Assembly: GCA_009746045.1 (NCBI GenBank) | Contig: RPFO01000104.1 | Span: 1,957,948 to 2,021,947 of the forward strand | Source: Mesostigma viride | Lineage: Eukaryota > Streptophyta > Mesostigmatophyceae > Mesostigmatales > Mesostigmataceae | Length of the DNA stretch: 64,000 bases | Reading direction: 5' to 3' | In this document: one piece after another, positions 1-64,000 of the stretch | Position numbering within the stretch: position 1 is the stretch's first letter | How the letters are laid out: each line of letters opens with the position of its first letter | Position numbers and translations under genes: made by a program | The notes under the pieces: generated by a model | The model's database searches: none | Told to the model about the DNA's origin: nothing | What the model saw: the letters and a program-made list of their open reading frames with translations, nothing else

Positions 1-119
1 GGGCTGCGACGGGCCGGATATCGCAAGGGGACCCAGCCATATATGAGGAGGTGTAGACCTACCTGGTTGGCCAGTCCTAAGCCCGCCGGCAGGCAGGGCC
101 CGCATCGGTATTCAGTGTG

Positions 120-900
120 AGCTAGTACGCCGTATTATACGCCGTATTATACGAAATACGCAATACGCTGTCGGTATTCACCTGGTCTGTGCGGGCAAGA
201 TGGCCGGCAAAGAGTCCTGAGGCGGCGGTGTCGGATGACCATATGGGTGACAAGCTCGCAGTAGAGCTCGGCCCTGGCGGGTGCGCAAGCGGCGCTCTTG
301 GTAGTGGACGCCGAGTCCTGATGTGACGGATCATTCTAGTGATGGTGCCGTCAAGCTACAGTTTGCTCAGCGCCTGGTCCAGGGCCCACGCCTCGCAGCC
401 GTAAACGAGGATGCTGAGGACAAGGGCCTTGAACAGAATGCGCTTGTGCATGCCGCTCACACAGGTAGCGACATGTCCAGAACCTGTCGAGATGGCAGAA
501 GGCCGCCCAGGCCTGGCCAATGCGGGTGTTGATGTCGTCGGCCGTGGAGGGGAGCCAGCTGCCAAGGAGCTTGAAGCGAGTCGCTGGGGGGATGGGGCTT
601 CCGTGCACTCGAGAGGAGGGTGGGTGGGATGGTCCCAGCAGGCCGGGAAGCCGATGGCCATGACCTCCTGCTGATCATAAGCCCCACCGCCCGCGCTTCC
701 AGCAACAAGCTATCCAGCCAGAGTTGGGCGGACTCCGGGGTCTCCACGAGCGTCGTGTCGATCATCACCACGATGATCAGATCGCTCAGTTGGTAGGGTT
801 CATGGGTCAAAACCGCCGTAGCCATGGCGTCACTCCGTGATCTTGATCCCGGGCGGGCGCCTCTCCACAAGTTTGGGCAAAGTGGGCTTGTGCACACCCC
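120..900 (-). pseudogene. Degenerate LINE reverse-transcriptase remnant
   Basis: Read on the minus strand, several frames carry pieces of the same protein as the long LINE ORF at 42192-43544. These are a TPESAQLWLDSLLLEARAVGL-like stretch near 700-770, LLGSWLPS near 560-610, FKALVLSILVYGCEAWAL near 370-440, and GHLARTDQVNTD near 175-220. The pieces are in the right order but in different frames, so this is a frameshifted, inactive 3' half of ORF2. It lies downstream of the glucosidase gene's stop codon. No intact ORF, tail or target-site duplication was recognised; the left part may run off the window. Confidence 0.8.
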
Positions 901-920
901 ATACTATAGTAACCCGTCAT

Positions 921-1112
921 GATGGCCAAGGGTACAGTCGTCTTGGATAGTCCGGATGACGCGGAGTTGCTATCTGCATGCGACTCCAGACCTGGGCGAG
1001 TGAGTCGCGCGCCACATGCCTTGGCGGGTGAAGTATCCGCGTAGAAAAGTACCTCATCGGGAACTCGATCCGTGGCATGCCTTCAGTGCATGTTCACGCA
1101 CTTACTTATAAT
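921..1112. repeat. Dispersed repeat, copy A (pairs with 58598-58812)
   Basis: About 190 bp is shared, with small indels, with 58598-58812. Shared blocks include TCTTGGATAGTCCGGA, GACGCGGAG, GGGCGAGTGAGTCGCG, AAGTATC(C/T)GCGTAGAAAA and CCGTGGCAT followed by CTTACTTAT. No coding potential is visible. Fragments of its end (GGCATGC...CTTACTTA) also occur near 1830-1870 and, inverted, near 9525-9570, so it belongs to a larger family. Copy B runs directly into a TCAAGGAGAC motif; copy A has the same motif about 100 bp further on. Confidence 0.8.
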
Positions 1113-1206
1113 TTAGTCCACCATTTAATGATGAATAGATTGATATGGGAGAGCACATGCACAGCCCTGCCACAGCGGCCCTGTGTGCCTAGGGGGAACG
1201 CCGAGT

Positions 1207-1245
1207 GTCTCCTTGATATCATATAACCAATATCAAGGAGACAAC
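1207..1245. repeat. Perfect inverted repeat with the ATCAAGGAGAC motif
   Basis: Arms GTCTCCTTGATAT and ATATCAAGGAGAC (13 bp, perfect) flank a short loop. The right arm continues into ACAACCAGCGCAGGCC, a sequence that recurs elsewhere in the window (near 21080 and 43800). Could be the fused ends of a small inverted-repeat transposon; this is inference from the shape only. Confidence 0.6.
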
Positions 1246-2261
1246 CAGCGCAGGCCAGAAATTGGACCAATCATTATAGTGGTTTTACGGCACATGGCTG
1301 CATGTCATTTTATTAAGTCATTTGAGCATATCGATCGTTGATCAATCAAAAGGGTGGGTGTTATAATGGAGTGGGTGCCTTTTAGAAAACGCACTCCAAT
1401 TCTAGTGGTATAGGATTGCATGCACGCTGGCCCCCCCGGCCGCCAGGCCGAACCGCTGTGTTTATACTGAATGCTGTCACACGTATGTGACTCCGACACC
1501 CTCGTGCCGAGCTGGGTTTTGTAGAGCTCCTTCGATCATGTATCCCTCCCATAAAGTCGAGCTTTACTGATATAGCATGCGTCTGCGGTGATTGACACAC
1601 TCCCCGTTATTATTTACAACACTTGATCCGGAGCGTAGGTGTGTGCTGTTAAATGGGTTACGCCGTGTGCCTGCATATGTTTCGGCGCGCCAGCACAGCA
1701 TGCACATGCATTGTCGTCAGCATGCACATACATGTATGTACAATATGTCTGGCCGGCACGTCATGCAATAAGTATAGTAGCTTCTGAATTGCGCGTATGC
1801 GCGTTGATCTATCCCCATGACTTCTATCCGTGGCATGCCCATGCGCATGACACGCAAGTACTTACTTTATCCCCATGACTTCTTGGAACCACCAACGTGC
1901 GCTGCCCAAATCCATCAAGGTTCCAAATGCTCATCAGTTCATGACTGCAACCAGTGACTCTCCCAATCGATTGAGGCACGTGAATGAACGAAGGATTAAG
2001 TGCGTAGTATTACGAGCCCTTGGGATGTCATGGCCGGATCGTGCACGCTGGCACCACAGTGCTTTCGAAGCCCCATACAACCAACATGGTTCGATGGCGG
2101 TGGTCTGGCTCAACCCCGATTCCCAACAAGGTCATTTGTAAGCTTAATGCCTCAGACGCAGTGAGGGATACACGTACTCAGGTTGAACATGTGAGGTGTG
2201 AGCTGGCAACAACCAGGAGGCTTCTTATTCCTGATGCGTTGGAGAATGTGTCAATTGCTGT

Positions 2262-5200
2262 CTAGTACATGTCGGCCGCGATAAGCACGACCAACGCAGT
2301 CCAACCGGTGAATGGATGTGATCCCTTCCCCTCGGCGCGTGTCTTGTCACCATACTGCTCCCACAAATAATGGGTCCTTGCGTAGCACTCCTGCGGCGTG
2401 CAGGGGGTAGAGCGAGAAAAACGAGAGAGGAATCAAATAAGTTAGATGAGCTAGAAAACCCTTCCATGTGCACATGGTACCGGTTAGGGCGAGCAACTCA
2501 AACACTTTGACAACAAGGACTCAGCAAGTTTGAAAAGATTTTTCGAGAGCAAGCATGCGCAGAGGGCACAGCCCGGTGTCCTTCAATGCAAGCCCGGTTT
2601 TGCAGTTGGTGTGCAAGTCGTGCATTGTAGGTGCATCTACTATATCTACTATATCTACTATATCTACTATATCTACTATATCTACTATATCTACTATATC
2701 TACTATATCTACTATATCTACTATATCTACTATATCTACAATATCTCGATCGACAAGTGCAAGGTGAGGAACAAACCGTGCGTGGAAACCCGCCCACTCG
2801 CGCTGCTGTGCCTGCTTGCTGCTGACGGCATCATCAATGCACCTACTTCCGAGAAAACACCACAGCATGGAACAAGTAGTACTACGTATCAAGGAAGACA
2901 AGTTGCCACCAAGCCCCTTGCATGTACCAGTTCGCGGGCTCGCACCAACACATGAGACAACTGGAAATACAATACTACTACTTTATACTGTCTCTTCTTG
3001 CTTTCTGTAGTGTATTTACTACTAGTACAATCATACCATGTTGATAACCAATAGTGTCACTAGTACAATTATATCATTTTGATAACCTCTAGTGTCACTA
3101 GTACAATTATACCATGTTGATAACCTCTAGTGTCACTAGTACAATCATACCGTGTTGATAACCTCTAGTGTCACTAGTACAGTTATACCATGTTGATAAC
3201 CTCTCGTGTCACTAGTACAATTATACCATGTTGATAACCTCTAGTGTCACTAGTACAATTATACCATGTTGATAACCTCTATTGTCACTAGTACAATTAT
3301 ACCATGTTGATAACCTCTAGTGTCACTAGCACAATTATACCATTTTGATAACCTCTATTGTCACTAGTACAATTATACCATTTTGATAACCTCTAGTGTC
3401 ACTAAAAAAGTATTGCCATCCAGCGCCACTGCACTGGTGTGCTCCGGGGCACGTAGCAAGTACACAGCCGATAGCTGCTCATGTAACTCATACCTAAATA
3501 ATACTGCCGCCGCACCCGTATGTTTCCAGGGACGGGGTGCCAGGCAACAGTCACGCTCACGACAAATTGACAGGCAATACGCCAGGTAGGCGTTGCCAAG
3601 CTCAAATACGATAAAACAAGGGCCACCCAACGCCGCCCCACCTGGATGTTCCCTAGTACAGCTTGACGTAGACTAGCATACAGCTCCCCTGCACGCGCCG
3701 CATGAGGACCCGCCACCTGGCGGTAGTGGTGCAGCGCCCCTAGCGCCAGGTAGTTGAGGTTGATCCAGACCGGCCCGCGCCAGTAGGGCGGGTCGTGCTC
3801 CGTGTTGCGCGCCATGTAGAGGCTGCTGTTGAGGGAGAGCGAGCGTAGGCCTGCGTCACGGCTCCACAGCTGGCGCTCGTCACCCAGCAGGTCGAGCACC
3901 TGGGCACGTTGGCATGGGTACCAGCCGTGATTGGCATTGTTTCTTAAGTTTGTGTTAGTGGGTCATGCATTAGTGTTAATAAGTCATAGCGAGGTTTTGT
4001 CACGCAGAGGGTCAAGCACTTGAGCAGGTTCGGGCGTACAGCAGTAAAACACATCACGGTCCATCAAGCGAGTGGCCGCTCATTCCCCGAAAGGGTAAAC
4101 ACCTGGGCACGGTTGCGACTTCTCGTTCACTTCAACTTCGGTCAGCAACGATATGAGAAGTAAAGCAGAGCTAAAGATAGTATGATAAGTAACTATAAGA
4201 AGTAACAGAGTGGTATGCTTGGTAAACTTGCATCGATGAGAAGGGCAATGGATGCTGTCAAGATCCTGGCACGGAGGGATACCAGGGACCGTTGCATTCG
4301 GGAGGACTGGGCACCCACGTAGTGGGCAACATGGGTGATGTACAGCAGCATACCCATGGCGATACTAAAATACTACAATACTATAATACTACTAATATCA
4401 AACTACTATTAGTAGTCTATTATTAGCAGTAGTAAATAATTATTACAACAAGCAGCAGCGTGCATCCACCTGCACCGCCCCGAATCCCCACTACAGGCGA
4501 AACAGACTAATAGGGGAGATCAACTAGAATGCAGTCTCACCCTGCACCTCCCTGAATCCCTACTACAGACTAGAGAACAGGCTGAACGGACTAGTGCAGG
4601 TGGCTGCTCTCGACACTACTGATAACTGCTGCTTGCTGGCTGCTCTCGACACAATAACGGAGAATCCACCGGCACGAATCCGTTCAGTCTGTAGTAGGGA
4701 TTCAGGGAGGTGCAGGGTGAGGCTACATTCTCCCCCGCTCCCAAAAAGCAGGCAACAATATGCAGTGGGCACCCACCTGGCCCAGCGGGGCTGACTGCGG
4801 GTCGAGTAGCTTCATGAGCAGCGGGAAGAGGGTCACGTAGCCCACGTGGGGCACGTGCCGCATCTTGGGCCGCCCCGTGACCTCCCGCACCACCGACGTG
4901 CGCGGCGGCTGGCCCTCGCGTTCGGGCGGCAGCATCTTGCGCCGCAGAGCCACCTGTTCCCGCAAAAACAATGGACAACGAAAACAATGGACAACAGTAG
5001 GATGCAAGGATAGCAATACCAACATCCCCTTAATCTCAAGTGGTCAGCCACCTGTTCGCATCACAGGTCAAGGATGAAAATGCACACATTACGCACATCC
5101 TGTTGTAAAGTGGTCAGCCACCTGTTTGAGGCACAAGTCCAGGATAGCGATAAACTTATCCATATACAAGTACGAACCAATGGTAATAATCTACCCAAAT

Positions 5201-8200
5201 TGCAAGGAGAATGAATAGAGACGGCTGGCAAAAGAAAGGCGGAACCCCGAATACATGCATGGTCAGAACTCAGAAGAGCGTGGTCATAACAGCGGCAAAT
5301 TATGCCTAACTTGCTTACAGTCCCCAGAGGCTCACACAAAAAGATTGGTTGAGTATGCCCAATTTCAACTAGGCCCCACCACCAGAAACAAAAACTCCAC
5401 CCACCACACGTAATGGCACGCATGCACATCGTAATATAATAAAGCACACATGGCCATATTGGGAACCGAAACAAATTGAAAGCAGATGAATTCTACGTAT
5501 CTGGCAATCCCCCCCCCCGCCCCCCCGCCGCCAATAACCCTACCCCTTGGTGTGGTGACGATATACATATACAGAAGCACTAGGTTTCACCTCCCAGGTA
5601 TTCCTCCATACTGTAGTATTCATCTAGCAGCGGACCCCCCCCCCCTCTCATGACCATCCACCCTCTTGGCGTGCTTGCCCAAGTCAAAGAAACCCGCTCG
5701 TGATCAAATTCTTCCTCCTTGGAGGCCCATCGCTACCACCCCACCCCAACCCACCCGCTCGGTGTGGTTCCCAAAATCGAAGAAGCCGCCCCGCTTTGCG
5801 TCAAAATGGACCGCCTCCAGCGCCCGGTTGTCGGCCAGGTGGGCGGCGTCGGCCTCGTACGCCGCCAGCTGGCGCGACGGCGCCCCAACAAGGCGGCCAA
5901 TCGCGGCCATGCAGCGGGAGGCCAGGGCCATCCAGCACCACAGGTCCACGTGCAGCTCTTGGGGTGAGGGGTGTGACGCGCGCGGATAGTCATCCAGGCC
6001 TGGTGATGGGTTGGGGAGTGGGGGGTGGGTGGGTGGGGGGAGGGGCGAGAGGAAGACGACCTGTGAGGTGTCAGATGATTTCATGGTAGATAGGAGAGTG
6101 GGTAGATAGTTAAGCAGGGTAGATAGTTAAGCGGAGGGCACTAGTATCAACACTGACCATCAACATTGGTATTAAGACGGCCTAACCGTGTGCTAGTGCG
6201 ACTGCAGAGCGTTTTGTGATCAACCAACGCTGACCATCACCGTTGGTATTAACACAGGGGGGACGCTCCAGTAGTTGTCAACCCTTTCATGCGGCTCCTG
6301 CTTGCAAGCGCCAGGTCCCCCTTGGCACGCCTAAATGGGGGATATCTCCATCTTCCTTCCTTCCTTCCTTCCTTCCTTCCTTCCTTCCTTCCTTCCTTCC
6401 TTCCTTCCTTCCTTCCTTCCTTCCTTCCTTCCTTCCTTCCTTCCTTCCTTCCTTCCTTCCTTCCTTCCTTCCTTCCTTCCTTCCTTCCTTCCTTCCTTCC
6501 TTCCTTCCTTCCTTCCTTCCTTCCTTCCTTCCTTCCTTGCTCTGCCTGTCTTGCATGGACACCCACCTCTGCCGTATTGCCCTCTCTGCAACGTCATCAC
6601 GGTGACGAATGCCCGTGCTCTCTGGCTGAATGGCAAGAATATAAGAATCAGGAAAAACCAACAAATGCAGATACTATAAATGCCGCCCCCCAACAGCCAA
6701 CCTGATGGAACTGGTCAACACGGAGCCTGCCTGACATGGAAGGTCCGAACACAGCCTACCTGAGGTGAGTGTCTTTGCGTTAAGCTCGCGCCCGTCCCCT
6801 GAACTGGGATCCCTCCCCCGCCACATGAACCCCCGAGGATCGGCCCCCCTCTGCGTGGTGTTAAACCAGCGGTACCACACCTCCAGCCGGGGAAACGCTG
6901 CGCGCAGAAACTCCAAGTCTTTATCCACGTCGCCGCCGGCACCCAGCCTCTCTACCGCCACATCGGCTGGGGCGTCGCCATTGCCATCGACCGCATTCTT
7001 CTGGGTGGCCTGCCCATCCTCCTTGTCGCTGCTGGCCTTGTTGCTACGGGATGACGTCGCGCGCTCCGCTGACATCACGCGCTCCGCCATGGCCATCAGT
7101 GGCAGGAAGAGCGTCGGCGGGTTTGCGTGGCCAGAACTCTGCACGACAAACTCGGCAGGGACTTTGCGCGCCGCCTCGGCGCCCAGGATCTGAGGAGGGC
7201 CGTGGGAATAAAGATTTGGGAGAAGGATACAGGCTCATTAATCAAAGCAATAAACAATCAAAATACGTGCACTGGAAGGGTGGGGTGCAAAGCCCAGCCA
7301 GCACTACGAACAAACCCAAGTACCGTCGATAATAAAAGTGTTAAGGTGAGGGTCCTATGCCAGACCCCCCAAAACCATAATATGGAATAACAGGCAAAGC
7401 TGGCCTTGGGGCACCCAAACTATGATTTTGCCATGTAAATGGGATGTGTGGGGGTCCATCCCACCTACTGATGGGGGGTATATACCCCTTTTAGTGACCG
7501 GTATTACGCAAAAACGGACAAAAGACGCTACTCTAGGGGCATATCCCCTAGGACAATGGGGGCACAATTACTCATGTTTCAATATATTCCCATATTAAAT
7601 CGTATATGGTGAGGTTGCCTACCTATTTGGAGCCCCGGAATGATGAGTATTATTGAAGTTATTAATTTTCCCCTAAAAACCGTACTTTTTAAGGCTGAAA
7701 AAATAAATCAAATCAAAAACACATATTTAGAGCCTGGGGAGATATACACAAATACTACACATATCGACAATTAATGCCACAAAATCTGAGCTCATTCTGA
7801 GTACAAACGTAGAAGTTATAGCGTTTGGCAGTTTGCCACCTGTGCAGACGCTAAGGAAGGCAATAGTGAGTATTAAGGCACACTAACACTTCCTATGCCA
7901 TCCAAAAGGCTCCTGACCATACCCAATTTGACCGCAATGTACAAGGAGGTGGCTGGGCACATCATGTGCCCTTGCCTTACCTCGACACGGGCAACCTGTT
8001 GCGTGTGTGCACAACAATGAGGCAGGTAGCTCTACATGCCTAGCCAACACTTCTTATGCATATTCCAGGTTTATGGTGTGGGCATCATCCCAAAACCAAG
8101 CTGTCCGAATTCAAACACACCCTGGAAAGCCATATCCACTAATTGCCCAACCAAGGGTAACAACAGACAGTCGACAGAGAAAGCATAAGTATCATACATG

Positions 8201-11200
8201 CTGCTTGCCAAGGCTTCTTACCATGGTTACCTTGCCTTGCTAGCATATGAATTAGGGCTCTCCCATTTTAGTGGGAGAAAGGCAAACAAGACGACGATAA
8301 CCCCTACCTACATGCAGTTCCACCCATGCAGTATGCCCCTCAGAACAACCACTGCCACCTTTCTTTCCAGCGCAATTGTTTGCCAAGAAACAACCTCAAG
8401 CTTGTGAGCCTCTAACCACAATGAAGCCGCTGCTAAGAAAGGCTGCGTCAATATTCACACAAAACTGAGTGCTGTTAGCAATCTCCTTCCAAGAAAGCAC
8501 TCAGCAAATCCCTGACAACTTGACGGCATGCCACGGCTCACGCTTTGACACGTCCCAGCCATGCAACGTACATACAAAACACTAAAAGGTGCCAGAAATC
8601 TGGCGATGCGCAGCACGGAATGGCATTCTACCTGGCCCTAACTGCACGGAAAGAAGCCGAAAACTTGCGTTGATAACCCATAAAGGAAGCGAAGCATCCA
8701 TAGGGTGACGCTGAGCACACGATCGTACCATTACCGGCGTTGTCCTTCGCCCAGCGGCGCAGGAAAGAACAACCTTCCATGGAATAATATAAGACGCGCA
8801 TCCCGCGAGCCTGGAGAATGTCTTACCGATCATGAAGGAAATCTTGCCGAAACCCAGCAATTTTTTTAAAGCTTTACCCATAACAATTTAAACGCATCCT
8901 TGACGCTAGGTAAAGCCCATAAAACCTGACAATCACCGCCGCCTGCGTGCATTCTAATTTATTCCTCTCGACGAAAACATCAGATTGGACCCCCGTGGCG
9001 ATGGTCATCAATAAAATCATCGACACTGCAAAAAACGCGAACTCCGCTAAGAAGGAATATCATAAACTTGTCGTCTGTAAGATTAGCACAGTTTCTCTGC
9101 ATTCCGCGAGCTATCTTTTTCTACTCTGCCTGAAAGCACGTCGCCATGGCCAGCTCCGGTAGGGGTGCGCGCACCGTGCACCACTTTTTCACGGTACGGA
9201 CGGGTACCGCGAATTTTTTCGGCGCCAAAAAATTCGCGCTGGGACCGTCACCTTAATATTAACATTATTATAATAATCATATTCTACAGTTCAATGGGAA
9301 GACGGGAATACGCCCAGGCTTCTCTCAGTACCAGGGGGGCAGGCCACAGGTGAAGATGCCGGAAAACATATACACGGGGCCTGCGCTGGTTATCTCATCG
9401 ACATAGGGTGGCGCCGAAGCATGGAAGTCCACAAGAGGCCAACAGCAGGCATTACCCAGTCAAGATATGTGGGGGGCGCTAAAGTCGCACATGCTGGGTT
9501 TTGGGAACTGCACAATGACACACATAAGTAAGTAAGTACTTGCGTGTCATGCGCATCCGCATGCCACGGAGACCAATGCTAATCTCATTAGAAAAATAAT
9601 TACGTAAAAGTTAAACAAACAGAAAAATATTGTCTGCACCATGCCCCACCATATAGTAATGGCTGTGTATGACACACATTGACACATACAGCGGACTACT
9701 ATCCAGCAAAATTGCACTGCGATTGGCGATTGGGCGGCTGCAGCGTCAACTAACTACATCTGGGACGGCAGAATCACAACCGCACCTGCCCGCGCGTTAT
9801 CCGCCGCCCACGTAAAGAAAGGCTCCGTATGAACAGCCCACACAAAGAAAAGCCCTTGAAATTCATTGTTTCCAAGTCGCTACGGCAGTCTAATGGTGAG
9901 GAGCGCACCTGCTCGCGCGGGATCCAGCCGTTCACGTTCATCAGGTCCAGCCAGTGCGCCAGCACATCGCGGCGCAGCGCCGGATCCCAGCGACCGACCA
10001 GCAGCTGGTGGAAGCCCTCGTCCCACAAAAAGCCGCGGGGGAAGAAGGAGCGGCTGGGGGTGGCCGTGAAGAGGGGCGCGGGCCAGTAGTGAAGGATGGG
10101 GGCCTGGGGGAACGGGGGGGGGGGGGGAGATGGGGTGTGGCAGGTAGCAATGATGATGTGGCAGTGCAGTAATTGAAAACAAAAAACAAAAAAATAGAAT
10201 TGATAATAGTGATGTGTGGCAGTAAAAAAATGGTGTGTCGCAATGTATATTGGTGTGGCAGGTAGCAGGAGTGGTGGGCGGTCCGGTAGCAAGACGGTGG
10301 ATCGTGAGTGATGCAGACAACGACAAATTTTACGCGGGTTTTGAAACGATGATGTGGCGCGGGGAGGAGACGACACTGGTGGGTGGGGGGGAGGTTAGAA
10401 CGTGCCGACGAATGCCAACAGATACCGACAAATGCCGGCAAGGGAAACCAATGCCATGCCCTGTGTCCTTGCACCTGCGCACTCATTCGTTCGTCCACGC
10501 ACGCACGCACGCACGCACGCACACAGCAGGCGGGAAAGCATCAAATCTGCCAAGAATGTGCAGACGCCAGCATTGTGAACCCACAACGTGAAAATGCCCC
10601 CTACGAACCGTAGAACCCCCCCAAACTACCGCCAGCATTATCAACTTCACCGAGAGGCAACACTAACTACTAAACCCATAAGCAGGACAAGGGTTATATA
10701 TTGGTATATGGAGCATCCTGCATCCAGCACTGTAGTTAGATATGTCGTCATATAGTACCGTACCATATTTAGATATATAGTAGTAAAGATATATAGAACC
10801 TTATTCAGATAGGGACCCAAGCAGCTTACCTGCTGCCCCGCGGGCACCCCCTCAGTATCCCTCACGAGGGACGACCCGTAGAAATAGCCCATGCCGCCCA
10901 GCAAATTGCTCAGCGCGCCGCGCAGCATCCCCCCCGCACTGCTGACGCCCGCGACTGCCCCTCCCCCCTCCCCCACAGGGAACGTGGCGTCAAACCGCGC
11001 ATCAAACGCCGCCTCGCGCGCCTCAAACAAGGCACCCAGGCCAGCACCCGACAGCTCCAATGGCACGGGGGGCACTGGCACCTGTGAATCGTGAAGCTTG
11101 GGGGTGTCTGGGTGGCCAGCCCCAGCCCTCTTTTGTCCGCCCTCATCACCCGCGTTCGAATCCGGTGCATTGATGACGACTCTATCATCGACGCCTGACT

Positions 11201-12416
11201 TGTCAGCACCGGGCTGACTGTGACTCCCACCCAACCCACTTGACCCACCACCAATGCTGGCGGCGCTCTCGACGCTGCCTGAGGACTCTTTGTTGCCGGT
11301 GTCTGGGCTGCAGGAGAGCTCGACCAGGGAACGGCTTGCAAACGTCACATCGAGCGTGACTGGCAGCGCCGCAGTGATCTGGTACACGATCACGTTAGGA
11401 CCCTGGGCACCCTGGGGCGCGCTCCCCCCCAGCGCAAGCTGTCCCCTCCTCCTCGCCTGCGACACCAGGTGGTCAGAGACCAGCTCCGTGAGGTTGTGCA
11501 TGTGGGGCGTGTGCGCGGCAAAGTAGGAGACCGAGTGCATGCCGGCGTCTGCCACGTGGAGCGCCCAGGCATTGCCCAGGGTGGCGTCTGTCCCTGAGAC
11601 GAGGGCCCCCCCCGTGCCCAGGTGGCCGCCCTCCTTGCGGCCCTTGCGGGCGTGACGGCTGCTGGTGGAAGCGGAATCGTGGCCAATCGGCCTGTGCACG
11701 GTCATGCTGGCGCCTGCCTCGTCCGCCAGGTAGAAGAGCAGGGAGATGGTGCGGGGGGCGTCGGAGGGGAACCCTGGGGCCCGCCTGGCAGATATCCGGA
11801 CGGCCCAGTCGCCGCCGTACCCTGGCAGAGGGGAGGCGCTCTCGCGCTTAGACCGGGTGTCGGGCTGCCGGAGCCGTTTCACGAAGGTGGTGGTCAGGAT
11901 GTAGTCTCGGTCGAACAGGTCCTGTCGACCGTACGACCGGCCGTCGTGGCGCAGCCAGCCGTACTGGGACAGCCGGTCCCCTTGCTCGCAGCTGTGCCGC
12001 AGCTGGAGGCCCTCCTGCGTGTTCTGGGGGTCGAACCACATCAGGCCCGCGAGCAAGGACTGCGGGCGCCGCGTGCGCATCCCGAAGTATAGCTGGGGGC
12101 GGTATGTGCCCCATAACAGGTCCTCCTCGTGCGCGCCCCCGAATTGGGGCAATGCCGTCAGTTTCTTGTTGGGGTAAAGGGGGGAGATGATGCGGGGTGT
12201 TTTGTCCACGTGCCCAGATGGCCACATTAAAGCAGCAGCGATGGCGGCAAGAATTAAGGTCCCTGCGCCCATCACGCCAGCACTCATTCCCTTGGCCCTG
12301 GGGTGCTCGGGGTTGGGTGTATCCTCTATATTTGGGCGCTCGGAATGCCCGGCCCCCACTCGCCTGCGCGGGCCGGTTGCAGACGTCATCAGGCAACAGA
12401 ATGCATGCGGACACAC
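2262..12416 (-). CDS. GCS1: Mannosyl-oligosaccharide glucosidase (glucosidase I, GH63), 7 exons
   Basis: ER type II membrane enzyme that removes the terminal alpha-1,2-glucose from N-glycan precursors. Exons (minus): 12416-10830, 10103-9909, 7189-6760, 5999-5755, 4953-4777, 3899-3642, 2390-2262. All junctions are GT-AG and phases agree, giving 1006 aa (997 aa if the second ATG at 12389 is used); animal and yeast relatives are about 830 aa. Residues 44-65 form a membrane anchor. Family signatures seen: WGTYRP and YFGMRTR in exon 1, FLWDEGFHQ (about 554-562) in exon 2, [12 protein letters not shown] across the exon 3-4 junction, EHDPPYWRG in exon 6, and LWEQY (973-977) plus [11 protein letters not shown] in the 42-codon last exon. 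The acidic residues in the WDEG and WEQY segments match positions expected to be catalytic in GH63. Extra length comes from a Gly/Ser-rich insertion in exon 1 and an Asp/Ala-rich one in exon 3. It is divergent from the gene at 13545. Confidence 0.95.
2633..2745. repeat. Microsatellite, 9-bp unit CTACTATAT
   Basis: About 12 near-perfect tandem copies in the last intron (2391-3641) of the glucosidase gene. The long translated readings here (YYI or STI repeats) are artefacts of the repeat. Confidence 0.97.
3040..3405. repeat. Minisatellite, 38-bp unit
   Basis: About 9.5 tandem copies of a 38-bp unit containing GATAACCTCTAGTGTCACTA, with a few substitutions per copy, in the last intron of the glucosidase gene. 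No spacers are present, so it is not a CRISPR array. Confidence 0.97.
4006..4112 (-). repeat. Two echoes of the exon-6 acceptor edge (glucosidase gene)
   Basis: The true acceptor edge on the plus strand reads GTCGAGCACCTGGGCACG (about 3891-3908). Degenerate copies GTCAAGCACTTGAGCAGG (about 4012-4029) and GTAAACACCTGGGCACGG (about 4091-4108) lie in the intron just upstream of the exon in transcription order. Each keeps a C-A-G-like acceptor. They look like decayed duplicates of the exon start. Confidence 0.65.
4536..4721. repeat. Inverted repeat with 35-bp perfect arms
   Basis: Arms 4536-4570 and 4687-4721 are exact reverse complements; a weaker direct copy of part of the arm lies near 4470-4500. 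The element sits in intron 5 of the glucosidase gene. It could form a hairpin in the pre-mRNA or be a small inverted-repeat element. Confidence 0.85.
5044..5130 (-). repeat. Two echoes of the exon-5 acceptor edge (glucosidase gene)
   Basis: The block GCCACCTGTTC at the exon-5 acceptor (4949-4959) recurs as GTCAGCCACCTGTTCGCAT (about 5043) and GTCAGCCACCTGTTTGAG (about 5112) in the intron immediately upstream in transcription order. Confidence 0.6.
6352..6538. repeat. TTCC tetranucleotide microsatellite (about 186 bp)
   Basis: A near-perfect TTCC array (GGAA on the transcribed strand) in intron 3 of the glucosidase gene. Overlapping LPSF/KEGR readings are repeat artefacts. Confidence 0.98.
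9209..9237. repeat. Perfect hairpin, 11-bp arms
   Basis: Arms GCGAATTTTTT and AAAAAATTCGC flank the loop CGGCGCC, in intron 2 of the glucosidase gene. Function unknown; it could be the tip of a small foldback element. Confidence 0.7.
9774..9805 (-). repeat. Echo of the exon-2 donor edge (glucosidase gene)
   Basis: The exon-2 end and donor (plus strand GCGCACCTGCTCGCGCGGGA near 9902) has a degenerate copy CCGCACCTGCCCGCGCGTTA about 120 bp further into the intron in transcription order. The copy keeps a potential GT donor. Confidence 0.7.
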
Positions 12417-13544
12417 ATAGACATTACTGCATGCCGTTCCTGCAGCAAATGCTGCTCGAAATCTGTTGACCCGTGGCTTATACCATTCTTAACGTATTAC
12501 TGAAAGGGATTCCAGTCACCATTGCCAGCTGTCACTAATATTCACTTCCAAAGAGAGGCGAACCAAATGGGCATCTCACTCTGAAATATTTCATTTAGCA
12601 AGTTCCCCCGGCATTTGTTGCCCGCAATATTCGCCTTCACGAGGTGCACCAACCATTAACCCTTCCGGGCAATCAAGGAAAAATCTGCTTTGCGCTTCGG
12701 TGCTTCGGCATAATTATTTTGCCGGGAAGAAAAGAAACAGGAATTACCATTGTGAGACTACATAATCTATGCTGCAACGCGTCACGCGTGCACAAGCCGA
12801 CGTACATGGTACACCCTCGTTCTGGGTTCTGGCTGGACCGACACGACCGTACGATGCTGCATCTATGGCTCATAAGAGGCGCGCGCCGGCAAAACTTTTG
12901 GAGAAATTTGTCGAAACCTGTCCAAATGTTTCTGCCACCATCGCATGAACCAGACGCGGGCCGACTATCTACGGTCAGGACTGGCTGGGGGAATAGCATT
13001 TTCGGGAAAAAAAAGCATCGCATCCTGCTCGCATCGGGAAAAAAAGTCATCAAATTGCGCGGGGTTTGCTGCATACAGGGAACAACAGCTGGGAAGTGGG
13101 AACAAGCCCTTTTGATGAGCGTGAGAGGCCCCAATAAATCAGTACTAGTCACGTCATGTCGGTCATGGGTTGGCCCTAACGAAAAGACATTCATGCTTGC
13201 GTGATAGCCGGAGTTCCACCACAACCGGCTGTCCGGAACACCGGTTCTTGAATATATGCTTGGAAATAATCACATTTCCTACTAGCTGGTACACGATTTA
13301 CTTAGGACGCCCCACGAATAAAGAACACCAGCGCGCTGTTGGCTGATTAGACGAGTAGCGGCCACGTCTTCTCTGGGTAGCAAAAATGTGGACTGCACGT
13401 CCCTACCACGCAGTAAAAGAATCACATATATTGCAAGAATGGCATGCAGGCATGCGAGGAAAACATTAAAAAGCCTACGCAAGGCGACTAATAGTACTTA
13501 GTAGCGATTGTAGTGCGCCCCTGAGGAAAATCACGCAAGAAACC
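12417..13544. promoter_or_regulatory. Divergent intergenic interval, GCS1 / PC-esterase-like gene
   Basis: 1.1 kb between two divergently transcribed starts. No transposon fragment or convincing coding exon was seen. A 186-codon ORF at 12644-13204 has no recognisable signature and is probably chance. Both promoters presumably lie here; no TATA box could be assigned with confidence. Confidence 0.4.
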
Positions 13545-15152
13545 GTGCTAGCTGCCATGTCAGTCATGGACAGTGCAAGCCGTCGCGCGCTTCTAATCGT
13601 GCTTACGCTGCTATGCCTGCAGATATTGAGCTCAATATGCAAGGGCCGCTTCGGCTTAACACTGGGTCCGCAGAAGGCTGCATCGCTTCCAAGGTTCCGG
13701 GGGGGGCCTCTCAAGCTTGAACCGGTTTCCCCTGGTAGGAAATTAACGGCCCCTTCTCACGCTGCCCTGGCCGGGTCGCAATTTTTTATCATTAGTCAAG
13801 CTGACCGCTATATTCGCGTGGTGGAAACAGGGCCACAAGTCCAAGCTTGCAACGTCTCGCGCTCGTACTTCCTAGGCTCTGTGGAAGGGGTCGGCTGCGA
13901 CGGAGTGCCCCTCTTTACAGCATTATCGGTTAACTGCGTAGAACGGGGTAGGTACGAGACAACCCTTCCAAGCCGTTGTGGTACCTACAACGTCACAATA
14001 AAGTTGGCTTTAAGAAATGTGCGTTTGGACCTTGCAAACTATTTCGAGGTGGCACAGGCACAGTGGTCGACGTTAGTACGGCTGCCAGTTGTTTGGACAA
14101 AGTCTGGCATTTCTGTGCCAGAAGCTTCGATACAAAACGCCACGGAGCCTGAAGCAGCCAATGGCACGGCTGGCATTTGGTACAAGCCCAAGGAGGTTCG
14201 AAATCAATGGTGTTTGAACTGCCAGACTGCAGAGTTAGATGGCATGGGTGACTACCAATACATTCCCAGTCCAAGCAATGAGAGATTGCCCAGCCGTATC
14301 GGTACTCCTACTGCGGTCAGAACCGCATCCATCTCAAAGAATGTTTCTATCTCCAAACATTATCGCTCCCCGCAAGCCATTCAGTCCTGCATCGCAGAGA
14401 AAGGCATCCAGAGGATCGCGTTTGTGGGTGGGTCCACCCAACGCTTCCGGATGTATTGGTGGTGGTGGCTGCTGGACACCAGCGTCGACATTACCCAGTT
14501 TGGCTGGACGCACAACGACACGCATGTGCGGGCGGCCAATGTGTCCATCAGCTGGTTCTTCGACCCCTTGGGCCTGCGCTTGATGAGATACCTGCTATCC
14601 ACGACAGGGATGCCATGCACCACAAAGGGATGCGACTCGGACGCGATCTACGATGGTATAAAACCAATTGAAGGCCGCGAAAAAGCTGGAGCAGCAAGGT
14701 TGCCCATGGACTTGGATGGGTTTGATGTCATCGTCATCGGTTATGGACTCTGGCTGAGCACCGTGACACCGGCCACATTGGCAGGTCATGACGCCAGGAT
14801 GGCCGAACTTGCAAGACAGTTGAAACTGTTCAAGAGCATGCACCCCCACTCCCATGAGTTTATCTGGGTGGACGCTTTTTCGGAAGTGCCCGACCATGCG
14901 GCAGGAACTCAAATCTACCAGGATCCCGTACTCCTGGGCATGCTTCGGGACGTTGCGCATCGCCACCTGGCGGGGGCGCCTACAAGCATCGTGGACGCAT
15001 ACGCCATCTCCTTGGGCCGAGAGATGAGTTCGCCAGACAAGAGGCATTACGGGGAGTGGAAACACCAGGAAAACCAAGCTAGGTACTTGTCTTACGTCGG
15101 CTCGGTCGAACGGGAGACAACGGAGCGAATCGTGAAGCACATCTGTGCATGA
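13545..15152 (+). CDS. PC-esterase / TBL-NXPE-like type II membrane protein, intronless
   Basis: A single 535-aa reading frame (stop at 15150-15152), the only intronless gene here apart from transposon ORFs. A short basic N-terminus precedes one hydrophobic segment (about residues 15-31), giving a type II Golgi-style topology. The luminal part has several N-x-S/T sequons. The C-terminal half resembles the PC-esterase superfamily (plant TBL O-acetyltransferases, animal NXPE, CAS1). It has a GDS-like block FVGGSTQRF (293-301) with candidate nucleophile Ser297, a middle motif DVIVIGYGLWLS, and a closing D-x-x-H dyad (Asp498, His501, in PDKRHY). These would form a Ser-His-Asp triad, predicting esterase or O-acetyltransferase action on glycans. 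GGS replaces the usual GDS. Substrate unknown. The start could also be the Met at 13557. Confidence 0.72.
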   Translation: MLAAMSVMDSASRRALLIVLTLLCLQILSSICKGRFGLTLGPQKAASLPRFRGGPLKLEPVSPGRKLTAPSHAALAGSQFFIISQADRYIRVVETGPQVQACNVSRSYFLGSVEGVGCDGVPLFTALSVNCVERGRYETTLPSRCGTYNVTIKLALRNVRLDLANYFEVAQAQWSTLVRLPVVWTKSGISVPEASIQNATEPEAANGTAGIWYKPKEVRNQWCLNCQTAELDGMGDYQYIPSPSNERLPSRIGTPTAVRTASISKNVSISKHYRSPQAIQSCIAEKGIQRIAFVGGSTQRFRMYWWWWLLDTSVDITQFGWTHNDTHVRAANVSISWFFDPLGLRLMRYLLSTTGMPCTTKGCDSDAIYDGIKPIEGREKAGAARLPMDLDGFDVIVIGYGLWLSTVTPATLAGHDARMAELARQLKLFKSMHPHSHEFIWVDAFSEVPDHAAGTQIYQDPVLLGMLRDVAHRHLAGAPTSIVDAYAISLGREMSSPDKRHYGEWKHQENQARYLSYVGSVERETTERIVKHICA

Positions 15153-15766
15153 CAAATGATCGATTCGTGAAATGCCTGTACATCATCCTAGCTATATGTA
15201 GCGACATGCGCATGCAGCGCCCACGACAGGATCGCAAGTAATTAGCTAGAGCAGCCAGATTTGCCTCTGATCATAACGTGGCTGGCTCAGCGTAGTCTCT
15301 TAGCTGTAGCTGGTAATTTAGATTGGAATGGACCTGATGGCATTAGATCAGCCATAATTAATTAGTTAAACACGCTCTTGTTGGGGAGTAACGGAGTATA
15401 AACCCTATGTAATGGATGGATATGGATGGACAAACAATTCTAGATACCGGCAGGCTACCGGGTCTATTCTACCTATCTAATGCCTAAACTAACAAACCAA
15501 TGGACATGCCACGTAGCAGGTAGTGCCATTCAAGCTCTAGCGGTCACGCCGGGCGTTCTTCGATCGGTCTTCCCATGACGGGTTCATCGCGCCTCTTCCC
15601 TAAGTTGGGGCGGGATCGTTATCCTCTATACCTGCTGGGCCCAAGTAAGTAAAAGCTAGTACCAGCTGGGCCCAGATGGCCTTGTCATTAGTGCATCTTG
15701 TTCCAAATCAAGAAGAGGCCGGAGCCGGCCCGCCCTCATGTCCTGTTCTAGAGCTCTGCACCTTAT
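15153..15766. other. Intergenic, no gene seen
   Basis: Short direct repeats such as ATGGATGGATATGGATGGA (about 15410) and GCTGGGCCCA (15636 and 15666). Presumably holds the 3' UTR of the upstream gene. Confidence 0.4.
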
Positions 15767-16740
15767 TTAATGAACGTGCAGGCAGCCCGGCGTGTCAGAT
15801 CGCTGGGTCCGTCCCACGTAACGATCGAGGTGCCTACTTGGCTGTGCGGGCCGCAGCCCTGCTGCGCGTTGCATGTCGGGCCCCGCGACGTGTCTACTGC
15901 TCGTAGTGCGAGCCAAGTGCCCGACTAGCTGTAATCTACTCTCTTTGCTATTGCTAGTGATAAGTGGCCTGCCCAAATACAAATCTTCTGTACGAATGTG
16001 CACTAGTGCATACTAGTTCCAACACTGAAAATCGATCTCAACATGTTGGTGACGGCGCCGTCCAGCTTCTCCTCGACTGAGGGCGTTGGTGAGGCGGTCC
16101 ACATAGATCGGCTCCGTAAGTGAGCACCGGGAGAACCAGGACCTTGAACAAGTCATGCTAATTCTCATGCCTGCCCAAGGGCCGGCGCCCACCAAGGGCC
16201 CGGTATTGGCGGAGAGCGTGCCAGGCGAGGGAGATGTGATGTTTCACACGTGCTCGACATCAGCCGTGCTGCTGGGGAGCAGGAGTCAGCCCATGCAGCC
16301 AGCTAGTAGTTGGACGCTGGGCCTGTAAGGGACACGCCGTCAAGGAGCAAGAGGTCTGGCGGGTTGTCGTCAGCATGACCGACCGCCGGGGCCTCTGACG
16401 ACCCACCGCCAGGGCCACTGTCTAGCTTTCTTGCTGATCAATCTCGAGTCCCACCACGTGGGCGCCCTCAATGGCTATAGACAGTCAAGCCAGGTCTGCA
16501 TGTGCTCTGTACTCGCGAGGAGGGTGGTGTTGTCGGCGTAAATAATTTCTGCTACTGACATGATACACTGTGTGTCAGGCCCACCGTCAGCCCCACCGTG
16601 CCACCGCCCGGATTGGCTACCAGCACCCCGGGTAATTCCCAACCCGTCATCACGCTGGCAAAACGCTTGCGCCCAGCGCCCTTGGGTCATCACGTAGTCC
16701 GGCACTGGTCACAAGGATGAACAAGTATGGTGAGAGCACA
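15767..16740 (-). pseudogene. Degenerate LINE ORF2 (reverse transcriptase) remnant
   Basis: On the minus strand, 16475-16705 encodes VMTQGRWAQAF, an E-I-I-Y-A-D-N-T-T-L-L block (YADD-type catalytic box, here YADN) and a HMQTWLDCL block. 15767-16003 encodes RLQLVGHLARTTSS and GLRPAQPSRHL. Both match the intact LINE ORF at 42192-43544. Frames are broken between blocks and the catalytic box is altered, so it is inactive. Confidence 0.8.
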
Positions 16741-17460
16741 CAGCCTTGCCGCACTCCCTTTTAAAGAGGGCATGGGGGCCATCGCCATCGAGTGCATGCA
16801 GAACACCGCATCAGTGCATCACCGCCCAGGCGGTGAAGGACATTGCCGCCAAGCGAGCCCCCGCTGGCCCAGGCGGCGACGCCCCTCCCACCCAGACCTG
16901 GGCGGACCTGCTCAAGCTAGCACCACGCCACCTCCACCACCTCCACCATCGCGGCACAGCTTAAGCAACAAGCCCTCGACCTTCGCGAGGAAGCCGACAT
17001 TACCCAGCGCAGCCACAATGTCATCGTCAAGCACTTCGACCAGCCGGCAGATGAGACCTCGACGACTCTTCTCACGGCATTTAAGCGCGCCATGCTTGCC
17101 CCCATGCAACTCACTGGTGAGCTGGACATGTCGGCTGTCCGCCTCCCCCGCGCGCGGGGTAAGGCTGGCCCGGCTCCCCGTGCCTCCTCACCTTTAAGTA
17201 CATGGCGGACAAGCTGTTGTTTCTTAAAAACCACAAGAAGCTCTCGAGGACTCGCTACACGCTGGACGACGACCTGACCCTGGCCCAGCAACAACGGCGA
17301 CGCGAGCTACCTATGTATGGCCGACCTATACCTCCAGCTCCGGCACAGCGCAGGGGGGACTGAACCGGTATACTGGCGGGGCCGGGGACGTCATCCACGT
17401 CGACCACAGATTAGTAAGGCTTAGCCTACCACGTGGCCCCATGCAGCGCATGTGCGCCCA
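16727..17460 (+). pseudogene. LINE ORF1-like remnant
   Basis: Pieces in shifting plus frames: a PTQTWADLLK block (about 16890), a coiled region with LREEADITQRSHNVIVKHFD (about 16980-17040), and an RTRYTLDDDLTLAQQQRRREL block (about 17248-17310). The last block, LDDDLT(L/P)AQQ, is shared with 49404-49640 and, more weakly, with 45340. This resembles the C-terminal domain of algal LINE ORF1 RNA-binding proteins. Frameshifts and stops make it non-functional. Confidence 0.65.
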
Positions 17461-17739
17461 TACTGATGGCCATGGATGATGCATTAATTAAGAATTTAGC
17501 CGCGCCCTGCCTATAATGGGACCCCCATGGATGATGTATTGGCATGTGTGCCGGTTATGATGTACCGGCCACACTCCAGCTGATGCCTAGCTTTATCTAG
17601 TTATGCTGTGCCCATGCAGAAAATTCTGTGCCCCAAGGACATTCCTAAGAAGGTAGGCAAGCATGTCATGACCTACCCACAGCAGTTGATGGCTGACCAG
17701 TGGTCCCAGCGCAGTTTGAACATCACATTCACTCCGGCT

Positions 17740-17860
17740 CTCTCTTGCTTGGACTGCTATGCAGGACAAGAAGAGGTGGAAGACCATTGCCCAGGCTCAT
17801 ACGCCCGCCCCTGTGGGCAAGCCCCCTCCCCCCAAGCGGAAGGGGCGCTTTGCTGAGTAG
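17740..17860 (+). pseudogene. 3' end of a LINE ORF2, copy 1
   Basis: Encodes the tail AMQDKKRWKTIAQAHTPAP, then GKPPPPKRKGRF and a stop at 17858-17860. Equivalent copies lie at 20521-20640 (minus) and 21530-21652 (plus). The following 3' untranslated sequence to about 18300 also matches other copies in the window. Confidence 0.75.
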
Positions 17861-17939
17861 AATAGGTAGGGTTTTCTCGGTTATATTAGCTTAGAGTTAG
17901 ATTAGTTCGGTTTCGCGGCTTTGTCCCCCCTCCATCCAT

Positions 17940-18300
17940 CCACGGGAATATGTGCTACATGATCTCCCAATTACGGAGTCATGTTATAATTTAATGCAGA
18001 GAGCTGCTCTCTGCTGAGATGCCACTCTCTAGCTCTTGTATAGATATGATGATCTTCCCCCCCATGCATGACAGGCTCGCCCTTAAAGCTGGGCATAGCT
18101 TGATAGATCATGGGGATGCAGGTGCCCTGGTGCACCCCGAGCAAGTGTCGTCAATTTACATAGATTCCCACCCTTGCAGGAAGTAGCTTAGAATGTGTAT
18201 TAATAAAAGTCATGTGCCCCTTCTCTGGGATATGTGCTACATATACTCCCAACGGAGTTAATTAATTAATCAATTAAATAATCAAATTAAATAATTAATT
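17940..18300 (+). mobile_element. LINE 3' UTR with terminal hairpin and TTAA tail
   Basis: Contains TATGTGCTACAT followed by the hairpin stem-loops near 17966 and 18246 (ACTCC-CAAC-GGAGT), then a TTAA/ATTA tail to about 18310. Inside are the diverged block GGTGCAGGTGCCCT (18118) and a CTTGCAGGAAGTA end (18173). The same blocks recur in tandem at 18350-18545, so two nested or tandem 3' ends are present. Confidence 0.7.
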
Positions 18301-18339
18301 AATTATTTAATCGATGGATGATGCATTAAGAATTTAGAG

Positions 18340-18560
18340 CCCTGCCTATATACAGAGAGTCACTCTCTGATGAGAAACCATGCCCTAGCCTTTGTATATA
18401 TCCATGATGATCTTCCACCCCATATGACGAGGGGGCCTTTAATCGGGCTCTGATAGATCGTGGTGGTGCAGGTGCCCTAGCTTGCTGCACCTAGAGCAAG
18501 TGTCGTTTACATCCCCACGGTCCTCGCAGGAAGTACATAGCCCAGAGTGTACGTATTAAA
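18340..18560 (+). mobile_element. Second, diverged copy of the LINE 3' UTR
   Basis: Shares TGATGATCTTCC, GGTGCAGGTGCCCT, GAGCAAGTGTCGT and CGCAGGAAGTA with 18000-18195, at lower identity. No ORF. Confidence 0.65.
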
Positions 18561-20370
18561 AGCCATATTGTCCATCTTCCCAGTAAAAGTCCTAAATTTA
18601 GGACCAAGTGGAATTAAAATATATATATGCAAACATTAAAATTTGACCCTGGCATTCGTGCCCATGACTGAGATAACACACTTTTTTAGTTTCTATCAAA
18701 AACCTGGGGTCAAATAATTACATTTAGTGCATGAATGGGCCCTGCCACCTGCCAGACCTCAAAGCGCGAATTTGGCCAAAATGTGGGTTTTAGGACCATT
18801 AGGACTGGTCAATTAGTGTCAACGCATGACCATGCTATCCACACGGTCCCTTGAGCATCTTACAAGCGCTAGGGGACCCTACGAGGCCTTGGGATGGCGG
18901 GGCAGCGTATAACAAGGCCCGATACCCTGCTGTGGCTGCCTCTCTATATACGCGTGCTTAACGGTGTCACAGATGGTGCAGGTAATGCAATATACGGTTG
19001 CATGGTTGCTGAGGTTGCCCGGCTTGAACATGGCCCACCCCTTGCGGTAAACTTTCTCTATAAGCATATGCCAAACCTTCTTTGACATCACGGACATGCT
19101 GGCCACCACCCAGCGATGAAAAAACAATGCATTTGCATTGCAACTAACACATGAATGCAGCCAAATCAAGTTACAAAACAACGGTGTGCTAACATGCAAC
19201 GCTTTGTGAGCGAATTCAGGGTGCATGTAACACGTAAACCATAATGTATATACTGTCTGAGAACACCCTGAACGACTGCAGGCCATAGGACCATGGTTTA
19301 TAACTAACACATGAGTAAAACTGCTCTTACGCATGTGTGTTTTAGCTGCAGCGGACGACGAAGATAGAGACGTAAAAAATTGTATGACGTAAACCAACTA
19401 TGTGTGACAGTTATGTGCACAGAGAGCGTCCCCTCTTTTTAGGCATAGCTGGCTGACTCAAAACTACCACGACAGCGTTGCCAGTTACACTCATGATCTA
19501 GGACAACCCGGCACGTACCTGCTACTTACGTCGCCTCATTCCAGATGGTTGCAAAAAAGTCGCTGAAATCCGCAGCGAGGTCAGCTTTCCGAGAGCTGAG
19601 CGCACCAAAGCTGGCCAACCGGTTCGACAATGATATAAACCACGCTTGTGCTGCGTTCTAGGTCCAAGAAATACCGAAAGTGAAGACCTATAAGGTGCGC
19701 TCGCTGCCCAGCCTGAACGTCCCTAAAACATGGTCGACAATGGAAATCGGGCAAGAATATCACGGCCCAGGCGCTCCCATGTCAAATACTCCGTTTCTAA
19801 ACTCCAGACTATAATAAAAATCGTCCACAAAAATTTCCTGGCTTGATTCGCACCACCATTGCTAATATTTACACTAACATGTTTGTGCCAAAATCGACCC
19901 TCCGCGAGCAGGCGATCTGCGACCCATTTGTGTTGTGCCGCTGTGCTACAGCGCTACACATAAAAACTTGCGCAGAAAATATTCACAGCCTTTAAGCATA
20001 ACTAACAACCTTTCGTTTTTGCCACTGGGCGCCCGAAATGATAAACGCACGTGAAAACGCCGGCCACGATTGTCAGGTCGCCATATCCACCTCACTTCAT
20101 TCCCGCACCCACTTTTTCGCTCCAAAATCGGTTATATTTTTGGTCGAGGTACCTACTTTCCCGCCATTATACCCGGTACCCGGGTACGGAATCCGGGTAC
20201 CATGTGCCGGTACCACGGGTCGGGTACATCATGCCGGGTACGGTGGACATGGGGTACGGTCCATATAGTGACCCCCCCCCCCGGTACCTCGGTTATAGTG
20301 ACCACTAGGACGATTTAGGACAAAGTCCTAAATTTAGGACCGTGGGAGGCTTAACAATATGCCCCTTCTC
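18561..20370. other. Intergenic, no gene supported
   Basis: Short ORFs only, none with a recognisable motif. 20155-20290 is a degenerate run of GGTACC/CGGGTAC-type blocks; similar words occur near 9200. TAGGACxxxxTxxTAAATTTAGGA words flank at 18590 and 20325. Confidence 0.4.
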
Positions 20371-20373
20371 CGG

Positions 20374-20425
20374 GATATTAAAATGATAACACGACTCGTT
20401 GGGAGATCATGTAGCACATATTCCT
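20374..20425 (-). mobile_element. LINE 3' terminus (minus orientation)
   Basis: Reverse complement of the TATGTGCTACATGATCTCCC terminus, with CTCC-CAAC-GAG hairpin remains; adjacent to the ORF2 tail copy at 20521-20640, so it is the 3' end of that minus-strand insert. Confidence 0.65.
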
Positions 20426-20520
20426 TCCTTGATGCATGGGAGGTGGAAAGGAGAGAGCAGCGTAATCTAACTATCCTAACGCTAATCTACCTAGTCTAGA
20501 AAAATCCTAACTGCCCTACT

Positions 20521-20640
20521 CATCAAAACGCCTCCTCCTCTTGGGGGGAGGGGGCTTGCATGCCCACAGGGTCGGGCGTGTGAGCCTTGACAATCTTCTG
20601 CCACCGCGTCTTGTTTTGGATGGCAGTCCAAAGAAGGGAT
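20521..20640 (-). pseudogene. 3' end of a LINE ORF2, copy 2
   Basis: Minus-strand coding tail AIQNKTRWQKIVKAHTPDPVG, then a frameshift before the PPPKRRRRF-type basic end. Matches copies at 17740 and 21530. Confidence 0.75.
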
Positions 20641-20680
20641 ATGTGCTACATATACTCCCAACGGAGTTATGTTCGGGGGC
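20637..20680 (+). mobile_element. LINE 3' terminus with ACTCC-CAAC-GGAGT hairpin
   Basis: GGATATGTGCTACATATACT followed by the conserved short hairpin, directly abutting the opposite-orientation copy at 20521-20640. Confidence 0.65.
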
Positions 20681-20814
20681 GTGGACCCGTATACGAAGTG
20701 CACACCGAGGTGGTGGACCCTCAGTTAATACAGTTTGTGTAAGTATTCTGATTTGGCACGCTGCAAACGTGAAAACCATTTGCGTTCAGTGCCGGTCCGC
20801 GGAAAACGCGGAAA

Positions 20815-20935
20815 AACGTGATCTGCAAATGAATCCAGGCCAGAATCGAACTGGGGACCTCTCGCACCAATTTTGCTGACTATAGGGCATGCTGTTTCCG
20901 GCCCCACCGTCTAGGTCATCTAGTCGCTCCACACG
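20815..20935 (-). repeat. tRNA-Pro-like sequence, possible SINE head
   Basis: On the minus strand, TGACCTAGACGGT resembles an A box/D arm, and GGTGCGAGAGGTCCCCAG followed by TTCGATTC resembles the variable and T arms of eukaryotic tRNA-Pro. The distance between the boxes (about 65 nt) is too long for a plain tRNA and the acceptor stem is not convincing. The D-arm part recurs on the plus strand at about 22407-22445. Best read as a tRNA-derived SINE or a decayed tRNA copy. Confidence 0.4.
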
Positions 20936-20969
20936 TAAGCCAGCCATAATTTCAATGCACAAGGATACA

Positions 20970-21280
20970 CATTTCCATCACCATTCATCTTCATCATCCT
21001 GAACGACTCGAAAACGCGGAAAAGATAACGGCAGGCTCGAGCTACCATGGTCCGGATTCTCCCGATTTCTGGCCTGCGCTGGTTGTCTCTTTGATAGGAC
21101 GGACGTGTAAGTATGACCGCAATCAGCAATGAGGGGCGTGGAAATCCGAAACAGAGCCAGAATGTGCCACAACGCAGACCAGAACACCAAATCGAGGGCC
21201 AGTCCACCAGCGCAGGGTACGTGCAAAGGAGACTCACCTGAGCTACGCCTGGGGCGTTGCGGCATTTCCTCCACGAGGTG
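20970..21280 (-). pseudogene. LINE reverse-transcriptase fragment
   Basis: Minus-strand frame carries SGESPLHVP and then DLVFWSALWHILALFRISTP, matching GESPLHL and DSVFWPALWDILELFRIPRP of the LINE at 42192. The match stops where the repeat ending in GGTTGTCTC(T/C)TTGAT begins (21027-21097), so the RT is interrupted or truncated there. Confidence 0.75.
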
Positions 21281-21529
21281 TCGATCGTATAGCAGCTAGA
21301 GAGCGCCTGTACTCAGACTGTGTTGCGATCGACCGGCCGGGAGTCACGGAGGCCGAACAGGCTAATTCACTAAAGGTGTCTGTCCATGCAGGGCAGTGTG
21401 CACATGCGCAGTCGGTTCAGGATGAGCCGCATGAGGAGCTTGAGGGCTGCACTTTGGATGCATACCTCCCTATTAAAAGAATAAGTAAGGAGTATACATT
21501 ACAACCGCATCCACTCTCTCTCCCGTCTT

Positions 21530-21780
21530 TGGATTGCCATGCAAGACAAGACGCGGTGGAAGAAGATTGTCAAGGCGCACACGCCCGACCCTGCACAGAA
21601 CCCACATGGGCAAGCCCCCTCCCCCCAAGCGGAGGAGGCGTTTTGATGAGTAGTGTAGTTAGGATTTTCTAGATAGCTTAGAGTTAGGATAGTTCGATCA
21701 CGCGGCTTCCTCCCCCCATCCATCATGGAATATGTGCTACATGATCTCCCCACGGAGGCATGTTATAATTTAATTTAATA
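21530..21780 (+). pseudogene. 3' end of a LINE ORF2 plus its 3' UTR, copy 3
   Basis: Coding tail IAMQDKTRWKKIVKAHTPDP, then a basic end near 21630-21652 (one frameshift relative to copy 1). The 3' UTR has GGAATATGTGCTACATGATC, a CTCC-CCAC-GGAG hairpin (about 21743) and an AATTTAATTTAATA tail (about 21770). Confidence 0.75.
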
Positions 21781-21984
21781 TGTACATGACAAAGGGAAAA
21801 AGAAAATAGAAAAAAGAAAATGTAAATGGTAATAATACGAACAATAATAAATTAAGACAAAGTGAAGAGTAATAATAATAACAATAACAAAAATGTTGTC
21901 TCTTTGATAACAAAAATGGAATATTTAGGGAAGGTCATTGCTGGGATGTGGTCATTGCTGGGATGTCCGCACCGTAGTTGCTGG

Positions 21985-22400
21985 AATACATAGTGGTGCA
22001 GGTGCACTTTGTGCACCCAGAGCAGGTGTAGTTTACACCCTACCCTTGCAGGAACTAGCCCAGAATGTATTTTTCGGGGAAATGGGTATATTTTTATTAG
22101 CCAATTATGGACCAAAGAGGTGAGAGGGGAAATGAGTATCAGCGAATCCTATTTGAGATGGTCACACACGGGTGTGAAGGTGACAGGTGAAGGGCTAATA
22201 GGGCACGTTATGTGACCAGGGAAGCCAGTGGACCTGAGTCATGTCGCCGTGGGGCATAATGGTGAATACCTGGTTACGGCCCAGAATGTATTGAAAGCCA
22301 TATGCCCCAAGTCTCAGGGATATCTGCTACATGTACTAGCCAACGGAGATATGAAGTGAGATATGTTCCAATTTAAATTTAATTTAATTTACGTGTAGCT
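21985..22400 (+). mobile_element. LINE 3' UTR copy with degenerate terminal hairpin
   Basis: GGTGCAGGTGCACTTTGTGC, AGAGCAGGTGTAG and CCTTGCAGGAACTAG match the blocks at 18118 and (minus strand) 49010-49070. It ends with GATATCTGCTACATGTACTA, GCCAACGGAG and an AATTTAATTTAATT tail (about 22372-22390). Confidence 0.65.
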
Positions 22401-22805
22401 CTAGCGATTAGATGACCTAGACGGTGGGGGCGGAAACAGCTTGCTTGATCAGGGTGTGTGTTTTAATGTAGACGCGCATGCAAGGCCCCACGCGCGTCAC
22501 ATGCATGCAGTTGCATGCACCAGAGAGTCGGCTGCCGGTCAGGGCCTGCCGGTGTTTAACGCGATGACAGCTAAGAACTCGATTCAACACGATTCAGGCT
22601 CACTTCAACTTGCCATTAAGTTGGACAGCATTAGCCAGGCATTAGCCTATAAATAAATAATTCAAAATATGATCATAAGGCAAAATCATAAGGAATTCAA
22701 TCATCGCACTCCTATGTACGGAATTTACACAATTCCACGCGTTAGGCATGCACTAGATATCCCGTCGAGTCAAGCGCCAACAGAAGCTGTAATGCCTGGC
22801 ACAAA

Positions 22806-25800
22806 CTATGTGGTAGTTGGCGCGACGGTGGCAATGCCTGCTTGCACCTCGTCCTCGGCCAGACACCTGGCAATTGTCTCGACCGTGCACAAGCGGATGG
22901 CCTTGAACGCGTCCAGCACCCGCAAGAGCGTGTGCTCAAAATCATTGGAGTGGTCTTGGAACGGCGCCGCACGGTCAAAGTAGTGATAGCGGATGTTGAC
23001 CTGGCGTGCACGATCCATGCCAACGATGCAGGCAGGGGATGCAAGGCGGTTCGAGGGGCGCAAGGGGTGCACAAAGCTTATTGGCGAAACAAATACACAG
23101 CAAGGTGTGAGAAGCAACAAGTACCAATTGCACGACAGCGGATTGTTGAACCGAGATAAGTAAAGGAAATTACGATTCCAGACGCAAAACCAGGCTATGA
23201 GAGGCTCTTGTTTATTGTTCATGGACTAGTGGAGTAATGCACAGCTTGCGAATAGGGCCTTCAAGTTAAGATGCCAGATGTGCTGAGCCCTCCGACCCCT
23301 ATATATGTCTGTTATACTTGTCGGCATGATCTCTGACGAGATGCCCGATGTGCTGGGCCCTGCTAACCCCCTCACTCCCCACCCTGCCCCCCTCGTGGGA
23401 CTAAAAGAAGAAGTCGGGACTCATATCTTGCAGCCTAGCCCCTAACTTCCCACCTTTGTGCTGGGCGAGTCGACACTGTAGACATCCAAACACCAAGTCG
23501 TTGTTAACCATGTTCAACAATCCCTGGCATTACTTTTGTGCTGGGTGAGTTGAACCTGTAGACGTCCAACGAGTACACCATGAACAGTCCTACTGACATC
23601 CAGTCTTGACAAAGTGCTTGGTGCTTGGTTCCGGTACCTTTGTGCTGGGCGAGTCGAACCCGTAGACGTCCACCCTCTGGCACATCTGCAGCAGGAACGC
23701 GATGCCGACAAACCCGGTGGGCGCGCTTTGCACGCCTTCCCACGTGATGTCATAGCCCTCGAGTCGCTTCATGACCGTCTTGTACAGCGTGATGGAGGGG
23801 ATTAGGAACTCAGGCGCCAGCAAGTAGATCGTCTCGTCGGGGTACCTGGGGGGGGGGGGGAGGGGGGCGCAAGGTGGACGGGAAGACAATGGCAGAAAAG
23901 TATTTTACTGCATGTTGTCTTGTCTTCAAAATCTCGCAGTCACATCGGAGAAGTGAACCCAATCCCCCCAGAAAGCGTTGAGAGAAAGATAAGGCAAGGA
24001 AGATGTGGCAAGGGGGAGGGGGGGAGGGAGGAGACGCGAGAGAGCCGGGGCGACAAGGGGCATGAAAGACAAGGCACAGGGGGGGGGGGGGGGGGGGCAA
24101 TGGGCAGGCAGAGGGGGGGAGAGGGGGATGGGCAGGCGGGCGGGGGGGGGGCGAATCCAAACACAGGGCAAGAGACAAAAAAGATCCAGGCAATAAAGAG
24201 TGGGAAACCAGCCCCTGTTCAGGTGAGTGTTTTTATCACTCACCTGGTTTTTAAGTGGTGTTCACCACCTGACAGGGGTAAAGAGAGTGGCAACCTTCAA
24301 GTAACACGAGGGTGACTTTTCCTCCTTTATTTCATAGCGAACATAAATGGAGGGGGCTGGATAAACGAACGTGAGTGTGCGAGTCCCCGGCATGATGCCA
24401 TATTTGTGGCAGCTCTTTGCGTTAACCCTCAAACTGGCCTATGGGCTCGTTAGCACCCAGGCGCACTCAGCGTGGTGGCTTCATAGGCCTTTCACCGAAA
24501 CAGGCCCCTGCGCCACATTCACAGAATGATTGCCATCGTAACACTACTCGAAATCGCCCAATAACCAACTCCTCTCCCTCTCTCTACAGCTCACCTCTGT
24601 ATAACTGCACCCCATACCAGTTTCCCACTAGTCCCTACTAACGCGGATCCTCCTCCTTGGCCTCGCATTGTCGTAATAACACCAACCCATACCTCTTCTG
24701 AAGCATGCCGCAGTAGCGGTAGCTTTCTTCACGCTACGGCTGAATGAAGTATCACATGAATGAATGGCCACATCAGCGATACCAGAACCAGCCCCTTTCA
24801 TCCGTTCCCAAGACGTTTTCCTGCCGCCCATACCTCTTCCGGACCATCCCGTAGTAGTGGTAGCTCTCCGCACGCCACAGCAGCAATATGTTCCGGTGGT
24901 GGCCGGCGCCCTTTTTCCGATGCCCGCCCCCCCCGGGGGGCTCGTCCTCGACGATACCGTTGTGGCTCTCCAGCAGCGCGTCGCCCCACTTGCGATTGAG
25001 CAGGCGGAAGGTCGTCTTGGAGCCCACGTGCTGCTCGAATCCCTTGGTTACTCTGGTGGTGATGATGGCAGCGGTAGGGGGAGGAGAGGGGGGCAAGGAG
25101 GTTTGGGGGGGAGGATGGAATTGAGGGATGCCGAGAGGCAGGGACGAGAGGCTGGGGGGAAAGATTCTGGACTTCCCAGGGGAACCCGCTCGCGGCCAAG
25201 GAGGTCAGATGCTGGATGGCACAGACCTAGTCGGGTTGGGGCAGACAACATGGGACCGATAACAATGGGCCGGCATGGTGATTGGGCCTGGTAATTGTCC
25301 ATGGTAACTATACCTGGTAATTACACCTGGTAATTGGACCTGGTAGTTGGACCTGGTAATTGGACCTGGTAATTTGACCTGGTAAGCAGACCTAGGGGCG
25401 GACATGTCATCCGCAGGGGGAGGGTTCTATGTGGGGGAGGGTGGGGGCGTGCTAGGCTGCCCCGTGGGGGCGTGCAAGGTACGACAGGCTGTGTGGGTGG
25501 CAGGCCGAGATGGGAGTTCCAAAATCCTAAGTGTGCCTTGTGTGTGTATGAAGTGAGACAACTATTCCTGGACGCATGGCGATCCAACTATAGTGTAGTG
25601 TGTTTGTATGTGTGCGTATGCGTGCGTGTGTGTATGTGTGCGTGTGTGTATGCGTGCGTGTGTGTATGTGTGCGTGTGTGTATGCGTGGGTGGGTGTATG
25701 CGTGCGTGTGGTGGGTGGTTAGTGGTAAGCATTCAGCTGTGTACCACAACTGCCTTGGAGGCAGAGGCATTGCATTGGCTGGGTGGGTTTTGGACATTGA

Positions 25801-28800
25801 GTAACACCAACGAGTGCATCGCGGTTCTCCATCCCATGGGCTTGATGGAAGGGTCGTCCTAGCATAAAAAAACCAAAATGCATACTACTAATGGTTGTCT
25901 CCTTGATAATCACAGGGTCCGTACAAGAATGTCAATCATAGGGGTGACCTTCCACCCTGAAGTACACTCTGTCGCTAAAATTTGATACGCTGACCTCCGT
26001 TGCTGACCTCCATTCTCAACAGGGGAACTATTGAGCCAGCGGTAAGCCACTATAGTGCAGGGCCGCATGGTCACTGTAGTTCCGGGCCACGAGGTGCTGA
26101 GCGATCATGTCATTGGACCATGGACTCCATTGCGGCCTCCGCCGATCGAAGGAACTGGAACGGGATGAGGACAAAACCCTCAACAACCTCCCTTTTTCCC
26201 TACCATTCCTTGCCCCAAGCACCGCCCCCCCCCACCAGCACACCCCTTGTTGCCCCCAAGCACGTGGTCGATTCAGGGCTGGACAACTCTGTGGCGGTCC
26301 ACAAGTCAATAGCCACCCATCAATGCATCGACACTGCCCAGCCACAACACCAGTGACCACAACAACATCAAGAACATGCACAACAACAACAAACACAAAC
26401 AAAAGAGAGTAACGCACGCGTCGTTGTAGCGCAGCACCACGTCGTGACGGTCGATGGCGTCCCCTGCCTTGGACTTGAGCAGGCCCCCACTGTTGCCCAC
26501 GGCCGCACAGCTGGTGAACCGCTGCTTCGTGTACTTGAGAAGCGTGTCGTTCACAGGGAGGGCTTCGGTGAAGCGTGTGCGGCCAAACTTCCACTGCGTC
26601 TGTGGGTGGGTAACACAGGGGGGGGGGCAAGCAGGGGGGGGGGCAAGCAGGCAGCAGGTGGTTGGCTGGCTTATTGAGAAGTTGGTTGGTCAGTCGGTTG
26701 GTTGTGTGGGTGGGTGCGTGGGTGGGTGGGTGGGTGCGTGGGTGGGTGGGTGGGCAAGTGGGGGGGGGGTTGAAACCAAGGCAGCAGGGCAGTGAGTTGG
26801 GATATTGACACATTACAGGGTTACTTGCTAGTTTGCTTCGGTTGCATGGGTGGCCACGAGAGCGTATGCGTTGGTGGGTCATGGTAAGCTGGTTGGCTGG
26901 ATACAGCTGCACACAACCTGATCGTTACTGCATCGATCACAAAAATCCGCGGTGTGAGATCGACTCCTCAGCAGCTTTGCAAAACAACTGTCACCGCTCC
27001 TTCTCCACGACACCCATCGCCCACAGCCCTTTCTCCCGTCCCCCTTCCAGCCCAAACCAGAGCTCGGCCGGGGCCCTTCGTGTTTACCCCAAACCAAGTA
27101 AAGAAAACTGTTTAGGGTTAGGGGTTTAGGGCTTAACTAGACACTCAATCAAGGAACGAATCAGGCTTATCAGAGACACCTGTATGTGCGCGGTCCACTT
27201 ATATTAAAGAAGTATTGTATGTTAGATATGGCCCCCGACTGCCCTGGCTCTCGTGCCTAAGATACTAGCCCTGGGTCGGGTCCTCCATACCTCGAAACTT
27301 TGGCCTACCTCGAACCTTCCACCCCACCTCGAACCTTTTCCCCTACCTCGGACCTTTCCCCTTCCTCGAACCTTTGCCCTTCCTCGAACCTTCCCCCCCA
27401 CCTCGAACCTTTTCCCCTACCCCTAACCGTTTCCATTACCCCTAACCTTTTCCCCTACCCCTTAACTTTTCCCCTACCCCTAATCTTTTCCCCTACCTCG
27501 AGCCTTTCCCCTACCTCGAACCTTTCCCCTACCTCGAGCCTTTCCCCTACCTCGAACCTTTCCCCCTCCCTCGTGGCTCAAACCTTTCCCCCTCCCTCGA
27601 GGCTCAAACCTTGCTATAGGAGTGTACCCCCCACCTGTAAGTGCGCCGTCCACTTGCGTATATGCCGCCACGCGTCACGCTGATACGCGGCTTCATCGGG
27701 CGACCAGAAGGGGGACGGCCCCCCCCCGCTCCCCCCGCTGGTCCCCTTGTGTGCGATGAGGGCGGGGATGTGACGGATACGAGGCATCAGCCCCTCCATC
27801 AGCTCCTGCGCGTGCTCCATTACCAGGTCTGCTCGGGGTTGGGTTCAAGGGGAGAGGGAAGAGGGAAGGGAGGGTTGGTTGAAAGGGGAGAGGGGAGGGG
27901 GGGGGAGGGAATTACAGGGTTGACAATCACAGGATCACATGACAACGGTTTGAGTCTTTTTTCTTGTTTCAAAGTCTCCACCGAGGCTGCGCTCAAAGGC
28001 CGTTCTTGCGATGCAGAGGCCAGGGGCTGGCGGCAATGATACATGTATTTATTAACTTGGTAAAGTAATCTGCTTTAGTTGGTGAAGGAAATTAGTGTGT
28101 GGGGGGGGCAACATCATCCCATCAGCGTCGCATCCTGCTCACAGATAGCCTTCCCCCACAGATAGCCTCTCAACCATAGATAGCCTTTCAACCACAGATA
28201 GTCTCCCACTCACACATAGCCTTTCACCCACACTCCCCCATTCACCCTAAAGTGTAGCGCACGTTTCCCCCTTGTCTACACATTCCACTGGCACCTGTCA
28301 CTAGCCCTTCATAAGACTCCAAACTTGAAAACGGGGGAGTTGGGCACATAATTCCTAGCATCCGTCCCTCGTTACCTGTGGCACATTTCGCCCCCACCCC
28401 CCACACGCCAGGCATCACAATCCAGAGCCCATGAGCCCACCACTCACCCATTGTGCAGTTCTCCCCACCCCTTACCCCACTTGGTACTGGCATCCCTCCC
28501 CAGTCATTCACTCATCCATCCCTTATCCCGCGCCCCCACAAGCACTCACCGGTCGTGCAGTTCTCCCCCCTCCACCCGCTGAAGCACCGGCACTCGTCGG
28601 GGCGGATGCACTCGCCATTCTCGCAGCCATGCAGGTTGCACAGCGCTGATGGGAAAACGGAACGCATGGCAGCATACGGGTAAGTTGAGGGCCCCTTGAT
28701 GCATGTGATGACATGCAGGTTGCGCAGCGCTGATGGACAATTCAAGAGGACAACCAAAAGGTTGGCAGCATAACGCTTAACTGCAGATCACATAGAGCAC

Positions 28801-31800
28801 TAAGAGTATGCAGGTTGCACAGCGCCTGCACTATCGTATAAGTAGTTATAGTATAGTTGATTGTGTAGTATACCTTTCTTGCACTCCTTGCCAAACCAGC
28901 CGTCGTCGCAGTCGCACCCTTGGCGCTGGAACGAGAACGTCCCGTGTTCGCACTGCTGGTCGCACGTCAGCCCGTGCCAGCTCTCGTCGCACGCGCAAAA
29001 GTTGGGCTGCAGGCAACGCCCGTGGTTACAGCTGCGCGTGCACACGGCTGCCAGCCAGCACAAGAGCGACCCGATTCCCACCGCACGGCACAGCACGGCA
29101 TGGCGCAGTATCGCACGCCACAATCTTGCATGGCAGAGCGTGGCATGGCAGAGTACGGCACGCCACAACATGGCATGGCACAACATGGCATGGCACAACA
29201 TGGCATGGCACAACATGGCGTGGCACAGCATGGCATGGCAGAGTACGGCACGCCGCAACATGGCATGGTGCAACATGGCATGGCACAACATGGCACGCCA
29301 CAACATGGCATCGAGCAACATGGCATGGCAGAGCATGGCACAGTACAGGATGGCGCCCCAGCGTTTTCTCCCCCCATACCTCCCCTCGCCACGCCGAGCC
29401 GGCCACAGGATGCAAAACAACCACCCACGAAAAGCACAGGCGGGCACCACCCAGGAGCGTGTGTCAGGCAACGTTGTGTCAGCTCGGAACGGTGTGTCAG
29501 CTCGGAACATGTGTCAGCAGTAGGACAGTAGTCAGATAAAGAGGCTATGCATGACGCTGTCCCCAAGAGCATCGTTTAGAGTTGTTCAGGTACTGTGAAA
29601 CCGTACAAACTTGCAACCTCTGCTGTGCACGAGCACATGGACAAGCACAGCCAGGCCCACGCCTCAACCCTCACCACACTGGGGTTGGTCATGAACCAAC
29701 AAGGAGGAAGAGGGGCTCACTTGTGGCATTGCTCCACGAACAAAATATAACATTAGTGATACTACAAACAACGATAATAGTAAATCCCGACCGAGGCCTG
29801 AAAACAATGGCCCAGAATCCTGCAAGGATAACTCTTCTCAGCCTGTGTCTGAGAACACTTCATCACCGCTGCGCTTGTACTTGCGTTCATCACGGCTGCA
29901 CGTGTGATTACGCATGTTCGTCAACGCTGCGCTCGCAACCACTCACGTTCGTCACAGCTGCGCCCTTTCCACCCATCCTCACACGTGCAGTAGCCCGGGC
30001 GCAGGCACTTGCCGTGACCACACCGCTGCTCGCAGATGGCTGCACGGCGAAACGAGCGAGGGCGAAAATAGGAACAGTTCACCGAATGAGCGGGAAGCAA
30101 GGACCTATGACCACACCCCACTTCACGGATGCAGCATGGCTGCATGGCAACGCCAGCAAGTGCAAGAGTTAAGAAAATGAGTAGACGGGATGGAGATAAA
30201 ACCAGGACCTATAACTGTATCACTGCTCGAAGATGGCTGCGTGCCACGCGGCTTTATGAGAAAGAATGGAATTGGCAAACGATTAGTAGAATACAAGACA
30301 AGCTAAGGCCGGATGCTCGCAAGTGTTTGCGCACAGCATGACAGGGGCAGGAGGAATGGCAGAACCCATAGAGCTTTGAGGAAGAAGAACTGTTCAGTGA
30401 GATCACAATAACTAGGTAAAAGAAACCAAAATAATAATCAATTTAAAAAGCAAGTGCTGTGTCACCATTAAAAGCGCTGGTGTGCGCCCACAAGCATCTG
30501 AGGCAACCCAGCTGAGCTTGCTACTTTGGGTGACGGCATAACGATGACGTTATAAAAGACCATGTGGCGAGAGTAGCGAGGGTGGCAGCGTGTTATTACT
30601 GATGGCAAACTTATAAGGTAAATCAGGGTACACTATTGGATAGCCACATGGACCGGGGTTCTGTCATTGCCGACCGATCAAAAAGTACGAAGGACACCAG
30701 TGTTTTTGGTAAGGTTTTTTGCCACGTGCCAGTCGGCTGACGCACCGCCGTCGGTGGCGCTTTGGCCGGCTGACACGCCACCGTTGGCAGCGCATCAGAT
30801 CATACCAGTTAGGGTAGGGTCCCAGGGGACCCTTACAGGGCAGAATGACCCTCAACGACCCCAAGGAGCGGAATTACCGGGGAATGGGGGGTGGGGCAGT
30901 CGAATCGGGGGCAGGAATGAGATGGGAAAGGGACGGGGGCGAATACAGGTTGACGCGGCCGGCACCTTGGTGGCCTATGCACAAATTTACGTCCCTGACG
31001 TGTGACGACTTGGTGCACGCCAGACGACTGACTGACACGCAGCCTAAATTTACGCGTCCGTCGCCCCACGCGCTGCCTAAATTTACGCGTCCGCTGGCTG
31101 AGGCGCGGAGTGAAAATGCTGACGCGCCAGAGCTTGGCGAGTCAGCTGCTGACGCGTGTGTCACGCTACCAAAAACACTGAAGGACGCAATCATCAGTAA
31201 TAATTATCAGTAAAACAACCAACCACAGCTCGTGGCAAAGTCTTCTGTGATCCGGGTTTGGAAAAGACCCGATGAGAAGGGTGTCAAGAGGGACTGACTG
31301 TGCCGGCTACATCCCTGGCTGTGGTGGGTTCCCACAGTGATGCCGTGCAAACAAATACACCGCACACATGCATCACTTTAACATTGCATGACTTTAACCG
31401 TATGCAGGCAGCCTGCATGAGAAAGACATGTCACTCATCAGCATGGTATAGCCGGTGGATCATGAACATGACAGTGTTCAATCTAGTAAGTGCCACCTGT
31501 CATGCTCGCACCGCATGCCAACATGTACTCAACCAACAAACCCGACGACCTACCGTACTTGTGAAATACCTTACCAAATATTCCTAAGTAGTGAGTACTA
31601 GGTCATTGTTCGCCCCTTCGCTTGTTTGCACCCTCTCGTGGCGAATATTACTAGGTGGTAAACGGCCACTGTCTGAGCCCCCCCCCCCCCCCCCCCTCTT
31701 ACCTTGTTCGCACAGCTCGCCCTCGTATCCCTTGTCGCACTCGCAGGTCCCATTGTTGGCGCAGCGCTTGTGGCCTGATGCACGCACGCACGTATGTGCA

Positions 31801-33296
31801 TGCATGCACCCAGTCCAGTCCAGGATGAGGTGGAGGATGGTGGGGAGGAAGTTGGGTGATGGCAGGGGGGCGAGGAGGGAAAGGAGGCGGGGCGAAGGGG
31901 GGAAGGGGGGGGGGGGGAAGGGAAGGGAAGGGAAGGGGGAACCGTAGAAGCGCAGCACACAACTACTCTGTATTGGTAGTGCGCTGGGTATGTTAACGCC
32001 CAACCAGACCCACTCACCAACACCCCCCTGCCCTTGGACCCAGAATCTTACGTGAAGCTGAGCACGTGGCTACACGCAACCCCCCTGTCATGCTCGAGGG
32101 ATCAGGTACTTGGGATCACAGAATAGTGAATACATTCTGACAAGATTATAGAATCATGCAAGGATGATAGGATTTCTATTTTCGATACCTGGGCGAGGCA
32201 GATCACCTTGCCAAACCCGGTCCGGGGGCGCTTGCTTGCTCTTCCTGGCTCTCTGCTGCGAGATGGCCTAGGTGCACGATGATTGCATGGCTGGCACGTG
32301 GGCAATTACATCCCTGAGACTCACACTGCAGGGGTGCACCTGAATCGGCAGGCCCTGGGACTCCTGCCGGGCAAGCTGGAAGCGATGAAGATGAGCTTCT
32401 TACAAGATTTGCGAACACCGTAAACAAGAGGCACACGAGTAGCGAGGATGATCGATGTGCCCTACAGCGCACATATTTTGGCCAGCGGTCCCAGCTCTCC
32501 AGCTTGTTGGTTCCTACGAATGAGAATTGTTCCACAAAGCGCACCTATTTTCGTGAAGGACGCCTGCTCTCGGCCCTCCAGCTTGCTTAGCTTGGACTTG
32601 AGCTTGTGGCCGCCATGGACGTCATCCTTGACAGTTGACGCCCGGGGGTCATCTGGGGGGAATGCCAGGTGGCGAGGTCCCGTGGTAGCCAAGTAGCATT
32701 GTGGCAATTTGGCAACGTGGCACGTGTCCGTGGCAGACAAGCCGACAACAGAAGGCTTAGGATGGCTCGAACTTCTCTCAAGAGCAGTTGCTACATGGAA
32801 GCACTGCAGAATTTCTAAGAGTAAACTACTTTTCTGAACTCTACTATCAAAGGCACGATGTAACTAAAGTAAGTTTATGTGTCATGAGCTTTCCACTGGG
32901 CTGTCGACTATACCGTTGAAGCTGCAATAGCATCAAGGTGTCCATGTCCTTTGTAAATAATCGCGGTGAATGGCACCAAAGCGCAGCAGTTGGCTGGTCG
33001 CGCAAGTCGCAGTCTCGGCGAATTGCAACCGTGCACAGACCGGGGGGAGGGATGCTCCTAGATTCACGCCCAAGGACTGGCATGCACGTGAAAAATGAGG
33101 CAAAGGAATTGAGCACAAGACATCAACTACGCTTTTCAAGACGACCAAGTGTACTGGTTAGTCAAATCGGCCATGCTCAGATGGACTCACCTCCTAGCAT
33201 GTAATAACTGATAAATAGAAGGCATATGGCCCACAGCAGCAGAAGATACCGATATGTGGACCAGCGCGTCGTCGTCTTCCGTGGTGCCGAAAACAT
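22806..33296 (-). CDS. EGF-repeat GT29 sialyltransferase-like protein, 12 exons
   Basis: Golgi type II glycosyltransferase, predicted 560 aa. Exons (minus): 33296-33191, 32652-32545, 32375-32340, 31774-31703, 30039-29947, 29047-28874, 28645-28550, 27828-27635, 26599-26418, 25052-24834, 23845-23638, 23000-22806; every junction is GT-AG and in phase. Residues 1-16 are basic, 17-34 are the membrane anchor, then comes a stem. Exons 4-7 encode five tenascin-type EGF modules (C-x-x-x-G-x-C ... C-x-C ... G-W-x-G-x-x-C). The catalytic half has sialylmotif L (CAAVGNSGGLL from Cys324, and IDRHDVVLRYN), motif S (SAPTGFVGIAF, Cys482, VDVYGF), motif III (HYFD, 502-505) and motif VS (His513-x4-Glu518). These define GT29 and should bind CMP-sugar; donor and acceptor are unknown. 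Exons 2 and 3 (stem) are the least certain. Confidence 0.92.
23457..23575 (-). repeat. Two echoes of the exon-11 donor edge (sialyltransferase gene)
   Basis: The true exon end and donor on the plus strand is ACCTTTGTGCTGGGCGAGTC (23637-23656), continuing to GTAGACGTCCA. Copies at about 23454-23488 and about 23531-23569 keep TTTGTGCTGGG(C/T)GAGT, then GTAGAC(A/G)TCCA, including the potential donor. All lie in the intron just after the exon. Confidence 0.9.
24060..24160. repeat. G-rich low-complexity tract
   Basis: Runs of G on the plus strand (C on the transcribed strand) within an intron of the sialyltransferase gene. Proline- and glycine-rich readings here are artefacts. Confidence 0.85.
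24688..24745 (-). repeat. Echo of the exon-10 donor edge (sialyltransferase gene)
   Basis: CCCATACCTCTTCTGAAGCA, then CCGCAGTAGCGGTAGCT, parallels CCCATACCTCTTCCGGACCA, then CCCGTAGTAGTGGTAGCT at the real exon end (about 24827-24878). The copy lies about 140 bp further into the intron and keeps the donor. Confidence 0.85.
25286..25395. repeat. Minisatellite, about 13-bp unit TGGACCTGGTAAT
   Basis: About eight degenerate copies in the intron upstream of exon 10 of the sialyltransferase gene. Confidence 0.85.
25600..25730. repeat. GT-rich microsatellite (TGTGTGCGTG type)
   Basis: Irregular GT/GC array in an intron of the sialyltransferase gene. Confidence 0.9.
26612..26775. repeat. G-run and GTGGGTGG low-complexity tract
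   Basis: Two G runs (26613-26645) followed by GGTGGGTGCGTGG repeats. On the transcribed strand this is a C-rich tract just upstream of the exon-9 acceptor. Confidence 0.9.
27110..27132 (+). repeat. Short interstitial TTTAGGG-type telomere-like sequence
   Basis: TTTAGGGTTAGGGGTTTAGG, one G more, then CTTAA, in an intron: about three units of a plant/green-algal type telomere word. Could be chance or a repair scar. Confidence 0.5.
27290..27612. repeat. Minisatellite, about 18-bp unit CCCTACCTCGAACCTTTC
   Basis: About 17 degenerate copies directly downstream (in transcription order) of exon 8 of the sialyltransferase gene. Confidence 0.93.
28130..28240. repeat. Short degenerate repeat, CACAGATAGCCT(T/C)TCAACC
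   Basis: Five loose copies of about 20-23 bp in a sialyltransferase intron. Confidence 0.75.
28440..28475 (-). repeat. Echo of the exon-7 donor edge (sialyltransferase gene)
   Basis: CCACTCACCCATTGTGCAGT, then TCTCCCC, parallels GCACTCACCGGTCGTGCAGT, then TCTCCCC at the real exon-7 end (28542-28568), including the GTGAGT donor on the transcribed strand. Confidence 0.85.
28710..28835 (-). repeat. Two echoes of the exon-7 acceptor edge (sialyltransferase gene)
   Basis: ATGCAGGTTGC(A/G)CAGCGC, the start of exon 7 with its CAG acceptor (real copy 28629-28650), recurs at about 28716-28735 and about 28807-28825 in the upstream intron. Confidence 0.88.
29095..29350. repeat. Minisatellite, 15-bp unit CATGGCATGGCACAA
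   Basis: About 17 variable copies in the intron just upstream of exon 6 of the sialyltransferase gene. Six overlapping long ORFs here are artefacts of this array. Confidence 0.95.
29838..29942 (-). repeat. Three echoes of the exon-5 donor edge (sialyltransferase gene)
   Basis: The real end is ACTCACGTTCGTCACAGCTG, then CGC (29941-29963). Copies are ACGCATGTTCGTCAACGCTG, then CGCTCG (about 29910), ACTTGCGTTCATCACGGCTG (about 29879) and GAACACTTCATCACCGCTGC (about 29848). They are spaced about 31 bp apart and lie just after the exon in transcription order. Confidence 0.85.
30125..30260 (-). repeat. Echoes of the exon-5 acceptor edge (sialyltransferase gene)
   Basis: The block CGCTGCTCGCAGATGGCTGC (real acceptor region, 30024-30043) recurs as CACTGCTCGAAGATGGCTGC (about 30220-30239), and more weakly near 30130-30150, in the preceding intron. 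Confidence 0.7.
32465..32512 (-). repeat. Echo of the exon-2 donor edge (sialyltransferase gene)
   Basis: On the minus strand AAGCTGGAGAGCTGGGACCG, then CCAAAATATGTGCGCTGTAG, parallels the real exon-2 end AAGCTGGAGGGCCGAGAGCA, then CGAAAATAGGTGCGCTTTG. This moderate match supports exon 2 being a real exon. Confidence 0.55.
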
Positions 33297-34478
33297 GGCA
33301 AAATATAGAGAAGCTACCTAGCAGTTGATATGCCAGTGATACTTTCCAAGTTGTCCTAGTAATTGGTTGTGGCATTCGTGCAAAGTGCGGGCACTATCGT
33401 CGTATAAAGGGGTTCCTGGTCTTTCCCTTGGCAGGGTCGCAACTCGGAAGTGTGCAACCATTTCCTCGACTAAGCCCCATAACCCCATTGCAACGTCTTG
33501 CGCAGATATGTTAGTGTGCACATAAGAACCAGAGCTAATCTCGTGCAGCTTAGAGCTGCAAATCATGTCCGTCTTCCCCGCATTGAAGAAGCGAAACTTT
33601 AACCGTCGACTGATCAACTTTACATTGACAAAGCAGCACGAAGGGAATGCCGAATTACGAGCGGGATGCATCAGCCATCAGTGCCATTCATGGCGTAGAC
33701 GAAGGCGAAAGGTAAAATACGGCATGGCAAAATAGTAGCAACTGGCAACGCTCCCATTCTTAGACGCGCGGACTAATTGCCATTTCTGCCAGCGCAGCGG
33801 CAACACCGTACTGTAGCAGCAGCTGAAGCCTAAGATCTACCCAGATACACTGTAGTGACTTGGGCTGCTGTTGTGCTGTAGAGTGTAGCCTGTAGGTCTG
33901 CGTGCTGTTAATAATTGTTAAAAGTGCTTCCTAAATTCCTATCTGAAGCCCACCTGGTAGCCTGGTAGGCTGGTAGCTTTGTATGCTCACTGCTCAGTGA
34001 GAACTGAGACCGGAGACGGTCATCGGTCAACGGTGGGCCTGGCCCGTCGAGGTCACTTTGCAATAACATGCGCCTCGATGATTATACTGCCGTGCGCCCC
34101 CGAGCATCTGAGAAAACGGGGCTGTTTTTAGCTGGAACAAGGCATGGCTGACCGGCCACAGGCAATAAGGTAGAAAGTAGAAACCTGAGTCTTGCATTAC
34201 GGAGGTTACAGAGGATGTTACAACAAGAATTTACAAATACGTTACTTAGCAATTCTGTTTAGCGGACTAGGTGAATTCGGATCCAGAATGTCATATACGT
34301 GGAAGCATGGCTGATGTAAAGCTGGGCCTACAGGCAAATTGGGGGCCCGTCAGAAACAGGAAATGCAATAATAAAATACCCGCACATTTACATTGCGCTG
34401 GCTACCTATGAAGGGCTCGCTATGAAGGACTGCGAATTGTAATAAAGCCGGGGTTTCTTACCGCGCGAATCGTTGGAA
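33297..34478. promoter_or_regulatory. Divergent intergenic interval, sialyltransferase / CFAP263
   Basis: 1.2 kb between two divergent start codons. No transposon fragment recognised. Short ORFs (for example 33318-33671 minus) show no family signature. Presumably holds both promoters; no specific element could be assigned. Confidence 0.4.
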
Positions 34479-37382
34479 ATGGAGGCCGAGGATAGCGCTG
34501 AAGGGCATGTCGGACGTGAGGAGAGCGGGGACGTTGGCGATAACGAGGATATGAAAACGGAAATCCTGAAAGAGATGACCAACGGCAACGAGATCCTCCG
34601 AAAAGAAATTCAGCTTTTCGAGACTTTTCTTCAGGTACTTGAGGCCTGCGTGATGCTTCATAATTATTGTTTCTCAAGGCTCTCACGCGAAGCCTGGGAT
34701 GCTGCTGCGAACTTAAGTGAAATAAACTAGGGAAATTGCTTCTATCAAATGAGGCGACCAATGTCGTACGCAGGGCATGCCATCGCCTATCCAGACATAG
34801 ACCAGCCCTACGTGAGGAAAGGCCCGAACCGCGGAAGCTGCCTGGCTGCTTTCAAATCCCGGCACTGATGGGGGACGTGGAAAGCGAGGGAGCGTCAGAG
34901 GGGAAGGGAGGGGAGGAGGCAGGCTGGGAGAGAGGGGGAGTAATAGAGTGGAAGAGATGGGGAGGAATAGCGGGGGAAATAAAATTATAACATGAGTATT
35001 TAAAAAACATGTATAAAGAAGTTAGTGGGCGGAGGCAGGGGGGATAACGAATATTCCGTTGGATCCGAGGCCTTGATTAGAACGTGGTGAGATGTAGGCA
35101 CTGTCCGACTGGGAGTCTGGGGTTCTTAGTTTGAGCACCCATGCTTATGTCCATCATGTGCATCTGCACTCTGGCGTGACGTCCCAACCAAAAGGAACTG
35201 CTGTTTTCTAGCAATATTGATCCAATTCCTTGTGCATTATGGCTGCTGTGGGATGAATGGCCAGTGTAAGGCTGCTAGTAATCAAGGCCACCAGAAGCAC
35301 AGAGTTGATTGCCAGGTTTGTCGTTCTCTGCCGGTTCACCTTGACACATGGGCCTGCCTTCACTTTCTACCGAGAAATGCCTGGTCTGCCATCGAATGCA
35401 TACGGCTCATGCAACTAAGCCCCTTGGCGCCCAAGTCATGTGCCCTAGTGCATCATGCTGCCCCACGCATCACTGTACGCCCTACGCATCGCTCAACGCC
35501 CCACGCATTAACTACGCCCTACACATCACTCAACGCCCCACGCACTGACTATGCCCCATGTGTTGCCCAACCCACAATGCATCGCCCAAGACTGAACGGG
35601 CCACCCAACGCCCTATGCACTGCCCGACGCCCTGCAACTGCCCAATGCCCAACACTTGACCCGTTGCCCAACACCGTATGCATTGCTGATCGCCCAACCC
35701 TTGCCCAGTCTGCATCGCCCATCCCCCAACACCCTGCTCATCCCTGGGTCATTCCCCCAGAGGCTAAACCCGTCCCTGCTCGCCGCGGTGGAGGAAGAAG
35801 AGCCCAAGAAGGGCAAGAAGGTGGTCAAGAAGGGCCGCGGGGGGCCCGGAGAGGCCGGCAAGCGCGAGCGGCTGCTCACGCAGGAGGAGAAGCTCGAGGT
35901 TGCGACGTCAGAGATCGAGATCCTCACCTCGGAGATCGAGAAGGTCAAGCAGGAAGGCGAGCGGCTGCTGGACGAGATCCGCTCCGAGATGGAGGAGACG
36001 GAGGTGCGGATGGCAGAGACCAAGAAGGACACGTACGAGTTCAAGCGGGACATCGTGGTGGGCGCGGAGAGCTCACGGACGGGTCGCACGGTCGCGGAGA
36101 AGATGACGCGGTGAGAGTGAGGGGGCTAATGCTGGCATCTGACCATATTTCTGGCATCCTTAACTCCTTGCTGGCAATTGTTGCTGGTACTAGGATGTGC
36201 GATATTTTGCTGGCATCTTCACGGTTGCGATGAAGATGGCCCGGTGTGTAGAGCGGATTCTGGCATTGAGCATTTTTTTCGGTCTCCTGGCCATCATTTC
36301 CTGGCATTGGCACGGTTGCTGGCATCTGCAGTGTTGCAGAGAAGGTGGCGCGGTGAGTGAGGGCATGCTGGCATCTGGCAACATTTGATGACATCCACGC
36401 AGGGTTGTGGGCATACGTGTGTTGGTGGCACGGGCACTGTTGCGGTGAAGATGACGCGGTGAGTGGGGAGCTGGGAAGAATAATCTGAGAGGTATTCTGG
36501 ACAAGGGAACTGAATAAACTGAGAGGTATTCTGGACAAGGGAACTGAATAAGCTCAGAGGTATTCTGGACTTGGGAACTGAATAAACTGAGAGGTATCCT
36601 GGACCAGGGAACTCAGAGATCAGTTTTCGCGGGACAAGGGGCACATCACGGAGAAGATGACGCGGGCGATGGGATGCTGGCATCTGGGCAAAGACCTTTG
36701 ATGGCATTATTTTGGCAATATTTTGCTGGCATCTGGCAAGTTTTCAATGGCACTCACATGGTTGCTGGCGCTGGCACTCCTTTTGGCATCTTCGCATTTG
36801 CTGGCATTCTATTGTTGTTGGTCTTTGCTGGCACCCAGCACGTTTGCAAAGCCATTCCCTCCCTCTGCTGAACGTGTTCAAGTTCGCCGCGTTTCATGGC
36901 CTCCTTTCCAACCAGGTACCTGGAGGAGAAGCTGCGTGCAAAGGACACGATGATCGAGAAGCTGCGGCTGAAGAACGCGACGCTCAAGACGCAGGTGAGT
37001 AAACAATTACACACTATTATCAATGAGACAACTCTATTATGTATGAGTAAACAGTTACACACAATTATCAGTGAGACAACTCTATTATGTATGAGTAAAC
37101 AGTTACACACAATTATCAGTGAGACAACTCTATTATGTATGAGTAAACAATTACACACTATTATCAATGAGAGAACTCTATTATGTATGAGTAAACAATT
37201 ACACACAATTATCAATGAGACAACTCTATTATGGCCATATTTCCACAGTTGCACATACCCATTTCCCCCTCTTGTGCTTCCCGCACCGCCAGGCATTTGA
37301 ACAGCCTGGACCTTTGAACAGGACCACGATGATGAGAGTAGCTTTGTGAGTTGCTAACTCATCTGCTCGCTTACTCTCTCTC

Positions 37383-37456
<74 letters not shown>

Positions 37457-40400
37457 CACCCCACCCCCCACCCCTTCTTCGCCACCCCCACCCCCACCCC
37501 CTTCTTCCCCCCCCCGCCCCCCACCCCCTTCCTTCTCTCTCGTACCCCTCATGAACAGATCAGCAAGATGGAGCAGCAGCTGAACCAGAAGGAGGAGATG
37601 GGAGAGGTGCTGCATGTGGTCGACTTTGACCAGCTCAAGATCGAGAACCAGCAGTACCTCGAGCGCATCGAGGAGCGCAACAATGAGCTGCTGCGCCTCA
37701 AGCTCACAACGGGCAAGACCGTGCAGGTAAAGGGAGGAATGAGGCGCTCCTTCCTTTGGCTTCCGAAGCAAGCCCAAGGGACTGATTGTTGAAATTCCTG
37801 TGGGCAATACTTAGCTCATGACAGACAAGACTGTGCAGGTGAGCTGGAGGTGGTGGCGGTCAGTTGTGGGGATCCAAATGGGCTGCTTCCCTCGCGAGCA
37901 TTTGTTGCTCACCACGGGCAAGACCGCTCAGCTTGAGGGGGATTGAATAGCTATGTGACCTTTTGGGAAATTGTCAGAGAACCGATGACTACCGACACAT
38001 AGCTTTCTTCTCTATAAATAGCGCAGCCTTTTGGCTTTTCTAATCAGAGAACGGTAGACTACCGACAGATAGCTTTCCTCTCTATAAATAGCGGGCCTTT
38101 TGGCTTTTTTAAGCAACTGGTTGTCTATGATACCACACGACCGCAACCGATTGTTTCTGATAGTCTTTGCTTATGATCTCCAAGCCTAAGCGCACCACGG
38201 GCAAGATGTTGCCGGTAGGTTGCTTCATGCCGCCTTGTTCCTGTAACGTTCACGCAGAGTGCCCCTCACGGGTTGTTATTGTTATCATATGGGCGTGACC
38301 TGCGTTGCTCCCCAAACTGTTCTCTGCCCACACTTTACCCCACCCCCATCCACCCCACCACGCACAACCCCGACCCACTTTTCCAGGTGCTGCCCCCAAT
38401 ATACCCCCCCATCCCCCTCGTGCTCTTTCCTCACACCACTGCGACCATCACCCACATTGTTGCCCCTGCTAGCCTTTTTTCCCTTTACCAATTCTTATGA
38501 CCGTCATCCCCATCACCCCCATCACCCCCCACCCCCACCTCCTTTTCCAGGTGCTTACCTCGGTGAAGAAGATGCTGTCCACGCTGGGCGGTTTGCGTCC
38601 ATAAATAACCGTTGTTTCTTTTCCCTTTTCCCTGGTGATGGTCGCCCTCATGCCCCCCCTCGCCCCACGACCCCACGCGCGCCTAGGTGCTCAACTCGGT
38701 CAAGAAGAAGCTGTCGACACTTGGCGCGCAGTCCACGTGGCTGCGGCGGGAAACGGCGGAGCGCCGCGAGCAGCTGGCCAAGTTCGGGGAGGACGTGCGC
38801 AAAGTCCGCGAGGAGAAGGTGAGAGATCCCTTGCCGTGACGAATATGTTTCACGGGCCAAGTTCGGGGAGGACGTGCGCGGATTCGTGAGAACAGGGCGA
38901 TTCGTCCACAATACCATGGACAATCCTGGGTTAATCGGTACCCACATGGAACCGCGAGCGGCAATGCACAGCACCTCCTCCCCTCTTCTCCCCTCTTCTC
39001 CCCTCTTCTCCCCTCTTCTCCCCTCTTCTCCCCTCTTCTCCCCTCTTCTCCCCTCTTCTCCCCTCTTCTCCCCTCTTCTCCCCTCTTCTCCCCTCTTCTC
39101 CCCTCTTCTCCCCTCTTCTCCCCTCTCTCCCCTCTTCTCCCCTCTTCTCCCCTCTTCTCCCCTCTTCTCCCCTTTTCTCCCCTCTTCTCCCCTCTTCTCC
39201 CCTCTTCGCCCCTCCTCGCCCCTCTTCTCCCCTCTTCTCCCCTCTTCTCCCCTCTTCTCCCCTCTTCTCCCCTCTTCTCCCCTCTTCTCCCTCTTCTCCC
39301 TCTTCTCCCCTCTTCTCCCCTCTTCTCCCCTCTTCTCCCCTCTTCTCCCCTCTTCTCCCCTCTTCTCCCCTCTTCTCCCCTCTTCTCCCCTCTTCTCCCC
39401 TCTTCTCCCCTTTCTCCCCTCTTCTCCCCTCTTCTCCCCTCTTCTCCCCTCTTCTCCCCTCTTCTCCCCTCTTCTCCCCTCTTCTCCCCTCTTCTCCCCT
39501 CTTCTCCCCTCTTCTCCCCTCTTCTCCCCTCTTCTCCCCTCTTCTCCCCTCTTCTCCCCTCTTCTCCCCTCTTCTCCCTCTTCTCCCCTCTTCTCCCCTC
39601 TTCTCCCCTCTTCTCCCTCTTCTCCCCTCTTCTCCCCTTTTCTCCCCTCTTCTCCCCTCTTCTCCCCTCTTCTCCCCTCTTCTCCCCTCTTCTCCCCTTT
39701 TCTCCCCTCTTCTCCCCTCTTCTCCCCTCCTCTCCCCTCTTCTCCCCTCTTCTCCCCTCTTCTCCCCTCTTCTCCCCTCTTCTCCCTCTTCTCCCCTCTT
39801 CTCCCCTCTTCTCCCCTCTTCTCCCCTCTTCTCCCCTCTTCTCCCCTCTTCTCCCCTCTTCTCCCCTCTTCTCCCCTCTTCTCCCCTCTTCTCCCCTCTT
39901 CTCCCCTCTTCTCCCCTCTTCTCCCCTCTTCTCCCCTCTTCTCCCCTCTGCCCCTTTCTTTGATGGCTCAGTCAAACAGCCTGTGCTGCCCCCTGGCACA
40001 GGATGTGTATGGCCTCCCCTTTTATGGCCTCGCTGCAACCCCAACCCCGTGCTGCAGTTGGCCGTGGATAGGTAGTCCATGACCTCCCCTTACCCCCTAC
40101 CCTGCCGCTCCTCCCTACATGGCCAGGTGATGCAGCTCTGGTTGAGCACTGAATGTGAATTGCCCCCCCCCCCCCCCCCCCCCGCCCCCGCCCCCGCCCA
40201 CACACACACGATTTACAACTTCCCCTGCTGCAGGTGGCGGCGGAGAAGCAGTACATTCCACCCCACCCCCTTTCCCTCCCTCTATGGTCGTGTGACATTC
40301 CATGCTGCCTACGAAACGCCCATCGCACCGCACTTCAACCCACCCACCCCTGCAGGCGGCGGCGGAGAAGCAGTACAAGCTGCTCAAGCAGGAGCAGGAG

Positions 40401-41380
40401 GACACCGACCTGCCCGAGGTGTTGGACTATGTCAAGCTCAAGGCGGAGGTGTCCACGATGGAGAAGAAGGACATGGACTGGACGCGCAAGGTAGGCTGTA
40501 TGGAGGCTATATACAGCTAGTTTACTAGGTGTTTTGTTTTGTCGTAGAGGAAGGACATGGACTGGACGTGCAAGGTGGGCCACTGCTAGGCTGCTTTTGT
40601 TAGGCCAGTTGGTCAGTTACCTAGTTGTGCTTTGATTGAAGAAGGACATGGACTGGACTCGCAAGGTGGGGTAATGTTAGGCTGGATACTTGTAGTTGTC
40701 TTGCTGATGGTTGTGTGATAGAAGGACTGGACGCGCAAAATTGCTGTTGTTAGGCTAGTGGGTGTACTAGATGATTGCTGTAGGCGTGAGCATGGACGCA
40801 CTGTAGTGGTGGGCCGGTTAGAGTACTTGGTATTTGCTTGAGTAACTTGCCTTATGATGGAATACGGACAGGGGCTGGACTGGATGCGCATAGTGGACTG
40901 GTTGTAAGCTAGTGAGGGGGTTGTTTGCCACTTGATTCTGTGGGCAGGTCTTGTTAAAGTAGGTCCTACGTTCATCTTGCGTGGTACCTCTCACGTGGCG
41001 CATCTATCTCATTCCCCAGGCAGAATGCAATGTCCATTGGACTACTACTCATACAATGTCCTCCCTTCCACAAATGCTTCCCCACTATTCTTGCCTTCAC
41101 CATACCTGGCTCGCTTAATAATATTCACAAAGAAGTTGTCTCTCTTAATAATACTTCCACCGCATCGCCTCCACCAAAATGCATTGACTACACCAGGGCT
41201 GAATGCAAGATTTGCTGTATGCATGCCATGCCCCTCCCTTTTACGTTTCGTATCGCCACCATGCAATTTGCATCCGTCACCAATATAATTGACCGCCTCC
41301 ACCAGGTCGAGATTTCGGAAATGGAGATCAAGCGAACCCAGCGGCAAGTGCGCACGATGCAGAGAACGATGGGCAAATAG
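34479..41380 (+). CDS. CFAP263: CFAP263 (CCDC113) ciliary coiled-coil protein, 7 exons
   Basis: Axonemal/centriolar-satellite coiled-coil protein; in motile cilia CCDC113 works with CCDC96 near the radial-spoke and N-DRC region. Exons (plus): 34479-34634, 35761-36110, 36916-36994, 37559-37726, 38687-38818, 40356-40490, 41306-41380. All junctions are GT-AG and in phase, giving 364 aa (human relative about 377). The N-terminus is acidic, followed by the ILRKEIQLFETFLQ segment. Exon 2 has a Lys/Glu linker and LTQEEKLEVATSEIE. Exon 3 has RAKDTMIEKLRLKNATLK. Exon 4 has KEEMGEVLHVVDFDQLKIEN and NNELLRLKL. Exon 6 has LPEVLDYVKLKAEV, and the last exon RKVEISEMEIKRTQR. This is the DUF4201-type helical domain of CCDC113/CCDC96. 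The match over the full length favours CCDC113; FAP184/CCDC96 is the alternative. Its presence implies motile flagella. Confidence 0.93.
35440..35720. repeat. Degenerate short repeat, CGCCC(T/C)ACGCAT type
   Basis: Loose repeats of CAACGCCCCACGCA and CATCGCCCAA-type words in intron 1 of CFAP263, ending just before the CCCCCAG acceptor of exon 2. ORF readings through it are not the gene's N-terminus. Confidence 0.7.
36225..36670 (+). repeat. Four echoes of the exon-2 donor edge (CFAP263)
   Basis: The exon end GTCGCGGAGAAGATGACGCG, then GTGAG (36091-36115), recurs as GTTGCGATGAAGATGGCCCG, then GTGTG (about 36226), GTTGCAGAGAAGGTGGCGCG, then GTGAG (about 36333), GTTGCGGTGAAGATGACGCG, then GTGAG (about 36439), and CACGGAGAAGATGACGCGGG (about 36645). 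Each is followed by a related GATGCTGGCATCTGGCA-like phrase, as at the original, so a unit of exon edge plus early intron was copied. Confidence 0.92.
36479..36612. repeat. Minisatellite, 34-bp unit
   Basis: Four copies containing GAGAGGTATTCTGGACAAGG in intron 2 of CFAP263. Confidence 0.93.
36995..37236 (+). repeat. Minisatellite, 48-bp unit that begins with the intron-3 donor (CFAP263)
   Basis: Five copies of a 48-bp unit starting at the donor itself: GTGAGTAAACAATTACACAC ... CTCTATTATGTAT, then ATGAGTAAAC. Each later copy has ATGAGTAA in place of GTGAGTAA, so a pseudo-donor GAGTAA is repeated but the GT is lost. Confidence 0.93.
37372..37455. repeat. TC dinucleotide microsatellite
   Basis: About 40 TC units in intron 3 of CFAP263, followed by a C-rich tract to 37540 that leads into the exon-4 acceptor. 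Confidence 0.97.
37820..38220 (+). repeat. Three echoes of the exon-4 donor edge (CFAP263)
   Basis: The exon end CACAACGGGCAAGACCGTGC, then AG-GTAA, recurs as GACAGACAAGACTGTGCAGG, then TGAG (about 37822), CACCACGGGCAAGACCGCTC, then AG (about 37912), and CACCACGGGCAAGATGTTGC, then CGGTAGG (about 38194). A separate 70-bp tandem duplication (AGCTTTC(T/C)TCTCTATAAATA) lies between them at about 37975-38110. Confidence 0.85.
38380..38595 (+). repeat. Echoes of the exon-5 acceptor edge (CFAP263)
   Basis: CCAGGTGCTTACCTCGGTGA, then AGAAGATGCTGTCCACGCTG (about 38547-38587), closely parallels the true start CTAGGTGCTCAACTCGGTCA, then AGAAGAAGCTGTCGACACTT (38683-38722). A shorter copy CCAGGTGCTGCCCCC is at about 38384. 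If spliced, the long copy would read LTSVKKMLSTLGG, so it could act as a mutually exclusive alternative exon; it lacks an obvious donor. Confidence 0.88.
38852..38890 (+). repeat. Echo of the exon-5 donor edge (CFAP263)
   Basis: GGCCAAGTTCGGGGAGGACG, then TGCGCGGATTCGTGAG, repeats exon 5 positions 38777-38801 (GGCCAAGTTCGGGGAGGACG, then TGCGC) only 40 bp after the donor. Confidence 0.93.
38966..39950. repeat. Large decamer satellite, CTCTTCTCCC (about 985 bp)
   Basis: About 98 tandem copies with occasional 1-bp indels, in intron 5 of CFAP263. Pyrimidine-only on the transcribed strand. The very long Ser/Pro/Leu and Arg/Glu/Gly reading frames on both strands (402 and 465 codons) are artefacts of the array. 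Confidence 0.98.
40228..40260 (+). repeat. Echo of the exon-6 acceptor edge (CFAP263)
   Basis: TGCTGCAGGTGGCGGCGGAG, then AAGCAGTACA, repeats the true exon start CCTGCAGGCGGCGGCGGAG, then AAGCAGTACA (40349-40377), about 120 bp upstream, with its own CAG acceptor. Confidence 0.92.
40541..40895 (+). repeat. Four echoes of the exon-6 donor edge (CFAP263)
   Basis: The exon end AGAAGGACATGGACTGGACG, then CGCAAG-GTAGGC (40464-40496), recurs at about 40548 (GAAGGACATGGACTGGACGT, then GCAAGGTGGGC), about 40641 (GAAGGACATGGACTGGACTC, then GCAAGGTGGGG), about 40721 (GAAGGACTGGACGCGCAAAA) and about 40873 (GGGGCTGGACTGGATGCGCA). Identity falls with distance. Two copies keep a usable GT donor. A following phrase GTTAGGCT(A/G)G is also shared. 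Confidence 0.95.
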
Positions 41381-42191
41381 GGCTGGCCCATGGATAAATC
41401 GGAATAGAGACTATTTCTCATGGACGGATTGGAGAATTCTCTCATAGGTACAGGATGCCCAGCTCATTTCTGTACTTGTGGGCATTGTCCTCATTGAATC
41501 CACTGCAATGGGATTCTATGATGGTGGGCATAATTGCACCGGAATGCCGAGAATTTGGAGTGTGCACGCATATATCGAACATTTTATGAAATACCTGCAG
41601 TTGGTGCCAGCCTACAAACTTTGGGCCCCCCTGAACCATGCAAGGGGAAGCAGCTGACTGATGGATATTGTGTCAAGCGGGAGAACCATCCTTGGATGTG
41701 ACTTGCATCATCTAGCTCGTCTGACAGCAACGCAACAAATGCATAAGCTCATGGGCGACATAAATACAGACAGAAGTCTCATGTACATGCAAACAAGTTT
41801 TGAACACGTAAGATAAGACAATGCTGCTTGGACACCTGTAAAGATAAAAAAGTAATAATTTTATATGCATGGCTAACACTAGTTGCATGTCTCACTTACA
41901 GTACTAGTAACGTTAACATATAGTAATTTTAGTTCGATTGTTTGCCACCATGCATCCATCTCCTGTCGGGGTAATTATATAATTTTAATGCTCTGTGACT
42001 CCCCAACAGGACCACGAGTATATTATTGAGACAGCTATATATTCGATGCTAGCTGGATGCATGCAAGGCGGTCCAACGTATACATCGTGTGAGGACTAGA
42101 GTACCTGATTTTGATTTCAACGTACGTAGTAGTCTCTCTTAGTTCTTGGCGGATCGATATATATTAATAATATATAATTACTTACAGCAGA
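41381..42191. other. Intergenic with one LINE-like 3' hairpin
   Basis: Contains GCTCTGTGACTCCCCAACAG (about 41991-42010), a decayed copy of the LINE terminal hairpin, with ATAT-rich sequence after it. No gene seen. Confidence 0.5.
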
Positions 42192-43544
42192 GTGAAATCA
42201 CTCAAACCAAAGCAAACGCCCAGCTATAGATCGATACCTCACCTCAGCGAGACTCAGCACGGCTTCCGTTCAGGTCGCAACACAGTACAGGCGCTCTTCG
42301 CTACTCGCAGACTGGTGGAGGAACTGCAACGCCTTCAGCCTGGTGAGTCCCCTTTGCACCTTGTGCTGGTGGACTTCATCAAAGCCTTCGATTCGGTTTT
42401 CTGGCCTGCGCTTTGGGACATCCTCGAGTTGTTCCGGATCCCCCGCCCCTTGATTGCTGTCATCCGCAACCTGTATGAAGGGTCCACCACTTCGGTGCGC
42501 ACTTCTTACGGGACCACGCCCCCATGCCCTTTACAGAAGGGTGTGTGGCAGGGCTGCGTGCTGTCGCCCTACCTGTTCATTATTGTTGTCGAATACGTAA
42601 TGATTCAGGCGCGCAAGCGATTTGCCCGCATCGTGGGCAGGGAACCAGGAGTGCAGGTTGCTAACAAATTCTGGCATGGCGGTGCGGACACGGAGATTCG
42701 GCTAGCAGACATCATTTACGCAGACGACACCACCCTCTTCGAGGACACTGAGCACGTGCACACATGGCTTGACTGCCTGGCTCTCGAGGCCCGTGCAGTG
42801 GGGCTTGAGGTCAGCAAGAAGACAGAGGCCCTGGCGGTTGGGCTCACCAACCCAGCGCCGCCCCTCTATCTCCTAGACGGCTCTCGAGTCCTGTATCGGG
42901 ACCGCGTTAAGCTGCTGGGCAGCCTGCTCCCTAGCTGCGAGGTTGATGTGGACCACCGCATCTCCCTCGCCTGGCACGCTTTACGCCAGTACCGGGCCCT
43001 GTGGCGCAAGCCCCTGGGCAAGATCGAGAAACAGGACCTGTTCAAGGTCCTCGTCCTTCCTGTTCTCACGTATGGCGCCGAGACGTGGACCCTCACCGCC
43101 GACCTGGCCCGCAAGCTGGACGGCGCGGTCACCAGCATGCTGCGTTCCATTTTCAGAGTAGGATACGCTGCTCATGTCCGCAATGAGGACCTGTACCAGG
43201 GCATGCCCTATATCACCAGCACAATTAAGCAACGCCGCCTGCAGCTAGTAGGGCACCTAGCTCGCACCAACCAGGTAGACACCTCACGTGGCCCCCCCGC
43301 AGGACTGCGACCAGCCCAGCCTGGCCGGCACCTCCTGACGTGGGCTGGGCCCAGTGATGTTAGACGCCGCAAGGCCCGCACCTTCAAGGAACAGCTAGTA
43401 GAGGACATGGGGGGCCTAGGCCTCTCCGTGATTTGGAAGAAGATGATGGACAAGGCCAAGTGGGCCCAGGTCATAGAGGAGAACGAGCCCCCCCCAGTGG
43501 GGAAGCGCCCGCGTGTGCAATCCCGCGGGAGGCACGCTAGATAG
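42192..43544 (+). mobile_element. LINE reverse-transcriptase ORF (5'-truncated ORF2)
   Basis: An uninterrupted 450-codon frame with RT blocks in order: HGFRSGRNTVQAL, LVDFIKAFDSVFWPALWDIL, LQKGVWQGCVLSPYLF (the QGxxLSP block), DIIYADDTTLF (catalytic YADD, residues 176-179), KLLGSLLPS, and LVLPVLTYGAETWTL, then a C-terminal basic region. There is no endonuclease domain upstream and the first Met is not convincing, so this is a 5'-truncated insertion. The open frame suggests it is recent. It is the best reference for the broken copies at 120-900, 15767-16740 and 20970-21280. The family is non-LTR, apurinic-type LINE by RT style; the clade was not determined. Confidence 0.95.
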
Positions 43545-43745
43545 CTCCCCCTAGGGCAGCGTGCGGCTGCCCAGATAGATGTTGTAGTTAGAATGTTGTT
43601 AGATAGATGTAGTATGTAGCCAATGTAGATAGATTAGACCGGTAGGAATGTGTGCACCCATCCATCCATCCATCGGGGTTAATGCTCCGTGACTCCCCAA
43701 CGGGAGCACGAGTCTAATTAATTAATTAATTAATAGATCGATATA
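43545..43745 (+). mobile_element. LINE 3' UTR, terminal hairpin and TTAA tail
   Basis: After the ORF2 stop, GATAGATGTAGTATG-like sequence leads to CCATCCATCCATC, GCTCCGTGACTCCCCAACGG, then GAGCACGAG (hairpin CTCCC-CAAC-GGGAG) and an ATTAATTAATTAATTAATAG tail. Equivalent ends: 45884-45960 and 48604-48662. Confidence 0.85.
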
Positions 43746-43756
43746 TATACACAAAC

Positions 43757-43824
43757 TGCAGGCTTGAGCTACCATGGTCCGGATTCTCCCGATTTCTGGC
43801 CTGCGCTGGTTGTCTCCTTGATAC
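43757..43824 (+). repeat. 68-bp repeat ending in GGTTGTCTCCTTGAT
   Basis: GCAGGCTTGAGCTACCATGG, then TCCGGATTCTCCCGATTTCT and GGCCTGCGCTGGTTGTCTCC, is almost identical to 21027-21097. The last 30 bp also occur inverted at 1233-1262. It lies just outside a LINE end here and inside a broken LINE at 21 kb. Confidence 0.85.
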
Positions 43825-44194
43825 GTGCAGCTTTGTTTATTTTTTCGTGGGTGCCTTTACTCTGATGTAAGTAATTATATTTTTAAATATATATTCATCG
43901 AGATATTAAATGATACGTACTGCGGAGGTGAGAGTGGCATGCAACATAAGGAAATCAAACCCCAAAAAGCAGAACCCTAGAGACAATATAGTAAGAATCT
44001 GACACGGGCATGCATGCAAGGAGTAAACCTACAAACCTGGCCGGCAGCACAAGCTAGCTAGGTACAACTAACTATGTGCAACGTCTAAAACTATATGACA
44101 CACAGCCACACCTCTGCCGGCCCACCAGGCCGGGGAAGTGACCTACACTGCGGGTGGGTGAGGTACAAAGTCGGCCCGGACGCGGTGGATCGAA

Positions 44195-44590
44195 TAACAC
44201 ATCAGCCACCGTGCGAGACCATGCGAGTTAGGGCGAGGGACAGGTGCTGCCGGCCTGCCGCCAATAAGAGGACCATGTCCAGGCAGACCACGGGGCAGTC
44301 TGACCCTCGTCGGTCGAGGCCTGCGCGGTCTTCCCGCCGCTGGCAGCACTCGTGAAAAAACTCCGCCGTTTTGGGGCCCATATATGGCCCCGAACTCCTC
44401 AAGGACAAAGGGGATGACCCGGTGGGCCGCCCCACATTGCCGTACGTAGGAGTAAACTTGTCGCGCTCGGCCACATGCAGCGCGCGGCAGTGCTCAGTCA
44501 GCGCCGGCATCAACAGCCACCCCGCGGAGGATGTGGCGCGACCGGAGAGTGGCCAAGCCACGGAGACATCAACATGAGCAGCTGGCAACC
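44195..44590 (-). pseudogene. Degenerate transposon protein, probable RT C-terminal region
   Basis: The minus frame reads VDVSVAWPLSG, ALTEHCRALHVAERDKFTP and LRSSGPYMGPKTAEFF. This resembles the conserved region downstream of RT in some algal LINE/retroelement families (DVSV..PL ... A...K...Y ... F.P.v.eS.G..G). Gaps and a stop make it a remnant. Family assignment is from memory only. Confidence 0.5.
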
Positions 44591-44723
44591 CTGCCCATCG
44601 TAATCTAGGTACGGTAATGTCGTGGCGCTGGAGCTGGGGGTATAGAGGGCGGCCCCGCCACCTGCATCCTCACACTTGGTGGAGTGGGGAAAGACCGACC
44701 GTTCGAACCAAGGCAGTAACACA

Positions 44724-45490
44724 CCATGGCGCAGGCATCTGAGACGCATGCGGCACTTGTCTCTCGCCTAAACCAGGTGGAGGGCGCAAGTGCGGCGTGC
44801 TCATGACGAAGCTTGAAGCCATCACCGCCCACACCGAGGCCCTGGCCTCACAGGTCCCAAAGATAGCGGAGCAGACGGCCACCATCGCATCCCATGCAGC
44901 CACCCCGGCACTGGATGCTGGTGACCTCCCGCCCCTCTCTTATGCGGACCTGCTGCGGACAGCGATCGCCTCCACCACCGACGCCATCGCTACGAAACTC
45001 CAGGAGCTTGAAGACCTCCGCCAGGCCCAGCAACGGGAGGCCGCCGACCGCGCCCGCCGCGAATGCCGGGTGTTGCTGCGTCGTTTCCCCCTGGCAGAAG
45101 CCACTGAGGTGAGACGTCAACCTCCCTTGCCGACGAGCTTAAGGACCAGCTCCTTACCCTCATGGGCCTGGTAGGTGTGGTAGAACTGCGTGGGTGCCAC
45201 CGCCTTCCCCACTCACGGGATAAGGCGGCTCCCCTGGGCACCAGTCCTGCTCACCTTCCCCTCCCGTGAGGACAAGCAGCGGTTCCTCTCTACCTCGTCG
45301 CCAGCGGTTGCACGACCTCACCTGGACGCTCAGGACGACGACCTGACCCCCGCTCAGCAGTGCTCAGCAGCGACGCGACCTGTGGCCGGAATACCTCCGC
45401 CACAAGCAGGACCCCCAGAAGAAGCCCAAGGTGTACTGGAGGGGCGGGGACCTGATGATCAACCACAAGATGTGGATGCCCCCAGCGGGC
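44724..45490 (+). pseudogene. LINE ORF1-like remnant
   Basis: Starts MAQASETHAALVSRLNQVEG and shifts frame at about 44800 into EAITAHTEALASQVPKIAEQ, LSYADLLRTAIAS and a coiled LQELEDLRQAQQREAADRAR stretch. Further shifts lead to a DDDLTPAQQ-type block (about 45337-45360) and PKVYWRGGDLMI-like sequence. Order and motifs match the ORF1 pieces at 16727-17460 and 49404-49640. Inactive. Confidence 0.65.
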
Positions 45491-45883
45491 TAGAATAGAA
45501 TAGCCCTAGCTTGTATCCATTGGTATAGTCACTGCCACTATGGCAGCCATGCTTAGAATGTCGGTGCCTAGATGTGCCAACTTACCTAGTCACGTGCACC
45601 GCTCACGCACGGTACACAACCAGCCATAGCCTTAGCAGTTGTTAACTAGTCCTTGTACAGCCATGCTACGTCCTGGCTACTATGATCAGATTACTTGCCC
45701 ATGCTCCTTGTTATGCCATGCTCACATGGGTCTTATTGCACCCACAGACAGACTGCCGGATCGTTAGCGTGTCCGTTTAGCTAGCGTGCGAATGCAGCTG
45801 TGGCATGCCTTAGGCCGGCATGAAGGAGACTGGGGGCCCTCTGCCCTTTCTCCTGTTGTGCACACACAGGGATTAAAAGCACT

Positions 45884-45960
45884 TCGGTGCTCCGTGACTC
45901 CCCAACGGGAGCACGTGTTTAATTAATTAATTAATTAATTAATTGATTAATTAATTAACA
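45884..45960 (+). mobile_element. LINE 3' terminus: hairpin and TTAA tail
   Basis: GGTGCTCCGTGACTCCCCAA, then CGGGAGCACG, and about nine TTAA-type units. Downstream of the ORF1 remnant at 44724-45490, so probably the same insert. Confidence 0.8.
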
Positions 45961-46833
45961 CACCACGTCCGCAGGAGAGCCCTTACAGAGATAGAGGAAC
46001 CACAGTTCTGGTTCTGGTGGCCACCCGTGCACACGGTGTACACAGTGCGACGATTCCTGGCAGTAGTATCGAGGGCAATTAAGCCTGCAGCTGCCGCAGG
46101 CCGGCCACGACGCCGTGACGAGAGGTTGCAGGGCACACATGCAGCTGGTGGCGGATGGCGATGGCGTAAAAGGGCCGCCGGAACCAGCGTGAACAGAGGG
46201 TTCACGGGCCGGGATCGAGGGCGCGAAGGAGCCAGGAAGGCGGACCCAGGGCTGGCACGCTCGACCCCTCGAGGGAAACAGAGTGTCAGTGAAGCCAAGC
46301 CCGCCCCTGATCGTTCAAGCCCGTGTGCAGATCCATAATATCCAGTTGGCAAAGTGTAGTATACCCGCGCAGGTATTTTGTTGTTCTTCATGAACGCAGG
46401 CAGGGAAGGCATTGGCCGGTCTCAGGGACGACCGATTGGACGCGCTAGGGTGTGCCCCGAGGCAGGCGCTAGTAGACGGCTAGGGGCGGGGCAGATCAGA
46501 GGTCGCAGGCCGGCCTGCTGCACTGTCAGCCTGCACGAAGGGGACGGGGCATGGGGTGACTGCAAGCCAGGGATGGCGCTCGATCACGGCGCCGGGGACC
46601 ATGCAAACGGCGGGTCTCCACCTAGGACTGAGCAACCGGAAGCCATTCAAGCAAGGCTGTCACGTCCGTGATCATTTACGTCCGTGCACTCGAGAAACGG
46701 CTGTTCACCGAATCATTTATTTACGTCCGGTTCAGTGCCGTTGGTTTGGTTCCGCGGTATAGCCGTTTGGCTTGGATTTATTCAAGTCTGGGTACCGGCC
46801 GGTGTGAAGCGCCGCGCCGGATGCTAGTACCCA
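45961..46833. other. Intergenic, no gene supported
   Basis: GC-rich short ORFs without recognisable motifs. CATTTACGTCCG(T/G) is repeated at about 46674 and 46714. Confidence 0.35.
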
Positions 46834-47419
46834 GGGTGGTCCCACGCCGAATGGGGTAGTTTTTCGCGCATTTTGCAAGAAAAAAACGCTGTTTTCGACT
46901 TTTTGTTTCGAAATTTTTTCTGGCGATTTGAGAACGCCCGCAAAATTTTGCACAATTTCGCGTGATTTTCGCACAATTTTCGCACAACTTCACACAATTT
47001 CGCACGATTTCACAGGATTTCGCATAATTTTAAACGAAGGGTCTAGCTGCAGAGAGACCCTTTGAAAATTTTCGCATGAATTCACGCATTTTTTACATGT
47101 CGTAATTTTTTTACAATCGAACTTTTTTGCATGAATTCGCACTTTTTTGGTCGGTTTTTGGTCAATTTCAGCGAAATTTTCAAGATTTCCCATGATTTTA
47201 CACTTTTTTGGCCTGGTTTTGGTAAATTTCAGCAAATATTGCGCGATTTCGCACGATTTGCGTAGGGTCTAGCTGCAGAGAGACCCTTTCCGGCCGGCGG
47301 AAAATTCGCTCGGCTGCAAATTTTTCGGCAAGAATTTCGGCGCAATGTCCGGTTTTCGGACGATTGAAACTAGCGTTTTTTTCTTGCAAAAATCTACCCC
47401 ATTCCGCGTGGGACCACCC
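46834..47419. mobile_element. 586-bp terminal-inverted-repeat element (MITE-like)
   Basis: Ends are inverted copies of about 50 bp: the left end starts GGGTGGTCCCACGCCGAATG, then GGGTAG, and the right end is its reverse complement with two or three differences. Both arms share GCAAGAAAAAAACGCT. The flanks carry CCCA on both sides (46830-46833 and 47420-47423), a candidate 4-bp target-site duplication. The interior is rich in TTTTCGC/GAAAA words and has two copies of a hairpin, AGGGTCTAGCTGCAGAGAGA, then CCCTTT (about 47038 and 47264). No transposase ORF. The insert is much more AT-rich than its surroundings. Confidence 0.8.
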
Positions 47420-47699
47420 CCCAACTCTACGACGCTTGTGGCTGAATATTTACTTTTGTAGTATGTTCAGTCTACCGGTTAGTAGATATTGGACGGGGCG
47501 AGGGCGAGGCGAGCGGCATGGGTGAGCCCCATTGCATTGATGCACATCCGCCCATGCGGCAGGGGAGAAATCGGCCAAGCGCATGAGGTGAGCTAGGGGG
47601 CAGGCTGCATGGGGCCGGGCCATGGGGGGGAGCGCGCCATGGAGCCAGTGGACCACCCTGCACGGGTGCATGCATGGGCCGGCGCAATTAAGCCAGAGG

Positions 47700-48180
47700 A
47701 GCCCTTCAAATGGTCTTGGGGTCCTTGAGGCGCGTGCCCATTGAAGTCCCGAGGACATGCATGGGCACCTGCGTTTCACGGTGGCCCGGATCGAGCAGGC
47801 GGAGCTCACTCTTCGACGTAGTCAGGATCACCCATGCACATGCAGGGATGCCAAGGCATGAGAAACCACGCGCCCGCCCCAATGCGCCCGGGATGCCGGG
47901 CAGGGAAGCGAGAGCAGTCCCCTTGGGGCACTGAGGGCGAAAAGACTGCACACAGTCTTGGGGACTGCATGAGGGTAAGCCCAAGGTTGATGGTCGCCTT
48001 GCGGCCACTTCGATCGAGGGCTGCCAAGACGGCGGCATGCAATGAGTATGCACTGCGTCGACTGGGCCGAGCCGGGCATGGATATCGTCCATGTAGGCGA
48101 GGAGCACGACGTGCATCCGCCGGGGTGCGCAGCGTGGACACCTTGGAGGACTTTGTGCAGTGGTACGTACGGACAGTTAA
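47700..48180 (-). pseudogene. Degenerate reverse transcriptase of a second retroelement family
   Basis: On the minus strand: HKVLQGVHAAHPGG (about 48130-48180), VVLLAYMDDIHARLGPVD (catalytic box YMDD, about 48050-48110), RPQCPKGTALASLP-type sequence, and SELRLLDPG ... VPMHVLGTSMG (about 47720-47790). The order (VRxxHPG, LAYxDD, K/SEL, LG-x-x-G) fits an RT palm and thumb distinct from the YADD LINE at 42 kb. Frames are broken. Confidence 0.55.
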
Positions 48181-48419
48181 AAGGGGCCGAGGGGGTAGCC
48201 TTGCTCATGCGTCCCCCGGCGTGCGGGATCGAGGTGATGTCAGCAAATGTCCGGCCATCAGTCCATGAGGAAGACCGGAGAGTTGAGGGGCCGATCGCCG
48301 TAGCAGGCGTCCGCCGGTGGTCCACGCAAGCTAGAAGGTCCGCCAGGGAACGCCTCGCCAACGGCCTCGAAGATTCTAGCCTTAATTGGTGACGGCATTG
48401 AACGCATCGGTCACGTGGC

Positions 48420-48665
48420 AGTCCACCTTCAGTGCCACATGGGTCGGATGATATGCTCACATGGGTCTTACTGCACCCACAGAACTTGCCGGATCGTCTA
48501 TCGTGTCGATCCGATTGCAGCTGTGGCATGCCTCTGGCATGAAGGAGAAAGGGGGTCTCTGCCCTTTCTTCCTGCTGTGCACATACAGGGATTAAAGAAC
48601 TTCGGTGCTCCGTGACTCCCCAACGGGAGCACGAGTTTAATTCATCAATGAATTAATTAATGGGT
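48420..48665 (+). mobile_element. LINE 3' UTR copy with hairpin and tail
   Basis: CACATGGGTCTTACTGCACC, GCCGGATCGT, GCAGCTGTGGCATGCCT and GGCATGAAGGAGA parallel 45725-45835. It ends in GTGCTCCGTGACTCCCCAAC, then GGGAGCACGAG and a short TTAA tail. Confidence 0.75.
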
Positions 48666-48907
48666 CGGATGCGTCTCCAGGTCAGTAAGTGAGACAACTA
48701 TTGCAAACATATTATCAAAGCCGCCTTGCATGATCCTCTTGCTTTATCCAGCACTGTCTATAGAGGAGCCCCCGGGCATGTAAAAGAGTACACACGGTCC
48801 GGTTTGGGAGCCGCGCGGAGCGATTGATGGGAATAAAACCCTAGACGAATCGGATTCTTTCTAATCGCCTTGCCTAGTATAGGGGGCAGGGCCCTGATAT
48901 TTGCGGC

Positions 48908-49640
48908 CATTAATTAATTAATTAAAATCATAGCTCCGTGCGGAGCATATGTAACACATAGCCCTGAGAAAGGGGCATCTATGGGTTTGTAATACAATCA
49001 GGGCGACAACCTGCAGGTGTAGGATGTACAACTATCACCTGCTCTGGGTGCACAAGGTGCACCTGCCCCGCCATGATGGTTCATGCCTCCTAAACAAGCA
49101 CAAGCACACAAGGGGGCTTGAGGACAGGGCCTAGAAGGCCTGCATGACATATGGGGTGGAAGGTATGTGGCTAGGCTATAGCTGGTGTACACATGGCATC
49201 TCAGCAGAGAGTAGCTCCCTGCTTAGGCATAGCATGGCTAAATGGCTAAATGCTGACTGCAACATCCATGGGAGGCCCCATCGTAGGCATGGCGTAGCTA
49301 AATACTAAAGGCATCATCCATGGGGGCCATTATGGGCGCACATGCGCGTGGGCCACATGCTAGGCTAAGCCTGACTAATATCTACACTACTGGTATATGT
49401 TCCCTAGTCTGAGGTGGCAGGAGGGGCCTGCCAGGGCTTGTGGTCAACGTGGATGACCGCCCCCCCCCAGTACACCGGCTTCCCCCCTGCGCGCTGCCGG
49501 AGCTGAAGGTAGGTCGGCCATAGCTCGCGTCGCCGCTGTTGCTGGGCCAGGGTCAAGTCGTCGTCCAGCGTGAAGCGAGTCTCCGAGAGCTTCTTGCGGC
49601 ATTTAAGGAACGCCAGCTTGTCCCCCATGTACTTTGCGGC
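48908..49640 (-). mobile_element. LINE-family insert: ORF1 C-terminus and 3' UTR
   Basis: Minus strand. 49640-49404 encodes YMGDKLAFLKCRKKLSETRF, LDDDLTLAQQQRRRELWPTY and WGGAVIHVDHKPWQ, matching the ORF1 block at 17200-17400 but in one frame. It is followed by the same 3' UTR words seen at 17480-18200 (CATCCATGG..., GGTGCACC, TGCAGG), and ends in CTCCG-TGC-GGAG with a TTAA tail at 48908-48940. An ORF1-only structure suggests a non-autonomous derivative or an internal deletion. Confidence 0.7.
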
Positions 49641-49699
49641 CATGGAAGGTGAGACGCGCCAGCCCTACTGGAGGACTTGTTGACCTGATGCCAACCAAG

Positions 49700-50770
49700 C
49701 TTAAATTGTTCTGCATTTGTTTTCCATATCACTGTTGAGGTATGCACTTATTCACTGAACGAAAATGATTTAATGTAAGGTTTTTTTTTATTTATCAGCA
49801 TCATACAATGCATAGACCAAGATATCCCCTCATTGTCGCAACATGCTGGGCCCAAAGGACACATACAACATCCTAGCTACTGTTCTCGACTGAAATGCCT
49901 GTTGCACTCCTGCTGTCTTCCAGGGAAAGGGGACAGCTCAAAGCGTACCGGGCTGAGCTGTGCCCCCCTCAAAGAATGGTAGGCCATGCAGCCAAGCTGC
50001 TAAAGCCATCGCTTATTCACTGCTACCTACTATGGTACACGCAAGGCTCAGGCAAGTTCTCCCCCAGCACCCTACAACGACCTATCCTGCCACTCCTTTT
50101 TTATTGAAGCAGTTCAGACGGCGAGACTGATAGCCGGGCCAACGGACAATTGAGTCAGCGACAGTGCCCCTAGCAGCGTGCCTCCAAGTGGCACCTGCCG
50201 TTATATACACAGGGGTAGCCGCCACCCACGTCACCGACCCAGCCCTGCCGACCCTCCACGAGGGTGGCACGAATCCAAACTTGCTCGCACCAACCGGGCC
50301 CACCTCCCAGAGGCGCCGAGAGCACACAAGTCCATCTGACGTCTGCCCGGTTGCCGGCAAATGCATGCACCGTCCGTCGCCAGATATCCTCCCACCTGGC
50401 TTTTTATAGACCGGTACCCTTGGGTTCCGCATCGCCCATGCGATCGCTAAAAAACAGCATGACCTAGGAACCGATCATTAACACACTACACTAAATCTCC
50501 CTCCAAGAAAGTCACCTCACTGCCTTAAAGGCGACCACCATAGCCAGGGACAGGTGCTATTGCTCCCTGCACCCATGATTTGATTGGTGGCCTCGAGAAC
50601 CACCACCTCCCGGCACACGAAAAAAATATAATGGCCTTGGAGTAGAGGGGCTCCTCCTCAACATATCAAGGCGCACAAATCCAGGTCTCAAGCAGATGTA
50701 GGACTCAAACGGCCGTGAGGGCACCCAGTCGGCGCTCTAAACACAGCCCGCTTTACATCCCCGATCGGCC
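49700..50770. other. Intergenic, no gene supported
   Basis: No family signature in any short ORF. Presumably includes the 3' UTR of the desaturase. Confidence 0.4.
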
Positions 50771-50773
50771 CAT

Positions 50774-52538
50774 CTAGGACTTGATCGCCTTGGCATCGGC
50801 GGGCCATGTGAGCTTGTCCATGTCCGCCTGGCGCGGGTACCTCAAGTTGGTGGCCAGGCCGACCGCCTCGAGCGCCTTGATGAGGTACCAGGTCATGTCA
50901 ATCTGCCACCACTCAAGGCCGTGGCGGCAGCTGTACTCGAACGCGTGGTGGTTGTTGTGCCAGCCCTCGCCGAACGCGAGGATGCCCACCCACCAGTTGT
51001 TCTTGGAGATGTCGCCTGTGTTCCACGGCTGGTCACCCCACACGTGCGACGCCGAGTTCACGAACCAGGTGATGTGGTACACCCAGCACACACGGACCGC
51101 CATGCCCCAGACGAGCCAGGGGAAGCCTCCCATCGCGTAGAGGGCGCCGGCGAGGAGCAGCGGGTGGAGCACGTAGGTCTTCTTGATGAACGAGTAGAAG
51201 GGGTCGGCCTCCAGCTCGGCCACGTTGGACTTGTCGTCGACGCGCGCGGCGAGGCACTTCTGCTCCATCAGCCAACCCGCGTGGCTCCACCAGAAGCCCT
51301 CGTAGGGCGTGTGCGGGTCCAGCAGTGTGTCGCAGTACTTGTGGTGGTAGCGGTGCCACGAGACCCACTGCAGGGTGGGTGGGGGTGGGGGGTGGGGGGG
51401 TTGGTGGGGGTGGAGGTGGGTAGGTGGGTGGGTGGGGGTGGGGTCGAGGGAATCACGGGTGTATGGGGTTGGGTCGGCGTGGGAATTGCGGATGGGCAGG
51501 TGGCCAGGGTTGATGGGTGGCCAGGGCAATTGGGACAGTCAAGGCGCATAGCAGCAAAAAAATAGGTTAGCGACTAATGGACAAAGAAAAAATCTGTGTG
51601 AAGAAGCGGATTCAGGCTGAAAGCAAACGTCTCTCTACGTGGCTCGATACCGCATATGGTCTGCGACTTATCCTCGCTGGACGCTACAGGGTGCTGGAAA
51701 GGAAGAGAGACAGGCTGTGAAAGAAAAACATAAAATCGGAATGGTAGGTATGACGGCGAAATTTCTACTGGGCTTACCTCCATGGGATCACCCTGCAGCG
51801 CCTGAACACCGCAGTAGGCGAAGATGTACTCGAGCCACTTGGGCGTCTTGAACGACTTGTGGGTCAGCTGGCGGTGGTAGGAGAGGGTGATGCCGAACAT
51901 GCCCGTGATGACGTAGAGGGCCACGAACACGCTGAACGAGCTCGCGGAGAAGGTGGCTGGAGCGAACAGGCACATGCCTGGGGTGCAGGTAAAATGGCGA
52001 GGGGATGGCACAATTAAACAGTCGGAAAGGTTAATTATCGCGAAAAATCGGATTTGATCAAGACATGCACATTTAAAAAAAAACTCGGACACAATTCAGC
52101 AAGCGCAATGGGCAGTAGAGCTAGCTAGGCGAATCACGCACCGTGCATGAAGAGCATGTAGATAGCGTATGAAATGTCCTTGGTTGTCCACTCCCGATTG
52201 AAGACGGTGCGCTTGTAAACAGGCTTGATGTCGGAGAAAATAAAGGGCTGGACATCCGTGCGAGGGATGGGCTGCAGCGCCCCGCCGGGCTGTGCAAAGC
52301 CCTCATTGCTGTTTGCGGCAACGCCGATGGCAGTCGCACGGCGGTCAGAAGAAGCGGGGATGCCGGCAAACAGCCTGTGTGCCGGTCCGGGAAGACGGGT
52401 GCGCAGAGGAAGAACGGGCGAGCATCGGGCTTGGGCAGGGAGGAAGTCCCGCCGAAACTTGGCACCGGTTGTTGGGCGTGAACGAGGAAGTACTAATGGT
52501 GAGGAAACTAAATGCTGCAATTGAAAAGCGGTCGCCAT
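50774..52538 (-). CDS. Plastid acyl-lipid/acyl-CoA-type desaturase (FAD5/ADS family), 3 exons
   Basis: Membrane di-iron desaturase introducing a double bond in a saturated acyl chain. Exons (minus): 52538-52142, 51977-51778, 51367-50774; GT-AG, in phase, 396 aa. The N-terminal 60-100 residues are Ser/Ala/Arg-rich and acid-poor, like a chloroplast transit peptide. Three histidine boxes are intact: HRQLTH (167-172), HRYHH (204-208) and HNNHH (336-340), with TGMFGITLSYHR, GDISKNNWWVG and FGEGWHNNHHAFEYS typical of the plant/green-algal ADS/FAD5 group. By analogy with plastid FAD5 it may act on palmitate of monogalactosyldiacylglycerol (delta-7), but delta-9 activity on 16:0/18:0 is equally possible. 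It is divergent from the haemoglobin gene. Confidence 0.96.
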
Positions 52539-54082
52539 AGATATGCAATTCGCACAGGCCCAGAATTTGCTAGTCTTGCGGAATGCAATTTGTCGTGTAC
52601 GTCTTCCGTTTTATACTCACGGCCGTTTTACCACGATTACAAGATTCGCGCTGGCCAGCTGGCCTGCTCGCCACAGAATATTTTGCAGCGCGCTTCGGTC
52701 ACTCTGACGTGGGCCTGGCGGGCTGGATTACGTATGTGCGTCATCTTCAGTCGGAACGTCGCAGGCTTACGGCCGCCAGCGCTACTACATTGCATCATCA
52801 ATCGCTCATCAGTCGCCCGCCCTCGAAGCTGTCTGATCACATCGCGGAAGTCGAGGGGCCATGGGGAGAAATTTGGAAACTCCGCACGAGCAAGGCACGC
52901 GCTTCGCGCGCTGAGGTCAGCGCCCATTGGCTTACCCATGGACCGCAAGTATCGAAAGAGTCATCCGGTTGGCTGTAAATTTTCTCGTTTGTGGCTGGAA
53001 ACCGTCCTGTGTTACATACGGCTCCTGCGCTTCCACGACGCAAGATTCTATATAGCTTCAAAATATCTGAACTGTGTAGTATCAGCTACATCGTTGAGTG
53101 ACTATGGAGAGAGATCCAATCGCTGTTATAGAAGGTCCCGCGCTCCTGTGTTCCGAGCTGTTCCGAGTTCCGACTTCCGGGCGGCCAGCTGGTCGCATCG
53201 GCGAGTCTGTCTGCGACTCTGCGTTCAATTCTCTGCCCAGTGCCCGCTCGCGGGCTTGTTGCCCACGCCGCACATCTGTCATGTTGTTGTTGCATGCTCT
53301 ACGCCGCACATCTGTGCGGATTTCGGCTACATCTGTGCGGTTCTCGGGTGTACCTGTCCGTCCGTCCGTCAGATTCACCCATCTGACGGTCGTAAAACGT
53401 TGGGAGAGTAAATGGGTGGGAGAGATGAGCATTCTTGTTGTTGTTGTGTGGGTGGTTCCGCTTACAGCACTGTAGATAGCAGCTGATGTGAACAGGTCCA
53501 GTGAGGAAAGCTCTACTTGTGTCACTGGACCCGAGACAAGCAGAAAACTTTGTTGTTGTTGTTGTCAAGTCAACACACGATGTGCGGCGGCCGCGGCGTG
53601 GCATCCAACTGGTTGGCGTGGGGATCAACAACAACAACAACTGTGAAAGACAACCACGTGGCACTCGTCTTCCCACCAGTATTCAGCGCGCGCGCGCGAT
53701 AGGCGACGAAGTTAGAAAGGACATGCCGACTTGTCCCCTCGATCTGCGAGGAACTGGTCATCATCTCATAAAGCGGGGCGAGTGTTCGGTAGCCATATAT
53801 CAAGGAGACAATATATTTCCATGGCGAATGCTTTACAAATGTCATTTCCAGCGATATAAGACAAAGTCTAACAAGGCTTACCTGCTACTCATTCTGGCGT
53901 TGGTGATGGTGCAACTTAAGGGTATATCCAATACCGGAATGGATGTCGTTTGTTCTAGAGATCTGCGGGCAGAGCAGCTAGACCTGACCCTCAATTCGCA
54001 TGCCTTGACCTCACGAGTCCCGCCCGCCATTCTTGGTTCTACCGTAAGCCTTTAGTTCCCCCGTGAATATATAGAAAAGAGA
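52539..54082. promoter_or_regulatory. Divergent intergenic interval, desaturase / haemoglobin
   Basis: 1.5 kb between divergent starts. Contains GCACATCTGT(G/C)(C/A) repeats (53270, 53307, 53330), a GTTGTTGTTGTTGTTG run (about 53550) and an inverted CAACAACAACAACAAC run (about 53625), plus TATATAT-like AATATATAGA at 54066 close to the haemoglobin ATG. A TATATCAAGGAGACAATATA motif sits at about 53796-53815. No coding exon identified; a 184-codon ORF at 53501-54055 crosses these repeats and is probably chance. Confidence 0.4.
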
Positions 54083-56800
54083 ATGGAGTCGTTGCACCAA
54101 GAGGCGGCCCGACGGAGCGGCGTGACCAAGGAAGAGGCATTGCAATTGGACAGCCAGCATCTTTACCACCGGTTCGGCCAACAGGCATTGGAGCAGCTCT
54201 CGCACGAGTTTTACCGTCGGGTATTCGCGGACGAGCAGGAACCCTGGTTTCGCAACATCTTTTCGAACGTGACGCGGCGCGATGCGATACAGAACCAGGT
54301 ACGCACTGGAGGTCAAGCGCGCGGATGCAATCCTAGTCCCAAACCAGGTACCCTGCACGTCTCAGCCTGGCAGCACGCTTGTTCCGTGTTCAGGGGGATC
54401 CTGTGCTCCTGGCGGACATTAGCCGCGGCGCGCTGGTACCTTCTGGTTGTGTCCTTAACAACGCCTGGTCGCCTCTAATTGCGTCGCAACTCGCAAGTCC
54501 GTTGGGCCACTGCGGAATATCGGGGATGGAGCATTAGTCCTTTCCCGCAGTCGCATCCGATGCGATTTTGAGAGGAAAACTTGACCCTCACGGACCAGGA
54601 CTTGGTTTGGCTGCACATTAGGACTTGGTTGTAATAGTTAGGGGAGACCGTTGTGCTTCATCCGCATTAGTTAGGGGAGAGCGTTGTGCTTCATGCGCGA
54701 TAGTTAGGGGAGAGCGTCGTGCTTCATCCGCAATAGTTAGGGGAGACCGTTGTGCTTCATCCGCAATAGTTAGGGGGGACCATTGTGCTTCATCCGCGAT
54801 GCATGACCAACTGCTATGCTTCGCGTGTGCCACCCCTCGGTGGCGTGGCCAGGGGTCGGTTGGCGCGGATCTAGTGCCAAGTTGAAGCCCGTCATCCGTT
54901 TCATCGAGCCACTTGATCACCTCTCTTGTTCCTGGGTGTGTGCCACGCCTCCCTGTAGGTGGACTTCTTCGTGGAACGGCTGGGCGGTCCCCCGACGTAT
55001 ACCGAGCGTAAAGGTACGGCAAGGTGCCCTTTGGTTCAAACTGTAAGAGTGCCGACACCGCTATGTGGATTGGTTAACTGTTCGCACCCCCGTTGGCAGT
55101 TTCCAAACATATCATAGATGGTAAAGTATTAATAGTTTTACTGAAGGGTGTAGTCATGGATGGTTCCAAACATATCGTAGATGGTAAAGTATTTACAGTT
55201 TTACTGAAGGGTGTAGTCATGGATGGTTCCAAACATATCGTAGATGGTAAAGTATGAACAGTTTTACTGAAGGGTGTAGTCATGGATGGTTCCAAACATA
55301 TCGTAGATGGTAAAGTATTTACAGTTTTACTGAAGGGTGTAGTCATGGATGGTTCCAAACATATCGTAGATGGTAAAGTATGAACAGTTTTACTGAAGGG
55401 TGTAGTCATGGATGGTTCCAAACATATCGTAGATGGTAAAGTATGAATAGTTTTACTGAAGGGTGTAGTCATCGCCACAGGTTCCCCCCACCCCCGAGCG
55501 AGGCTCGTTCCCTGTTACTTTTGCGGAAGAGTGGATACTAGTTACTTTGCAGGATACTAGTTACGTTTGCAGAAGAGTGGAGCTGCAGCGTGGCCTCTCG
55601 TGCATGGCCATGCAGCCGGTCTCTCTCTGGGCATGAGCACATGGGCAGGCTTGCCTATGCAAGGATCTAGATGATCATTGCCAGGGACAACCAATGCAGC
55701 TTTCATGGCTACCGGACTCTCAAGGCGACCCCATGGGAGAGTGGCAGGATTCCAGTTTGGCAGATTGCATGCGGGGGGAAAATCTGCTTGCCTATTTGTC
55801 TATCGCTCTGTTCTAGCGCTCTATGCTATTGCTGTACGGATCGCTCTATCTATCTCTCTATTCTATCCCTCTATCTGTCGGTCGATCAAGCTAAACCCGC
55901 AGAAGCTGAACCCTCAGAATGGGTGTCGCCCTCCTGAAACGCGGGTTTCTGTGCCCCTGGGTATGTGTGGGCACAGGGGTGTGTGGGTGGGCCACCTTGG
56001 GCGGGGCTGGCAGCTTGAGCGTTCTATCGGCTCCGTTTGTGCGCGGATAACATTTATCTTTCAAGTATGAGCTTCTACACCTTTAAAGATGTTGGGCTCT
56101 AACTAATAACCACACTATGCGACCTCTTTTGCGCGTTGAAGAAGCAACTTTGTCTGTTTATAGGGTTTTAAGTGTTGCTGTCGTTGTTGCTATGCATGCC
56201 GCAGGCAGCATGGCGCTGATCGGCCGGCACGCGCCTTACGAGATCTCGGAACGCTCGGCGCGCCGCTGGCTGCAGCACATGGAGGCGGCGATGGAGGACG
56301 TGCCCGTGATCGCGGACGACGAGGAGGGCAGCGCGGCGTTACGGGCGTTCCTAAGGTGGGGTTTGTTAGTCAATTACCAACCACGCATTCGGTATAGATA
56401 AGCAGATCTGCTAGGTAAGGAGCACAGCACAGTACGGTGTTGTGTGCGTTCGGAGGTTGGTTAAGGGACTGCCAATGCTGCAAACACCATGTACTCCTGC
56501 GCTGATGTTGTATGTGGATACAGAAAGTAGAATATTAATGACAACCCTCCACTCGTTGCTATGGATTCCTCAAACGGACCACAATAGTGCAACTCTCCGT
56601 AATGTGCCACTTGGCTTCCATCAGAACCAGCACGAAACGAAGAAGAGTCGCTCACCCGTGCGTGCCTACATGCTCCCCCTTCCCCATCATGCTGCGCGTG
56701 CAGGCACACGGCCTACTTCCTGGTGGCCGGGAAGGGGCTTGTCAACGCGTGCAGGCCCATGGTCGGATACGGCGTGGCGGAGCCCAGTAAAAAGAAATAG
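54083..56800 (+). CDS. Truncated (2-on-2) haemoglobin, class II / plant GLB3-like, 4 exons
   Basis: Small haem protein binding O2/NO. Exons (plus): 54083-54298, 54959-55013, 56205-56355, 56704-56800; all GT-AG and in phase, 172 aa, close to the 170-175 aa of plant GLB3. Class II landmarks: FY with Tyr44 at B10, PWFRNIF in the CD region, QNQVDFFVERLGGP through helix E, proximal His99 in LIGRHAPYEI (F8), Trp112 in ARRWLQHM (G8), and the plant-type ending FRHTAYFLVAG. No transit peptide is evident, so it is probably cytosolic. Class II globins have slow ligand release, suggesting sensing or NO/H2S detoxification rather than transport. Introns 1 and 2 each hold a minisatellite. Confidence 0.95.
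54637..54805. repeat. Minisatellite, 33-bp unit
   Basis: Five copies of TAGTTAGGGGAGACCGTTGT, then GCTTCATCCGCAT, in intron 1 of the haemoglobin gene. Confidence 0.96.
55095..55475. repeat. Minisatellite, 63-bp unit
   Basis: Six copies containing CCAAACATATCGTAGATGGT and AGTTTTACTGAAGGGTGTAG in intron 2 of the haemoglobin gene. Copies differ mainly at one site (ATTTAC versus ATGAAC), which alternates between copies and suggests two-unit expansion. Confidence 0.97.
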
Positions 56801-58597
56801 CCCGGCAACTTGATTGATATAGTTAGGAGGCCGGCAGTTGTACCATGGAAGCACTCTTCATTCCAAACTAGTGGAAGGCGGTGGCCATGGCATGGAGCCG
56901 AGCAAGTAAGAAATAAGGGAAAGAGGACGGGATGGCTCGGTTAATCGTGAGCACTGTGGAAGCACCCCCTTGCTTATTAATAGAATGAGTGGGACCTGCC
57001 ATGTGAAGGAGCACTTCAAGTGGTGCCGGGAAAAAAATGCAAGGTGTCGATCCAGTGATCCAGTGAAGAGAGGGGTCTGTCCACTGGGCCCCGCTGGCCA
57101 AGGAAGAGAAATCCTCTTGCCTATGGGACGAGGGAATTACTGCAATGACCGATCTCATAATACGGCGACCTCATTTTCTTCTCGTCGTGAGCATCCCGAG
57201 GATGATCTGACGGCCCGGAAAGAAAAGGGAAAAAAAAGTGTACCCTCCATCAAGTCAGTTTTCCTCCCTTAGAGATGTCCAGGCTTTTCTGAATACGTGT
57301 GCGGCAGACCTGCGGCAACCGCCCGAGTTTCAGAGCCATGCTGGGGTCATGCTGCGCGGTGCCTGGCCGGAAGATGTATGCCTAGGGAGCCCATGGGGTG
57401 TGGCGTGGGAATACTCGTGAGAGACTACCAGAGCGGGTCACAATGACCCGCTACCTTGCAGGCTGGCCAGTGGGACAGAATTAACGATCTGGGATGGCCC
57501 TCCCGAGTGACCCGTCCCACGACAGCTACTGCCACAAAGACGGCAGCATTTTTGTTGGTGACCTGTGCTGGTGCTGGGAGAGTCTGGCCACAGGACAGTA
57601 ATCTACATTTGTGTGCGGATGCAGCAACGCTGCCGTGCACAAACACGAATGGGCTGGAATTCTCTTTTGGTTTCTTGTTTGGAAACCCCTGATTTTTTTT
57701 TGATTTTTTTTTTTTCCGCTGGGATGTGAGCGCAGAGCATCCTGGCACGCCCATGTGTAAAGAAGGCTCATTCAGCCTGCCTGTATGTCAAGGGGCAGTG
57801 TTCAAGGGGTGCCCTAATTTCGACTCTCAATTTTGCTTGACATTTCCTGGGTGCGGTCGGGGTGAGAGATGTTCAGCAACAGCAACCTTAACCCTTGAAA
57901 CGCGGAAAACAGTTAGCGGTCGGTTCGCCACGGACATATGACACCCAGAATGGTCGCGATGAAATCTTGCAGTCCGTACTTTTGCAGGGGGGCTGCCTAC
58001 ATTTTTCCGGTATGATGTTCTCAGGTCCTGCGTCATCATGGTTGATCGAGGTCCTGTTTCTTGGTTGCAAGTAGCAACCCCTATACGTTTCACGAAGGTT
58101 ACAACCCCTCGCCTATGGGGTCAGCTCGTCGCTTGGGCGTAGCCCAGTGACAATAATTGCATATTGTTGGCAATGACAGATTCCTGCCAGGGTACATGAT
58201 TGGCCAAGACCGGGTGCTGGGGTGGTACCCCAGGCAGTCTGGCTTTACAGGTGTCGTACCACGATATTACCTCACCACCCTGCGGGCCAGTGTTAAAAGA
58301 TTTGACGAATATTATCTTATTAGTCAAAAGATTTGGCGTTTTGGCCTCTTCCGAATCCGAATAATAACTGAATAAAGACCGACTCTGCATGTCAGCTGGG
58401 TTCAGCTGTTTGCATGCATGGTACGTGCTTTGTTGTGCTAAAACCTGGGGTACTGGCCGGCGTCCAAGCCTGGTCCACAGGATCGATGTGCATGCATGTG
58501 CATATGGCTGTCACTGAGGAACTCGATCGTAATCGAGTGGGTGAACAAACGGTAAGGAATGAGGTCACCTTAGGTTTTGGTAGCCACTTATGCGTCA
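56801..58597. other. Intergenic, no gene supported
   Basis: Several 60-120 codon ORFs without recognisable motifs or splice support. A T-rich stretch lies at 57694-57715. Confidence 0.35.
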
Positions 58598-58812
58598 TAA
58601 TGGCCGAGTGTACAGTCGCATCTTGGATAGTCCGGACTGATGACGCGGAGCTGCTGATCTGCGACTCCAGATCCTGGGCGAGTGAGTCGCGCCACTTGCC
58701 TTCGCAGGCGAAGTATCTGCGTAGAAAAATATGACCTCCTCGGGTACTCCGTGGCATATATGCCAGTTAATTTGGTGCATGTTGCACGCATTTGTTTACT
58801 TGCTTACTTATC
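58598..58812. repeat. Dispersed repeat, copy B (pairs with 921-1112)
   Basis: See the copy at 921. This copy carries small insertions (GGACTGATGACGCGG for GGATGACGCGG) and ends CTTACTTATCAAGGAGACAA. Confidence 0.8.
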
Positions 58813-58977
58813 AAGGAGACAACTTATGCATCTAAGATTTTGTTTTTGTTTATCGTAAGCTATAAACAAAGATTAATTCCAAATTGAACCGGTTTGTAAG
58901 GCCTTTCGCGCTGTCATGCATGCTTGAGCCAATTTGCCCCTGATAAAGTTTTCTCGATCATGTACCACGAGGGCATA

Positions 58978-59018
58978 CATCAAGGAGACAACCACGTACA
59001 TACATGGTCTCCTTGATA
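58978..59018. repeat. Inverted repeat with ATCAAGGAGAC arms
   Basis: ATCAAGGAGACAACCACGTA ... GGTCTCCTTGAT: the same motif as at 1207-1245 but arranged head to head around a different 17-bp centre. Confidence 0.65.
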
Positions 59019-61125
59019 CATAGTCGACGACCACGTACGATATGTGAATGAATGAGCGAGATGACATGTGCACAGTCTCCCATATATACTCGTGACTGCA
59101 TGGGCTATGAGACTTACCGCACCATCCATGCACATCGTAAAAACGGTGAGGCATGTGCAACTTCTGCGACTTGTTCTAGCTTCGACTCAAATTAGGAGTC
59201 GGTCAAGGCATTAACCCATTAATGGTGATGAACTGATATGTGTAGCTCATGCGTGTGCCAAATTAATGGTTAAATAGTCGGACTTGCAACTGTAACGAAC
59301 CCGGAATTCAATTACGTTCCTAGCTGTGGCTTCCCTTTCCGGCATGAGAAAACCGGGAGTCTCTGCGCCCTTCTTGTTGTGAAGCAGTAGCAGTTGTGCA
59401 CAGGGATTGAAAACACTAGAAATGCTCTCGAGATCCGTGAATCCCCCTGCACCGGTCCCGGGCCCGTGCGCTTGACTTTACGCTTATTGATTTACGTCAG
59501 TACGTTCCACCATCGAGCAAGCTCACTAAGGTCAACCCCCTCGGGTCAAGCTAGAAAACTGGTGAGGATCGTTACCAGTTTACCTACTATAGATGCAGCA
59601 GTGCGACCCTTGCCATGCATGCACGCCGGCCTTCAGGTTCCGACACATGCGGACGTTCCTTGTTTTGCACGTCAAGCCTCCGCTGGCTGGCCATGCGCAT
59701 GGGCATCAAAATTGATAGATAGGGCCAGGTAATAATTGATAAATAGGATCAAGTAATAAGTGACGGGTATGTCAAAACCCGCTTTTTAACAAATCTTGGA
59801 AACGAACATTTGCGTAGAATTCAAACAGAACCCCATGCCCTAATAGGGTCCAACCCCATACATTGTTATCATACTGGGCAGCGGATGCTAAACAGGATGC
59901 ACTCCACATCTGTACTCATACACGGCCTACGCGTGCGCCGCTAGACATAGGAAGGTCTTACTTGCGTTTCCGATGAACGGGCAGCTAGCAGCTATAGGGG
60001 CCCGTGTAGCATGATCACTAGGAGCACAGGATCACATGTACGAATAAACTGAACCCGGACTGATGAGGAAATGAGTCAAGGAAACTGATAAACCACGATT
60101 CCGCCGTGGCATCGAGCTGGGAACTCGTCCGGAGTCCAAAAGCCATCATGTATTTCTGCCTAGCTAGAACCGTAACTTCCGGACCTAGGCACCCGCACGA
60201 AAGCTAATTGTGTTTAGTCTATCGTCGCATCTGCACGAAAGGTGTACGTAGGCTATCGTCGCATGAGTCCAATTTGTAGGCATGCGCATCGAAATGAAAT
60301 CATCATGGTGGGCCGTGGACCCGTGGCGCATGGCATACCTAATAAGCTTTATGCTTCGTTCGTCTGTTTGTGTGGGTGCAGAAAGGGGAAGAAGGCGTGG
60401 ATTGATGGGATTCAGCATCCAGGGCATTCATTCACCACACAGCAGTCTTTGTTAATTGTCAACGGTAGCTTCAGCTGATGTCTCATGTCCGATGCCATTG
60501 GCGTATACGTAGACGCAAGAATTTCCAAAGTGCCTAATGCCTGGCGGGCATGCTGAGGTGGACTGGCTGCAGTGCTGCTGAGGTGGACCATGAGTACTCG
60601 GCCAGGAACTGACTCCCGGGAAAGAGTAGTGAAGAGAAACTATTGCGACCGTTCATTTAAGAATCTAGCGGCTGATGACGCGTACGAATACAGCCTTTGG
60701 ACGGTCGCGCCCATGTAGTCACAGAAAAATCTTGACGTGTGATGAGTCACCATCATGCCTGACGGGGGATTATAAATTACAGGAGAAGAAAGCTAGCGTG
60801 GCATGGAACCCATTCATGGCCCAGTCGCAAATCCTTCTAACTAGCGCAATTGCCGGTCTTCCTTTCCGGAGCTCGTCCCTGCTCGATGTGAATTGGTCGC
60901 ATGAGGCACTAGGTAGCCGGGGCGCTGATCAAGAGTTGCGAGTGGCTTCATGCCAGCCCGTCGCCCCAGGCGACAGCTCGGCCCAGGCGACAGCTCGGGG
61001 CGTCTGTACTGCTGTGCGGTGCGTTAGCATGCTGCGCAAACGTGTTGATTAGCATCAAATGCATACTTTCTGAGATACTGGCTTTAATAGAACATCGGCA
61101 AACAGTCTTGCACCAAACCGATAAC
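59019..61125. other. Intergenic upstream of methionine S-methyltransferase, no gene supported
   Basis: No coding signature found. Short direct repeats: TCAATAATTGATAAATAGGA-like (about 59700-59755) and CTATCGTCGCAT (60219, 60253). The proximal few hundred bases presumably hold the promoter. Confidence 0.35.
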
Positions 61126-64000
61126 ATGGACGCCCATGATTCCGCCGATATTTTTCTCAGCGTGGAAGCATTTCTGGAGAGCTGCCAAACCTCCGCAAGT
61201 CAGGCTTATGCGAATTTTAAGGCTATCCTGGCCCGCTTAGACGATCCATCTCTTCGCGTGCAGGCGCGTCGCTTCTTGGCCAAGATCGAGGACGCGCTTA
61301 GCGCACCTGCCGCTGGTGTCGATGATCCGCTCTCCTATTACCACTGCAAGTTTGTCGATCTGCCATTGTCCGGCGGGGTCGACTTTGGGGCTCTGGGCGA
61401 GTATGTCGCGGGGACGGCGGGACCGGGTCGAGGCGGGGAGACGCCGGTGCTTTCGACTCCTCGCGAGCCGACTACGCGCCAGCTGCGGTCCGTCGACGCG
61501 GACGACGAATCCTCCGAGTGGTCGGGCCGGCTCCAGAGCGTGAAAATGCTGGTCCTGCCTTCCATCTTTGTCCCTGAGAACTGGTCATTTACTTTCTACG
61601 AAGGCCTCAGGAGGGCCCCTGCGGCTTACTTTGCAGGGAGGGAGGTGATCGAGCTGGGCACGGGAAATGGGTGGATCAGCATCGCCGTGGCCATGGAGGC
61701 CTGCCCCCGCAAGGTAGATGCAGAACCAAGTATTGACGAGGAGTTGGAAGCCACGCAGCTTGCCTTTTGATGCTACGAAGTGCGCCTCAACTGATTTGGC
61801 CTCAACCGTGCACAATTGTTTTTCTATAATATTATGGGAGGATCCAAAAGCCTGCTGTTTAGGTTACCGCAACATGGCATGGTTGCGCATTAGTTCCCTA
61901 AGTTACCTAGTTTTGGCCCTTGATTTGGAAAGAATAAGTTTGGTCGGCCTATATGAGTTTCGTTGTGTAGCAACAGTGTTGATATTCCAAACAGCTTGCT
62001 TCCTTCTTCGCCCCCCTGCCCCCCCCGACCCCCTTCCCTCCCGGGGGGCATGCCCGCTCAAGCAGTAACATAGCAGTTAGCCATCTGTTGTCCCTCCCCT
62101 GCCTCCCCACCCTGCACCCACCCACCCACCCACCCACCCACCCACCCGCCCGCCCGCCCGCCCGCCCGCCCGCCCGCCCGCCCGCCCGCCCGCCCGCCCG
62201 CCCGCCCGCCCGCCCGCCCGCCGCCCGCCCGCCCGCCCGCCCGCCCGCCCGCCCGCCCGCCCGCCCGCCGCCCGCCCGCCCGCCCGCCCGCCCACCCACC
62301 CACCCACCCACCCACCCTGCGCAGATCATCGGCCCCAAATTTAACCCGCACTCCAAAGCACCAGCTGGCTGTCACAAAGTGTTCAACCCCCCTAGATATG
62401 GCCCTCTTCGTCCCCCCCCCCCCCTCCCCTTCCTCCCACTCCGATCATCAGGCTACGCGTCAGCCCACACTTCGTACTGTAGCAAGCAGCAGAGCTGTAA
62501 CTCATTATACCGTATATTCTATATTCAACATTAGGCCTCTCTTCGCCCCCCCACCCACCCCCACCCACCCCTGTTCCCCCCGCGAAGATCATCGGCCTCG
62601 ACATCAACCCGCGTGCGGTCGTCTGCGCGCGCATCAACCTCTACCTCAACGCGCTGAGGCGCGACGGATACCCCCTGCCGGGTCCCTGGAGCAAGTGGGG
62701 GGGGGCACCCACGCCGGCGTCCGGGGGTTCCTCCCCAGAGTACACAAGTAGCGGCGGCACGGGGCAAGAATGTGCTCCCCTTGACCTGGCCGCGGCTCAC
62801 AGCGGGGGGGCGCTGGGTGGGGCGGGGGCAGTGGCAGCCGCCCCCCCATCGTCTGGCATGTCGCCGCCGTCGGCCCCCCATATTGCGGCTGCCAGTGCGC
62901 CGGTCATGACGGCGTCACTGCTGGACATTGTGGAGTTCCATGAGTCGGACCTGCTCGGGTGGTGCATGGCACGGGGGACGCCAGCGGATACTATCATCGG
63001 GTGCATCCCGCAGGTAATAATGACAGTCTTCTATTGTTAGCATTTATTATTAGCGTTTTACTTCATTGTTAGCGTTTCGTGTGTGACAAGCTGGATAGTG
63101 GTGGCCGACACCAACATCAGGTGCTTGCTTACGTTGCTCGTTGTGTATCCGGGGCGGTGAATCCTGTACCTCCACCTGCCAGTTGCTCAACCCGGACCCG
63201 GACGCTTTGTTGATATCTGTGTTTGGGAATCGTCGTGTTGAGCCCATCCCTGTGGCAGGTGCTGAACCCCGACCCGGACGCCGTGCGCAAGATCATCTCG
63301 GAGAACCAGAGCGAGGACTTTTTGTATGACCTCAGCAACTACTGCAGCCAACAGGTATGACCTCAGCAACTACTGCAGCCAACAGGTATGACCTCAGCAA
63401 CTACTGCAGCCAACAGGTATGACCTCAGCAACTACTGCAGCCAACAGGTATGACCTCAGCAACTACTGCAGCCAACAGGTATGACCTCAGCAACTACTGC
63501 GGCCAGCAGGTATGCCATCAGCGGGTACTGCTGCGAGCAGGTATGACATCAGCGGGTACTGCTGCGAGCAGGTATGACATCAGTGGGTACTGCTGCGAGC
63601 AGGTATGACATCAGCGGGTACTGCTGCGAGCAGGTAGGGCCACTGACCATGTCCATGTCGCAGCAGCCAGCTGACTAGTAGTTGTCGCATAGGGGCATCC
63701 ATTAACTGTTGCAACTTGAATATTATAACAAATACAATGAGACAACCATCCTATAGTAGTATAAGCATAACACAGATGGTGGCTACCCTAGTGGCTTCTA
63801 TGTGGCTACATGTGCCAGCGCTAGACTAAGTCAACAGTGCAATCCTAACACAGATAGCGGGTGCCCTAGTGACTACTATTCGGCTACATTTGCCAGGGCT
63901 AGACTAAGTCAACAGTGCAATCCTAACACAGACAGCAGGTGCCCTAGTGACTACTATTTGGCTACCTTTGCCAGGCACTCCTCGCAGGACTATATATGTC
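61126..64000 (+). CDS. MMT: Methionine S-methyltransferase, 5' part (3' end outside window)
   Basis: Makes S-methylmethionine from methionine and S-adenosylmethionine. Exons seen (plus): 61126-61713, 62588-63013, 63259-63354, all phase 0, giving 370 codons; plant MMT is about 1,080 aa, so most of the protein, including the aminotransferase-like C-terminal half, lies beyond the right edge. Signatures: VEAFLESCQTSASQAYANFK at the N-terminus, LPSIFVPENWSFTFYEGL, SAM-binding ELGTGNG (176-182) then WISIAVA, IIGLDINPRAV and INLYLNAL at the start of exon 2, VEFHESDLLG, the motif-IV block IIGCIPQ and LNPDPDAV spanning exons 2-3, and SEDFLYDLSNYCSQQ. Exon 2 has a Gly/Ala/Ser/Pro-rich insertion of about 80 residues not expected in plant enzymes. 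S-methylmethionine is also a DMSP precursor in some algae and plants. Confidence 0.94.
62115..62316. repeat. CCCA/CCGC microsatellite (about 200 bp)
   Basis: CCCA units flank a long CCGC array in intron 1 of the methyltransferase gene. Gly/Arg/Ala-rich readings on the minus strand are artefacts. Confidence 0.97.
62320..62350 (+). repeat. Echo of the exon-2 acceptor edge (MMT)
   Basis: GCGCAGATCATCGGCCCCAA, then ATTTAACCCGCAC, parallels the true exon start GCGAAGATCATCGGCCTCGA, then CATCAACCCGCGT (62582-62614), and keeps a better acceptor (CAG) than the real one (AAG). Confidence 0.85.
63180..63216 (+). repeat. Echo of the exon-3 acceptor edge (MMT)
   Basis: CCAGTTGCTCAACCCGGACC, then CGGACGCTTTG, parallels the true start GCAGGTGCTGAACCCCGACC, then CGGACGCCGTG (63256-63286), about 78 bp upstream, with its own CAG. 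Confidence 0.9.
63355..63633 (+). repeat. 31-bp tandem array of the exon-3 donor edge (MMT), nine copies
   Basis: The last 30 nt of exon 3 (TATGACCTCAGCAACTACTG, then CAGCCAACAG) followed by the donor GTATGA is repeated with a strict 31-bp period. Four exact copies, one with two changes, then four of a diverged form (TATGACATCAGCGGGTACTG, then CTGCGAGCAG). Every copy ends CAG-GTA, so ten potential donors are lined up. The unit is not a multiple of three, so use of a later donor shifts frame except in steps of three. Confidence 0.97.
63750..63975. repeat. 78-bp tandem repeat, about three copies
   Basis: Copies contain CTAGACTAAGTCAACAGTGC, then AATCCTAACACAGA, in the next intron of the methyltransferase gene, at the right edge. 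Confidence 0.9.

Follow-up and report, generated by a model that had tools for sequence, protein, structure and literature searches.

Copies of exon edges and their splice sites in the adjoining introns of the streptophyte alga Mesostigma viride

How introns lengthen in a unicellular streptophyte alga is the question raised by a 64,000-nt stretch of nuclear DNA of Mesostigma viride (hereafter the window), in which a sequence-only reading had noticed that exon ends recur in the adjoining introns of four genes. According to the genome paper, the mean intron of this alga measures 1142 bp and repeats make up 30% of the intron space (PMC6947507). Within the window, 22 of 27 introns are 0.5-1.7 kb long. 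The analysis showed that exon-edge echoes, as we call these copies, are real in M. viride introns; a search of the open-access literature found no published description of them. They are best read as products of a local and error-prone duplication that spans splice junctions and often leaves unrelated sequence between copies, by a mechanism that we infer.

Six genes of the window supplied exons. Four Mesvir1 protein models from three genes, glucosidase I, CFAP263 and a sialyltransferase-like gene (two model forms), match the window exactly in every exon and leave GT-AG introns between. The glucosidase I reading frame matched protein P0001 (jgi Mesvir1/803) at 99%; CFAP263 was supported by PDB matches, and glucosidase I and the desaturase by Pfam. 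The Mesvir1 desaturase model did not chain as a whole and mapped as three exact segments, from residue 4 to the end of the protein. The exons of a globin-like gene and of methionine S-methyltransferase were placed from reading of the sequence; their names, partly those of the sequence-only reading, are putative. The complete set holds 28 introns, one of them cut by the window end, and 55 splice junctions. In the models of the sialyltransferase-like gene (22809-33296), PF00777 stands beside several further Pfam domains, presumably EGF-like, here in an alga. The exons at 54083-55013 appear, from a motif, to resemble truncated haemoglobin, and a 63-nt array (about six copies, 55101-55472; TRF) lies after them.

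Each junction was represented by a query of 30 exon and 15 intron nt, which was scored against its own intron and against 100 dinucleotide shuffles of that intron. The own-intron score exceeded all 100 shuffles at 19 of the 55 junctions, where chance would give about 1 in 100, and at 23 of the 55 the query outscored all 27 other introns. Mean scores were 14.6 in the own intron and 9.4 both in the reverse-complemented intron and in the shuffles, so that the opposite strand lay on average at the shuffle level. Junctions above all shuffles numbered three in glucosidase I, seven in CFAP263, six in the sialyltransferase and three in methionine S-methyltransferase, with none in the desaturase (0/4) or the globin-like gene (0/2). 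At one of the 19, in CFAP263 intron 3, the signal comes from an exon-free 48-nt array of five copies (36996-37233) that starts at intron base 2. Thus, exon ends do recur in the adjoining introns of the four genes that had been named, on both strands and for different exons, and the claim withstood the comparison of true with shuffled introns.

In addition, as much as 250 nt of each exon was scanned strictly and without gaps, with a control space twice as large. It returned 22 exon-derived segments at 13 junctions, five of them belonging to one 31-nt array, and none in the doubled control space. In 21 of the 22 the junction-side end fell within 5 nt of the junction; the offsets were 0 nt in 15 (including the five of the array), 1 nt in three, 2 nt in one, 5 nt in two and 18 nt in one. 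Similarly, exon windows were significant in 16 of 54 cases at the junction itself, in 5 of 48 at 15 nt inwards and in 2 of 49 at 30 nt; further in, the windows tested at 45-150 nt gave no significant case. Chance similarity or an assembly artefact is almost certainly not the explanation. The region is indeed rich in tandem repeats (67 TRF rows), from which such artefacts could be suspected; against this, exon-edge controls matched in 0 of 110 cases in the window and 0 of 456 outside, most copies differ from their exon (only one of the 33 tallied echoes had no exon difference) and the exon structure agrees with the Mesvir1 protein models. The echoes in the window are the following:

3642-3899 (-), glucosidase I exon 6, exact protein mapping: acceptor echoes at 3999-4030 and 4077-4116 and a weak donor echo in intron 6 at 3506-3527 (22 nt, 82%, outside the 19 junctions); alignment.
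5658-5694 (-), donor echo of glucosidase I exon 4 (5755-5999): 33 exon nt plus GTGG, 76% identity, above 100 of 100 shuffles.
9781-9813 (-), donor echo of glucosidase I exon 2 (9909-10103): 29 exon nt plus GTGCG, 82% identity; shuffle test and alignment.
36220-36246, 36328-36396, 36434-36463 and 36632-36665 (+), four donor echoes of CFAP263 exon 2 (end 36110), three with homologous spacers; alignment.
37813-37840, 37907-37946 and 38184-38217 (+), three donor echoes of CFAP263 exon 4 (end 37726); alignment.
38498-38590 (+), acceptor echo of CFAP263 exon 5 (start 38687): 40 exon nt plus a C-rich tract; alignment.
38855-38879 (+), exact 25-nt copy of the tail of CFAP263 exon 5 (exon end 38818), its junction-side end lying 18 nt within the exon; strict scan.
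40228-40255 (+), acceptor echo of CFAP263 exon 6 (start 40356): CTGCAG plus 22 exon nt, 27 of 28 identical; alignment.
40551-40580, 40638-40722, 40724-40757 and 40876-40911 (+), four donor echoes of CFAP263 exon 6 (end 40490); alignment.
23531-23568 and 23452-23488 (-), two donor echoes of the sialyltransferase exon 23638-23845: 35 exon nt each, 89% identity, no spacer homology found.
24686-24740 (-), donor echo of the sialyltransferase exon 24834-25052: 48 exon nt plus GTATGGG, 80% identity; alignment.
27177-27200 (-), donor echo of the sialyltransferase exon 27635-27828 at a distance of 455 nt, with a minisatellite between; TRF and alignment.
28441-28471 (-), donor echo of the sialyltransferase exon 28550-28645; alignment.
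28712-28736 (24/25) and 28808-28825 (18/18) (-), two acceptor echoes of the same exon, 28550-28645; alignment.
30223-30240 (-), acceptor echo of the sialyltransferase exon 29947-30039: GCAG plus 14 exon nt, 17 of 18 identical; alignment.
62281-62349 and, weaker, 62414-62466 (+), two acceptor echoes of the methionine S-methyltransferase exon starting at 62588, both with a C-rich tract; alignment.
63177-63205 (+), acceptor echo of the methionine S-methyltransferase exon starting at 63259; alignment and strict scan.
63324-63636 (+), methionine S-methyltransferase 31-nt array of 10 copies, the unit being 30 exon nt plus the first intron base and copy 1 the exon end (63354); TRF and alignment.

In the description of these copies, alignments with fewer than 8 exon nt were dropped; those scoring below 14, and MMT.i3, were excluded from the codon, spacer-homology and distance tallies, and both MMT.i3 and CFAP263.i2 from the identity profiles. 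Low-complexity windows and segments were excluded from the window, strict, outside, repeat-pair, flank and side scans and from the combined profile. The number of copies per junction ranges from one to about nine, the maximum being in the 31-nt array, and in the window alignments donor edges are copied downstream and acceptor edges upstream; both points agree with the sequence-only reading. It gave 15-45 nt for the exon part, and the range is 12-48 nt in the 33 alignments scoring at least 14 (MMT.i3 aside); one echo outside the window reaches 53 nt. The reading had also seen flanking intron in the copies, which is true of the splice dinucleotide (mean identity 0.79 in 24 window echoes) and less so of what follows, for the intron part covers just 1-7 nt in 18 of 33 alignments and 10-58 nt in 15, several of them low-identity or C-rich. 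In the same 24 echoes mean identity is 0.60-0.87 across the last 25 exon nt and 0.87 in the last 5, and on the intron side falls from the dinucleotide to 0.52 in the next two bases, 0.47 in the next three and about 0.33 beyond (0.32 at bases 8-10). When 38 echoes were combined, some whole-unit arrays included, the values were 0.84 for the dinucleotide, 0.62 for the next four bases and 0.46-0.47 up to base 15. Donor and acceptor edges behave alike. By eye, an acceptor-like AG is not regularly present directly before the donor echoes, and the idea that these are micro-exons was set aside.

For 17 of 29 junctions the distance to the nearest copy is 75-145 nt (64-141 nt for 19 of 29). Distance and identity were not correlated among 33 echoes (Spearman rho -0.07, p 0.68), and within arrays the nearer copy was the better one in 12 pairs and the farther one in 8, with 3 ties. 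The proposal that identity drops with distance, as in copies successively made and decaying, is therefore not upheld.

The higher similarity of the exon part and splice dinucleotide relative to the spacers could suggest that selection keeps the echoes as decoy or auxiliary splice sites. However, copies differ from their exons by 16.1 and 13.9% at codon positions 1 and 2, as compared to 22.6% at position 3, and this third-position excess of about 0.08 lies below the 0.12-0.19 of constraint models, in a test which presumes rough neutrality of the synonymous sites close to exon ends and in a tally from which the desaturase rows were also left out. Moreover, the GT identity of 0.79 is not above that of the last exon bases (0.87). 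From the sequences, such selection appears very unlikely; the codon-position pattern fits a recent, unconstrained copy with some synonymous drift of the exon better than long-lived constrained copies.

The survey was extended to 300 kb around the window, that is, to one neighbourhood of one contig, where exons were predicted ab initio from codon usage and splice signals learned on the window genes. In the window itself, at threshold 20, 25 of 38 predictions overlapped a true exon and 19 were exact, an evaluation made on the finder's own training genes. At threshold 22 the finder gave 79 outside exons (before the last 60 kb), in which 20 of 158 edges carried 24 matches and the controls none; 17 of these matches ended no more than 11 nt from the predicted edge and the other 7 deeper inside. 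At threshold 20 it gave 114 exons, of whose 228 edges 18 had a match, in 14 cases at most 5 nt from the predicted junction, as compared to 2 of 180 exon-interior windows and 0 of 456 controls. Part of these outside matches may be repeats called as exons. The echo-bearing genes outside include a protein kinase and Utp14, one exon of the latter having echoes at both ends; Pfam placed three of six predicted outside proteins above the family cut-off, with one sub-threshold glycosyltransferase and nothing for two. The clearest young, sharp-edged echo belongs to the kinase exon (L009 18-127; Pfam), whose 53-nt tail plus GTGAGT recurs at +140, the copy running to about 273, with 50 of 53 exon nt identical (three mismatches) and unrelated flanks.

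Taking window and surroundings together, a match was found on the own side of 31 of 283 exon edges, as opposed to 1 of 226 on the opposite side (Fisher p 1e-7) and 2 of 220 exon-interior windows (p 2e-6). In the window alone 13 of 55 edges matched and none of 1398 pairings with non-adjacent introns did (first 760 nt of each; Fisher p 7e-20), which bears out the adjacency that the sequence-only reading had predicted for flanking over unrelated introns. Intron ends are repeated as well, at 28 of the 283 edges (any position within the first or last 60 nt), in 9 cases with the run within 5 nt of the junction and against 5 of 566 controls; outside the window they are repeated even more often than exon edges (24 versus 18 of 228). 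The view that copying affects only exon edges was thus dropped. Windows of 30 nt from intron interiors likewise recur in the intron they come from, in 12-24% of cases depending on the distance bin and mostly in minisatellite introns (0 of 165 in one 2.7-kb intron), and, judging from 35 listed pairs, about seven isolated repeat pairs lie inside window introns.

Because introns repeat away from junctions too, targeting to junctions is unproven. The anchoring at junctions is partly expected without it, since a contiguous duplication delivers exon sequence into an intron only by spanning the junction, and selection on the exon then keeps the exon copy legible. A general account by small duplications explains adjacency, side, orientation and edge limitation most economically, and falls short of fully explaining why many young exon copies end near the splice site. 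A splicing-directed copying, in which for example splice-site-protected RNA fragments would template the repair of intron breaks, would yield ends at the splice site, and the 21 of 22 strict segments ending within 5 nt of it, the low mean similarity past the splice consensus and the likeness of donor and acceptor edges all favour it. However, intron ends are also repeated and any contiguous junction-spanning duplication yields anchoring, and we regard this particular mechanism as quite unlikely. It is doubtful, with somewhat more in its favour, that M. viride has a duplication process of any kind directed at splice junctions, repeatedly copying the exon edge with the splice consensus, typically 75-145 nt away and with no repeat family.

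The copies fall into two classes. Counting one echo per junction, the best-scoring, the flank beside the copy is homologous at 9 of 31 junctions and no homology was found at 22 of 31; for young copies (up to 10% mismatch) the flank is homologous at 8 of 24 junctions and not at 16. Whole-unit cases are clear, with units of 34, 64 and 104 nt, a case at a 303-nt offset that includes about 13 exon and 80 intron nt, and the 31-nt array at a donor. Spacers are similar in 5 of 33 echoes, in CFAP263 introns 2 and 4 and in one sialyltransferase echo. These cases would suit ordinary tandem duplication only, by slippage or unequal exchange with neutral decay, in which the edge would stand out since its exon source is frozen and the intron part decays in both copies. 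In simulations with simple models for substitutions and indels and with synonymous sites taken as roughly neutral, whole units under neutral decay kept a homologous flank in 121-142 of 150 echoes and in 84-96% of the young ones, far from the young junctions observed. A single old age can imitate sharp edges, at t = 0.4 or at t = 0.25 with many indels (35 of 150 spacers still visible), and one fixed age with many indels approaches the data better than a spread of ages. However, at t = 0.4 the simulations yield less exon identity (0.71-0.72, observed 0.82-0.87) and less GT retention (0.42-0.62, observed 0.79) than the data; the variant with t = 0.25 and many indels yields 0.76 and 0.66, respectively. 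Short-copy simulations gave a similar identity profile, with a codon-position excess of 0.05-0.08. We thus consider tandem duplication unlikely as the sole process; of the local tandem duplication that had been proposed, its local nature and its position across the exon-intron junction stand, and plain tandem copying as the general mechanism does not.

The direct repeats around roughly 40-110 nt of unrelated sequence also resemble insertions with a long target duplication, which would make the spacers introners or short mobile elements and the exon-edge pair their target-site duplication. However, beyond their own local arrays the spacers had no match in the window, a single 44-nt match was found in 304 kb, and the 83-nt kinase spacer occurs once in the 440-Mb assembly. 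With no spacer family in the window, in the 304 kb or, for that one spacer, in the whole assembly, this origin was rejected as highly improbable, and the opinion that the echoes are not one repeat family is sustained.

The account that we hold to, at about an even chance of being right, is that small recurrent duplications lengthen the introns, as had been proposed and as the data support, that those straddling a junction stay readable, and that repair of staggered or resected breaks with filler gives the unrelated spacers. An exon edge, usually of 14-55 nt, and a piece of intron would be copied into the intron next to it. In about one third of cases the neighbouring stretch of intron would be duplicated too, giving an ordinary tandem duplication, and in the remaining ones unrelated sequence would part the copies, as staggered-break repair would yield. 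Such a duplication could survive because one complete splice site still adjoins the intact exon; the exon copy would then be maintained by selection and the intronic copy would probably decay as neutral DNA. Existence, orientation, adjacency, limitation to the edge within exons, the two classes and the lack of spacer homology in most young copies are observed, and the repeated intron ends are what a general process would lead one to expect. That break repair is the cause and filler the source of the spacers is, like the neutrality of the copies, what we infer from these observations. Counting against break repair with filler, similarity stops abruptly, from 0.87 in the last 5 exon nt to 0.32 at intron bases 8-10. 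Filler in break repair is often copied from elsewhere, whereas the kinase spacer is found nowhere else in the assembly. Some copies are of an age at which flank homology could have been lost.

Among known processes, DNA end joining produces templated or filler insertions, which are short copies of nearby sequence, unrelated filler and sharp edges. The echoes are alike in all three respects, with sharp edges and unrelated intervening sequence at the 22 of 31 junctions that show no flank homology, and differ in being confined to exon edges and recurrent at one junction. Minisatellites and tandem repeats are matched by the 31-nt and 34-nt arrays at donors and by the other whole-unit cases; head-to-tail duplication of the whole unit, spacer included, is limited to the minority of 9 of 31 junctions, the copies at the other 22 having no neighbouring homology. 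In Drosophila, new introns are described as arising when exonic sequence that bears a proto-splice site is duplicated in tandem (PMC2891723), a process which shares with the echoes a local exon duplication with AG/GT at the splice junction. In the cases outlined there, two copies bound the new intron, whereas in M. viride they sit inside existing introns, sometimes several and on either side of the exon, the nearest mostly being 75-145 nt off, in introns mostly of 0.5-1.7 kb. For stwintronisation in Lipomyces, a duplication of the donor within an extant intron is proposed to arise via asymmetric double-strand break repair (PMC7138796). The likeness lies in the donor element duplicated within an existing intron; as described for Lipomyces, part or all of a six-nt donor is duplicated and nested introns result, whereas the echoes hold 14-55 exon nt and involve acceptors too. 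Introners of Amoebophrya likewise have direct repeats at exon-intron boundaries, and are described with inverted repeats, direct repeats of 3-5 nt and recurrent inserts (PMC7789003), whereas no family or recurring insert was found among the M. viride spacers.

That many introns hold exon-edge copies with a splice site points to an active local duplication in M. viride, giving longer introns and spare-looking splice sites. Since the exon is a slowly changing reference, the echoes are a datable record of intron growth. Moreover, by holding close likenesses of real splice sites, many introns amount to a natural experiment on the choice made by the spliceosome. If true, a junction-directed duplication would be a distinct route of intron lengthening, one that continually seeds cryptic splice sites.

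Other repeats of the region include a 972-nt array in CFAP263 intron 5 (38978-39949), with 98 copies of the 10-mer CTCCCCTCTT and a nearly pure pyrimidine strand (TRF), and perfect two-copy tandem duplications of 16-17 nt at 4965-4995, 6100-6132 and 21933-21966, which look like recent small duplications. A reading frame at 42171-43544 encodes a reverse transcriptase domain (PF00078), and near 43671, 45876 and 48594 there are copies of a GCTCCGTGACTCCCCAACGGGAGCACG element with TTAA repeats after it, possibly the 3' end of a retrotransposon. In the assembly, a Pfam search gave 58 chaperonin matches over 13 contigs.
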